Source: Stenopsyche tienmushanensis | Taxonomy: Eukaryota > Arthropoda > Insecta > Trichoptera > Stenopsychidae | NCBI GenBank assembly: GCA_008973525.1 | Contig: WACJ01000501.1 | Location: 1,364,001 to 1,428,000 of the forward strand | Length of the DNA: 64,000 nt | Direction of reading: 5' to 3' | In this document: piece by piece, positions 1-64,000 of the stretch | Numbering within the stretch: the first letter of the stretch is position 1 | Layout of the letters: every line of letters starts with the position of its first letter | Position numbers and translations under genes: made by a program | The notes under the pieces: generated by a model | What the model was told of the DNA's origin: nothing | The model's database searches: none | The model's input: the letters and a program-made list of their open reading frames with translations, nothing else

Positions 1-54
1 AATATTTATTTTATATTTAAATAATGCAGTTGTAATATAAACAATATATTTTAG

Positions 55-642
55 GCGAGAAATTGAAGCATTAAAAGTTGCAGACGTCGTTCACAGCGGA
101 GGAAGTTCATCTCAAGATTTACCAGCCACGGCTAGTAACAGTGGAAACAGTTTTAGTAAGTTTTTAATAGAATTTTATGACTTTTTTAATGAAATTAATT
201 TTGTGATTTAGATCTTCATTAGAATCCAAGCACCAAGATTGTTACGTTTTATGCAAATTTATGAATTGAATGAAAGATTTAGTCTTAATACAGAAATATC
301 CTAGTTTGATGTGAAATCCATGACTATTATTTAAAATAGTGTTGACTTGACGTCGATTTCTTGGTTTTAGAAACATGTTCACAATGGATTAGAACACTTT
401 AAAAAATTTCATTCCCAAGATCTATTAAAGTGAAGTAAACATGTACATTCCATAGCCGATTCGAAATAATATATTTTTTAAAATCATAATCGTAAAAAAT
501 AAATCATCTTTTAAATTTCTCTAATGCAGGTAAACAAGAATTGTGGGAATGGGATTCAGGAGCAAGAGATTTGAGTCCTGAACCTAAAGTTCCCGCGCCG
601 ACATCGGCTCCTCCCGACGCAATGGCAGATTTAGCAAGCACG
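55..642 (+). CDS. mcc: mcc homologue, two 5'-side exons (55-155 and 530-642)
   Basis: Two short coding exons belong to the 5' part of the gene whose main body starts at 24,916. Exon 55-155 follows a tttttag-like acceptor, reads REIEALKVADVVHSG and on, and ends at a gtaagt donor. Exon 530-642 follows an aatgcag acceptor, reads KQELWEWDSGARDLSPEP and on, and ends at gtgagt. The one base left over at 155 plus two bases at 530 form a Ser codon, and exon 530-642 ends in phase 0, which is the phase of the exon at 24,916. The encoded stretch is Ser/Pro/Ala-rich and probably disordered, and is not recognisably conserved. The start codon lies before the window. Assignment to mcc rests on strand, phase and absence of another candidate across the 24-kb intron, so these exons could instead end a separate upstream gene. 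Confidence 0.6.
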
Positions 643-2862
643 GTGAGTTATATTATTACCGACTATTAACGTTAAACGTTATACGGTCAATTTTGATTTT
701 GATAGATTAAATTCAATATTACAAGCATTTCGTGTTCCATTTTTATGCTCTGCCATATTTATTTTTAACGGAAGTGAGAATTTAAATGCACACAAATACA
801 GAGAATATTTAAATTAATCAACGCGTATAATATGATTTTTAAGTGTGCCACGTTATAATGATTTATAATATTTTATAATATTATATTATATAATATTTAT
901 AATTTATAATTATATAATATTTGACAGTTTGAAAAAAATTTGGAGCTGGTCATCCATTTGTGTGTTATGATCATAAATGAGTTGTTTTTTTCAACACATG
1001 TACAAATATTGCGACTTCGGCTGTTTTCGGCAGTCTTCGCGCGTCTTCGGCTCTTCCGCGGAAACTTGGGGAAGGGGTTTTATTTATGACCTTCAAATTT
1101 GTACGCTCGATATGGCCTGATTGAAAACTACATTACCACATCGAATAGTCGATATTTAACAGCTTTCCATGGGGAAGCCAACGATGGCGATGATTTCTAA
1201 TTGTATAGTTACGTAATTATTTTTTTAAAAAAAACGTAATCTTGTATTTTTTTAAATTATAAATTAATCCATTATTGAATTAAAATGATAATGATTGTGT
1301 TTGTCGTTCGCACCCTAGAGATTTTGCTGTATGGGAAGTGACACCGTTTTCCCCGTCTCCCCATGTTTACGATCCCCAGTTGACATGCGATATAGAAGAC
1401 GCAATTTATATATTTTAGCTCTGTTGAATGTATACGAGGTGGCTTTAAATTTAAAAATATTTTATGCCGGATCTTTATTCATAATATGATATATATAGTT
1501 ATTACATATATTATCGTTAATTGCAATTTTGAAAATTGAATATTTATCGTATTTAGAGTGGAGCAAATTCAACCGGATTTAATTGATTTATCGTTTTGGA
1601 TAATCGTACTCGTTTTCCGATATAGAACGCGTGGTCCGTTAATGGGGTGAAGTGGTGAGAGCGTTCGTAAAAGTTCGCGAGCTTTCGGGTGGATTCGCTT
1701 CCGTTTTCCCCTCATCTCCCTCCACCCCGTAACAAACTGCGTTTTGCGTCAGTCGCAAGCGTTTGCTTGTGTGTTGCGGGTGTGTGTTGTTCTGTGCGGC
1801 TTTAGTGCGTCCAATTTCGCAATAATTTAACGCGCTATGTTCAATTAAAAAGTATTCGCCATTGTTATTCAGCCTTTGTTTTTTACGGTTCGGTTCGTTG
1901 CGGCGCTTTTGCGCGGCAAACGCGCGTAAATAAAATGTGGAGCAGATCAGTCGTAAATAGAAGTTCGGAAGTGGAGCGACAACCTTTTCCAATCTGCAGT
2001 AGAATAACGGATGCTTTTGACAGATGTCCACCGCCTTGACATAACTGTCTTTTCCTCGGAGGAGACTAACGGGAATTCTCCCGCCGGGCATATGTCATCG
2101 CGATAGTGGGGCGTTATCCCTTGTCGATCGACGGGACTTCTCCTCCTGTCAAAATATACATACATATAAATAATTCCAACTGGAGTGCATCATTTTGAGT
2201 AAAATTGACAGATGACATATTCCAATTCATCAGAGTGAATCTCATACGTACAATTTTGGCATTTTCAGCTGAAATATATAATTAAATTATCTCCTTTACG
2301 TGTCATCTATATTTGCACGTATCATTTGAAAATTGTATCCCCCTTTAAATGGCATTGCATATTGCTGTAATTCAATATTTCTTATCACAAGCGAAATGTT
2401 ATAATCTCGGAAGTGCAATTGGCGGCTTGCCACGCTCAAAATGAATCATTTCAGATTGAATATCACCATCCATTATTACATAAAATACGCTCATGAAATG
2501 TTTAGTTCGATGAACATCGCGTGTGTAAATAATTTATACATCAAATATTAGTATACGTTATCAACGCTTTATTTTTGTGCGTCGTTATCTAAAAAAAGTC
2601 TAGCTAAAAGTTTGCCAGAAATAATTTTTAAGGCATGCATAGCACTATATTAATATATGTCATTAACTGGGCTTCTTTGGGGGCTTGAGCTATCATCGAT
2701 TATAATGTTTTGAGACGACTGATTCCACGAGTAATTCATAAAATTCATCAAATATTTGATGTTGAATCTTTCATGTTTGGGTCATTGACGTTTTGACATG
2801 TGTGTGAATATGTTTTGGATTTAATGTCGCTCAATTGGTAATCGATTATAAAATACACGGTC

Positions 2863-3260
2863 TTTCAATAAGGACGCTCGATTTTTAAATGTAAATAAAA
2901 TAAGCTGTGTGTGAGATATTCGCTCAATTTGTTTTTTATTTGAAAGTATATTTTATGGCAAGTATGGAATATAACATCATTCAAATGTCCGCCACGGCTT
3001 AACTTGATAGGATGTATTCGGATGATTTTATTGTACAAATTTGCTGGATGGCACTCGTTATGTTGACTTTGAGCGTCTGCGATTTAAAGAAGACGTCTAA
3101 AGGCCTCAAACTGCACGAAGCACATGTCGTCGGTATCCATGTCATCCAGTTTAGGCCGCAAGACATTGCTTATCGTCGATTTGTAGCGCTTGCCGCTGAC
3201 GGCTATGGTATTACAGACCGATGATCATCAAATCAACATTTATGTTCGATTTTTCACATA
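2863..3260. mobile_element. mariner-like relic, family 1 copy a
   Basis: The left end reads gtctttcaataaggacgctc and is followed by sequence closely matching copies at about 17,690 and 42,885 (aaatgtaaataaaataagc, then gtgtgagatattcgctcaa). The right end is not found; the copy is truncated and noncoding. Confidence 0.6.
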
Positions 3261-6200
3261 AAAATATGTAATATTTTATTTAAATCATATTTGTTTAAAA
3301 GAAACTGCAACGCAGATGTTATTTCAGCGTGATATTATACATATTTATATTATAATACCTAAATTACCAACTGATAATACTGCATATGAATTGTGCATTA
3401 ATCTTTAAATTTAAATATGGAAATTATAGACGTGCGTTCAATATCGAAGGAATTTATTAATATAATTGTGCACTAAATTAACATGTATTATCAATGCATC
3501 TATTTGATAATAGAGAGTATTTTAATTTATGTTATTATTGCATATCTTTGACCGTTATTGATTCAACATTAAGCTTGCAATTTTTACTTCGATTCCCGTA
3601 TAAAATAAATAAATAGACGAGTCCAGAGTGGTATTTTTGGCAGCATCGCTGCCGTTCCTACAGCTCATCACTTCCCACACTCAATTAAATGTCCTAATGA
3701 GAATGATTAGATACATCAAATGTGAAATATGTGCAGGAATTGCCGCACTAGTGCATTTTTAGGCGTGACGAATTCACGTTATAATGAAATTTATACACTT
3801 TATTATACATAATATAATTTGATAGACAATATTGACGTCTATTATAATATATCATATTCGATGTACATTTTGAACGCTTAATTTTATAGTTCTTATCATG
3901 CCGTCAGAATATATGAATGTAATTTTATTGCTTATAAGTCGTGCATCTGACCATCTGTGAATATATTTCCATAGAACCGCGACACATTTATACCTGAATT
4001 ATAAAAAGTCGCATTTTATACGGATTTTAAGCGTACGTATAATTGAACTCGTTGCCTTTTAAGGTATTTATTCATGTCTGTGCTCATTATATTCAATTGA
4101 AATATGCGTTATTAATAAATCACCTGAAAACTTGATACGTTATAAGAATATTGTAACGAGCACGCTGTGCATTAAAGCATTAACGTGCAAAAATATATAT
4201 TGAGCGGATGAAACTTTAGAAGGGGTGAAACCATAGTTGGTATTACGGTAAAGAGTGAAATTACAGGAATTGGAGACTAATTGAATACGCAGTTTCGAAT
4301 TTAATACAGCGTTGGCGTTTTAATATACAGTTATTTTCTCGAGCTGAAAGAAAAGGATGTCATATTATTGTATTAATTGAAGCAGCACGCTTATGGAATC
4401 AATTAGATAAAATTACATTAATCAACGGCTCAGATGATTGGGCAAATTCTGAGATATTATTTATTAAATTGTCTGATGAATGCTATTCTTTTTAGATTTG
4501 ATGTAAATCTGTAAGCATTTCATCGTCATTGGAATAAATTTGTTTGCATATTAGCGCTTTTCACCGTCTTAAATCTTATTTTATGATATTGGATGCAACC
4601 CAATGGATATTGCAGCTTTAATGATTTTCTTTGATCCAAAATCTGCCACTTGTATTGCTCGAGGGTTTTAAGCGTTGGTGAATATTTTTAAACGCTGTTT
4701 TATAACCATCGCACACACGTTGTGTGCTTTGGCATTAAATCATTACTCGAGCACACCGAGCCTTAATAGTCTCCATGGACACTGAGTCACGTTTTAGGAT
4801 GACAAGGCAAATAGTTGAAGAATTTCAGCACTCATTTTCCATACAAATTACGTTTTCTAATTTATGACCACCCCGAGGATTGGCAAAATGAAGAAGCGAA
4901 TGACAAAACGCACGTTGCCCTCTTTCATAATTGGCTGCATCCTATTTGGACGTCGGCAGGAAGCATGACACCGTCTTTGGATGCGAAAATCATGTCGGGG
5001 GAAGCCTTTGTTTGGTCGTCCACCGCTTAAATGTCCCGTATGCAATCTGCAATTGTTCATGTTCGTCGATCGTTGATGCTAAATGTGGTCAACGTTGCCA
5101 AAAATGATCCTCTCGGTTTCCGGAGCTTGATGCACTCTTAATAGCTTGGAGTCTTTGGCAGAATTTTTGGGATCCTTTTACCATTTATCTTTTTCTCAAA
5201 CTGTTTATTGGCTACTGCAGTGGTACACGAACTTTTTGGCAACCGGCCGAACGGGAATATATTGTGCATGCTGTGTGCCATTAGTTCATGGGGACAAAAA
5301 CGAAGTTTGAGACCCAGTTTCGCGTATTTACCCTCAATAGGTTTATTTTATAAATGAAATTTAATGCACCTTTTGGATCTCAGTCTTTGGCGCAACACTG
5401 GTGAGATGCAGAACAGTTTTTAAACAGTCCCCTGTTGTAGAACTTCTTCGGTTTAGTTTACAATACGAAGGAGCGCGATCAGGGGAATAAGGTGGTATAA
5501 TAGTAGCTCTCATTTAAAGTCCCTAATTTTTTATGGTATTTCTCGCTGAATGGGGTCTCATTACGATATTGGGCATAATTACGTTGAATATATTCCATCC
5601 ATAGCCAATATTATCCATCGGACGATTTTGTTATGAGCTTCGATTTCAAACGAACTGGAATCGGTTCATGCGGCATTCACCAGCCAATCCCATTGCGCCA
5701 ATTCTCCTAAGCCAAATTACGCATACCATGGCATCTATTTTTGGCATTAGCTCCAACGCTATTATATTTTTTAATCTCGTTACAATTGGTCAAACTTGTT
5801 TGTTTGTTCTTCAGTCTCCTTCCCACAATAAATCTGCAGTAATTGGGGATTCCAGCAAGCCACCTTCGAATTTCAAGGATCGTTCAGATCGTTTGAAGTT
5901 CAATTGTCCGATTTCATATAAAAATCATAACCGAACCGATTTAAACCGATATTTTTGAACCGGTTAAATTCCGCTAAAAGTAACGGATTTTTTTTTAAAT
6001 TTCCAATGAAAAGCTGATTTTTAATGGAAATTATCAACTAAAAGATGTGGCTGTGTGTTGTGTAATACATAATAAAATAAGCTTACTGCTGTTGTAGTGG
6101 TTGCTTTATGCTACGATAGACACACATTCATAGCAGAGGCGGCGCATGCGCGTAGTGTCTTCTATGATGCATGCGACGAATACGGACATACTGCAAACGA

Positions 6201-6289
6201 TTCTCCCTTATTATTTCAACCGGCCTGTTGAAGTTTCACTTTTCGTGACGTTGAAGCCAATTTGCCCTATCACGCCTATACAAGCAAAA

Positions 6290-6830
6290 CTCTATTTGAA
6301 TATGAGCATAAACGATGTAAAACCAAAAATAATAAGAAATCTTGTGTTTTTTATTTCTTCGATACTGTCAATTATATTATGACTAAACGTATGCCACAAC
6401 AATCTGAAAATATAGTAATCCGATAGTGTGAGATCTGGTGAATAGGCTGGATGGAATTTGCAATCCAAGCTCCCTTATTTTTTCCTGTGCGATTTCTGCA
6501 GCATCTTTCTGTGCTTTATCGTGAAGAAGAATATTTTTTTAGCTATTGACCAAGACAGATCCCACCCAAAAAATGCCACCACACACAAAAAGAAGGACCT
6601 TCTTTATTGTTAATGTTGATCGATGGGTCGGAACAAGTACTTGTCCGGAAGAAAGCCATTGTATTTTTCGTACAGGATTATTGTATAGGACCCACTTCTC
6701 GTCTCCAGTTACAATTTGCCACAAAAACGGATCTTCATATCGAGATTTGTACGCCGTAGATCAAGTGTCGTCTGTGTAATTCCTTGGGGGACCCAAATTC
6801 CTTGTCTATGCAACGAAGATGATCCCTAAC
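6290..6830 (-). mobile_element. mariner transposase fragment (irritans-like)
   Basis: The - strand frame at 6,539-6,724 reads QIVTGDEKWVLYNN, the block around the first catalytic Asp of DD34D mariner transposases, followed by KKVLLFVCGG. Flanks match a second copy at 8,890-9,200. Frames are broken, so this is a dead copy. Confidence 0.8.
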
Positions 6831-8359
6831 TATAGAACATGAAAAGCCATCATCTAATTTTTGAGGTTGTCCTTTTCAAGTGATGTCCTTTCGTTTTCTA
6901 TTTCAGTGCTTCGTTTGCCTTCATTCATTGATTTACTCGAGCTACTTCTACTTTTGAGTTTGATAACTTTCCCCTGATAGATTCTTTTTCTCTTTTTGTT
7001 TATTTCCAAATTGAAAGAGCTCATCGAATAAATTTTGATTACATTTGGCTTTGCCTAATAATTTAATAGACTGAATTTTGCTTTTTTTCCCATAGGATCA
7101 AATAATCATTTGGCGATATTCTTGGGGATGTTTTATAAAAGCATGCAATTTTTTTGTGTCGACGCCTCGTACATGGAAATAAAGGTCATCCGGATTTCTA
7201 TTGTATCTTTTGTCGAGTGCACGCCTCTCTAGAACCCGGTGTCTTTTATTTTGTCTCGTCGAAAGTCCCCAGAAGATTTTTCCCCACTTCCAGAAATTGG
7301 GTCATCCAACACATCATACATCATTGTGACGCAATGCTTTCAAAATTGGATTAACACTCGCGTTCTATTAATTTGTACGTGATCTCTTTGGCGATCCATC
7401 TTGCCCACTCACTCGCATCTCAATTATGACAATTCTCACATTTTGATATAATTTTCTAGCTCAGAAAGCATAAAATCATTTTTTTAAATTGGCAACAGCA
7501 TTCTCCTCTTTCGACAATCTTCCGGACTGTCCGATACAGCGCCTCCGAATTACATTCGGGTAATTTCTATTTATCAATCATCAATTAGGATGATACACCC
7601 ACTCGTCTTTTCGGAGGCTGGATCCAATTAACCGGCTCATTTCGCTCGTTTCATTGTAAAATAAATTGATTCCTAACAATTTTCGACTGTGCTGAAAACG
7701 ACGCTTTCCCAACTTTTCGATGGCGTCATACCGAATGGGCGACTAATCTAATTTGATATCCGGTCTAAATTTTTTATCGTGTAATTAGCCCGAGTGCTCT
7801 TGCGAGCGTATCGCGAAAGACCGCCGAAAATTTCGTGGAAAATCTAAATATGTGCCCTTTTTTGTTGTATCACAATCCGCGTATGAAGACGTGCCTTAGT
7901 TATGGGGGCTGTCAGCCGGTGTGTGGACACAATATCAATTTCAGGGAGACGTTTCCCCTGCACACTTGCGTACACACGAACAAGGAAATCTCCATCCATT
8001 ATTCCTGGAGAAAGAGCGGAAAGAAAACGAAAAATGTGTCAAAAGTACGATGAAACACAAACAAGAAAAAAACATGCAAAGACCGAGAGTCGCGCAAAGC
8101 GATCTATTAAGTTGTAACCTTAGATTTCAGAGTCAACAGAGATGCCATTAAACTGGGGATCGAGCCCCAAATAAATGCGCTACTGTTTAACAATTGATTC
8201 AATTTGACGTTTGACGCACATGCTGCGGGCGCACTCTTTTAATACATCTGTTACGTATGATCGAAGGTACTCTCGGGGCAGAGCTCCTGGGTGGCTCTCC
8301 GTTCCACGCGCTCGTCGGAATGGCCGCGCTGACGCGCAGGTTCGTTCTTGTTTCGGTTC

Positions 8360-8545
8360 ATGTGTAGCCGACGGATAGATGGGGATGGATGGACGTGGAA
8401 AAAAAGTCTCTTCTTTATGTAACTTTTTATCTAGTACGAGAGATAGATATCTGGCTGCGAGAAGGACGTCTTCCCGCAGCCAAGGCCAACCGCCGATTCT
8501 TTCGACTCCCGCCTCCGCTGGCGCTTTTAAAATAGCATATTTCAC
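8360..8545. repeat. Interspersed repeat, copy 1 (pairs with 9,390-9,560)
   Basis: Shares about 150 bases with 9,390-9,560, including gcagccaaggccaaccgccg and ctggcgcttttaaaatagca. A SINE follows directly at 8,551. It is more GC-rich than its surroundings. The element class is unknown. Confidence 0.65.
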
Positions 8546-8550
8546 GGTTG

Positions 8551-8752
8551 TTCCTGTAGGTAGTCCCGCGTTAAGCGGTTGGACTCATAACTCGATCATC
8601 TCGGGTTCGAATCCCACAGGAGATGTGGCTGGCAACCACATTTTTAAAAACATATATATGCCATGAAAAACCATGTCAAAATGGTTGGTAATGATTCCAT
8701 AAAAGGGATCGCTAAAAGCCACCGAAAAAAAAAAAAAAAAAAAAAAAAAAAA
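8551..8752 (+). mobile_element. tRNA-derived SINE with poly(A) tail
   Basis: The head resembles a tRNA: ttcctgt at 8,551 pairs with acaggag near 8,617, a CAT triplet sits in the anticodon position, and a consensus B box ggttcgaatcc lies at 8,604-8,614. A tRNA-unrelated body of about 100 bases follows, ending in 28 consecutive A residues (8,725-8,752). The anticodon stem is mispaired, so this is not a functional tRNA gene. No clear target duplication was seen. Confidence 0.6.
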
Positions 8753-8879
8753 TGCGTTTACGGCTTGGAAATGTTGCAATGAACTGACGTTCAATCGAAA
8801 TTAACCGCGTCAATCAAACACATCAATATCCATATTATTGGTCTAATTCTATCATGTCGCTCCTCCTCTTTGGAGATTG

Positions 8880-9200
8880 GCGTTTTGTTTTGATATTTCT
8901 TCTATATTAGATAAAACCAAAAGTAATTGAAAAAATTGTCTATGAAAAAAAAAAATTATTAAAGAAATCTTGTGTTTTTTTTACTTCTTTAACGATCTGA
9001 AAAGATAGTAATCCGACAGTGTGAGATCTGGTGAATAGGGTGGATTAGGTAGAATTTTCAAACCAAGCTTCCTTATTTTGTCCTGTGCGATTTCTGCAGC
9101 ATGCGATCTCACGTTATCGTGAAGAAAAAACAATTTTTAGTTATTGACCAAAACAGATCCCACCCAATAAATGTCACCACACACAAAGAAGGCACTTATT
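8880..9200 (-). mobile_element. mariner fragment, second irritans-like copy
   Basis: About 300 bases match 6,330-6,590, including gtaatccgacagtgtgagat and tgtgcgatttctgcagcat. The catalytic block seen in the first copy is absent here because sequence diverges after 9,190. Confidence 0.65.
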
Positions 9201-9389
9201 TAGTTTCAGAATATCTCCGTAGAATCGGTGACTTGTTTCAGTGCCTTTTTAGCCATTCCTTGGTCGAACAAAAACAGCATAAAATGGCGCAAGAGTGCTG
9301 CTTCTATTGTCGGTTTTGACATTGTTACGTTGGAGATGACTGCGCTAATGCACGGGTCCGTTCTTCTATCAGATCATGTACAATCGGAC

Positions 9390-9560
9390 GAATGGATGGG
9401 GGACGGGCGTCGAATGAAAATACTGCTTCTCTATGTAACTTTTTATTCAGTACGAGAGAGAGGGGTTTAGCTGTAGAAAGGACGTCTTCTCGCAGCCAAG
9501 GTCAACCGCCGACTCTTTCGACTCCCGCCTCCGCTGGCGCTTTTAAAATAGCATATTTCA
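9390..9560. repeat. Interspersed repeat, copy 2 (pairs with 8,360-8,545)
   Basis: Second copy of the repeat described at 8,360. It ends at the same point (catatttcacgg), where copy 1 continues into the SINE. A related ending (catatttcacggttcatgcc) also occurs at 55,918. Confidence 0.65.
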
Positions 9561-10274
9561 CGGGGATGGCAAATCGCCCAAGCTGCATCTTTTCCCTTAT
9601 TCGAAAAAAAAATACGGAAAAATTAAAAATTTACAATCATAGCTTCAATATTATGACAAAACTTACGTGTTTACAACATAAACTAATAGTGGAAGAGCTT
9701 ATAGAAGAAATTTTGATTACTTATGACTTCACCTAATACTTAATCGTAAAATGATGATCTCATTCGTATGAGATACATATATGTACAAATATTATTCAGT
9801 AGTTCAATCAATATGCTTATCGGTGACTATTCACCAAGGAGATGTTCTTTTGTATCATATTCCATGCCATATATTGATATTGATACATTTTGAATGAGAT
9901 ACAAGGATTTAAACGCCTGATCTTCGATGGCTTCCACGTAACACATGTTACGCGGGGCCGGTTTAATCAAAGATTGCACTTATAGCGGGTTTCATATTAT
10001 ATTTTTAGATTTATACAATATTTTTTATACTGTATAATTAATGTATATTTTGTGTCATGTTCGCATTGGCGTGAATTTCTCGCTTCGATTTAGAATTTGT
10101 ATCGATTTGGCATTGGGCATATTCGATAAAGATCAGCCCCAATATGCTGTCCATAATTGGCTTCCATCGATTTGCCTGTTTTGGGGGCTTTTCCATTGTC
10201 CTTCTTTTAGTTCGTGGTCTGCTCGAATTGATTCAATATGTTATAACATATTACTTAATAAGTTCGTAGGATGA

Positions 10275-10670
10275 CTAATAAAACAACAGCTTTTTCAATA
10301 AACAACAAAATATAACGAATTTCTTCATCAACGTAGTATCCTTCAAGATTGATACGTTTATTCCAACGCATTCTTTAATAGTTTGATGCTTATTTTCTAG
10401 GACGATTTATCTTTGGACTCAAAATAGGCTTCAATCACTTCTTCATTGGAGCCAAATCTCTTTCATTGGAGCATTATTTTTAAGTTTGGAAACAGAAAAT
10501 AGGTGCTAGGAGCTAGATTCAGAGAATATGATGAACGGAGAAGCAATTTAAAGTGCATTTTTTACAATTTTGGCATCGTTGCCATCAACTTGTGACATGG
10601 CTAACTGTCTTGGTGAAAGAGCACTTTTTTCTTCTTTATTTGGGGCAGTTTTTTCGCAATTAATCAATGA
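10275..10670 (-). mobile_element. mariner transposase C-terminal relic (mellifera-like)
   Basis: Reading the - strand with frame breaks gives KKVLFHQDS, YSLNLAPSTYFLFPNLK and a later EECVGINVSILKDT-like stretch. These correspond to the second catalytic Asp block, the SPDLAPSDYFLFP block and the C terminus of mariner transposases. Several stops make it a pseudogene. Confidence 0.75.
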
Positions 10671-11312
10671 ATAAAACACCGTGCGCATTCCAAAATACGG
10701 AGCCCAAAATCTTCCTACGAATTTATCGATTGATGTGTTATGGACATCGTCCTGAAACTAAGAATGACGACACTTTGGATGTTGCCCGTCTATCTAAAAT
10801 TGAGCTTTGTTCCACTTGCCAGACCCGAATCCATGCAATTTTGATATTCCAATTGCTTCCGTGGGAGAATCCATGCATTGTGTAAAAGGGAGCTCCTTTA
10901 TATGCATCAGCTCTTGCGTCATGTCGCGTGGTAGACTGTACCTTCTGCAGAACTGTACGAAGGCACGTCGTTTGTAACTTGGGCTTTTCAAAGTGGAGCA
11001 ATTAAAGTTTAGGCTTGTTCCGCAAACTTTCTGGTTTCCTATTGGGCTCTTCCGTTTGAACTCCATTATTGGTGCAAACTTTTGCGGCCATAATGGAATC
11101 CAACGGGATTGCTCGGGGGTAGTTATGAGGTTTTTTTCCGAAATTTTCCGAGTTTTATTTTGCTAATGGCCATAGAGAAGCTGCTTTCTTGTCGGTTTGA
11201 AGATATGTCGATATTACATGCATAGTTAGAACCGTGGCTGTACATAACTCTTGACGTCCTTGACCCGTTGGGGTGCAATATCTCAACCCAATCGACCTCC
11301 CCCTGTACCACC

Positions 11313-11333
11313 ATGCATACACACACACACACA
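11313..11333. repeat. (CA)n microsatellite
   Basis: A short run of CA dinucleotides within unannotated intron sequence. Confidence 0.8.
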
Positions 11334-12019
11334 AACGAGCTGCACCAAAATGGTCACGGTCTCGTTCCACATCTTTCTGCATTTTTACCAGATGCACTAA
11401 AAATACAAGATCTGCTATCTATTCGTCCGACGCGATTTATATTTAGAAGATCTAACAAAAATATTTCATCACGGATGATTTCAGCACGGGACGTTGAATT
11501 GCGAGGATAGATAACGTCTTGTGGTTTTATGGCTCCATTACAATGTGACTCAAATAATTTTCTGTTCTCTGACATATGACTTTTTCTTGGTGGACATAAT
11601 TTAAGGCAATTTAACACATATTGCGTGAAATTTGGATCACAATCCTTGGCACGCCATTCGTCTTTCTTTTTTTTTTAGAGCGATCCCTTCCATAGAAACA
11701 CCGGCGAGACGCTGTTGATTAACATTCCTGGGATATTCATCACAATACATTAAGAAAATATTTTTATACTTGTAGCCATGGAACAAATTAGGATCAAATA
11801 AATGGATGCACACATTTTAAATGCATCCCTAATGGACCCAAAGAAAGACTGAAAAGGAAAAGTATAATATTTCGAAGCGTAATGCGGAGAAAAAATAATA
11901 TCACTAACTAAAACGAACTAAACACTTACAAGTTCATTTAAAATTTAAAAAAATGTGAAAAAAAAGATTTGCTGAATCTTTTCAAATCACAAAATACAAT
12001 TGAAAAAACTTAACCCTAA

Positions 12020-12115
12020 ATTTTGTATGGGTGCCTAGCTTTCTATAGCGTTTTTCCCCTATATAGTGTAATCCCTATCTAAACGCTATAGAAGGGACGA
12101 CTGTACTATGTTTAT
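12020..12115. repeat. Possible Tigger-type MITE end
   Basis: The segment holds two inverted copies of a ctatagcgtt core, and its right end, read on the - strand, starts cagtcgtcccttctatagcg. That resembles terminal inverted repeats of pogo/Tigger elements. No second end could be fixed with certainty. Confidence 0.35.
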
Positions 12116-12339
12116 TTATTTAGTCATACGGAACAAGTTTCGCTTACGTTCCAAACATTTATATCGGTTCGGTTACTGTTTTGCTCCGGGTCATTCATTT
12201 TTGATTTTTTAAAATGTTTTTATAACTTATTTTCTACCCTAATTTAGAACCTAATCTATAATAAGCACTCCACATTAGTAATAGTCTTGAATTTACTTTC
12301 TTTAATTATTAACGATTCGTTAGTCAAGGTATTATTTTC

Positions 12340-12560
12340 CATTTCTGCTTAGTAATCATTTGAAAAGAAGCGCAGTAGTATAGTTACATGGTGTATTGCT
12401 GTTGGCCATGCGTAGCGCGGGCTGAGGGGTTAGAATTCAAAAGCATGTATGTGCTCTCTCTCGCCTCTAAAACCGATTGTCTCCCTCTCTCGGTCGCATT
12501 TTGCGCGACCCGCGGCTCCGCTTTACTTCGTCAGACCAATATGCGCCAAAATGGTGCATC
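12340..12560. repeat. Interspersed repeat (pairs with 55,545-55,690)
   Basis: Shares cttagtaatcatttgaaaag, a gtgtattgct-like stretch, gtagcgcgggctgaggggtta and a caaaagcatg core with 55,545-55,690. Class unknown; no coding frame. Confidence 0.55.
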
Positions 12561-15249
12561 CGTTAAAAGTCTCGCAAAAAAAAGGTTCCCATGTAAAATA
12601 TCCCACTCGAAACTGTCGGGTAATAGATGCCCGTGACAAGTGTAAGCTTGGCTCAAACTGGCCCCACGTAAGATGTGTTAAAACTGATCGAAAAACACAT
12701 AGAACCATTATTTTTAAAATCGTGACTCCAGCGACATCGTTAATCTCTCCCTTCTTGGCAGCACCATTTTTCAATTCGATCTGAAATAGTTAGTAGAATC
12801 TCACAATGAAAACGCGCAGCGATAAATCGAAACTGTTGGAAAAATGCCATCATTAATGGGTACCCCATTTTGATGTTGCATTCGGTAATCCGGATAGACA
12901 GGAGCGAAAGCGGACGACTGCTCTTCTGCTCATCAATTAGATTTTCTCTTTTGCGCCATAGCTCAACAACTGATCTTAACCAAGTATGGCCAAAGAAATT
13001 GCATCCATTCAAGCCGATCTTTTTTATCGTGCTTTCTTCGGCTCGATAAATAGATCCGCAGTGTATATAGTCGATTTCTATATTTTTCGCTTAGAAAATG
13101 CATAAAGGGTGTTCAATGAGGCTTTCCGCATGACAGAACAAAGCACGCAGAAGATAATCAGATTATGTTCTTAGATTCTTGTTTGTTGCTTCAATATGTT
13201 AGAAGTACCGGATGAAAATTTCGTTTTTTAAAAATGAAAATTATCTAAAAAAAAAACTTTCATTTATATTTCATCTTCCCTATTGAACACAATTGACCAT
13301 TAAAAGGGACTATGTAAAAAAACGATATTTTCATACGGTACTCCTAATATAATATTATAATTGCCATTGGGCGTTTTATAGACTGCTGTACACATTCAGC
13401 TCTGGAAGTTTCTCCTTGCCTTCTACGTATATACCGACTGCTTTGTTCTATTATTAAAGCATATTTGGGGTATGAAAACAATATCCCGGATGAGAAGAAG
13501 ATCAAATACTGCTATAAAGCCAAATATCCAATAGAAATTCCATCCGTATCGATAAAATTGTTTACCATCATCGCTCAAATCAGATTTAAATAATACTCTC
13601 TTCGCTGTTGTGACACCAAAGCTCTTCAGTAATAAGTATTGGCACAGCTGCAATGTATCTCGATAAAATATCTTCTTAGACCATAATGTTGCATAATTTT
13701 CCCTGTAGCTGTAATATATTGACGATGATGTATTATTATAATATTTATAACCAATTATTAACAGTAAATGAATGTCAAATCGAGATACTTTATTCATCAT
13801 ATTCGAATAGTTGATTTTACGAATATTTGAGATTCAATCTTTTCATTTAACTAATGTTGTAATTCTTACTCTGCCCATCTTTATTTTTTGTGTATCTTAT
13901 TATATCATGAGCCCGTCACATAATGTGTTAAAAATGGGTGTTTGCGCGATGTTCAGATTGTGGCGGTACGGCAGCTACATTTGCGCCTTTGGCCAGCCCA
14001 CGTGTCAATTACCGGGGTCGCTATATTTAGCGCGGGAAAATATCATAATGAAGTTTTCCCCGATCGAAAGGTCAATTATGCGACCGCGAATTACGCAACA
14101 CAACAGAAAGGGCACGTTGACAAGATAAAGAACGCCTGGAAGTTTGCGAAATCGATACCTTGTTTCGCAAAATAAATTATTCAGTCGCTTCTTGTAATTC
14201 GAGTGTCGTGCAAATATTGCGCAAGGGATTATTTTTTTAAAATTTCAGATCGGAAAAGGGGGATGATATTTCATCGCCGGAATGGAATTAAAACGGATAA
14301 CGCGTTACATAAGCGCGAGGAAATTACAGTCGAAAGATCCGCAGCAAAATAGGGGATGATTCGATTAGCTTTTGGATGGCCTTGACCCCTCCCCCTCCCC
14401 CACAAAAGCACCCCTTTTCATATGTATATTTAAATTACATTTGGATAAATGTTGACGAATTCGTGAAAGGCGTCGCGACTAAAAGAGACCTATCGATTCG
14501 GCGCCGGTGCCTGTCATTTAAATTTTCAGCGCATTCTCTTCGGGCGCAAAAAAAATTGATTTCCGAAGCGAATTTATCCCGTTTGGAATCCAATAAATTA
14601 TTATTGGGAACACTTCATTTCTCTCCGATTTTGTAAATTGAGTTTTCGGAGTAGCACTCCGCGCATCGAAAGAGTTTCCGCAGAGGCTTGTTTCCAATAA
14701 AAAATAGCTGCCACTTTCGGATGTCTTCGACGTCTAATTCCGGACCTATTTCTGGATCAATCGGATTAAACTGTCTTCGAGATGGCTGAGCATCATCCTA
14801 CATTCCAGAAATCCAATCAATCGCTTCTGGAACGCGTTCCAGTGACCGAAAGCGCAAACAAAAGAACCACCGTTTCACATACACGCTGAACGATCAAAAA
14901 CACTTACAAAAAAGATTTCGCTCTGCATTATTTAAACAATTCCCGTTTTAACCAATTCTAAAGGACACCCTTGATTACGATCCATTGTTCACATTATGTC
15001 CCAATTTGTCACTATGACGTACCCCATGGAGCTCAACTACGACCGACACACACAAATATGTACCTTGGTTACGCCTTGGAAAATTTTCAACATGATAATT
15101 ATTCTTGAAGAGTTTCGCAGAGCAGCGCTTAAAGTCTTGCATGGCAATAAAATAAGCCGAAGAATGTGACAAAAATTAAAATTCATACAAAACTTTTCAT
15201 TCACAGCAACAGCGGCTCGATACAGCGGTACCATTTAGTACCAAACACT

Positions 15250-15800
15250 TTTATTTTTAGCTAAATATGAGTGTCGTAGACCTCCGCCGCCGGGTCTTTT
15301 TGGATTGTCTTTTGGATTCTGGGGTGAAGTGTTACACCCACATCTCATCCCCCGTCACAGCAGAGTACACAAAATCTTCTTCTTGTACAAAACGTTCCAA
15401 ATATTCATCTGCGGTGGTCACGCGATTTTGATAGTGCTCCCTTGTATGCATTCTGAGCACCTATCTTGTACACCACTTCTTATAACCAAATTTTTTCAAC
15501 ACAATATCATTGAGAAGACTTCGAGAAATATCAGGATTTTTTTCTTGAAGGTGGCTAAGCATCACACGTCGGTCATTTCACACTTTTGCAATTTTTCGCA
15601 CAAGTACGTCAAAAATCGCTGATGGTTTCCCACTCCTTCCGACGATGACGGAATGTGATGGGAGCGCGCGACGATCTCTCCGTCGGAAGAATTTACTGCG
15701 ATTGAACAAAATGGCCGATAAATACGCTTGACCACACAAACTGACCGTTAGTATCTTTCCTACACGCCAGATACCAAAGCTCCGAAACAAACTAACCTAA
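15250..15800 (-). mobile_element. mariner transposase relic
   Basis: On the - strand, broken frames read VIVGRSGKPSAIFD (the linker after the N-terminal helix-turn-helix), then DEYLERFVQEEDF and VTGDEMWV followed by HFTPESKRQS, the first catalytic Asp block of mariner. In-frame stops make it dead. The flank from about 15,655 matches 22,415-22,485. Confidence 0.8.
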
Positions 15801-16256
15801 CCTAACCTTACTTTCTAGACGACCCTCATAAATTAGCCATTTCTTATCACCAGTTGTCAAGAAGGTGTAGTACATGTTTCGTCGATCGTTTTTGTTTGTA
15901 TTCGGTCAAGGCACGTGGTATCCATCCTACCCCATAACACCCATCCTATTCAATTGGCCGATGTGTTTTCAAATGCACAGCGATTCATGAGTATCCCATT
16001 TCATCGTTTGTTTGCCGTGGATCTGACTTGTTAGAGATTTTAATGCATCGTTATCAAAATTCGAAGAATCTCCCGTTCATCCCTTAAGCTTCCGATTCTC
16101 GAATTAAATTTCTGGAAGTAATATTGATATTTGCGTAACGATTACCACTTCTAATATCATTTGCAAATAATGTTTAATATATTTATGTTCATGTTTAGTC
16201 AAAATTATGCTAATGACCCGAACACATAAATACAGTTTTGCGAGTGTAAAACGCGC

Positions 16257-16276
16257 ATCATCATCATCATCACCAT
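16257..16276. repeat. (ATC)n microsatellite
   Basis: A short trinucleotide run on the + strand. Confidence 0.7.
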
Positions 16277-17689
16277 TACCGTCATAAGCACTAGATTTTC
16301 TACATCCCACACAGATTTCGCATCGTCTCTTGGGCACCATTCCATGTCAATTTAGATTAATAACCAATTAACTAATTTAGTGCTGATTGGTAATAATGTT
16401 TAACGTTACCGTATGGTCACGCTTGTATCTTAACCCTATGGGTACGGATATCTGGAGACAGAGACGGGTGTCTTGCTTCTCATCATACATTTATATATAA
16501 GGAGAAAGGTTGTGCTGTAAAGGCACCCATACACGTTTAAATGCTCGTTGGGAATTCGGCGCAGAACGAGATGCCCATTTCTTTTAAATAAATTATCGAA
16601 TGTACTAACGTTTGGTATGGTTATAACCTTTTGTGTCATCTATAGGCATTATTTAAAATCATGTAAAATCAAAATAAAACTTGTATGATAGTAAAAATAT
16701 AAATGTAAATACACACAAATTACAATATTATATTTCTCAAAAAGAACTTCTTCCTGTCACAATTCACTGTTATGAACAAAGTTTAAGAACAGAATAAGTG
16801 TCTAGAAATCGAAGCTCGAATATCGTGTTGTCTTAAAAACAGGCGTTTATTTTGATAATTAAGATACTGGCATCATTCTTATCGTTGACCAATTTTGTTA
16901 TTCCCTGTTGACTGTTCTGGACTGGCGTTATTAGCCGATTATCACCATTTATTTGCAAAATCTACCCTGAAGAAATTAACGAATATTGTGTGCTATCAAG
17001 AGTGTTAAGGTTCGTTTATTGAGTTTAATCTCATTTTTATTCACACTTGAACTTGTCAATTATAAAACATAATTTCAATGTGTGATTTTTTTAAATATAA
17101 AAGCCGAAGTGCTCATCTCATCTGAATGGCTGCGGGTAATTTCTCAATATGTGTCCCTGATTATTTATTTATACATCCCATCCAAATTCGCCCAAAGTCA
17201 GGATCACAGCCATGCCGTCTTATTAATTCATACACCCCGATACACGTTCAATAATTAATGAGCGAGAAAGGAAAAGTGTGGGTAGTCTATTATAGCATTA
17301 TTTAGCATCGCGGGTGAATGTGGTATCGTATAATTAATTTGCTGAGATCAATAGTACTATGTATGGAAACCATGGGAATTTAAAAGCATTCAGCGACCGA
17401 AGATGCTTGTATGATAATATTTGGTTTTGGTATGCTTCCTTTTTTTCTTATATTTTATTTTTACCGTAGGACGTCTTTCACATTTTCTTTTGGGGATTAA
17501 TTCTGGAGAGGTACAACGCCAAATTCAAATCGTTTCATGGATCACGCTCATCTGTGACATGACAAAATTTATACAAGTCCAGGTTGAGTGAGCAATTTCA
17601 TGCAGCCTCAATTCACAATGCTTAATTTTATGCAAATATTTACCTCAAAGTTTAACTTGCTTCTTCAGATAAATATTGGCGCCTTTATA

Positions 17690-18531
17690 AAGGTCTTAAC
17701 ACGCTCGATTTTTTAAATGTAAATATAACAAGTTATGTGTGAGATATCCACTCAATATTTATATGAAAGAATATTTTATGGCAATAAGCATGGAACGTCG
17801 TTCAAATGTCCGCCGCGGCTTTGCTTGGTTGCACGTATTCGGGCGGTCCAATTTACGATGACTGTCGCATAGATGTTCGTTATGTCAACTTTGAGGACAA
17901 TATTGTTTGTAGTTTATTTGCATAGAGCTGTGATTTGAGAAGAATAATAGAATCAGAAACGCTACAGAAACAGTTGGAAAAACCAAATGCCGATATAATT
18001 GAAATCAGCACACCAATAAGGAAAATTTAAATTTGATTGAAAAACTATTCAAAAATTTTGACCATGTCAAAAAAGGTGTGATATTTTAGATATTCTTTAC
18101 GATTTTCTATTGTCGATAAAACCAATTGTATCGAGAACTAAGAGGGTTTTTTCGACAGCAGACACAATAAAAACGAAATTAAATTTAACATCTTGATGCG
18201 GGTACAATCGCGTATTTGCGATCGAATTTCAGTGGTTCAGAAATAGCATTCTTGCACGTTGAGTTCGGAGGCTGTGAGTGGGAGACAGAGACGGAGAGTG
18301 TCTCGCTTACATTGTATGATTGTATAGACTAACCCAGATTTCAAGTGCATTGCTTATTTTTACCCGAAGAAATTGCGTGCTGTCAACAGTGTTAAGCGGA
18401 CCATTCATTTCGGTGAAGTATGAATTTGGTCATCAAAGTGTTTCAGTAGGTGATTTGCCATATACTACTGAACAATTTAAAACAAATTTGAAACGAACAA
18501 ATTTCGAGTATCCTTATTGAAACACCCTGTA
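17690..18531. mobile_element. mariner-like relic, family 1 copy b
   Basis: The left end (ggtcttaacacgctcgattt) and the following 180 bases match copies at 2,863 and 42,885. The right end reads ccttattgaaacaccctgta, an inverted match to the left terminus of the family. The interior is degenerate and has no transposase frame. Confidence 0.65.
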
Positions 18532-20617
18532 GAATTCATTCATAGTGAATCTTCTTACGTTGAATCAGCAGCGAGTATCAGATCAATCTTAACTCATTCC
18601 GGTCCTATATTACACCTGTTGAGATATCAATTTTTCCGATAATGTTCCGATGGGTTCTATGATAGGCTTTGCAAATTCGCAAATTCTTACCAAAAATGCC
18701 AAAGCAAAAAAAACTACAGACAAATTTAATAAATCGTCTATGTATCGCCACGCCGCACATTTGGCGGAATTTTTTCGCTTTTGTGTATATTTTGTTGGTC
18801 ACAAAAATATTCATATTTCACTCTCATCCATCATCATCAGGTTATAGTTCTGAATGATTTTATCTTTTGAAATAATATTTATATCTAAGTATTCGCGTGT
18901 GCGTCGCGGTGGTCCATAAGCGAGCCATGCTCCTGCAGAGCACATCTCACACGGCGACACTGACCTCGTGTAAGACGGGACGCACGTTTTAATCAGCAAG
19001 AACTGCCTAATTTATTCATCGCTATCGTCCAATTCGGGATTGGAAGCTTTCAGCTGTACGTCGTGACTTTCAGATTAATAAATTACACGCGGATTTATGG
19101 ACGACATGCATCGATAACCGTCTGAACATTAAACATGTGAGTCCAGAGAAAGCGAGAACGCCCATCGGGTCACGCCAGGCGATATCGTGCCGATAATACG
19201 GGGACGCTCATTAATAATACTCGGATTTTGTTCGCTATGGAATTAGTGTAATTTGTAAAATTGCGAATTTAATTCGCAGGCGCCCGGAAGAACGCCTCTC
19301 CATCGGCGGTTCGTAAATTGAAGAAATGCGTACTCCGGGACTTTTTTTTGCTCGAAATGCGGCCAGTTTGTTAAATTGAAGCAATCTATCAGAAGTATGT
19401 AAGTGACGTTGGTTGCGGGAAAATTGTATCGATCCTCTTTTTGGCTCTTTCTTATGATTTGGGGCTCGAGAACAACGCTCCGGCCGAAGAGCCGTTGAAC
19501 TCCCTCGATTATTTTTTATTCTTGGATAATGGGACTCGAACGGGTCACCAAAATAGCTCATCTAATCGGTTATTTATCGGAGGGGCCTTACACGCATGAT
19601 TCTAACCCTTCGTGCGTGAAACGCACTCCCATATTTTTGTATTCGGATGTGTTTGCATTCAATTAGCGTATTCAGCACATGCAGGGCCGTGTTTGTTCAT
19701 CGTCGGAGATACGACTCAAATGGGTTTCTTGTGTGTCTTACACTCGTGGACGAAGCCTTGTTGTCGTTCAAGAGGGCGAGAGGCCTGTGGATAATTAGCA
19801 GCTCCAACGAATTGCATAAGCGATCTTATCCAGAAAAATCCCATCCTGTATAAAATAAAAGTACTCGGGCTATTTCAATTAATTAAATAAACTCAGATCA
19901 ATTAACCTTTTGTTTTTACCGTTACTTTGTCTTGGGTGTGAAGTGATGGATCCATTTTTAATCCATGGATATCTCGACTTTATTGCTTTGCCAAACACTT
20001 CCTCACGATGCTGTTTTTATTGCATTATGAGCAAACCCGGCACCCACCATACGCACAGCTTTATCATGTTCAAATTTTCAATCAATATGTGATGTAGAGT
20101 CTCTTCAATATCCATTCATAAGAAGGGGTAACATCCATTTCGTCTTATTCGCTCGATATTAAAGATATCATAACTTCGTTTACTCAGCGGGTCTCCTGAA
20201 TGAACGCATCGACGGGCACTTTCGCGATGGTCTCGATAGGGAGTGTGGAGAGGTTTATAAATACTGAGCAGTTTTACTCGGAAGACAGTGAAAAACTACT
20301 CTAGACGACCTTTTTGATTTTACTGGAAAAGGCTTTTCGGAGTGCAAAGAGTCCAGTCCCTCCTTCACTCGCTAGGACGTTCGCTCCTATACCAACTGAG
20401 GGTGTCTCTCCGTCCACGTGCAATTTACCCGAGCAAATTCGAGACTTAGTAGTTTCTTATCTCAGTTCGGCGATTTCAAAACGATAAAGAAGGCAACGGA
20501 AGAAAATTCTGTTATCTTTGCAAAGTGAAACTCTTCATTTCCCACTCCTTAACGTCATTTGTTTGATCTTCTTCTTGTCGTTGTTCTGTTCCTAAAGCTT
20601 CTTGGCACCATATCTCC

Positions 20618-20660
20618 ATATTTCCATATCATGCGTCGACGACGCATGATATGGAAATAT
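20618..20660. repeat. Perfect 20-bp inverted repeat with 3-base loop
   Basis: Left arm 20,618-20,637 and right arm 20,641-20,660 are perfect reverse complements separated by gac. It lies about 470 bases before the GC-rich exon. It could be a MITE core or simply a hairpin. Confidence 0.85.
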
Positions 20661-21127
20661 TGCAATTTTACTCGGAAAATTTGAAACGATCGCTGACATT
20701 TTTTTGCTATGATTTCATTATTGTGCTAATACGTCTTTATTTATTGACCGCTCTTTGAGGTCAACTTATATTAAATTCCGGCGTAACGTGAGCGGAATTT
20801 TAATACTCCTGTTTATATATCGAAATACCGCTTTCGTTTTATATTCATTTTGCATTTTCCGGCTGAAATTTGCTTAAAACTGTTTATTATTCCCGAAATA
20901 CATTGTTGCGACTCACAATTTCGGAAGGACGTGACCGAAGTCGTCGATGTTCGTAACGGTGCTATTCGTTTTTTGATAGGTCCGAATGAGTTATCGAATC
21001 CGGTCACGATGTGGATATGAAATGCTACGCTTTATGATGCGTAATTAGTGAGGGTCTGTCGTCGGAAGGAAGCGCAGGGACGTCTGAAATGACGTCGCTC
21101 TTCCCGGACTGAAAGTGATAGTGGCAG

Positions 21128-22048
21128 GTCAAGCTTGCACGGCCCCCGGGGATGTCGGCGCGCAACCCCTGGGGCCGTCCCTCTATTATTACGGCGACCT
21201 CGCCCGCAACAGGGAGAAGAAGACGCCGGAGGAGTTCCCGCTCACCCACAGGCCCGTCAAGTCGCCGAAGAATCTCACCGCCGGAAGGGCGAACGGGCGA
21301 CTCGAAAACGTAGAGAGATGCTTCGATCAGGCGGGCGAACGCGGGGAGATCCCGCGCAGGGACTTCAGAAAGACGGACAGGTCGAACAGAGACAACAGGG
21401 TGCTCACGCTGGACGCTCACAATAGGAGGAGGAAGAAGCAGAAGTTCGGCAGGAGGAGGACGAACACCTTCGACGGCGAGATCCCCCACTCGAGGACGAA
21501 GATCGAGCGCAACGGCAACAGCGACGGCGACACCGATTACGTCGACAACGACTTCGATGATTTCGAGAGCGGCGCCAAAGACGGATTCGAGTTTGCCGAC
21601 GGCAGGGCGCCGGGAAAGTCGGGAGAGGACCTGCCCCTCTTGGGCATCTCCGCCAACCCGTGCCCGGTGGCCTTGGCTGACAGATCCAAGGCGTATCTGT
21701 GCAAGAACCTCGACCTGGAAGCGGACGACGTCAGTCCTGACTTACGACGAGCCGAACGTCGCCAGGAAGAGCATCACCTATTCCAACGCGGGCACGTTTC
21801 CCATGCCCGACGGCAAGAAGGGCGGCCACTACGACGAACCCGAAGCCTGCGCCCAGGCGGTCCTCGACGGCGAGGGGGACGACTGGAACGCAGGCGGGGT
21901 CGCCAGGAGCCGAAGTTGGTATCTGTGCTGTCCGGGGGCCGGGAACGGCGCCATGCAAAATCCGGGAGGCGCCGCCGTACAAGAGGACCCCCACAGAACG
22001 ACGCCCCTGCCGGTGACGAGCGCTCCGAGTCCCGGAGAAAACCAATAC
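21128..22048 (+). CDS. GC-rich orphan exon of unknown gene, with apparent frameshift
   Basis: An island of about 920 bases has strongly G/C-ending codons inside AT-rich intron sequence of mcc, which points to a genuinely selected reading frame. The frame opens after a gtggcag acceptor and runs through a basic stretch (NRRRKKQKFGRRR), an acidic stretch (DTDYVDNDFDDFESG) and NPCPVALADRSKAYLC, to about 21,730. The G/C-ending frame then continues one base out (TYDEPNVARKSITYSNAG, then DDWNAGG and WYLCCPG) to a gtaaga donor at 22,049. The frame switch near 21,728-21,742 could be an assembly error, a small unseen intron or a mutation. The basic tract could be a proprotein-processing site, which would suit a secreted precursor, but I do not recognise the family. 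A possible next exon in phase follows the tctgcag acceptor at 22,710. I saw no ATG-led start; the exon looks internal. Confidence 0.45.
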
Positions 22049-22179
22049 GTAAGATTTTTTTTGAATCCTCACTAAAGAGGGACATGCACTCATTTTCAGT
22101 GACGCGTCGCTGCCGCTTTAAAAATATTTCATCTCATTGCGTCATCACCGATTTCGGACGATCGATCTTAAATATTCTC

Positions 22180-22560
22180 ACATTCTTTCTGAGCCAACTC
22201 TAATCCCACAGACGTATGTTCCTCGACCGATATCCTCAATTTTTATTCGATTAGATATTCGACAGAAACCACTGATTGTCTTCCACTTTTTGCCTGCGCG
22301 AGTATCAGTACGGCCTTCTCTGAACAACCTAACCCACATCGTGACATGTTGTCGACTCAGCACATCACTACCGCAAACTTTCACGAGCTTCCGATGTATA
22401 TTGTATTGACGGGAGGTGGTGGGAGAGCGCGACGATCTCTCCATTGGAAGAATTTACTGTGACTGAACAAAATGACCGACAAATACGCGGGACCAAATAA
22501 AAACTTCCGGGAAAAAATAAAAATCCCCCGACCGGAGCCCTTGTAACCTTATTTTCCGGA
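22180..22560 (-). mobile_element. mariner transposase N-terminal relic
   Basis: The - strand frame reads VCGSDVLSRQHVTMWVRLF and then REGRTDTRAG, the N-terminal helix-turn-helix of mariner transposases. Its flank (gacgatctctccattggaag) also occurs at 15,670. The catalytic domain is missing. Confidence 0.7.
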
Positions 22561-24446
22561 TGATCCTCAGATCTACAAAGCAAAATCCCAACACAGCCAT
22601 TCACCAGTCACAGGGGAAGTACACTGATAATCGCCCGATTTATTTTTTAGCGTTTATTCTTAGTATTTTTTACGTTAAATACGTCATCTTTCATTCCATA
22701 TATCTGCAGGATTGTGTGCTGAACGTGTCTCGCGCGATCAAATGCCTTTGCAATATCTATAAAGCGTCTGTTGCATACATGCTTACGAACTTAATATATT
22801 TTATGGCTTTTGTATTATTTTATTGTGTTTCTACATATGCAGGATTTAAAAATCATTTCCCATCGTCATAAGACATTATAAATAGTGCAGCATCATCGCT
22901 AATTCGTCGACTTCTGTTATCTTCCTTGTTTGATGCGAATTTCGCTGAGGATCGAAATACTTCTCGTCTTTCCTCACATTGTGGATCCCCCATAAGCTAT
23001 TCGTCATTTGATCTTGTATGAGTTATCCATATAATATGCGAAACGATTATGCCGAAATAACAATCGAGTCCATACTAGTATGTATTCTATCGTACCTGGG
23101 GATGATTTTCAGTAAAAAGAATAATACATTTTTTGTGGGTTCTAAGCTTTCGTGGATTAGATGATAAATCTTATTTCCTGGTAAACTGGACGCCGTTTGT
23201 TCAGCGATCGAACCGGAATAGTCGTAATAAAAGTGTGTACACATTATCTCCGATGTGAAACCACAAACTCTATCCTAGATAAGCTCTATCAGAGATAGGA
23301 AAACAATTCTTTTACGATCTGTAAACCGTTGTGTCTTTGTTTTCCGCCGTTGTTCGGATGTAAATGTCCAAATCTTATCTTTACTTCCTCGTTTATTTTT
23401 CCGCTCCTTCCTCGTGGAGATATTTCGAAGTCCGACGATACAAACCGTGATGGCCAAGTTTTAACACTTGCCACTCGATGGACATAGCCATAGAGACTCG
23501 TGCTGCATCAGATCGGTTGTTCCACTTCCTGATGCGTGTGATCCAAAATAGATCAGAATAGACACCCTGCATTGTATGGCGCCTTCACGCGCATTTTGTT
23601 AACACTTTGAGTGCGACAAACAAACATTTACATCCAAAAGAACAAACCTTGAAATTCACAGATGTTATTTTGGCCTACTGGATTGTCTGGTTTCCTTCTT
23701 AGTCGATGCATGTTCTGCCCCAAGTCACGATTTGATTCAAATGAACAAGAGCTTCGAACCGTTATTTATTTCATTTCGATTTCCGTTCCGGTTCAATCTA
23801 AGAATGCATGTGGTGAATTTAGTAAAATACTTAAAAGCATTCCAGAATATCCTTTATATTATGTTGTAACGTAGGCCCTTGACCGAATTCTCGGGGTCCA
23901 GCTATCCTCGTCGCAGGCTGCACTCTCACAGCAGATGACGGTATCCTCGCTGCGTCATCCGTAACGTCGTCCAGAAAGACTCAAAAGATCAGATCTTCAT
24001 GACTACGCGTATTTTTCACTCTGTGTCGGCTGCGGTTACGAGGCGTAGACGTGCTTCCGAGGGACTCCAAATCGAACCCTATTTCTAACTAAATTACGAT
24101 TGAATTCAGACTCGAATTGAGACGATAATTATGGATGCTCTTGCAACTTTACATCCGCTGTAATTTCCATATCGCTCTGAAGAATGTCGCTTCCGCCATC
24201 GTATTCGCTGCAGGATGTTTCGATTTTTCGAGAATCGTCATCCGCTCGGTGGTACGCATAAGGTGTCCAATGGTGTAGATAGCTGAGTTTTGTTAATTTT
24301 TAATGAAAACTTATTTTCTTTAGAATAAAATCGGAAAATTAAAAGCTTTCTCGGCAATCCCGACCTTTCCATGTTACAGTGTCAAAACTAGTTTCAAAAA
24401 AAAAATATCTCTCAATTGTAGAAGATTTATCTTACATACAGAGTGC

Positions 24447-24490
24447 GGCAGGGAAACTACCTTATTTTAAAATAAGGTCGTTTCCCTGCC
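24447..24490. repeat. Near-perfect 44-base palindrome
   Basis: The arms 24,447-24,468 and 24,469-24,490 are reverse complements with one mismatch and no loop. The end gtgcggcagggaaactacc looks like a transposon terminal repeat in head-to-head arrangement. It sits about 430 bases upstream of an mcc exon. Confidence 0.8.
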
Positions 24491-24915
24491 GTGTCCCATA
24501 TAAAATATATATATAAATAGATGTTTAAAACTATTATTAATATTTAAATACAAACAATCCTTCTTAAAATTAAATAATTCTAAATAAATGTAACTATTTC
24601 TAATTGGCATTGTAGACGAAGATTCGATAGACTTATAATTATAATTCCCATAAGATATCGTTTCGTCTGGCAAACTTGTTTCAGTTACAGAACATGTTAA
24701 TTTAATAGTATGAATAAAATTGTGAATCCAATAATATAATGATACTTTCCATTTGGAAATTCCATTGAGGCTCCTAATTGCTAATTTAAACATCACGCTA
24801 TGTAATGCCAAATGGGTAATATCTCTGTACAAATAGTCTATATGTCTATATTTTAGTATAGAATTTGATGACATGAGGTCTTTTATTAAAAGCTAGTAAA
24901 TTTATTTCTTTATAG

Positions 24916-27900
24916 TTACATTTGGCTGCAGTTTCATCGTTGAAAAATGAAGTTCTAGAACTCTCAGCAAGACTGCATGCAGCACACCGGGATCGGGATG
25001 CAGCAAGAGAAGCATTATGTACAGCACAGGTATTGTAGTAATCCAGCAATAAGCATAATCATTTAGCATAAGCATAATTCATATTATTAATTTAAAAATA
25101 TGACATTACAGAGTGAATGTGGTAGATTACGCAGTGCGCTTGCTGCTCAAGCTAGAGCATCCGAAGAACGTCTGACTGAATTGCACGGTGTAATCGCTGA
25201 ATTACGTAGGGCCGGAGCAGCCAGAGAACGGGCTGCCATTCCTGAATTAAGAGAAGATGAATCGGGTACGCTCTTACATAATGCTCATGATTAACAACAG
25301 ATTTTTAATTCCAATTACAAAACATTTCATATTGATAAATTTAACAAAACAAAAAATGGTCAGCAAAAATAACTATTTTGTTTTATTTTTAAAGAGTTGG
25401 AAACTTCATGTCGTGAAGGATCAATTACTGGCGGTGCAGGTAGTGATCGCACAACGTCTCCGGGTGATAATGATGAAACTGCATCAATACCACATGAACA
25501 GGTATTTTTTAAATTATGATTATGACTAACAAATGCTTTTTATGTATAAATATAATATTATTTCTTTTAAATTCAATTTCAGGATCATGTTCAAAGTCCG
25601 GTTAGTCCAGCGGCTTTACCAGTTCCAGAATTTCCAAATCGCACATCAACAACACCAGAAATAGGATCTCATAATAAAGATATGCAATACACGACTAGAA
25701 CATGCGAAGCTGATTCCACTTCAGATATTAAAGCAATCAATTCTAGAGCACCAAATAATTTAGCACCAGATTCCACATCTTTGGAAGAAGATACTTTGGA
25801 TGTAGATAGACGATTCCCGAGTGATCGAAGACGTAGGAGAGCAACATCGAGAAGTCCTAGGCTAGTTCGACGTGATATTAGTAGTAGTGGGAAAAGTTAT
25901 AATGCGGACGCAAAGAATTATTATGAGGGCGGTATGATAATCGGCCACGAAGATATTGGCGATGGAGACGTTGAGGATGAAATAGATGTCGAGGAACCGC
26001 ACAGGTTGACCGAAAGTGGCGGGCAATATTCTCCCAGAATGGGTAGTAAACTCGACGCTAGATTTGGGCCTATTGGTTTGTACATTTTTTATTTGCAAAG
26101 TATTTTAATGTATATGAATATGTTTATTAGATTTTTTCACTATGAATTTTTTTTAAATAAGGATCGTGCATACGCGGTAGTCCAGTTTCTGGTGCAAGTC
26201 CTCAAACGAAATTAGCTTCTCGTGTACGTCTTCGAAGAACGCATGAAGAAAATAGATTAACAGGAAAAGATATTTGTCAGGAAGGAGTAAGTACAATATA
26301 ATAATTATACAAATATATATAATATAGATTTGAACCGCAGAAAGATAAGTTGTTAATTAATTTTGAATGTTTATTAGGTTTATAGTAGTGCTGTAGCAGA
26401 GCATCTTGCGCGAGGCGCTCTTTATGAACATGATAGTGAAGAACTCTCGAGATTAGTGGCACGAGTTGATCGCTTAGAAGCTGACAATGTATTGCTTTCG
26501 GCAACATTAAGAGAATCAAAAGAACATGCTGACAGGTTAAAAATATTTTTAAAAAAATACTATAGTATAGAATCATTTTATTACTTTAGTTTAAAAGGTA
26601 ATGTGTATATCATAGCTGTAATTTATATACTCATTTTAATTTTTGCAGATTATCATTAGCTTGCGCTCAATGCTCTGCTGAAGCTGGTGCCTTAAGAGTG
26701 GCTTTGGCTGCTGCAGATCGAGCTGTAGAAGCTTACGATGTTCTTTTAGCCTTAGCAGAGACTAATCAACATCAGGTTATTGGAAATATTTTCAAGATTA
26801 TGTTGATAAAATATATTTTTGACAAGTATTTTGTTTTAAAGATTTCAATTAAACAATTAATCAACAATTAAATTATTCTATTTTACTTAGGGACGTGGGG
26901 GAAATCATTCAAATAATAATTCAAAACTTCGCGCTGCAGCTGAGAGGGTGGCCAAGCAACTGTTGGCACGGCTTGATGATGAAGCAGCGGGACTTTTGCA
27001 ACCAGATGCAGCTCCCGGACCTGGACCATGGTCTGATCCCGCTGCAATGTTGCTTTACCATAATAGGTGAGTGCTCTTTTTAATAAAATATATTTTACAT
27101 TTATTTAATCGTAATAATGTCTACGATATTTATTTACTACTTTTGAATTATGTTTTTTTACAGCAGCAATGTTGGGGGGGCATCCTGGTCTCAAGAAGAA
27201 GAAGAAAGATTAAGAAATCATGTTTCTCGTTTGAAAAGAGAAAGAACGATGACAGCTTGCGGAGCTCAGCCAGCCCCATGGCCACTTCAAGGTTCAATTT
27301 TTGAACAATATGACCAGTTTTGTTAGTTCTATAATTATAATCATATTTATAATTAATTTTACTATTTTTATCTTATACTTAAATATCTAACGGTAAAGGC
27401 ATATACAGGACGTGTCCCAAAAGTCTTGAAATGTATATTTATCCAATATCCCTACTGATTGAAGAGTATTCGAACTGATTTGGTGAGTTGGGGTGGACCC
27501 TTAGCTTGCGTGTTCATGAGTTGAGCGAAACACATGTGGCAACATTATTGTAGCCATCCTACATTCCCAACCTAGCTCCAGTTGACTTATTTGTTTCTGA
27601 GATCAAAACAACACTCAAAGGATGCTATTTTAACAGCATTGATGCTATCCAAGTAGCCGTGGTGATGTTAACGTTGAGTCCTTTGAAAGGACGTACCGAG
27701 CTTGGGAAAGTCAGTGAAAAAAATATGTAGATGATGGTGACAAGTACTTTGAAGAATATTAACAATTATCAATAGTGTGGGAATATTACTATTATTATAA
27801 AAATAGTTTTAATTTTTTCCATTAAATATTACAAAGATAAAGAACCCCCTCTACGGAGGTAAAATAAGGATTTCCGTAGTATACTTAGAGTTTGTATTGA

Positions 27901-29284
27901 GGCTGCGGAGCCCTAATGATACTGAGGAGCGGATACCTCCATTCCTCTCGTTGAGTCCTCGCCTTTAGGCTAAGATGAGAGGCACGAGCGCGAACTCTCC
28001 CGTAATTCGAAATGTCCTTCTTGGTGGGCTACATGAGGCAGCCGCGACAAAGATTGCAGGCCACATGATACGGCAAGAGAGCCTACGCAACAATATTGTC
28101 AATAAATCTTTAAAAAAAAATATATTTCATGACTTGGGACACACCTATACATATATTAAAATTCAAACTAGAAAAAAAGTTCACTGCTTCAATAAATACA
28201 GAAATCTTATTGATTCTGAAAATTTGAAATCAGTAGATTAAAATTCTTTCCTATGAAAATAACAATTGATCGAAATCAGCAGTATAAATAATGAAAAAAA
28301 AAAATTTTCTAGATGAAAACGATGGGGGTGACGACAGTATTGGAGGAAATGGCAGTACCGGAGCAGATAGATTAAAATACCTGGATCCTGTAGATGCAAG
28401 AAAGCTGGATATGGAAACAGCCGTTTTAATGCAGGTTTGAATCATTTATTTCATATATATCTATGAATATAACATCATTCCATTTTGAATTATTATAATA
28501 CTATTAAATAATATAACAATTATTTTATTTATGAATGTATTCATTTATATAGGAAGTAATGAGCCTTCGAGAAGAAAGAGCTGAGCTACGCGCAAGGCTG
28601 AGAGCTCTTCGTCCGCCGGGATCTTCCAGACAAGTATACAAACAGCATTTTTTAATCACTTCTCGTGTAAATTGTTTTTCAGTTTAATCAACTTATTAAT
28701 CTATCCGGGTAAAGAGAAGTCGCAAGTAAATTATTATCATAAGTGCCCCCACAATCCGAGGATGCATCTCGGGGGTTATTTGTAAAACGTAGAAATAAAC
28801 TAATGCCTAATTTTATTATTTGTATACCTTTGAATGTAAAATCATTTTAAGGTACCTCAAAAAAGTTCTCGAATGTAAAATGTTAATAAACTGCTTGATT
28901 AGTTTGGATAGGTTAAATATCTTTCGAACTCTAGCGAAAATTAGTTATTCACTATTTTAAAAGAATAGAATTTTACATTAAAAAAATAATTGCTTTCAGA
29001 CCAATAGCTCCAGTGGAATAGATGAGGGCGAGAGTGAATGGCGATTACTTGAAGCGTTGGCACGCGAGAATAGTTTGAAGATTCGGCTTCAAAAGCTTAT
29101 GGCTTCAGTTCAACAAGTATGTCAATAAAAAAATCTAATTTAAACAGTAATACATGCTTCTTATTTAATATTTTGTCTTTTAAAATTGAAAAATACATTA
29201 TAACTTTATTTTGTAGGCTGGTAAAGGTGGTGATTTTGGAGAAGATTTGGGTAAAATATGCCCAAGATGTGGCTCAAGAGACAG
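24916..29284 (+). CDS. mcc: mcc homologue, main body (11 exons)
   Basis: This is the insect homologue of MCC, a cytoplasmic and cortical coiled-coil scaffold known from vertebrates as a regulator of cell-cycle and Wnt signalling with PDZ partners. Exons read from splice sites: 24916-25029, 25112-25265, 25395-25501, 25583-26075, 26162-26286, 26378-26535, 26649-26775, 26891-27066, 27164-27291, 28313-28434, 28553-28633, 29000-29116 and 29217-29284; the 13 pieces keep phase throughout. Recognisable MCC blocks are SLKNEVLELSARL, EERLTELHGVIAEL, SSAVAEHLARG, VEAYDVLLALAE, AERVAKQLLARLD, EEERLRNHVSRLKRER and KLDMETAVLMQEVMSLREE, in the same order as in vertebrate MCC. The 25583-26075 exon is an Asp/Glu/Ser-rich linker without clear homology. 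The donor at 27,291 (CAAG/gttcaa) is weak, and if it is skipped the frame stops 12 codons later. The protein is shorter at the C terminus than the vertebrate one, lacking most of the last coiled coil. Confidence 0.92.
27406..28147 (+). mobile_element. mariner relic inside an mcc intron
   Basis: The termini are inverted: ggacgtgtcccaaaagtc on the left and, on the - strand, ggtgtgtcccaagtcatg on the right. Inside, NLAPVDLFVSEIKTTLKGC matches the DLAP block of mariner transposases. About 27,840-28,080 is foreign sequence, possibly a second insertion. It enlarges the intron between the exons at 27,291 and 28,313, next to the weak donor. Confidence 0.7.
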
Positions 29285-29335
29285 GTATTTATTTAATTTT
29301 CTTTGAGATATGATTTTAAAGTGTACATTCTGTAG

Positions 29336-29387
29336 GCGTGGTAAGGCAAATTGGCTTAAACGTAAAAATAAGCAATGCATAAAATGA
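29336..29387 (+). CDS. mcc: mcc candidate terminal exon 1
   Basis: After a ttctgtag acceptor, 17 codons in the phase left by 29,284 read RGKANWLKRKNKQC and end at TGA. Joined to the preceding exon this gives a short basic tail after the motif KICPRCGSRD. The tail does not resemble the PDZ-binding end of vertebrate MCC. It competes with the acceptor at 29,894, so the two may be alternative last exons or only one is used. Confidence 0.5.
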
Positions 29388-29894
29388 GGAGAGTTAAGCT
29401 ATTTCACTTCTATCGCATGAGACTAACGCATTTTTTAAATTTAATTTGTTATTTATAAGTTATATACGTCCAAATTTATATAAAAATTAATATATTGATG
29501 GTTTCAATCGTGTCCCAATGTTTCCCTTTTAATTTTCCTTTTACGCGTGGAAACCAAATAGCTCTGATGAAATGTATCGTTGTCGCGTCTTGATAGCGTA
29601 TCGTTGCTCCATAGAACGATCCATTGTGCCGTGTTATACATCCTTAAAAAGAACGTTAAAAGAACGAAGAATCCTTAAGGGAACGACTCTCCGACAGCTC
29701 GGAAGCAACTTTTAAAGGGCGCATTTTAAAGCTGATACTCCCCTCAAAGTAATTCGTTGCGAAAAAATTGGACAAGTTTCTTATTGAATCCTGTAATATT
29801 TCTTCTGCTTCTACTTAAAATTGTAAGACCTGATTCAGCATTTTTTTCTATTACCATCTATTTACAATTATTGATAAAAATAAATTTATTTCAG

Positions 29895-29958
29895 ATCAAC
29901 TACAGATGTTGGGGAAAATGAAATTGTCACAAAAAGCGAATCTATTAAGGACCCTTGA
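29895..29958 (+). CDS. mcc: mcc candidate terminal exon 2 (alternative)
   Basis: A strong acceptor (tttatttcag) precedes 21 codons in the same phase, reading STTDVGENEIVTKSESIKDP and then TGA. The pyrimidine-rich acceptor is better than that at 29,335. The acidic/Ser tail would replace the basic tail of the other exon. Polyadenylation-like aataaa occurs near 30,640. Confidence 0.4.
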
Positions 29959-31214
29959 TGAGGCTGAAAGTTTGAGATTATTTTACCTGAGAAGTACATA
30001 CTAATTGTATTTAAATAACGTGAGAGGCTATACATAACACTTTTTCAAGCATTCAACATCCTCCATGTGGATAGTCATTATTTATCTGCACTTTAATTCA
30101 TCTTCATTATTTATTTGAACCATAGTGGCACTGTAATTGAATATTTACATCCGATAATCGACTATGGTATGTGAATCATATCGCAACATTTCCTAGTTAA
30201 TACCGAGTAAATCATTGGTCGTATATCTTATACATATGATGGAAGCAATTTGATCGAGTGATATTTTAAAATAAGTTTTATTCAATTTTTGTGGTAGTCA
30301 TTTACGAATCATTGTCACATATATAAATTTTTCATGTAGCGAATCTGGAATTGAAAATGGTCTTCCCGCCTAGATTTTAATAGTATTATTTATCAGATTT
30401 TATTTACGCATATATTTTTTTACATTGTACGATTGTGGCGTTTCTCCAAGCATAATAGGATCGATTGTTTTAAAGGTAGACTTTTGATTAAGTTTTGAAA
30501 AATCTGTTATATAATATTGAATACATCATTTGCGGCATATAAATATTATTTTTAGGAATAAATGTATTACAATTGGATTTGTTGTAAATTTATAGCAATC
30601 AAGATTTTGGGCTGCAATATTATGTACTGAGTAATTTAAACAAATAAAATAATATTTTAGTCTCGTCACAAAATTGCTTTAATGGATATAATGAAACTAA
30701 AATTATTCTATTTAAAAGTTACGTGAATTCACAAAAATATGTCTCAAATTGATATTAATATGACTAAAATGTAAAAATGATATGCGGATAATTTTTATTA
30801 TTAATAAGATATTACTAAGCCAATTGATTTTATTGATATACAAGGGTAGTCCCAGAAGTACCTGACCTGACACGTATAGAAGGCAGTTGTTATTTTAAAA
30901 AATACTATAATAGAAAGTACCTATCTTATAAAGCTTAAATTTCAAATTTGAAAATGCTACGTTGTTTAGTATTTGTTTGGCAGTCGTAAATATTGAATGT
31001 TCTTAATGAATTCGTAAACATGTAAAAAATCAGTCATCATTATGTGATACAATATTTTCATTTAAAAGGTCTCAATCCAACCAATATCAAAGCCGAGCTA
31101 ATTTCTACTCTGGTAAAGTCTGTTCCTTCGTTTACGAACTTCCAATATGAACATCGTAGTGGTGACCACGCCAGAAATGTGGAATTAAATCCACAAAACG
31201 GTATTTGATGACCG

Positions 31215-31900
31215 TCAACTGAAAGTGCGTGAACTAGCAAACATGAGAGGCATTTCAAAAGTGCTGTACATCACATATTGGCTGAAAATTTGGACATGAG
31301 AAAGCTGTGCGCAAGATGGGTGCTGCATTTGCTCGCATTTTTTTTTCTGTTTTATTGTTATAGGGTTATTTATATAAACCTTTATTGAAATTGGTAAACA
31401 GGGGGTTTTGTAAGCAATTTTTAATGCTTTATTCTGCACGACTTGCACCTTCAAAATGTTTGATTGGGATATATTACTCCAAACAGGTGCGGTGTATGTG
31501 CACGCTGGATGAATGACTGTCTTAAACAGGTGGAGCTTGCTATCGGTTGATAGAGAGCTCCGTCTACGCGCTCGAGACGAGGAGATGTGCTCTCCCCACC
31601 TAAACATCATGTACAGATTGACTCCCAAATATTTCACGCGAGGGATCGGTTGAACTTGTCGGTGATTGCGTCTCATGAAAAATGATAACTTCCTATTTGT
31701 CACTATTCAATTCTAGTTTCCATTTATGGAAGTATTTGTTCGCTGCATTCAAGGCGCGTTGTAGATTAGCAGTTATTTAATTGTCGTCGAAGTATGCTGT
31801 GTCATCGTGATGTTTCAATCGAGTGTATGGCGATGTTTCACAGCAATAAAGCCATGTTTTTCGTCGATTCATAATCAGATTGCTGCGCAAGGTTGCTTTG
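31215..31900 (-). mobile_element. LINE reverse-transcriptase fragment (Jockey-like)
   Basis: The - strand frame 31,215-31,703 reads VKYLGVNLYMMFRWGEHI, LFKTVIHPACTYTAPVWSN and VQNKALKIAY, the thumb region typical of non-LTR retrotransposon ORF2. Upstream RT motifs are missing, so it is 5'-truncated and dead. Confidence 0.8.
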
Positions 31901-31983
31901 TTTTTGTTAGATCGAGTACTTCTGGGGTCACCCTCGTAATTTATTAAGAATACCACGAATGGGTGTTAATAAATTCACAGTAT

Positions 31984-31990
<7 letters not shown>

Positions 31991-32019
<29 letters not shown>
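31991..32019. repeat. (TA)n microsatellite
   Basis: About 14 TA units in the spacer downstream of mcc. Confidence 0.9.
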
Positions 32020-32022
<3 letters not shown>

Positions 32023-34183
32023 GTACAAATTTATTAAATTATTAACGAACTTAAATTTGATATTATTTATGGTGTAAATTTTTATATACGTTTTGAATTT
32101 TTTTATGAAAAAAAGATGTGCCGCCGTGCTTAAGATTCTCAAAAAGTTTATATATGTGGTGTGATTCTTCGTTCATTACATATCATCACAAGAGTCTCCG
32201 ATTAAAGATGCCCACTACTATATATTGTTAAAAAGTGCTGCAAAGTTTAATAGTATTTAATAAAATAAATTATCTCATTGTAGTACGGTATTTTTATAGT
32301 GGCATTATAGGACAGTTACATGCGTCGTATATATTACATTGCATCTCGACGGAGGACATTGATAAATTGGTACCGCTTAAATTATAAAGTAATCTAAACA
32401 AATTGCAGTATCAGAGTTTCTTGCACCGAGTATTTATTAGTTTCAAGATTGAAATATAAGATGATAGCGTATTGAATTTCTTCTCTCTCGATGCAGATAA
32501 GCGTTACCGTAAATTATTTTAATAGACATATGTTTTCATATAATTTATTCCGACAGTTGTTTGATTATGCTGCCATATGTTATTTTTCTTCTAGAATAAG
32601 AATGTGTCAATAAAACGTGTATGTATTTGTGCCGTAGTGTACACACATACATTTAATTTGATTTATTGATCATTATGGGCATCAACGCATGAGTATAATA
32701 CCAAAATTGTATGTTTTTCTCCAACTGTATTGACGATACTCAATTACTTATTTGCATATATACATTAGGTTCGTTATATTTTAAGAGATTAATCTTTAAC
32801 TGTTTTACCCTGATTAATTTATTTTTTTACTTATGTATCATCCTATCGTATTTATTTTTATAATATACCGCCTGTATGTAAATATGTATCAATTGATATT
32901 TGTCGTTATTTTGGGTTACATCTGCATTCTGTATTTCTACCTTTTGAAAACTGCAAGCAGTCGAAAACTAAATGTATTCGTTCTATTACGCTGAAAGATT
33001 TATTTGGTAATATTTTTGTGTTGATAAATCAATGAAATGCAATTTAATGCCTTAAATGTGATATATATGTGCTTATATTATTATGTTTTGAAAAGTGTTA
33101 TAAAATATATATACTATCAATGCATTATATTAATTAATTTATGTCAATTACCTTAAATTTTATTCCTTGTTTTCCCGTGTTTTACATTAGAACAAACGAA
33201 GGTGTCTTCTTTTGGAAATTTTCAGACGGTTTCTCTGTTTGATCATAATATAATTAACAGCACTAAAGCCTGATTCTACGAGACATAAGCTAGATATTGA
33301 ATATTATTATCCATATATTCAAATGTTATACGTTCATGTTCGCGAGGAGCTCTTTTGCCGTGTCAGCGTTCTGAATAGCGGACCAGTTGAGCACACAGAC
33401 CTTGTGACCCCTCCCTCTTTGTTTAGGGCTTTCTATAAAAACCTATGGGGATAAAATTGTCCCCGGAGCCTTCCTCCCCAAAGGCTGCGGACTCGTAGAG
33501 GCTTGCAACACATATGGTCGCTCGATGGTATTAACTAGTATGCAAATATCTACTTATATATCTTTCTAGCCTAGAGAGTTACTTAGTTTGAAGTCGGGAA
33601 AGAATGGCTCTCACAGGCTGGTTTTAAATTAATTCGGTTTTGCACTTGCACTTGCGGTTTTGCATGCATTTTTTTGCGTGTGAGCTGTCATGGATCCGAT
33701 TAGCGCATCCAATACACGGCCTACATATGATTTTTTGTACAACAGCAATTTTCATTTTTAGGATTGATAACATGATTACATTTCTCAATTTGAGATGATG
33801 ATCTTGACCTCCATTAGGTACTTGTTTGAATTTACTTTCATCTACATTTACCTTATCATTAGCATAATAGTGCAGCAGCATATAGTCTTCAATCCATACA
33901 TTTTTGGAAAAGGTTCACATTCTTCTTATCCATATCATATATTTACCTCCGCTCGTGTGCTCGGTATTGAGTGCAACACAGTGTATAGTGTAATTTCAAT
34001 GTTCAAAGTGGTTTTGTAAATGAAACTTGTTTTTTTTTTACATAATTCAGAATTTTTATTGAATCATTTATAAACAAACATGAATTTTAATGTGTTTAAA
34101 ATTTTGAAAATAGTGAAGATGGATGTTCAAGAGAATGCCAAGTTTTCAGCGCAAGCAGAAGTCTCGTCTTTAAATCTGAGATT

Positions 34184-34793
34184 TTAGTAAGCGCAGCCAC
34201 AGACAGGCCGCCTCGGGTAAAGGCCGTGTTCTCCACTGTAGCTGCTGCTGGCACTCGCGTGATAAACTCGAGCCGGTCCGAGTGATACCCAGTTGGATGG
34301 AGCATGTTGGCTTCCAGGTCTAAAGAAATGTCCACCGCCATACCAATGGCCGCCATTTTCAAAACTAGCGCTATGACTGAATGACACCCTGCCTAGTGGC
34401 CATCTTGGACGTCTATGGCAACCGCAAGGAACACAAGCGTCGGTCAACTGAAATGAATTGCTCTAAATTAACATTTCATTCGTATATTAACATAAATAAT
34501 TTGATAATAACTCGGGGAGATTAATTTATACCAATTGAATAGTCGGCTTATACAAGTTTGATTGCAACGGGATTGATTTTATTATATTATTATAAAAACA
34601 CAAATCCAATTTATGGAAGGAACAATATAAAATTTAATGTTAAATCATAAATATGATTTTATTCCATTTATTAAATGAAACGCTTTGGATTTTTAAATAA
34701 TTAAATATATAATGAAAGTATGAATAAATAAATAATTGATTTTCTTACCGCAATGACCAAGAAGCAGGCAAAAAAGAAGATAGTGAACTTCAT
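34184..34793 (-). CDS. Gene A: secreted Cys-Gly-Cys/His/Ser-rich protein (exons 34749-34793, 34184-34447)
   Basis: Two exons. Exon 1 (34,793 down to 34,749) encodes only MKFTIFFFACFLVIA, a signal peptide, and ends in phase 0 at GTAAGA. Exon 2 follows a tttcag acceptor and gives 87 residues to TAA, about 102 residues in all. The mature part starts LTDACVPCGC, has a middle with GGHWYGGG and ARVYHASASSS, and ends CGCAY. Short Cys-Gly-Cys motifs near both ends with a His/Ser/Gly/Tyr core suggest a disulfide-linked extracellular structural protein. Gene B is a clear paralogue. The promoter at 34,830-34,881 has GCATTCCAATT, a TATA box and TCAGTAAG. I do not recognise the family by name; cuticle, eggshell, silk or glandular coat are all possible. 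Confidence 0.85.
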
Positions 34794-34829
34794 ATTGAAA
34801 TTTCAGGCGAAATGGGATTAACCAATCTT

Positions 34830-34881
34830 ACTGATTGACTATTGGATGATGTCTAGGATTATATATCCTAAATTGGAATGC
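34830..34881 (-). promoter_or_regulatory. Gene A promoter (CATTCCAA box, TATA, initiator)
   Basis: Read on the - strand: GCATTCCAATT (34,881-34,871), TATATAAT (34,865-34,858) and a TCAGTAAG initiator starting at 34,834. Spacing matches genes B-E. Confidence 0.7.
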
Positions 34882-35648
34882 GCAAAACATATTTTTTCTT
34901 TGCTTGATCTATCGGTCTAGGCTATTGATTTATTGGAAATGTGCGATTTTTATTATTTGATTGATTATTTCAGGTTCTGCTAACAATGAAAACATATTTT
35001 AACAATGATCTGGATTGAATTATTGGATTGCTCTGTATCGTCTAAACAAATACAAACATATTAAATATAGATCGTCGCATAGAACATTTAAATCAATACA
35101 TAGCTGATCTCTACTGCAGTAATTTTTCATTTGCATTCTGTTTCTTTTAAATTTATGTAACGAGATCAATTTAATGGTATAAAATGGTAACATAATTCAG
35201 ATCTACGTTCAGCATTTGGGGATTGTATTAGAGCCACATCGTCTCTTGCTCGCTAAGAACTTGCAGTAAGAAATAATTTAATAACATATTTTATTAAATT
35301 CCAAACGCATTGTAATTATTTATTTGCTATCTAAAAAACATTTTTGAATCGTACACTTTAATGACTTTCTACGTTTTATAATAAAGATCATATTCACACT
35401 GGGATGAAAAACATCGGAATAAAATAAATTATTCTATTCTATTCTCCCAATAATTCCTGTTTAATGTCAATACTTCAAGTTAAACCTATTTCATTTCTAG
35501 TTAAATGCATGTTTAATATTATTTTTTTATAGCTCTGTTGAAGAAACAGTAAATACACCATATAATGAAATGAACCCTTTTGGGTTGTATTAGGGCACTT
35601 TTAAATAGCACCAAACAAATTATAGAAGACATTCTTAGATACATATAA

Positions 35649-36020
35649 ATGATCATCCAAATGCGACGCCTAGATATGATTTTTACACGTGTCGCCTTTT
35701 CAAAAGTCTATACAAAAAAAAGTTACTGTTGTGCATTTTGGGCAAATGGAAACATTGGGTCACATTTTTTCGTAGTTGGTGCTGGAAATGCTGTTACTAA
35801 GCGATACCAATCAACGCTGGGTGACTTTTTATGGCCACAATTGAATCATATTGATGAGTCTGATGTCTGGATTCCAACAAGAAGTCGCTACATGTCACAC
35901 AACTTGAAAGAACAAGAAAATGTTGAAAATAAAAACTCCTTGGCGTTGCATTTTGATGACTCTGATTTGCATATTAGATCAGAGTGTATTAAATTATGGT
36001 TGATTATCTTAAATTTCTAC
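35649..36020 (+). mobile_element. mariner-like transposase relic
   Basis: The + frame reads FWANGNIGSHFFVVGAGNAV and then YQSTLGDFLWPQLNHID, followed by SDVW where functional relatives have the catalytic FQQDGA block. This matches the region around the second Asp of insect Tc1/mariner transposases, but the active-site residues are lost. Confidence 0.7.
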
Positions 36021-36074
36021 CTTATACTAAGTTATATTTTTCAGTTAACCGAAGCCGGTAGCGGCAAATTGTAA

Positions 36075-37262
36075 TTCTTCGACGAAGTTGATATAAACGC
36101 ATCTCCCAGACTAAAAGCTTCGGATGCCTGCTAAGCCATCTTGTGCCATAGTCATAGTGACCTAACGAGAAAATTCAGCGGTTATTTGAGAGATAATTTG
36201 GAACATCTTAGCTGGAATGAATTTAACTCTCGCAGTATATGCGGGAAAAGCGATTGGGGCGTTTAATATCTTATGACCACAGTATCGGCGTTGAAATGAT
36301 TGGAGTGATTGATTGGAGATTGGAGTCTCGGGTGGATGTTTCACTCTAAGGCACTCACCCATAAGAACCCTAGAGGGGGACGACCCTACGCCCGTGGGTA
36401 ACAGTCGACCCTCTGAATCAAAAGCTGTTGGGTTTAGCTGAGCTAACATGATTGGGTGCGCAGCTTATCATAAAGTGGAATGTGGACCTGCCGATTGTAG
36501 AAGGTGCAGGAGAATTCAAAAGGTGACCACCATGGGGAAGGGGGAGCCCTTGCAGTTCATCATCTGCTGCAGCCCCCTTCAAGCCTGGATGCTCTGTGCT
36601 CAAGTTGTAGCAGACATTCTTGTGTTGCTAGTCCGAGGGCACTCGGAAAAGACTCTGTCATCAAAGAGACCAAACATACCACTAAGTTGCTGTCTATCCA
36701 GTCTCAACTTTTCTATCCGATCTTACGTAATACAATTTTCATGATTGATTTGTTGAAATGTATTTCTTTTATCGAAGGGTTGTCAAATAAGCCTTCGAGT
36801 TAAAAACAATGTATTGTGAGCGTGGACAATGCTGATGGATCGATTGCAGTTATGTCATTGAGGATTAAATTGATTGCATTGCTACTATGTGTGAGATAGA
36901 ATCGAGCATTCAAGAGTTGAATGTTTTCCCTGTGGTTCTTTAAACGAATGACACATTTTCGCATTCGAAAGAACCATCGAGTCTCGAGTGATGTCGTTTT
37001 TATCAGGACACGGTGTCAGATCTTTCATTGGTGTCAGATCGCGGACAAAAGTTTCGTTAATGCGATTGACGTCTGCCGCTTTGGGATTTGTGAGGAAGGA
37101 TTGTGGACAATAAAATATATATATTTATGCTGTTATTGATGAATTTTAATAAGTCTAAAAGTGAGTCCAAAATAAAAATAAATAACAAGGGAAGTAATTT
37201 GTATGCCGAAATAAAATTATTCTATGAAATTGTTAGTTTAAAAAACTTGGTGTTAGAAGAAC
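36075..37262. other. Spacer between genes A and B
   Basis: No gene recognised. 36,160-36,700 is less AT-rich and has long but incoherent frames on both strands; it resembles decayed repeat sequence. Confidence 0.5.
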
Positions 37263-37779
37263 TTAATGGCATCCGCAGGTCTTGACTACTGGAAGGCATG
37301 GTCTGGGGGCGACGACGATTGGATTGCCGTAGTAAGCGTGTTCAACGCTGTGGCTGCTGCTTGCGCTGGCGTGGAGGACGCGAGCTGCTCCAGTTGATCT
37401 CCAGCCGGAATCATGGACGGTTCCGGTGTGACGGACGACACCACCTCCGTACCAGTGACCTACGGGACGTTCTACGCTGACGCTGTGGCTGGCGCTGTAT
37501 TTCAATCCTCCGCGCCAGACTGGGACTGGAGCTGGGGCAACGACGACTTTGCTGCATACGGGTCTGGGAGCTGGGAGTGGGACTGGGACGACGACTTTCT
37601 TAGCGCACACTGGCTTGGGTGGAGCTTTGCATCCACAACCAGAGGCAACCTGCAAAATATCACCGCAGATGTACCATCAGATTTACAATAAATATTATAC
37701 CATCAAAATATTATGCAACCATTAAATTAACACTTACCGCTAAGGCGCCGGCGAAGAAGAAGAGGAAGAGGAACTTCAT
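37263..37779 (-). CDS. Gene B: secreted Cys-Gly-Cys/Val/Pro/Ser-rich protein, paralogue of A (exons 37738-37779, 37263-37649)
   Basis: Exon 1 encodes the signal peptide MKFLFLFFFAGALA and ends in phase 0 at GTAAGT. Exon 2 begins after TTTTGCAG and runs to TAA, giving about 142 residues. The mature protein starts VASGCGCKAPPKPVC, then has a Val/Pro-rich part with repeated VVVPVP and VVVAPAP, then GHWYGGGVV and ARVLHASASSSHS shared with gene A, and ends VKTCGCH. Compared with A it has an extra N-terminal Val/Pro segment carrying two more Cys. Coding sequence is much richer in G and C than its surroundings. Paralogy with A and the shared CGCH ending with gene G support a family of extracellular structural proteins held together by terminal disulfides; that role is inference. 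Confidence 0.88.
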
Positions 37780-37809
37780 ATTTAGGCACTCGTAGGTCAA
37801 GCTGAACTT

Positions 37810-37861
37810 ACTGAATACAGTTTCTGAAACCTACGGCATTATATATTCATAATTGGAATGC
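37810..37861 (-). promoter_or_regulatory. Gene B promoter (CATTCCAA box, TATA, initiator)
   Basis: On the - strand: GCATTCCAATT (37,861-37,851), ATATATAAT (37,846-37,838), and TCAGTAAG starting at 37,814. The box-to-TATA gap is the same four bases as in gene A. Confidence 0.7.
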
Positions 37862-38480
37862 AAGTTCCATGTATTTAAATATTATTAGAAGCCTTCAATA
37901 TTTGACCACTGAAATTTATTACACTTCAGACAATAAGTTGATTGATATGTCCATTGTTGTCGTCTGAAAATTTGTAAAAACATTAACAAAATAAAGCCAC
38001 ACATCTGGACTGCTCTAAGAAATTTCATATTTGCACACAAAATGCACACAAAATTGAAAGGCCGTTTAATATGTAATCGACTGAACAAACTTATGTACAT
38101 CAATATTTACTCACTTTTATTGGTTATTTATTTTAATGTTACTTTTCTTTCGTTTACGTGGAGCTCTTTTAGATATATGTAATGTACACGTATACAATTC
38201 ACATTTTTGGGTATTAAATGCTCTAAGGATATATGTTCTGCCGCCGTTCTCCGATTTTCTTCTCACCAATCATCAAATCCGTGTATATTCATATTTCAAT
38301 TTAAATTAGACGAAAAGAAAACTCATAATATTAATTCAGTATGAAATATATCGAGTTTATAAATATATTTTACCAATAATTTCCCCAATCAATTTTGTGC
38401 TTCTTTCAATGCAATCTTCGTTCAAAATCCACATCTTTAATTGTTTGTTAAAGTCAACGTTTTAGGATAAAATGTCTTCT

Positions 38481-38580
38481 TGATTATCCTCGACATTCAT
38501 ATCGTTAAAGCATAAAAACTCATATAGAATTAAAATGTTCCATCATTGCATCCTTTCTATTTTCAGCTGGCTCGATTAGA
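38481..38580. repeat. Segment duplicated at 49,961-50,065
   Basis: About 100 bases shared with 49,961-50,065, including gttaaagcataaaaactcat and a ttttcagctg core. One copy lies upstream of gene B and the other upstream of gene D, so it may be an ancient cluster duplication or a dispersed repeat. Confidence 0.6.
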
Positions 38581-38974
38581 CGTAAAAGATCTTTTTAAAT
38601 ATTAAAAGTTTAAAAAAAAACTTAAACATTTTAAATATTTGCATCGTTTTATGCCAATATATGTAAAAGTACATGTAATAAAAATCCATAAACATATTTT
38701 GGACAGAGTGTATAAACCTTTATATGGAATATTTCCAAAGTGCGCCCATAGAGCCATTTTTGTGGGGGGTCGCCAACTTATACAGTCAATAAAAAAATAT
38801 TCACTATAATGCAATTTTTATTTTTAATGGTGTCTTGAAGTTTGAATAATTTCATATATAATATTTATTTAATCCCATAATAAGTGTAATCCCAAAAGGA
38901 ACTGTCTCAAGAAAAAAAAATACATTTTTTAAAAAATCAAGCCTGGAAAAATTTCAAATAAATTTACGTCTTTA

Positions 38975-39499
38975 CATTTCAGAAATTTTACAATTGGCCA
39001 ATGACTTAGAAAATAAGGTTTTGGCCACTGATCCTGTTATTGAACGTGCTGTTAAATTTCAGCGAAACCTTAAAAGCCTGTACGCGCAATACAGTGAAAA
39101 TTACAAAGACTTAAAAAAAACACAACACAAAAATTAGTTACAGACTATTTAATAAAACAAGAAGAAGAGCCTGTTGCTGGATTTGAATCCAATGGTAGTA
39201 GTAGTTTCGAGCCAACAAAAAGTTGTTGAATTAGAATACAGCAGTGATGAGGTGGAATAATAAAATATCATTATATAATTATGCTTTTAATTATAAACAT
39301 GTTATAAATTTACGTCGAGCTATTAAATCTATTTCTTAATAAAATTCTCTTTTTTTATGCAGATATGTGTATATACAATGTAATCGTTTTACGCGGTTTT
39401 CTGGAACCTATCCCCCTATTTTATATGAATTTGAAGTCTCGATTTACGCGTTTTCTCTCGGAACGTATCTACCGCGTAAGTCGAGGGATGAGTGTACTG
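38975..39499 (+). mobile_element. Tigger/pogo-like element, 3' part
   Basis: The + frame reads ILQLANDLENKVLATDP, VIERAVKFQRNLKSLYAQY and a Lys-rich end, like the C-terminal part of Tigger transposases. The right end, on the - strand, begins cagtacactcatccctcgac followed by a ttacgcggtagatacgttcc stretch, typical of pogo/Tigger termini. Its 5' part is missing. Confidence 0.65.
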
Positions 39500-40574
39500 C
39501 GAAACTTGAAAACATGAGCGATAACAAAACAAACATAACAGTAAATTAATCAATTAGTAAAATAATTAAATTATTCAGAAGTCTGCTTTATTCTTTCCCC
39601 AGCAATAGAAAAAATGTAAATATTCATATGAATATCTCAAATTCGGTTTTGCTAACTTGACTAGCAATAGAGAAGCCACAATGTGTATTGTGCAAAGTTA
39701 TTCTCAGTCATGAGTCTATGTAACCTTCAAAGCATTCAGAACAAACTAAAAAGGATTTAGCTGAAATCAAAAGGTTTGATCTCCACTGTTATGTATATCA
39801 GCAGTGCATCCCACTTCTGACAACATAATTTTATATGTTATGGATCTTCTTCTTCATCCGTTGGTCTTCAAATGAAAGCGTATATATTGTTTTGATGTAT
39901 CTTTATTTCTTCTTTAGTTTACAACGAATACACAATTACGATAGTGACCCGAAGTCTAAGTGCTCTCGCAAAAGGCAGATAGAGGTTGTAAAAATGGTGT
40001 TGACTTGGCGAGTGAATGGAGAATAGTAAGTGAGCGTTGTATCGTCGAGGTACCGACTATTTGTAGGTTCAAAGGTTCACAAAAAAAGGTTCACAAAAAA
40101 GGTTCAGTAGGTGACTTGACGATGATTACAAAATTGTTAGGCAAAAATAAGGGATGACGTTTTATCAGTCGACAAATACTACGATTGCAAAAGAACATTA
40201 GCCTGCCATTCCAAAGTGGATAAGGTAGCGTGGGACAGGATGTAGTAAGATGTAAATTAGGTTCATAAGTGAACATAAATTGTACTAATTATTGACAATA
40301 ATCATTAAGATTAGCATTTAAACATAAGAATAGGGATAAAGTAAAGCAAATAGCAATTCACAAAGATTGGTTTTAAACAGGAACATGGTCTCAATAATGC
40401 ACATTTTAAGATTAGATAGATTCACGTCCTTAAGTTAGCATTCCAGGATGGTGAGTACATAACACCACTAGCAAATCTATACAAATTTATCCAAAGAATA
40501 TGTCGACAGGACAAAAAAAATACATAAACAAGATTTGCTAGGAAAGTGAATCCTATTTGCAAAATGCTCTAACT

Positions 40575-40791
40575 CAGGGGTGGCCAACCCAAATGATCTT
40601 GCGGGCCACTTTGGAAATGCATCATAGTTCCGCAGGCCGCATATATAATTATATATCCCCATTTTAGATTTAGATACACTATAGACGTTTTTTGAAGTGA
40701 AAAAATATATTTTGTAAAAGTGTAATAAATCTTGCGGGCTGGAAAAATATTCAAAATATGCGGCCCACGGGCCGCGGGTTGGCCACTCCTG
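40575..40791. mobile_element. hAT MITE with perfect 8-bp target duplication
   Basis: A 217-bp element with terminal inverted repeats caggggtggccaaccc and, at the other end, gggttggccactcctg. It is flanked by the perfect 8-bp duplication ctctaact (40,567-40,574 and 40,792-40,799). Sub-terminal sequence is also inverted (cttgcgggcc / ggcccacggg). It has no coding capacity. The intact duplication implies a fairly recent insertion. Confidence 0.92.
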
Positions 40792-40799
40792 CTCTAACT

Positions 40800-41230
40800 A
40801 GTGACCTCTTCAAAAAGGTCAATTTGCTCACAAAAGATTTTAAAGCCAAAAATTGGACGATTGAGAACGAAGACGGTTCACTGATAGGTGAACGCAAAGG
40901 TGTCTAAAGGATATGGAAATCTTACTGTGAAAACCTATACAAGGATCGATCACAATCCACAGAAAATTCACCAATATTACAACTGCCACACACAAAAGAA
41001 CCCAACATCATGTATGAGGAGATACTAAGGACCATTAAGAAGCTTAAAAATAATAAAACTCCAGGACCCGATATCATATCCGCAGAGATCCTTAAAAATA
41101 TTGGAGAAGACGGATACCGCGCACTATGAATTCATCAACTCTACAATTATCCCTATACACAAAAAGGGTTTAACAAGCAAATGCGAAAATTATCGAACAA
41201 TTTCTCTAATTGCGATTGCAATTTCTCTAT
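40800..41230 (+). mobile_element. RTE-like LINE reverse-transcriptase fragment
   Basis: With breaks, the + strand reads NEDGSLIGERKGV, ILRTIKKLKNNKTPGPDI, SAEILKNIGEDGYRAL and then IIPIHKKG and CENYRTISLI. These are the motifs at the start of reverse transcriptase in RTE-type LINEs. It is interrupted by stops and ends before the YxDD box. Confidence 0.8.
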
Positions 41231-41673
41231 ATATATATATTATTTAAGTTGTATACCATTTTTTTCCAATGTATTATCATAAACATAATCTTAAACAAAT
41301 TTACTAAAAATCGCTTGGAGTGCAAAGGGTTAAGGGACTTTCTCGACTCTTGAAATACGTAGTTTCACTTTTACGCACTATGTAAAATAGTAAATACTAC
41401 TTGTTTACATTTTGTTTAAAAATCCCACGCTTGTAGATTGATTTTAGAGTGTTGTTTATGAGGGCGCGACAGAGTTGGCAGCCCTAGGATCACGAAGCCT
41501 AGTCTCTTTATCATGCCTGACATTTTACGCTTGGTGTGAACCAGGCATTAGGTGATTTTAATATGGCCAATATTTTCTGGACGGCTGTTCAATCTTAATT
41601 CCTAACCATGTACTCGGTAAAAATCAAATCTACTTTTTAGATATCTGCACTACTTTTAACCTTTTTCAATATA

Positions 41674-42835
41674 CAGCGGAACCTCGGGTTACGAGTTTAA
41701 TTTTTTCCGGAAGGTAGCTCGTAAGTCAAAAAACCCGAAACGAATTTTCCCGTGAGAAATAATGAAAATGCAATTAATTCGTTCCCCACAAATATTACTA
41801 TAAAAATCTCATTTAATAATAAACAATATTATTTAATAATACCTATAATAATGTTAATATAAGTATAAAATATTAAAACAATTATTTATTCATGGTACTT
41901 CATGGCATGTCGGAGGTGATGGATGGAAGAGGCGATGGGAGGACTCGTCACTGTTACTGTCTCCCTCGATCAGCTGTATCTGTGGAAAACTGTCAACAGA
42001 TCTACTCCCGTAATCACTGACTTTTACTTTTTTCGAAAATTTGGGCTCAATTTCTTCACTATCTTTAACTTTTCTCTTAAATAATTTTTTAATCGACACT
42101 TGTTTTTGGTGGCTTTTCAACACGCTGCTGAAATGAGCCATAGCAATATCATTAAATAAATGAGTAGCTGCTGCTTTATATGGATGTCTTTCTTCCACAA
42201 ATGTTTGTAACTTTAACCACACTGTAGTAATAATCTCTGCTGTCGACAGTTTATTTTTCAGCCTCTCCTCTTCCTCCGTTCCCGACAGAGCCTTCTTTAG
42301 TTGATGGTGTTGTTGTTCATGCAACTCCTTCAACTCGTCGACGCTGAGGTCCTCGCTATGTTCTGCAACGAGCTCTTCGATGTCAAATTCGTTTACCTCG
42401 AGATTTACCCAGAGACACAATTTCTTCAACGGGCTCCTTTTTACTCACAACCCCTTGGAAATCTCGTTTTTAAACCACCTCAGGCCACAACTTTTTCCAC
42501 GCAGAGTTCAGTGTTCGTCTTGAAACACCCTGCCATGCTGTATCGATGAGTTACAGGTACTCTACGATATCGAAGTAGTTTTCCCAAAACTCGCGTAGGG
42601 TAAACTGTGTACTGTCAGTGACATTGAAGCAGAGTTTGAAAAGCCACTTCGTATACAATTTATTGAATTTAAAAATGACTTGGTGATCCATGGGCTGCAG
42701 GATAGGAACTGTGTTGGGTGGAAGGAAGACAATTTTTAGAAAACTAAACTCCTCCAAAATATTATCCTGAACTCTCTCGGTGTGGGCAGGAGCATTATCC
42801 ACAATTAGTATGGCTTTCAGAGGAAGATCATTGAG
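41674..42835 (-). mobile_element. Tigger-like DNA transposon with broken transposase
   Basis: The left end cagcggaacctcgggttacg is a typical Tigger terminus. On the - strand the transposase runs from DNAPAHTERVQ and LPPNTVPILQPMDHQVI (42,802-42,551), through a frame-broken middle with WPEVV, to VNEFDIEELVAEHSEDLS (42,429-41,890). The DNAPAH and LPPNTxxxxQPMD blocks carry the second catalytic Asp and nearby residues of pogo/Tigger DDE domains. The N-terminal half is missing; a mariner-like copy follows at 42,885. Confidence 0.88.
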
Positions 42836-42884
42836 ATATCAGAATCCCTACATATGACTGAATCTTTTACTATCTGTAGGGTTG

Positions 42885-43682
42885 ATACGATATAAGGGCA
42901 CTTAATTTTTAAATGTGAATGAAACAAGTAGTGTGTGAGATATTCACTATTTTTTTTGTTTAAAAGAATATTTTAAGCCATTTAGTATGGAATATAACGT
43001 CGTTCGAAAGTTCGCCGCGGCTTTACTTGGTGGCGCGTATTCAGGAGGTCCAATTTTCGTTGACTTTGTTGCATAAATCTGACTAAATTTGCCGAATGAC
43101 ATTCGTTATATTGACTTTTGATAATTGATAATTGTTTGCGATTTATACGAATAGACATAGGATTTAAGATAGCCCCAAAGGAAGAAGTTTAAAGGCGTTA
43201 AATCGGCGGTCAGTTCACGTCGCCACCGCACCAGATAACCATGCCCATACATCACTCGCGCAGAATGTCTATCGTGGCATGCGCTCTGTGGCACGTACTG
43301 TTGGAATCACATGTCGTCGGTACCCATACCGTCCAGCTTGAGATAATGGCGATGCCAGTTTCGTTTTGGAAGAAGTTTGGGGTGATCAAAATCCGCACCA
43401 AAATGTCTTTTTGGAAATGTATTTGGTGCTCATATAGATTGGTATCATTCCAATTCCGACATCTAAGTCACACACCCAATCATCCAAAAATGGGCTTCGT
43501 CGCTAAAGATGATTTTTTTTGCGAAATCTTTTTTCAAACGGAGCACTAATTTCGAAAATAAAATTTGATAATTTGCATATATTGTACAACGCTATATTTT
43601 TTATAATTTGAAAGATGTTGTTTTACTAACATGGCCCCTAAAAGTTAACATATTTTAAGCGTCCCTATTGAAAGACCCTGTA
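42885..43682 (-). mobile_element. mariner-like element, family 1 copy c
   Basis: The ends are inverted (about 42,885 and cctattgaaagaccctgta near 43,680) and it matches copies at 2,863 and 17,690. The - frame at 43,106-43,294 contains DLTPLNFFLWGYLKS, the block after the second catalytic Asp in this group. Frames are broken. Confidence 0.75.
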
Positions 43683-43863
43683 CTCATTTCAGCATTGGAA
43701 CATAAGAACTACATGTAGTTTATTACTTTAGGTCTATGCCCATAAATAAATACAATCTGCTTGTATTTTGCAATAATTTATTCTCAATATGCAACATGTT
43801 TACATATGTATTCATGTTTTTGAAATAAAAAATTGACCAAAATGTCGATTTGCGGACATCAAA

Positions 43864-46671
43864 TCAGCAAATTTTATGAGGCCAGTATTTCTTTGGGCAA
43901 GGATGGTGTTTATTGATTATATTGTACAGCCCTTTTGCAAATCCATGTTTGAAAGCACAACAGTCGTCGCAGTCAGGATGTCTCTTGCAATGCCACCAGA
44001 GATTATAGAAACAGTTATCTTTTGGTGGTCCAGGAACATCCCAATCGTGGTTCCAATTGTGGCATGCTTGCGTCGTCTGAAATGGAGGAATTGAAATATG
44101 ATATAAAAATATGTCTATGATGAAAAACGTATTCCAATATGATACGACAAATTAGTTTGGGATTCTTGTCTCATTCTGGAGGAGTATTAAATCCTTAGCT
44201 TAGGATTTGCCAACTTTTTTCCTAAATGGACCCTTTTTAGAAGAATTACTTTCATAGATAGACCCCCTAACATTTTTATATTTAATATACATCACACAAT
44301 ATAATAAAAAATACCAAAAATTACACATAAAAAAAATTAGACAATTGTGGTTTAATTTGGTGTATTTTTTTGCTCGGTTGTGTGGCTTTCAAATGGATTT
44401 ATATTTCAAGGCAGATATCGAAACTTTCTAAATCTTTATAACGGGCAATGATATCTTCTTTGAATTATTTTAAATTATCAGTGTAGATTTGAATGTCATC
44501 GATAAAAATTCCATATTTTTCAATACCAGAAAATTGCATCAAGTGGAAATAAAGAAATCCGTTTTGTAGCGAAATCCAAATATTATTCTTCCAGTTTTAA
44601 TAAGTTAGCCTTGTGATTATTTTTGCATATCATTAACAAAGAAAATATTCGATTAATCTTATTGCCATAATCAATAAATGGGTTTCCAAAAGGATTTCAA
44701 TTACAGAATTAAATATTTCAATGAAAGACGCAAACAATTGTCTTTCGACAACCAACGGACTTGTAGGTGATACAGCAAATTATTATATTGGGTGTGTGAA
44801 TAAGTTCCTGCCGTTTCACCGTCAGATGGGAGTAAAATGATTGTTGACGAAAAATTTGGAAACATTGCTTGATGAAACTCCATGTTAAACGCAATATGAA
44901 CTTGCAATATCATTAGAAATTTGATTAGATTGTCAGGCAGCATTGAGAATGATCCAAAAGGAAGAATTTTGGGTGCCTTACGACTTGAAGCTGAGGGACG
45001 TGGAAAGGCGTCTTTTAGCGTGTAAAAAGCTGCTCAAAATGGCGAGAACTTATTCACACACCCAATATCATTCCATTACTTTTACATAATTAAGTAAAAA
45101 GGCAATCATTCAAAGCCTTGGCTTTAATTGTTTTAAACTTCCAAAGTAACATAAAATGTGCAAACAAATGAGAAATGTCAACTACTAAATTATCTAAACA
45201 AAAAATTGACAATGATTTTAAATTTAGTTTAATTTAAAAAAAGTTTTCTAGATGATGCCATTTCCAACGGTATGCTGCATGTTATACAAATCATTCAAAA
45301 AGTCGTTAAATCTGAAGAGGTACCAGTTTGCCAGGGTCAGGCTTAAGAAAATACTTTTTTATGCATATGTTTTTATTAAATTTATTTACAAAATTTGTTC
45401 AAATTGGCCACGTTTGCTTCGTATGCACGCACTATATTTTTTTCTTATTTCAATTGTAGTAGTCTAAAGCAGCCAAACAAAGAAATCCACTGGTGTCAGG
45501 TCTGGAGGCGGTGAGAGCACCGAAATAGTGCCGCCAAAAGAATTGATTTACATGACAGAGGTGTTCACAAAAGAAATCCTAATTGTAATAATAGCCGTCT
45601 TTGCAAAAATGAAAGACGGAATGCTTCTTCAGAAAACTGAAGTTGAAATAAGGAAAAGGTGGCGTACGTGCATACGAAGCAGAGATGGCCAATTTTATCA
45701 AATCTTGTAAATGAATTTAATAAAAACATCATAAGCATAAAAAGTGTCTTCTTAGCCCTGATTCTGGCTAACTGGTACCTCTTAACTTCAACGATCCTGA
45801 TATTGGACCCATGTGTGAAACGTAACAAAAGACCCCCCCTAATCCCCAAAAAAAAATTTTTTTCAGTACGTGTGCAAAACATCCTGTATATTAAAATAAC
45901 CCTTAAAATACAAATTTAAAGTTGAATTCCATATACAAAATTTGTAAATTATTAACACACATCTGTTTTAGTTTAAAATTATAAACCACTTGCTGACAAA
46001 CGATCTATTAAAAAATCGTATATGACAAAACAAATATAAGTCGAGTTTGAAAGTATGAAATTTGGGAATATTTTTTGTCATATCTAGAACCTCAAAAAAA
46101 AATTCAAACAGAATATATTCCCTCTCCCCACTCATATCCAGTGCAGCAATTTAGGAAATTAAAAAAAAACCGTACAAATTTTATTTTATGCAATAAAAAA
46201 TAGTTTCTCAAAAAAACGAGAGTTCTCGCTTTTTTTTAATATATCTCAAAAAAATTTTCGAGGTATAATTCTCGAAATCACATTTTGATTTAGATGCGCA
46301 AATCACACCCCCAATAAAAATCTACAACATATTTGTACATTTTAAAGCGGATATAGCTATGTGATAATTTCTTCAAAAATAAATTAAATTTTAAAACAGA
46401 AGAATGTGTCGTGGGCCCCCAATAGAATCTATTCAAACTTCCATAGATCTCCAAGGGATCCACTGGGATCACGTTGGGAACCGAAACATTAACTCAACGA
46501 TAAACCATTAGCAATCAAATTTATTACATGAATACAACATGAATAATATTTTCTATAAGATAATGTAAACCATATGCTCACTTTTCAAGTTTAATCAAAT
46601 CAAATCAAATAAAATCATTATACCTCAAGGAACATGAAGCAGAAGAAGATAAGGAATATTGCCTTCATCAT
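43864..46671 (-). CDS. Gene C: secreted Cys-rich peptide, 8 Cys (exons 46624-46671, 43864-44076)
   Basis: Exon 1 encodes MMKAIFLIFFCFMFLE, a signal peptide, ending in phase 0 at GTATAA. A 2.5-kb intron follows. Exon 2 starts after a catttcag acceptor with TTQACHNWNHDWDVPG and ends KKYWPHKIC then TGA, about 86 residues in all. Cysteine frame: C-x16-C-x7-C-x5-C-x2-C-C-x19-C plus an extra C-terminal Cys that makes eight. The first inter-cysteine loop carries WNHDWDVPGPP, and the Asp/Cys cluster CDDCC is distinctive. D and E are tandem paralogues with identical structure. I do not recognise the fold; size, signal peptide and Cys pattern fit a secreted disulfide-rich peptide. The coding exon retains G/C-rich codons in AT-rich DNA, which argues against decay. 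Confidence 0.85.
44190..46600. other. Gene C intron content
   Basis: AT-rich. 46,360-46,560 is homologous to 56,700-56,880 in the gene E intron, so the duplication included introns. A large foldback lies at 45,312-45,786. Nothing else recognised. Confidence 0.6.
45312..45786. repeat. Foldback element with ~155-bp inverted arms
   Basis: Left arm about 45,312-45,475 and right arm about 45,629-45,786 are imperfect reverse complements, sharing gaggtaccagtt, tttttattaaatt, aaattggcca and tgcttcgtatgcacg. The loop is about 150 bases. It lies in the intron of gene C. A non-autonomous foldback transposon is likely. Confidence 0.75.
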
Positions 46672-46696
46672 CTTGAATAGATTTTAGTTTTTAGAA

Positions 46697-46747
46697 ACTG
46701 ATTATTCTTCTAGTCGAGCTTGATTTTATATGATTGAATTTGGAATT
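46697..46747 (-). promoter_or_regulatory. Gene C promoter
   Basis: On the - strand: ATTCCAAATT (46,746-46,737), ATATAAAAT (46,731-46,723) and TCAGT starting at 46,701, 52 bases from the ATG to TATA. The leading GC of the box seen in A and B is lost. Confidence 0.65.
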
Positions 46748-47074
46748 TTTTTAGCATCTGTTTCTAACTATGTTGATATTGGATCCAATTATTTATTTAT
46801 TGAATTACTTATGTTTGATTGATGTTATCTATTCAGTTGCAAATGCAGATAATTCAAATAAAAGATACGCAAGGAGGGATGAATTTATCATAATGTACCC
46901 ATTGTCTTTGTATCTTGTTTGTGATTTAGAATTGACAAAGGAGAGTAAAAATATTTACTATCTCTCTAAATAGATGCCATTGTTTGTTTTTGAAAAATAT
47001 ATCAATTTGAAGTTTTTGACAAATTGTATAAATATGGATGAATATGATGGAAAATTCGCTATGGGCAAGGTATT

Positions 47075-47230
47075 AAATTGGCCGCATGCAATTATATTTA
47101 TTTTGAATCTGAAATTGTAATACGTTTATGAAATTTAGGCAACGAATATGAATTTTAGTTCATAGTGGCAGGGACAAATAGTGACAATGGTTTCATGGTT
47201 CTTTGATTCATTTTTCTTTTAATAGTTTTT
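47075..47230 (-). pseudogene. Relic of the 3' end of an F-like gene, upstream of C
   Basis: Aligns with the 3' end and flank of gene F (58,340-58,500): gcatgcaat, tttatgaaatttag, cgaat and then a decayed copy of the Cys/Pro-rich C terminus (tggcagggacaaatagtgac). It no longer encodes the terminal Cys-Pro-Cys-Pro-Tyr. It occupies the same position relative to gene C that F has to E. Confidence 0.65.
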
Positions 47231-47492
47231 AGCACGTATGTGCTTCTTTTTGTGGATTTTGGATTCGTGCTAGTTTTTTGTGTCCCTTAAGACCACTAGA
47301 AAATTTTAAGATATTGTATAAGAACTCTATATAGTTTAATGCTTTAGGTTTTTGTTCATAAATAAATATAATATGCTTGTATTTTGTAATCATTTATTTT
47401 TATTATGCGACATTTTTACATATGTATTCAAGTTTTTGATATAAAAATGAAAAAAAAGAGAATACAACAAAATTTTGCGGACATCAAATCAG

Positions 47493-49126
47493 CTAATGAG
47501 GCCATAATTTCGGGCAAGGATATTCTTTATTGCATATTTTTTTCACCCCAAGTCCAAATCCATATTTAAAAGCACAGCAGTCGTTGCAATTTGGATGTTC
47601 CCTGCAATAGCACCAGAGATTATAGTAACAGTTATTTTTCGGTGGTCCACAAACATCCCATTCATCGTTCCAATAGTGGCATCCTTGCGACGTCTGAAAT
47701 AAAAAAAATTGAAATATGATAATAATCTATGATAAAGTCTATGATAAAAAAATGAATTCCAATATGACACAATTAATTACTATGGGATTTCATGACTACT
47801 ATCAATTTATTCTGGAAGAGTATTAAATCTCTTCCAGAATACGTCTACAAAGTGATACTTTGTTGCTTCAAATCAATCTGATTTTTCAGGACAATTGGCA
47901 ATCAAATTTGTTACTATAGTAAAAACACATGAATATTACCTTCATTAGGATAGTACAAACCATTTGTTCACATTTAAAAATTAACGGTCACGTACACGGT
48001 CAGTTCTGCTACAATTTGACCTTACCGGACATGGCTGCTTTGGAGCGTACTTCCACAAAATAGCTAAGGAGATAAACCCGAAATGCCGTTATTGTGGAGC
48101 AACCAACGACGATGCCGCACACACGACGTTCGACTGCCTAGCATAAAGCATGGAAAAGGACACTCTCTGCGAGGAGCTTGAATTAAATACGCTCTCGCCC
48201 GTCAATATAATTCCTTCAATGCTTGAGGTTGCTAGGGTTGGAATGCGTGGGGCAGGTATACAAATTGCGTTATGCAGGAGAAAGAAAACGCCAAATGTAA
48301 GAGGCGAAGAAGAGCTGCTGAAGCATCCCATACTGAACAGACAGAATAATCCAGAAGCTGACATAACTGAAGAGCCCAGGATGGACATATTGCTGCTACC
48401 CTAGTGCAAACTAGTAGCCGGGTGGCAGCAGAAGAGAAGGGGGCAAAATTTTCGGTCATGAGGTCAAATCGTGAGGTCTTCAATAGGGAGGACGTAAAGC
48501 ATGGATGCCGACTAATAAGAGTCCCTCGAATCATTGTGAATTCGGGACCGAATGGCAGTGGACCCGTCGGAAGACCTCGGCTACTCTGGGTTCATCAGAA
48601 AAGACGCTGTACGTCTCGACCTGGGTAATTGGAAAGAAGAGGCTCACGACATACGGAAATGGCGAAATGCGCTATCGGTGGCCGTGGCTCTCTTATGAGG
48701 CCACAGAATCCACCTAGAGATTCTGATTTTTCGATGATTTTTATTTCTCAAGAAATGAGAATTCTCGTTTCATTTCTCAAATTTCTCGAGAATTCTTAAG
48801 AAATTTTGATGAACAAAAAAATGTATGTAAAAGTGTTAAGTATTAAATATTATTATCTTAAGTATGTAATTAAAATAAAACAACTAAAAATATAGTTAAC
48901 ATTTAAAATTACATTATTTCGTATGGTTTTTAAAATAAATCTTTGAAAACCACGACTATCAAAATTGATTTCTGAAATTTCTTAAGAAATCAGAAAATAT
49001 CTCAAGAAATGAGAAATTCTCGAGAAGAAACTTTAGAACCCCCCAAAGGAAGTAAAAGATTAAATAAAATAATTTTACCTCAAACAGCACGAAGCAGAAC
49101 AAGATAAAGAACGTTGCCTTCAACAT
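47493..49126 (-). CDS. Gene D: secreted Cys-rich peptide, 10 Cys (exons 49079-49126, 47493-47693)
   Basis: Exon 1 encodes MLKATFFILFCFVLFE and ends in phase 0 at GTAAAA; the intron is 1.4 kb. Exon 2, after tatttcag, starts TSQGCHYWNDEWDVCG and ends PCPKLWPH then TAG, about 82 residues in all. The seven core cysteines keep the C-x16-C-x7-C-x5-C-x2-C-C-x19-C spacing. Three more cysteines appear inside the first loop (DVCG), the second loop (LWCYC) and the last loop (KICN). It is the most divergent of C/D/E, with CNDCC instead of CDDCC. The intron contains a LINE fragment at 47,985-48,720. Likely co-expressed with C and E through a shared promoter. Function unknown. Confidence 0.85.
47985..48720 (+). 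mobile_element. LINE ORF2 C-terminal fragments
   Basis: The + strand reads FDLTGHGCFGAYFHKIAKE, CRYCGATNDDAAHTTFDCLA (a zinc-binding CxxC...H...C end of R1-type ORF2) and SPVNIIPSMLEVARVGMRG. From about 48,540 a different LINE-like end reads GPVGRPRLLWV. Both are broken and lie in the intron of gene D. Confidence 0.75.
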
Positions 49127-49152
49127 ATTGAATAGATTTTGCGTTTTTAGAA

Positions 49153-49203
49153 ACTGACTCTTCTTCTCGTCGGGCTTGATTTTATATGATTAAATTTGGA
49201 ATG
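49153..49203 (-). promoter_or_regulatory. Gene D promoter
   Basis: On the - strand: CATTCCAAATT (49,203-49,193), ATATAAAAT (49,187-49,179) and TCAGT starting at 49,157, in the same spacing as C and E. Confidence 0.68.
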
Positions 49204-49554
49204 TTTTTAGCATCTGTTTCTTATGTTATTGATATTGGACCCAATTATTTATCAAATTAATTACTTGTTTCTGATTTATGTTATCTGTTCAATTATAGAC
49301 GCAGACACTTTAAGTAAAATGTATGTAGGGTGGGAGTGATTGATCATAATGTACTTATTGTTTTTGTATATTGTTTGTGATTTAGAATTGACTTAGGAGA
49401 ATAAAAATATGTATTATCTCTTTGAATAGATGCCATTGCTTGTTTATGAATAATATATCAATTTGAATTTATTGATAAATTGGATAAATATCGATGAATG
49501 TGATGGAAAGTTTCATCGACGATAAATTAGTCTTCATCAAAAAAAAGTTTTTAA

Positions 49555-49700
49555 AGCATGCAGTTGTATTTATTTAGGATACGTTTATAGTAACTGAATA
49601 TTTATGAAATTTAGATATCGAATTTCAGTTTTCATCGGTGATCATCAGCAAACAGTGACAATGTTTTCGTGGTTCTTCGATCTGCTTTCAAACTTTTACT
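49555..49700 (-). pseudogene. Relic of the 3' end of an F-like gene, upstream of D
   Basis: Aligns with 58,345-58,520: aaagcatgca, tttatgaaatttag, tatcgaattt, gagttttc-like sequence, then a decayed C-terminal coding end (agcaaacagtgacaatg, ttcgtggttcttcgatc). The coding frame is lost. Confidence 0.65.
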
Positions 49701-50339
49701 ATATTCTAACCTAACGAGTTGTAATGCCAAAATTATGATCAGCTTTATTCTAGCCGTGGCGGCATATTTTGGTCCACGCAACACTTCCCCCGACTTAAGA
49801 CTAACTCGTCTCAAAGAATCCATCCTGTGCCTTAAAATTGTACGCAAATGTACAATTACAAAGGATCGCTTTGGCTGTCACCAAAATCAGCAAAACTTCA
49901 ACCCAGTCCAGGGAATCAGGCACCAATGACAGTTTAAATTTTATTTATCACATGTTTTTTTAATTATCCTCGGCATTCATATTGTTAAAGCATAAAAACT
50001 CATACACACTTAAAAAGTTCCATCATTGTATTCTACATCTTTTCAGCTGACTCAATTAGACTTACACGCTGAACTAACTTTGATCATAAATTTATAGCAG
50101 ATACATTTAGTTTTGAATATCTTGTTTTTTTCAGAAATTTCCCGGAACCCAGATTGAAGAAGCCCACCCTAACAAATCACAAACACGCATGTGATGAGTT
50201 TTATAAATGCGTGTTGTAGGAATTGGGCGTTTTAAGGGGGTTGCCTAAAGCTGAACAGACTTAATGCAACATTCCTTGAAAGTATAATTATCAAGAAAAA
50301 AAAAACGAAACTAAGTTCAAAATTGTGCGGTTGTCGTCT

Positions 50340-51459
50340 GCGTTGGTGAAACACATTTAAAATATGAGCCCCCCAAAAATGATTAACTTCTCACAGATTC
50401 ACTCCAACCGACACTACGGCAGTCATGGAGGCACTCTAATCTACATAAAAATAACATAAAACAACACAAAACTAACATTCCACAACTTATCAACATCGAA
50501 GCATCGAAATACTGCGCTTCTCAGAATAATATCAGTCTATCATCTCCCAAATAGACTCAAATTACCCACAGGTGATCTAGACATTCTTCACAATGACCCC
50601 CAAATTCCCACGATCATTGCGGGAGATCTGAACGCCAAACATCACAGTTGGAATTGCATACGCGAAAACTCTAACGGCAAAATCTTATACGACTACGTGC
50701 AAAATAATTCCGCAATAGAAATCTGGGACCCTGGCGTCCCCACTCACTTCGAACACCACGGAGTCTATGATATCTTAGATATAGCTATAGTTAAAAATTT
50801 CAGAAATAAATGGAACTACAATATTCAAATGGTCAGCGATCTCTCCTCAGACCACGACCCTATCATTGTTGATATCTCTTTAGACACATCTTTAGACAAT
50901 ATCTTCTTTATGGAACCTAAAAAATCCATCAATTGGGAAATATATAAAAAAGCTATATTTACAACTATTAAATTTCCTGAAGCATTGCACTCGATCTCAG
51001 ATATCGAGGCTACAGGTAATAAATTCACTCAACAAATTAATTCTGCAATTCGCACGATTTCATCCCAAATTCAAATCTGATCATCCTTCTGATTCGATCG
51101 TTCTCTATGCGGATCGTTCACTGTCATAATGTCGAAGTCGACTAAGATAAACTTGATTTGCATGCGCTTTCAATCTCAATTAGACTTGCTAAGCGTCTGG
51201 AATTCTAGGTGGAGAATTACGGTAAATAAAACCGCGGCCAAAAAGAGCGCGGCGGTGTTGTTCGCCATGGGATTTTCGAAGAAGAAAAAATCCCTCGAAA
51301 TTTCTCTCACCCTCCCACCATGAACCATCCCGTGGGTCAAACAAACCAAATATCTTGGAGCAATTTTAGATTTACGACTCACCTGGGCTCCGCACATTGA
51401 CAGTGTCACCAAAAAAGCTCGCGGAACCTTGGCTGCCTTAAAAAAGCCCATCCTATGTA
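50340..51459 (+). mobile_element. LINE with AP-endonuclease and RT, 5' piece, split by piggyBac
   Basis: The + strand shows an endonuclease domain with IIAGDLNAKHHSWNC, DILDIAIVKN and SDLSSDHDPIIVDIS, matching the EEP nuclease of Jockey-type LINEs. Most of the RT is deleted; it resumes with TKYLGAILDLRLTWAPHID and KKARGTLAALKKPILCI just before the TTAA at 51,460. The rest of the ORF continues at 54,071. Confidence 0.85.
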
Positions 51460-51463
51460 TTAA

Positions 51464-54066
51464 CCTTTTAACTGCCATAGCGTAATGAGCGAGCCGTGCG
51501 CTCCACGCCAGCGAATTTAGAGATAGTAGAAATTGCATAAAAATGAGTTTGACTTGCATATTTTATTGCCAAAAGGTGACTTATGTGTCCCAGCATATAT
51601 ATGTATACCACATGCCATCCTACGGGATCATTTACGGCTTTTGAGTGATTCGTGATTAGGGTTGCCACAACTCATAATGATTATATTTTTTTATTTAATT
51701 TTCTGCTAATATTATATACACGCCATTCAAATTAATTGTTTATTTAGGGTTGTCTCAATTTATATAAACAAATATTATTATTTTTGAAAAATATTTTTTG
51801 AACCAATACACTTTATTTATATTGTTTTAAAAATTCAATTGTGTGTGATAAATTTTAAAACATGGTTCTTTACACAGTGGCACATTACACTGTATACACA
51901 CATATTTTTTATCCGTTCTTTTTTTATAAGAAGAACAAACAATAAAAACAATTATTTTTCTCAAATACGTTGATGAAGTTCCAGGTTTTGTTCCAATCGA
52001 AAAGGGTTTATTACCAATAAAATGAGTATTGACTCCTAACCGTGATGGTAGACTCGTGGATGTTATTTTCGCAACTATCAGTATTTTATGTTTTTCAAAT
52101 AATTGACCTATCACTGAATAAGAAAATTTAGATAATGACATCTGCTTTCCGGTTTTCAGCATATACAGTGCATTTGCATTGAACATTATATGCATTAGGA
52201 GCTTCTTATACCATCTCATGGTTTTTATGATGCTTTTTATGGAGCTTATCATCATGTCGCTCCTATCTACACTTCCCATATTTTTACTATAATCAATAGC
52301 TACAGTAGGTTTTAGTTCGGGCTCGCCGATTTTGTAATTTGTTTTTCCAGTTTCTACAAATTCAGGAGTGTGAATTGTCGACAACATGGTAACGTCCCTT
52401 TTGTCCTTCCATGCTAGAGCCATAATAGTTTTTATATGAAATGAACACGAATCCCCTTTCTTCATTTTTTTTGAATGCTGGCATTTCGAGACGATTTCTC
52501 TTCACAATTCCGACTGCATTGGTTTTGCTTTCTTGCAATTTCTGGAATAGTTTTGGGGTCGCAAACCAGTTATCAAAATATAATGTATGACCGGCGCCTA
52601 AATATGGGGTAATGAGAGACATTACGACTTTAGCTCCAACTCCCATATCAGAATTATCAGTAAATTCTGTGGTTGATCCTGTATATATGATTATATATAA
52701 CACATAATTTTATACCAAAACGACTGACTTTTGACGGTATATATTGTTTAAAAATCAGGCGTCCTTTAAATAATAATAGACTTTCGTCGATGCAAATTTT
52801 CCTATAAAGATAATATGCACTTGCAATTTTTTTTTTTTAAATGTTTAAAATGGGATTTATTTTATGCAAACTTCTAAAACTAAACTAAACATGTTCTTCA
52901 TTGTTGTAACAATGTAACATGCGAAGTAATTATTGAAATCTATTTCGAGGCATAGTTTCTGAATATATTGGTGAATATAATAATGGATCAGTTGACCAGT
53001 GATGATCTATTGAATTTCTTGAATTTAATGGGAATAACAAATACAGACCCAAAAAACATATATTTCATCCTTATTGGAATCAATCCACGATTTTAGGCGA
53101 GTACTCAAAAATGGTAATTTGGAAGTCACATAATGATATTGACGGTTAGTCTCTGTAACTATTATGTTTACCATTTCGTCGTCCACAAAATATTTTAAAA
53201 AAACCCAATTCGCTTTCATTTTCATCACTGATATTTATTTCAATACCTGACGAAGTGTCATCAAATGGATGGATTATAGGACTAAAATCCCGCTCTTCCC
53301 AAATAAAAACGCCTGCACCTGTGGGTTCTTGAAAGAGTGTTACATTATCCTCATCATCTAAAGAAAATATGTCCTCCCCAAAAGGTAATTCACTAAAACT
53401 TTCATTATCAGAGTATTCACCTTCATCCGAAAAAGCTTTGAATTCCATTTTTATGGAATAATATCAAATTCATATCACACGTCAAAAAATATTATCAAGA
53501 AACAATTCACAGCACAAAATCACGAAATAGTCTCAAGACAAAATCATGAAAAAGTTTCAGCACAAACTTAAAAATGACAATTTTTATAAATCACGGGAAA
53601 AAAATGAGAATTTTATATAAAAAATCGCAATAAGACGAGTATAAAACGATTCCTGTCAGAAGACAATTTACGAAGGATTGATGTTTTAGGAGATAAATGG
53701 TATTCCCCGGTATTGTGGTATTATCAGTCATATAAACAAATAAGGCAAATTTAAGTGACGATGCTCTCCCGTTCCCAAATATGTACATACTTCTCACAAT
53801 AGAATCAGTTACGTAGCAAAGATCATTCAGTAGGCAGCCCTGATGACCTCTGTTGAATTCATTTAAAAATGAAAGGGAAATACCGAGTTTTTTAAAAATG
53901 TGAAGGCATTTTTGGATTCATCAATATGTGTTCTTAGCATAGTAAAATTTAAGTGTTAAAAAATATGTGTTTTTCTGTGATGAAACGTAGTTGCGCACGG
54001 GCGCGTCGTTGGCGTACGGGGCACGAACACGTCTGACGCACCGGCGCGTCGTTGGCATTTAACAGG
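51464..54066 (-). mobile_element. piggyBac-like transposon with TTAA target duplication
   Basis: About 2.6 kb, bounded by TTAA at 51,460-51,463 and 54,067-54,070, with inverted ends ccttttaactgcca and, on the other strand, cctgttaaatgcca. The - strand transposase is in several frames: an acidic N terminus (53,448-53,146), a domain with VNIIVTETNRQYHY (53,228-53,025), IDESLLLFKGRLIFKQYIPSK near 52,800, TLYFDNWFATPKLFQKLQ (52,703-52,362), VAIDYSKNMGSVDRSD and a C-terminal Cys-rich zinc-finger-like end with CIQCNVPLC (52,465-51,827). IDES, DNW and the SVDRSD aspartate are the places of the catalytic Asp residues of piggyBac. Frame breaks indicate inactivity. It disrupts a LINE. Confidence 0.92.
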
Positions 54067-54070
54067 TTAA

Positions 54071-54570
54071 GAGCAAAATTTCCATCGGGAACAAATTGCT
54101 CTTATACAAATCCCTTATACGTCCCATTATGACCTACGCCTCTCCTGTCGAGGGATACCAGCATTAAAAACAGTACAGAGCATCGATATAAGACAATCGT
54201 TTGAAGCTCCCTGGTATCTCCGGAACTCCCAACCAAAACTCAAAACCTTTCTACCAATTTCTTTGATTCCCTAAAAAAAGGTACCTAATCCCATCATAAA
54301 TTCCTTATCTTTCTACTTTATTAATATTTATAATATATATCTTTACATATATATATATTTATTAGTATATATTTTTTCTTTTATCTCCTTTCTAATACTA
54401 TCTCTAGTTTTAAGATGTTTTATTATATTTAGATGTTATATTATATAGCTTAAAATAATCGAAAAAATGTAAATAAAAATCAGTTAAGATCATTAATGGT
54501 CAAACTTGTATATTCAGAAAGGCATTGGCCTTAAGGTCACAACCTCCATCAATAAAAATAAAAATAAAAA
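54071..54570 (+). mobile_element. LINE 3' piece continuing from 51,459
   Basis: The frame continues across the piggyBac with SKISIGNKLLLYKSLIRPIM and TYASP, the RT thumb of the same LINE, then stops. The 3' end is marked by a run of aataaaaataaaaataaaa near 54,550. Confidence 0.8.
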
Positions 54571-54599
54571 ATTGTTGTAAGTTTTTTTGTTTAGAGAAT

Positions 54600-55200
54600 T
54601 TAGAAGTTGACATTTCTCATTCGTTTGTACATTTTTTGTAAGCTCTTTGGAAGCTCAGAACTAATTTACTTTAAACCAATTGCATAAAGTAATGATTTAT
54701 TTACTTATACAAAATACAAAAACAGTTATTTTGTGCTATTACGACAACATTTTAAAAAGTTATGGCGATTTAAAGGTAAAATTTAGTTTTTCAAAATGTT
54801 GGAAAATATATATATATTTCGACAACCCTGACACTTAAGACATGGGGTCTATATGTGAAACTTTTTAAATTAAGAAGAATTTGAAACATTTTTGTATTGT
54901 GTTTGGCGAAGAAATGGCTGAATAAAATTAGAAAATGTAGGTGGCAATGAGCTACGTAGTATAGTTTATTATAAAAATCAATACATTTGGACTAAATTTC
55001 ATGCATAAAAATATATGAAGTGTTGTAGTAAATTTGAAGACATTAAAATAGGAGCATTGGATATAATAAATAAAATTTGCTTAGGTTTTGCAACTATTTA
55101 TTCTCATTGTGCAACATGTTTGCATATGTATTCAAGTTTTTGATATAAATATGAAAAAAAGTACGACACATCATTGATTTACGGATATCAAACCAGAAAG
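54600..55200. other. Spacer downstream of gene E
   Basis: AT-rich. 55,080-55,140 matches the downstream flanks of C (43,770) and D (47,390), part of the duplicated unit. Nothing else seen. Confidence 0.6.
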
Positions 55201-55201
55201 T

Positions 55202-57886
55202 TTAATGAGGCCAGTAGATCTTTGGGCAAGGATGATGTTTTTTGAGTATTTTGTACAGCCCATTTGCAAATCCATGTTTGAAAGCACAACAGTCGTCGCA
55301 GTCAGGATGTCTCTTGCAATGCCACCAGAGATCATAGTAACAGTTATCTTTCGTTGGTCCAGGAACATCCCAATCGTGGTTCCAAAGCTTGCATCCTTGC
55401 GACGTCTGAAATGCAGGAATTGAAACACGATAAATTTGAAAAGGTATTCCACGTGTCTATTGGGGATCGACAAATTTTTTTTCTGCTTTAAAATTTTATT
55501 TGATCTTTAGTCGCGTTAAAAGTTTATTATACGTTGAAATGGCGCACGCACTTAGTAATTATTTGAAAAGAAATGCAGTACGTGATTTATTGCTTTAGGC
55601 AATGTGTAGCGCGGGTTGAAGGGTTAGGATCCAAAAGCATGCGCGCGCTCGCTCTTGCCTGTCTTCATCTTTCCCGTGAGCAGAGTTCAATCGGCGTATT
55701 GCGCGCGCATCCTTTCTCCCCTCCCCCTTGCTTAATTCATAATTAAATAGCATTATAGTCAGTGGCGGATTTAGCACTTTTTTGGCCAAATTTCAACTCT
55801 TAATGCCGCGTAAAAATGAAACCGTATATTTCGAAGGATGGGCATTACTTTTTTAAACTCTGCTATTCATCTTCAATATCCATTTACAGGTAGGGGTTAC
55901 ATCCACTTCGTCTTTATCATATTTCACGGTTCATGCCCAACATCAGAAGGCCAAACCCGTGCAGAAGAAGAACCATAAACGAGGTTATATACTCAATCCT
56001 TCTGTACGGAGCTCCGATAAGGCATGAGTCGCTCAGACATGAGAGCTACAGAAAGAAGCTGGCAAGGGTCCAACGGCAGGGAGCGCTCCGAGTCACCACA
56101 TCATACAAAACAGTATCTGAAGAAGCCGTGCTCGTAATCGCTGGAATTCCCCCACTGGACCTCCAAGCAAAGAAGAGGGCCTTGGACTTTGAAGATTCCA
56201 AAAACCATAACGAGCATGACCAGAAACTGGAAGAAGCCTGGCAGTAGAGATGGGATTAGTCCAGTAAGAGAAGATGGACCCACCGACTTATCCCGGTCGT
56301 AAGCCGGTGTAGGGTCCGAAAACACGGCGAAACGACCTACCGCTTGACTCAGGTGCTCACTGGACACGGATGTTTCGGTGCGTACCTGAAGCGGATTAGC
56401 AAAGAAGCATCCGCGGCGTGCCTCCAACACTATAATAAGGCCAATTAATTAAGACCAGACTACCTGTCCTCCTGAAGCAATGTGGAAAATAATACCAAAG
56501 GGGCAGAGAAGGACAAGGGAAGGGTTTAGTCAGTAAGAATCTGACACTACGCTGGGGTCAAACCCAGGGTGTCTTATGCAAGATTTTCCTCCCACAGGAA
56601 AAAAATGTTGAGGGTAGCATAACCACCGTGTTTCATTTAGAAGGCTCACTCATCGAATCACCTGGATGGACGTATCGAAGGACGCTTTCGCGACTGTCTC
56701 AATATTACACATAAGTCAGAAAAAATGTATCGTGGCCCCTAATAAGGCGTACATCCATAGATCTCCAATAGATCCACCGGGACTACATTGGAAACCCAAA
56801 CTTTAATTCAACGGTAAACCATTAAAAATCAAATGCGTTACTATGGGGAAGAAATATTAAAATATCTTCTATAAGATATAATGATTTTTATAACTATCTC
56901 ATATAATTAAATAAAATCATTATGCCTCAAGCCTCAATAAAACCGAAGCTATCTTGTTCTCCGTGAAACGGAAAAATCTTCGAATTGATCCAATAGTCGT
57001 CGGGTCCAGCTCTATCGAGTGGAAACCCCAAGTGAAATACTTGGGGGTGACTTTAGATAGAAGACTGAAGTGGGGAGCACAGGTGTCGGTGACTCGTGCC
57101 CGCGGATTAGCAGCTATGGGGGCGCTGCACTCCATATTTCGTCGGCGCAGTGCTCTCTCGGCCTCTAACAAATTTTTATTATACAAAACGCTGATTCGAT
57201 CTACACTCACATACGCCGCTCCCGTCTGGAGCAACATATGCAACACCAACTACAATAAACTTCAAATCGTACAAAACAAAGCCATAAAAATTGCTTTCAA
57301 TATATTTCCATACACTAATCTTAAACGTTTTCACAATAAAATTAAGCTTCCTTTTATAAAGAATTTTTTTCATAAGCTAACACTCAATTTTTACTCAAAA
57401 ATTCCAAATCACACCAATCATCTCATATCTACACTCGGCGAATATACCACTCAAAACAATAATTTTAGATACGTTCACAAAATGCCTAAACATATTTTAC
57501 TATAGTTGATAGTCATGAATGCGCGACGTATGAAGGATATATGATTGATTGATTAAATTATTTATTTTGTTTAGTTTGTAAGATAGTTTTTAAGGAATGT
57601 CGCAAAGGGGTTTTAAGTCTCCTATTTTTCCCCCTATATATACAAAAATTAAATTAACTCTTATTATGTAAAATTTATTATAACTAAAATATATATTTTT
57701 AATTAAGATAAGGATAGTAATCTAAGACTTAAATTGTTAATCCATTTTTCATGTAATTGTGTATATTGATACACCATTTTACCTTGTTATATTATATTTT
57801 TTGAATAAAGGTTTATAAATAAAAAAATAAAATTATGCCTCAAGGAACATGAAGCAGAAGAAGATAAGGAATATTGCCTTCATCAT
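55202..57886 (-). CDS. Gene E: secreted Cys-rich peptide, 7 Cys, GC donor (exons 57839-57886, 55202-55405)
   Basis: Exon 1 encodes MMKAIFLIFFCFMFLE, identical to gene C, but its donor is GAG/GCATAA where C has GAG/GTATAA, so splicing would need a GC-AG intron. Exon 2, after a gcatttcag acceptor, starts TSQGCKLWNHDWDVPG and ends KIYWPH then TAA; about 83 residues in all. It carries just the seven core cysteines (C-x16-C-x7-C-x5-C-x2-C-C-x19-C), an odd number that leaves one free for an intermolecular bond. The intron holds a LINE whose target duplication overlaps the donor. Exon 2 is intact and close to gene C, so the gene may be functional despite the donor, or a very recent pseudogene. Confidence 0.75.
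55545..55690. repeat. Interspersed repeat (pairs with 12,340-12,560)
   Basis: Second copy of the repeat at 12,340, in the intron of gene E. Confidence 0.5.
55930..56610 (+). mobile_element. R1-type LINE ORF2 C-terminal fragment
   Basis: The + strand reads INEVIYSILLYGAPIRHE, RVQRQGALRVTTSYKTVSEE, AVLVIAGIPPLDLQAKKR and later LTGHGCFGAYLKRISKEAS, all typical of R1-type ORF2 after the RT. It is the same family as 47,985. The zinc-finger end is missing. A 3' tail of about 170 noncoding bases follows. Confidence 0.8.
56932..57831 (+). mobile_element. 5'-truncated LINE in gene E intron, 13-bp target duplication
   Basis: The + frame 56,954-57,505 reads VKYLGVTLDRRLKWGAQV, FLLYKTLIRSTLTYAAPVW and VQNKAIKIAFNIFPYTNLK, the ORF2 C-terminal part of a Jockey-like LINE, open to its own stop at 57,505. 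A 3' UTR and A-rich tail (aataaaaaaataaa) follow. It is flanked by attatgcctcaag at 56,919-56,931 and 57,832-57,844. The duplication spans the exon 1/intron border of gene E. Confidence 0.9.
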
Positions 57887-57911
57887 CTTGTTTCGGTTTT
57901 AGTTTTAAGAA

Positions 57912-57963
57912 ACTGTTTCTTCTTCTTGTCGAGCTTGATTTTATATGATTAAACTTGGAATGC
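57912..57963 (-). promoter_or_regulatory. Gene E promoter
   Basis: On the - strand: GCATTCCAAGTT (57,963-57,952), ATATAAAAT (57,946-57,938) and an ACAGT initiator-like site about 26 bases on. The promoter is intact even though the exon 1 donor is not. Confidence 0.68.
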
Positions 57964-58456
57964 TCCTGGCATCTGTTTCTAACGATATTGATATTGGATC
58001 CAATTATTTATTTAATGAATTACTTGTTTAATGCGTTTGATTGATGTTATCAATTCAGTTGTAAATGCAGACACTTCAAATAAAAGATGTGCAAGGTGGG
58101 ATGGATTGATAATAATTTACTTATTGTCTGTGTCTTGTTTGTAATTTAGTATTGACATAGAAGAGTAAAAACATGTATTGTCTCTCTAAATAGATATCGT
58201 TGTTTGTTTTTGAAAAATATATCAATTCAAAGTTGCTGGCAAATTGGATAAATATGGATGAATGTGATGGAAGGCTTCATCGGCAATAAATCAATTATGG
58301 TTCAGGTATTAAAATGGGCAATCTTTAGTCTCGGTATATAAACGAAACTTTTGAAAGCATGCAATCGTATTTATTAAGGATCTGAATTTGTGATACATTT
58401 TTAGTAGGTAACTGACGATTTATGAAATTTAGCTATCGAATTTGAGTTTTCGTTGA

Positions 58457-59257
58457 TCAGTAGGGGCAGGGGCAAGCAGGGACAGTGCGTTCGCGGCTCT
58501 TGGATCCGCGTTTTTCGTGGCTTTTGGATCCGCGCTTTTCGTGGCTTTTGGATCCGCGCTTTTCGTGGCTTTTGCGTCCATGCTTTTCGTGGCTTTTGGA
58601 TCCACGTTTTCCTTCTTTGCTCTTGGAGCCATGATGATGCCCGGCTGGTGGTAAATCGCAGGGCAGAGGAAGGATACTTCTCTTCTTGTGTTCGTGGCTT
58701 CCCGATTTGCGCTTGCCACCTTCGCAACTCTTAGAACCGCTCTTTTTCCCGCGGCCTTCGTGCGATCCATGACGCTCATGACTTCCGCGGATTCTGATGG
58801 GTGGTCCTAAAAATAGAGGGTCGGTTGGGCAAGGTGGGCCAGGTGGGCCGGGTGGGCCGGGTGGGCCGGGTGGGCCGGGTGGGCCGGGTGGGCCGTGTGG
58901 GCCATGTGGGCCGAGTGGGCCGGGTGGGCCTCCACATTCGGGCGTTGGGAAAGGACGGGCAGGACAGAAATCACCCTGCGGTAGTTGGGAAATGGTGCAG
59001 CCATATGTGGCCTGAAAATTAAATATTGTCAATTGATAAAAAAATATATTTTCAATCATATTAAATATTATTTTGCAACATTTTTCTGTGGAATAAATAG
59101 GAATATGAGATTAAAGACAATAATATTTTATTAAAACATATAATTTATCATACTACTAATATATACAAAGTGCAATTAAATACAAATGAAAAAAACAAAC
59201 TGTCGAAATAGACTTTACCCCCAGATAGAAGAATATCAAAAACGTCAGCTTAATCAT
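58457..59257 (-). CDS. Gene F: secreted mini-collagen with Lys/Ser/His/Gly repeats (exons 59219-59257, 58457-59011)
   Basis: Exon 1 encodes [13 protein letters not shown], ending in phase 0 at GTAAAG. Exon 2, after aattttcag, runs to TGA, about 197 residues in all. Order of parts: an N-terminal segment with three Cys ([19 protein letters not shown]); about ten Gly-X-Y triplets, [18 protein letters not shown] and on, a minimal collagen triple-helix tract closed by CPTDP; a Gly/Ser/His/Lys segment ([18 protein letters not shown]); a short hydrophobic [13 protein letters not shown]; a basic repeat in which SKSHEKRG recurs about four times; and a Cys-Pro-rich end, PACPCPY. Such a protein could trimerise through the collagen tract and cross-link by disulfides or Lys. 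Collagen-based silk is known in some sawflies, but this tract is far shorter, so I infer only a structural secreted protein. All frames across the repeats are open, but only this one joins the signal peptide and collagen parts. Confidence 0.88.
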
Positions 59258-59294
59258 TTTGCAATCGGAAAGGCCACTTTAACGAAATAATAGC

Positions 59295-59330
59295 AACTGA
59301 AATATACTTCAGTCTGTGAGTTTATATAAT
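59295..59330 (-). promoter_or_regulatory. Gene F promoter (TATA, initiator)
   Basis: On the - strand: ATTATATAAA (59,330-59,321) and TTCAGT starting near 59,299, 26 bases on as in the other genes. The CATTCCAA box is not seen. Confidence 0.55.
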
Positions 59331-62300
59331 CCCTGTTATAGTATCTTGCTACGTTTTGAATCAACAAATTGAAATGTGTATTTATGAATTTCAAATTGAA
59401 TCGCAAATGTCAATATTTATCAATAAACCTTATGGCTTCCATCTGCGCTTAAATATTCATGTCAAGCTGTCGAATTCAATGAAATCTTAAGTGTAACAAT
59501 ATCTTTGGCAGGACTTGTAAGGACGCATAGTCGATCAGTCATCTGTTGTTAACATTTGATAGAACTTCGTTATTTATTCTTCAATATCAATTAATGAAGG
59601 GTTCATCAAATATTCACCTCTTCATGCGATCAATCTTGATGATAACACGCCCTTCGAAGTCTTTAAGGCCACACTTTAAGGAGGGCAAACTCTTTATAAC
59701 GTTAAAAAAATAGGTTTTTTTAATTACGTATTTCGAAAGTATAACATATTGAAAGTATGTATACTATTATTGCGTGGGCGAATAGTACATAGCGATGAAA
59801 ATTATTTTTAATTATTGGTGAACCCTTAAATGCATAGCATCTGGTAATTGTTAAGTGTTCGAGTAACGGCAATTTTAGAACAATTGCACGTCGAGCAATG
59901 GACCATCAGCCCCGCTTTCTAAATAAAACGATGGGAATGGAATACGGCCGGGAAGTCTTCATCCTTCACGAGAAGGAGCTTCCCGGAGCGGCGCTGGATT
60001 CTGGGATTGCGAAATCCAGAATCCGGCGCCACTTGCCATCGCTATGGTATACCTATCGCCGTACGCACGCTACCTGTTGCATCCCCTTTGTTTGGTCGCC
60101 GTTTGCCGCCGTTTTTCAACCTGTGAATCAAGAATAAATGCATTGTGCGGCTAATCTGGAATTTTATTGAACTCTTGCGACCCTTCTTCATTTCGAATAC
60201 TCTCCCGGTCTCGAGTCGAATTATCCAGACTAAAACCGTTGTCGGTCATCGGCGATCCGTTGGTCAGGTCGACTGACACGGACGCGCCAACGAAGGCTGC
60301 TTGACGTCTGCACCTCAGGCGGGCTCAACGTAACATTACAAAAGAGAAAATCAGGAGCTCGCCGAAACCGCTGTGAACTAGGTAGCCATGTCAGGTAGAA
60401 GCGTTTGAAGTTGAGCAACCTTTCTTCTAATACATATATCAAAATGAATTGGGTTTTGTTCATGTGCAATGCGCTGCCATACCGGTCATCGGATTGCAAT
60501 AAAACTTCGTCCACTTATTGCTAAGGATTTCGCAAGTAACATAGACATAGTCTAGTATATAAACATCAATGTTTGTATGTTTGTTCATATTTATAATAAA
60601 ACAAACAATAAAATAAATTGCATTATTTCTATCATTCCTAATTAAACAAGATAACTCTTTCAAATTTCAAACGATATTTTTAGAATACTTCTGTGGCAGC
60701 AACGTGCCGGGTACCAGCTAGTTCATAATACATTTGTTTAAATCTTTTGTATCTTAAGTTTTATTATAGGAGATGTTCATAAAAATATTGTAAGCAAACT
60801 TATCGTTACATTGCACTCATATATCTCTAATTGTAGGTATGCGAAATTAAAGTTGCTCGAAGTCAGCTCGAAGTTGCTCGAAGTCAATTTGAATTTTCGT
60901 AAGGTTGAGAAGTTCGAGTAATTAAAAAAAATACATTATTATGGAACTGGAGTCAAAAGCTAGTGCAGATGGCAGAAAACCATTACTTTAAAAAATATCC
61001 AAAGTCTGAAGATCTGACTCCATTTCTTGGCCAAAAGATAAAACAGCATATCTTACCAGTTTATAAAGATTTGTCCAGGAATGAATTACTTCAAAGATGC
61101 TTGGGTGGTTAAAACAACAGTTAGTCGAAGATAATCAACTTTTTGAAAAAGCTGAAGATCTATTATATGCACCTGGAATCATTGGTTGATCGGTAAGCCA
61201 TTAAAATTGATAGTTTTATCGCATTGAAATTTTAAACGAGATTATCTAGAAACTGCCTTTTCAAAATGTTCACAAGTTGTATCGATCAAAAAGTTGTTGA
61301 TCGATCTGACTAAAATTTTAGGATGTTTCCCACTATAATATTATCTAGTTAATAAAGCTAAAGTTTTAAGGTTTTCGAGTAAATAAATGTTTGTTTTTTT
61401 TTGGGTAAAAATGATCAAGAAAATGGTTAAAAATATGAAAGTTTAACTAAAATGCCGACAATAATTTTAATTTTATACTTTTTAAAATTTTTATAGCTTA
61501 GGTAACTGCCTACACATATTAAAAATCAAAATATATATCCATTTTCGATTTCAGTTTAACAGGAAACCTTCGACAAGTGGCGAGCCGTTTGATATCACTA
61601 GAATAGGCGCCTAATGGAATACCTTATAACTCCGTTATTTTGTTTTTAAAAAAATAAAATAAATTAGCACTTTAAGATTGTAGTAAAATAATGCCAAAAA
61701 TTTAAATTACTTACAGAGCTATAGCTATTTTAGTGACGCGGTAATTAGGCCGGTTCTACCAGAATGAAATCTTTAAACGCGTTTTTCTCGAGGTAGGTTG
61801 TTTACAGCCACATCGTTATTAATTAAGATTAAAAAAAAAATGATCAGAAGGGTTGAAATCATGTCAACCAGTATCACTTTTACTTTAGCAACCTTTAAAT
61901 TTTTAATTTATTTTTAGTATATTCTAAAAATGTCAAAAAACATCTGGTAAAAAAATGTATAGTAAAAATATTTTTTTAAGTGAGTTTCTTTTTTTATCGA
62001 ACTTGAAAAAACGCCAAAAATTTGTGCCTAGAAGCTAGAAAAATCATTAAACTGCTTTGGTTAATAAAAAAAAAAAAAAAAAAATTTGAAGTCACTATAA
62101 CTTTGTCATAGTCATTATTTGTCATTATTGCAAATTTATAGATGTGCCTTTTTATTTTCAATATGACGAAAATAGAATCGATCATTTTTATGGTATACTT
62201 CGGATTTAGTTTAATTCTGGATGATTTTCTCAGCATTTTAGGTTAGTTACATTTTATTATGGTGAGCTCAACGAATAATTAAATCCATAATTAAATAAAT

Positions 62301-62455
62301 CATGTGAAAAAAATCATTCTATTACCTCCATTTTGTAAAACTTCGATGAACTACAGAAAGAAATGCAATTGGAAATTAAAGTGAGCTTAAAAGCTATTTA
62401 CTTTTGACTAATTAAAAAGGTACCCGTGTGCAAAGCGTGTTTTATTAAAATTTAA
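59331..62455. other. Spacer between F and G
   Basis: Mostly AT-rich. 59,900-60,480 is less AT-rich with short frames of no clear meaning. 60,950-61,190 on the + strand has a broken frame (MAENHYFKKYPKSEDL, then QKIKQHILPVYKDLSRNEL and LQRCLGG) that looks like a conserved transposon-associated protein fragment. A poly(A)-like run lies near 62,067. No intact gene seen. Confidence 0.5.
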
Positions 62456-62646
62456 TGGTACAATCCTGTTAACGGGGGGCAAACATATTGGTGAATTGAA
62501 ACGACTACCAATACTTTTTTTTTGCTTTCCTTTTATTAAATTTAAATTCTAATCTTGTTAGGTTAGGTTTTTTGTTTTAATTGTATCGAAATGAACGCGT
62601 TTTCAATTCACCAATATGCTTGCCCCCCGTTAACAGGATAGTACCA
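62456..62646. mobile_element. MITE with ~46-bp inverted termini
   Basis: The ends are near-perfect inverted repeats: tggtacaatcctgttaacgg on the left and, read on the other strand, tggtactatcctgttaacgg on the right, both continuing with ggggca and attggtgaattgaaa. Length is 191 bp. It has no coding capacity. Flanks are AT-rich, so the target duplication is unclear. Confidence 0.85.
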
Positions 62647-63079
62647 AATTAATTATGTAGTTTCATCAAATATTAATATGGTTTTATTTTGAGCTCAAAA
62701 AGTTTATTATCATTTTTAATCTGTTTTCACATATAATCTTGTACACTTGAAATCTGATTAGAATAACTTAATAATAATATGTCATTTCAGAATATTTGTT
62801 TAAATAAAATTACTTGTTTTTTAAACGATTTCTTTTAAAAATATAAATATTTTTCGAAATGAATATAATTTTCATATGCAAATTATTTAAATTATAATGA
62901 TCACAAATTGCAGGAGTGTTCTTAATTAGAATATAATATTGTTATGATTGTGTTACATAAATACTACTTTGAAATAGAGCATACTCTCCCAAATTGATGT
63001 TTTTTTTTAAATTAAGAAATGGTAGCGAAAAAGAAATTATCTAAAGATTTTTGTGTTAATAAAACGTCAATTAACTCCT

Positions 63080-64000
63080 TTAATGGCATCCGCATGGTGG
63101 TGGTGGTGGTGGTGGTGGAGGAACGTAATAGGTTCCAGAATGACTATTTGCTGCAGCATTGCTGAAGGATCCACCGCTTCCGCTTCCAGAATGGGAATTG
63201 GCACCCGATCCGCTGAAAGATCCACCTCCGCTGCTTCCAGAGCTAGAGCTAGCTCCGGATCCACTGAAGGATCCTTCACCGCTGCTTCCGGAACTAGAGC
63301 TAGCTTCGGATCCGCTGAAGGATCCGCCACCGCTGCTTCCGGAGCTGGAACTAGCACCCGATCCGCTGAATGAACCTCCACATCCACTTCCGGAAGAACT
63401 TTGAGATCCAGCGTTACTGAAAGATCCACCACCTACGCTTCCAGAGTTAGCGTTAGCACCTGCTCCGCTGAACGAACCACCGCGCCCGCTTGATGAGAAA
63501 CCTTCGGCTCCAGCATTGCTGAATGATCCACCTCCTGAGCTTCCAGAGTTGGCATTGGCACCGGCTCCGCTGAACGATCCACCGTGTCCACTACCGGAGA
63601 ATCCTTCGGCTCCAGCATTGCTGAATGATCCACCTCCTGAGCTTCCAGAGTTAGCGTTAGCACCTGCTCCGCTAAACGAACCGCCGTGTCCGCTCGATGA
63701 GAAACCTTCGGCTCCAGCATTGCTGAAAGATCCACCGCCTACGCTTCCGGAGTTGGCGTTGGCACCTGCTCCGCTGAAAGATCCCCCAAATCCGCTTCCA
63801 GAGAATCCTTGGGCTCCAGCATTGCTAAAAGATCCACCGCATCCACTTCCAGAGCTAGCTCCGGCTCCGGCTCCGCTGAACGAACCACCGCGCCCGCTTG
63901 ATGAGAAGCCTTCGGCTCCGGCATTGCTGAATGATCCACCTCCTGAGCTTCCAGAGTTGGCATTGGCACCGGCTCCGCTGAACGATCCACCGTGTCCGCT
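63080..64000 (-). CDS. Gene G: Ser/Gly/Ala repeat structural protein, 5' end beyond window
   Basis: The - strand frame stays open for 306 codons from the window edge to TAA at 63,082-63,080. It is built from two alternating 17-residue units, GGSFSGAGANANSGSSG and GGSFSNAGAEGFSSSGH, giving a composite of about 34 residues (102 bases) repeated several times. The repeats degrade towards simpler GGSFSGSGASSSSGS units near the C terminus, which ends NSHSGTYYV, eight prolines and CGCH. Two isolated Cys occur inside the array (SGCGGSF). The CGCH end is shared with gene B, linking G to the cluster. The composition resembles silk-, glue- or cuticle-type proteins. Codons are G/C-rich in AT-rich DNA. 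The other open frames on both strands are shadows of the repeat. The signal-peptide exon is expected beyond position 64,000. Confidence 0.85.
   Translation of the reverse strand, partial: SGHGGSFSGAGANANSGSSGGGSFSNAGAEGFSSSGRGGSFSGAGAGASSGSGCGGSFSNAGAQGFSGSGFGGSFSGAGANANSGSVGGGSFSNAGAEGFSSSGHGGSFSGAGANANSGSSGGGSFSNAGAEGFSGSGHGGSFSGAGANANSGSSGGGSFSNAGAEGFSSSGRGGSFSGAGANANSGSVGGGSFSNAGSQSSSGSGCGGSFSGSGASSSSGSSGGGSFSGSEASSSSGSSGEGSFSGSGASSSSGSSGGGSFSGSGANSHSGSGSGGSFSNAAANSHSGTYYVPPPPPPPPPCGCH

Follow-up and report, generated by a model that had tools for sequence, protein, structure and literature searches.

Which secretion would be encoded by a run of seven small-protein genes on one strand, and how did such a run grow? 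Genes A-G, all on the minus strand, occupy positions 34184..64000 of the window (the whole 64-kb stretch of DNA that was analysed, apparently from an insect genome), where a sequence-only reading had placed them (Table 1). Two-exon models were complete for A-F, with an exon 1 of 45 nt in A, 42 nt in B, 48 nt in each of C, D and E and 39 nt in F, in phase 0 in 6/6; introns measured 301, 88, 1385, 2547, 2433 and 207 nt (A to F) and second exons 201-555 nt. Thus the shared plan proposed for the cluster was seen in six of the seven genes, since G runs off the window end. The first exon had also been described as signal-peptide-only: it encodes nothing but signal peptide, but part of that peptide falls in exon 2, the cleavage sites of A-F lying, as judged by eye, likely a few residues into the second exon. 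Moreover the GT donor assigned to E is GC. Poly(A) hexamers, found within 300 nt past the stop in A-F and not in G, were rejected as support because 60% of random 300-nt windows also contain one. Rfam returned no matches at gathering scores, and ARAGORN no tRNAs. A gene with a USHBP1 domain lies next to the cluster.

Table 1. Positions of genes, promoter elements, decayed copies and the insertion in the window
Feature	Position	Strand	Description
Gene A	34184..34793	-	exon 1 34793-34749, exon 2 34447-34184; 102-aa preprotein
CATTCCAA element and TATA of A	34860..34880	-	motif search
Gene B	37263..37779	-	exon 1 37779-37738, exon 2 37649-37263; 142-aa preprotein
CATTCCAA/TATA of B	37860/37845	-	arrangement as in A
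Gene D	43864..46671	-	exon 1 46671-46624, exon 2 44076-43864; Cys-rich 86-aa preprotein
Decayed copy of F's tail upstream of D	47122..47271	-	late coding part and 3' UTR
Gene C	47493..49126	-	exon 1 49126-49079, exon 2 47693-47493; Cys-rich 82-aa preprotein
CATTCCAA/TATA of C	49203/49186	-	arrangement as in A
Decayed copy of F's tail upstream of C	49544..49688	-	last coding stretch and 3' UTR
Gene E	55202..57886	-	exon 1 57886-57839, exon 2 55405-55202; Cys-rich 83-aa preprotein
LINE-like insertion in E intron	56932..57831	+	flanked by 13-bp copies of CTTGAGGCATAAT
CATTCCAA/TATA of E	57962/57945	-	arrangement as in A
Gene F	58457..59257	-	exon 1 59257-59219, exon 2 59011-58457; predicted mini-collagen
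Gene G	63081..64000	-	partial, cut by window end; exon 1 outside window

By alignment the products, read earlier as seven very different proteins, formed four families (A/B, C/D/E, F and G). A and B are paralogues (55% identity over the alignment), while C and E share 62% and 86% identity with D. Four unlike proteins carry Cys-X-Cys at the C-terminus, followed by just one or two residues (A, CGCAY; B, CGCH; F, CPCPY; G, CGCH), a motif absent from the ends of C, D and E, although D carries a short C-terminal extension with Cys as its last residue. Among the 273 stop-to-stop ORFs of at least 60 aa, CXC within the last residues was found in five, four of which were A, B, F and G. Ser-x-Glu exceeded expectation in F (10 observed vs 1.20 expected), A (2 vs 0.29) and B (2 vs 0.20); C/D/E lacked it, and G showed no excess (1 vs 1.93). 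Ser content was 13.8% in A, 10.9% in F and 10.2% in B. In G, which consists of 31.8% Ser and 31.5% Gly, a 34-aa Ser/Gly repeat is followed by PPPPPPPPPCGCH, and 100 of the 162 differences between successive 34-aa units (seven comparisons) fell at third codon positions. F contains 11 Gly-X-Y triplets without interruption and then a short, basic, repetitive Ser-x-Glu/His/Lys tail. Its match to Pfam Collagen (E 8e-05, 22.8 bits, under the curated cut-off of 27.2) was the single one in a scan of A, B, D, F and partial G at E up to 1; for F and G the comparison was with Pfam. The search for A/B relatives in protein collections that are largely microbial or viral gave 498 candidates, none at E <=0.001, and none of 111 pattern stretches in viral contigs was confirmed.

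These properties suggest that the cluster probably encodes coat or glue proteins of the labial (silk) gland in a moth or caddisfly lineage, the most likely of the insect gland secretomes considered. Silk, glue, saliva or coat had all been named earlier; silk or glue is the best tissue guess, judging by the Ser/Gly repeat, the CXC ends and the plan of the genes, and the broader proposal of a gland secretory cluster with a common plan is supported by the A-F gene models. A short signal-peptide exon is also found in other insect secreted-protein genes. Under the silk or glue reading, the compactness of each complete two-exon gene and its TATA-initiator promoter would suit strong output from one gland, and the proteins, once freed of their signal peptides, would be cross-linked as secretion sets: i) the terminal Cys-X-Cys of A, B, F and G may form intermolecular disulfides; ii) the 11 Gly-X-Y triplets may fold F into a triple-helical trimer, a mini-collagen node; iii) the basic tail of F may bind phosphate or metal; iv) the Ser/Gly repeat of G could serve as a hydrated sericin-like filler; and v) C, D and E would be small disulfide-rich peptides, perhaps protective or cross-linking. 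In its most specific form, which we put forward only tentatively and consider doubtful as a whole, the silk coat would hold a disulfide-capped, phosphorylated mini-collagen F as trimeric cross-link node joining the short CGC-capped A and B to G, a Ser/Gly sericin that is CGC-capped too, together with a new Cys-rich family (C/D/E), all from one co-regulated, fast-turning cluster in a moth or caddisfly. Were this node reading true, collagen would occur within a fibroin-type insect silk, and cross-linking such silk through a collagen would represent a new design of the material. Among the matches listed (titles and abstract starts), the collagen-like, silk-gland and Lepidoptera literature named no moth collagen silk protein and the minicollagen literature nothing on insect silk; literature searches for silk gland with Fam20C and phosphorylation, and for silk with colorectal mutant cancer protein, found no paper.

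Two other sources of structural protein were weighed against the silk gland. Proteins of the eggshell (chorion), ootheca or egg glue, made in the ovary or female accessory gland, are likewise clustered and disulfide cross-linked with an intron in the signal peptide, and chorion genes would equally account for the terminal Cys motifs, the clustering and the divided signal peptide. This origin is unlikely: the Pfam scans (E up to 1 for A, B, D, F and the part of G in the window, E up to 10 for C/D/E) showed no chorion domain, Collagen in F being their only match; the seven genes all lie on the minus strand, whereas moth chorion genes typically form divergent pairs; and neither the mini-collagen nor the 34-aa Ser/Gly repeat resembles chorion. 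Still less probable are cuticle or other epidermal matrix proteins, among which low-complexity products and a short exon for the signal peptide are common too and which the Val/Pro/Ala stretch of B resembles, for no cuticle or chitin-binding Pfam match was found and Cys occurs in every one of the seven products (4-10 residues each), while most cuticle proteins have none.

The third tissue alternative turns on C, D and E, whose products are rich in Cys, Trp and His (10 Cys in the exon-2 product of C). Their dN/dS values (C-D 0.221/0.264, C-E 0.231/0.258, D-E 0.093/0.076) suggest nearly neutral or diversifying evolution of the peptides. If C, D and E were active peptides, the cluster could serve saliva, gall induction, venom or antimicrobial gland secretion, consistent with their small size, disulfide richness and dN/dS; we give this as little credence as the cuticle, because the neighbours look structural (collagen, Ser/Gly repeat) and C/D/E showed no known family or confident fold, a result equally silent on every rival. 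Specifically, for C/D/E a Pfam scan at E up to 10 found nothing (thus no TIL/EGF domain as in zonadhesin-like silk proteins), nor did a search at E up to 1 among sequences of solved structures; six candidates in the largely microbial or viral protein collections included none at E <=0.001; and none of 25 pattern stretches in genome contigs and 108 in viral contigs was confirmed. The predicted structures of the exon-2 products (mean pLDDT 62.3) gave two PDB matches at E up to 10 and none up to 0.001. The small-silk-peptide literature, in the titles and abstract starts of the matches listed, named no peptide resembling them.

Gene E departs from its relatives in two respects. Its GC exon 1 donor looks weak, so splicing may be impaired, and its intron carries a LINE-like insertion bounded by 13-bp copies of CTTGAGGCATAAT at 57844-57832 and 56931-56919, which we read as a putative target-site duplication. 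The insertion ORF (56915-57502) had no Pfam match itself; 12 of its 98 candidates were relatives, four of which matched Pfam PF00078.

A TATA box with a TCAGT-type initiator lies upstream of all six genes A-F. The relaxed TATA-initiator pattern matched eight times in the 64-kb window, six times on the minus strand (A-F) and twice on the plus strand; the strict TATA-TCAGT pattern matched six times over both strands together, and five of these matches are promoters, those of A, B, C, D and F. Shuffled sequences reached a mean of 2.15 and a maximum of 10 strict matches, so the placement of the matches rather than their number is informative. D has CATTCCAA with one mismatch and F the TATA alone (59328). 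Fork-head-like sites upstream of A-F numbered 12 vs 5.2 expected, a total matched by 0.009 of control sums, with the qualification that C, D and E are mutual copies. SGF-2 and MIC cores were marginal (fractions 0.069 and 0.068), homeodomain ATTA/TAAT cores were not enriched as a set (E was reached by 33/300 controls and F by 297/300), and the six upstream regions held no POU sites. A likeness between the CATTCCAATTA element of B and a published sericin-1 MIC site was set aside, being short and within chance by a rough estimate.

The common plan had been said to suit exon shuffling, in which one signal-peptide exon was joined again and again to unrelated second exons. Several features speak for it: exon 1 has the same phase and a similar length in the families A/B, C/D/E and F; the CATTCCAA-TATA arrangement is common to A, B, C and E; and A's promoter/exon-1 region gave a weak signal, with scores against C, D and E that only 4, 4 and 3 of 300 random segments reached. 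(Segments were drawn from the whole window, cluster included, so a few match true copies.) However, the corresponding region of B was unclear against C, D and E (45, 55 and 14/300), that of F was not distinct (A-F 51/300, B-F 176, C-F 131, D-F 28, E-F 214), and the 3'-terminal CXC common to A, B, F and G fits whole-gene descent or convergence.

The duplications observed point the same way, as decayed copies of F's tail lie upstream of C and D. The copy by C scored 98 vs a shuffle maximum of 28 (200 shuffles; late coding part 32 vs 23 and 3' UTR 85 vs 28, 100 shuffles each) and that by D 66 vs 33 (200 shuffles; 34 vs 29 and 49 vs 28, 100 shuffles each). Nothing of F but its late coding part and 3' UTR reappears, and the reading in which entire F copies were lost on two occasions was dropped; three earlier parts of F, each compared with four stretches, exceeded all 100 shuffles in one of 12 comparisons (promoter/exon 1 vs the D copy, 28 vs 27), which we read as chance. 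The alignments thus suggest that C, D and E arose via tandem duplication of a unit that included F's tail, the duplicated units being whole locus stretches with flanks, both exons and F's tail. Since copies cover whole stretches and the promoter/exon 1 of F is indistinct from random segments against the other five genes, exon shuffling is, apart from the weak signal of A against C, D and E, unsupported and very unlikely. The locus keeps copies showing part of the growth of the cluster, by units of one gene plus its neighbour's tail. The cluster is most likely fast-changing. Rapid divergence makes silk coat genes hard to detect by similarity, and the gene plan, TATA-initiator promoter and terminal CXC together could serve to look for such genes without relying on similarity.

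How new is this arrangement? No relatives of A/B or C/D/E were found in collections with seemingly few insect proteins, to which extent the sequences look undescribed; the gene plan of the locus, on the other hand, is already known and well described from silk genes. In excerpts of the sources, FibH has two exons, an exon 1 of 39-45 bp and introns of 73-5159 bp (PMC11241164); the Limnephilus caz genes are clustered and mostly two-exon, with a short exon 1 for part of the signal peptide (PMC11092239); and Neomicropteryx cadhezin-like genes have a comparable plan (PMC11906653). The FibH range is not without exception, since in Yponomeuta the first exon of FibH codes for 10 residues (excerpt of PMC9684489). 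A (45 nt), B (42 nt) and F (39 nt) fall inside it, while C, D and E (48 nt) fall slightly outside. Silk genes of the FibH/caz type have a long repetitive second exon, unlike the 201-555 nt of A-F; repetitive here are only G and F's short tail. Similar in form are caz genes and pseudofibroins, which like A-F join a short partial signal-peptide exon 1 to one further coding exon in heterogeneous clusters, although caz genes, as far as the excerpt describes them (PMC11092239), lack the conserved 3' Cys sequence of A, B, F and G.

That sequence recalls moth Ser1 proteins, in which CXCX stands close to the C-terminus; sericin genes, too, occur in clusters and duplicate (excerpts of PMC9745057, PMC8347419, PMC9684489 and PMC12661448). 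Moth sericin-1 thus resembles the cluster in being secreted, clustered, duplicating and Cys-X-Cys-bearing, and its Ser-rich repetitive central region may have a counterpart in the repeat of G alone; A-F are far smaller than the sericins listed in these papers, and G alone is strongly Ser-rich. Yponomeuta Ser1 has eight exons and its CXC motif 17 residues from the end (excerpt of PMC9684489), whereas here there are two coding exons and CXC stands at the very end. C, D and E resemble the Limnephilus SMP/YEC silk peptides in being small (SMPs 49-91 aa), clustered and multicopy (excerpt of PMC11092239), but by description theirs are regular in Tyr and ours rich in Cys, Trp and His. Cnidarian minicollagens, defined by 12-16 Gly-X-Y triplets between canonical Cys-rich domains (fewer triplets in some myxozoan members), resemble F, whose predicted collagen helix is likewise short and flanked by Cys, from which disulfide networking would follow; F differs in its 11 triplets, its basic Ser/His tail, the lack of flanking polyproline and, by eye, the lack of canonical C...C...C...C...CC domains. 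Finally, the silk of the willow sawfly (Nematus), described in a partial source as a fibre of three collagen proteins, provides a Gly-Pro-Pro collagen in an insect, as in F; compared by description, the present locus holds one short collagen among unlike proteins.

Seven genes (A to G) lie on the minus strand from 34,184 to the window's end, which truncates G. Scripted splice reconstruction gave first coding exons of 45, 42, 48, 48, 48 and 39 nt for A-F respectively, introns of 88-2547 nt and second coding exons of 201-555 nt, and the first exon ended in phase 0 in all six genes; the rebuilt structures thus agree, six out of six, with the phase-0 exon 1 of 39-48 nt that the sequence-only reading had described. 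Two signals say that the gene models are real: i) the placement of promoters; ii) the coding pattern of G. For the former, both strands of the 64 kb were searched for TATA[AT]A with TCAGT 21-27 nt on, the usual arthropod TATA/initiator motif. Of the six strict matches, five were predicted promoters (those of A, B, C, D and F) and the sixth was a plus-strand site at 5,349. When the first base of TCAGT could be A as well as T, the promoter of E and a plus-strand site at 20,256 were added, and all six minus-strand matches were then the predicted promoters of A-F. Since block shuffles yielded a mean of 2.15 strict matches (maximum 10), the evidence lies in placement, not count. As for G, a Ser/Gly repeat protein, seven comparisons of successive 34-aa units revealed 100 differences at third codon positions, against 32 at first and 30 at second positions. 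Poly(A) hexamers were present 3' of the stops in A-F and absent for G, yet they were discounted as support because 60% of random 300-nt windows contain one.

At the protein level, A and B were 55% identical in alignment and C and E were 62% and 86% identical to D, while neither F (the mini-collagen) nor G had a paralogue in the cluster. Exon 2 encodes 10 Cys in C, eight in D and seven in E, and all seven of E are kept in C and D; moreover D reads on for three residues (KIC) beyond the stop position of C and E, gaining an extra terminal Cys. These three genes change fast, in a nearly neutral or diversifying manner with the Cys frame kept, their dN/dS pairs (0.221/0.264 for C-D, 0.231/0.258 for C-E and 0.093/0.076 for D-E) being near-equal, which alone is no proof of protein constraint. 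Gene E has a GC donor, and its intron holds an insertion flanked on either side by the same 13-bp sequence, a duplication of the end of exon 1, GC donor included. We call the insertion LINE-like because four of 12 relatives of its ORF carry a reverse-transcriptase domain; splicing of E may be poor.

Upstream of both C and D lie decayed copies of F's tail (the late coding stretch plus 3' UTR): the copy at C scored 98 where shuffles reached at most 28, the copy at D scored 66 where they reached at most 33, and four control regions gave background scores. Taken piece by piece, F's 3' UTR and its late coding part each beat all 100 shuffles at both sites; no clear signal came from the promoter/exon 1, the intron or the collagen part of F, for which one of 12 comparisons was above all shuffles, by one point. 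In self-comparison, C, D and E share long matches in their exons and flanks; so a unit of F's tail plus a C/D/E gene was copied at least twice. The tail copies could be either remnants of whole F copies or duplicates of the tail alone; whichever the origin, together with the C/D/E matches they point to tandem duplication of stretches. Thus the exon shuffling proposed earlier was not borne out: the copies seen are tandemly duplicated stretches, and the promoter/exon-1 region of F is indistinct from random segments, 28 to 214 of 300 of which reached its scores against the other genes. For A's region against C, D and E only 4, 4 and 3 of 300 did so; for B's, not clearly distinct, 45, 55 and 14 did.

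A shared C-terminal Cys-X-Cys (CXC) was found in A (CGCAY), B (CGCH), F (CPCPY) and G (CGCH). The window has 273 stop-to-stop ORFs of 60 aa or more; five of these have C-X-C followed by no more than two residues at their end, four of the five being A, B, F and G. Since A is a paralogue of B, the cases that count as independent are A/B, F and G; the motif is absent from C/D/E, which counts against one uniform system. Terminal CXC could form disulfides tying chains together. F has 11 Gly-X-Y triplets, about the shortest length that folds into a triple helix when proline-rich, and Cys on both sides of this run could lock a trimer. Ser-x-Glu, which is the secretory-pathway casein kinase motif, occurred 10 times in F (1.20 expected), twice each in A (0.29) and B (0.20), once in G (1.93) and not in C/D/E. 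Caddisfly silk is stiffened by phosphoserine-metal bridges (PMC12976744).

CATTCCAA occurred eight times in the window (both strands). In four of these cases, ahead of A, B, C and E, TATA followed within 4-16 nt, whereas shuffles gave this arrangement 0.06 times on average and at most twice. This pattern was picked post hoc, after inspection, and because C and E are copies its independent support is the A/B and C/E lineages; its CATTCC core presumably recalls a TEAD/Scalloped site. There were 12 fork-head-like sites upstream of A-F where 5.2 were expected, a total that a fraction of 0.009 of the control sums reach, although C, D and E are copies of each other; Fkh/SGF-1 is a regulator of silk genes (PMC5831788). 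Upstream of A-F, SGF-2 and MIC cores were marginal, POU sites were absent, and ATTA/TAAT cores as a set were not enriched.

The window looks eukaryotic and insect-like, with intron-bearing genes amid transposon debris and USHBP1-domain pieces; the latter belong to a conserved gene and could be used as a synteny landmark.

Features located within the window
Feature	Position	Strand	Remark
USHBP1 harmonin-/PDZ-binding domain, two exon-like pieces	26378-26868	+	Pfam E 4.2e-07 and 1.7e-05
piggyBac-like transposase relic	51830-52501	-	Pfam DDE_Tnp_1_7/zf-Tnp_2
DDE_1 transposase relic	42554-42838	-	Pfam
LINE-type endonuclease relic	50460-51077	+	Pfam
Insertion in E's intron	56919-57844		flanks included
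KIC extension of D	43864-43880	-	
Stop-to-stop frame, 371 aa	21088-22200	+	GC-rich part (0.51 GC over 20-22 kb); no Pfam match up to E 0.01
Dispersed repeat, ~150 bp	2868-3021, 17701-17863, 42892-43065		79-80% identical; SINE-like size

Searches of 5.8 billion proteins, of viral, bacterial and archaeal contigs, of Pfam and of the PDB turned up no relatives of C/D/E; for A/B the same held in the proteins, the viral contigs and Pfam, and F and G were compared with Pfam only. Because these sources appear to contain few insect proteins, newness of the families is not demonstrated; the system is of a known kind, and its combination, the mini-collagen above all, looks like a novel variant.

In published accounts, fibroin heavy chain genes have two exons, the first 39-45 bp long, with introns ranging from 73 to 5159 bp (PMC11241164), an exception being the 10-residue exon 1 of a Yponomeuta paper (PMC9684489); caddisfly caz silk genes are clustered, most of them with a long second exon behind a short exon 1 in which part of the signal peptide is encoded (PMC11092239); and moth sericin-1 proteins carry CXCX near the C-terminus, with sericin genes clustered and duplicating (PMC9745057, PMC8347419, PMC9684489, PMC12661448). 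The present cluster resembles silk genes in gene plan, clustering, terminal Cys pair and the Ser-rich repeat of G, but its genes A-F are small, its CXC is exactly terminal and it includes C/D/E. Therefore, although sericin-1 family membership is not established, we moderately favor a cluster that works like a silk coat or glue cluster.
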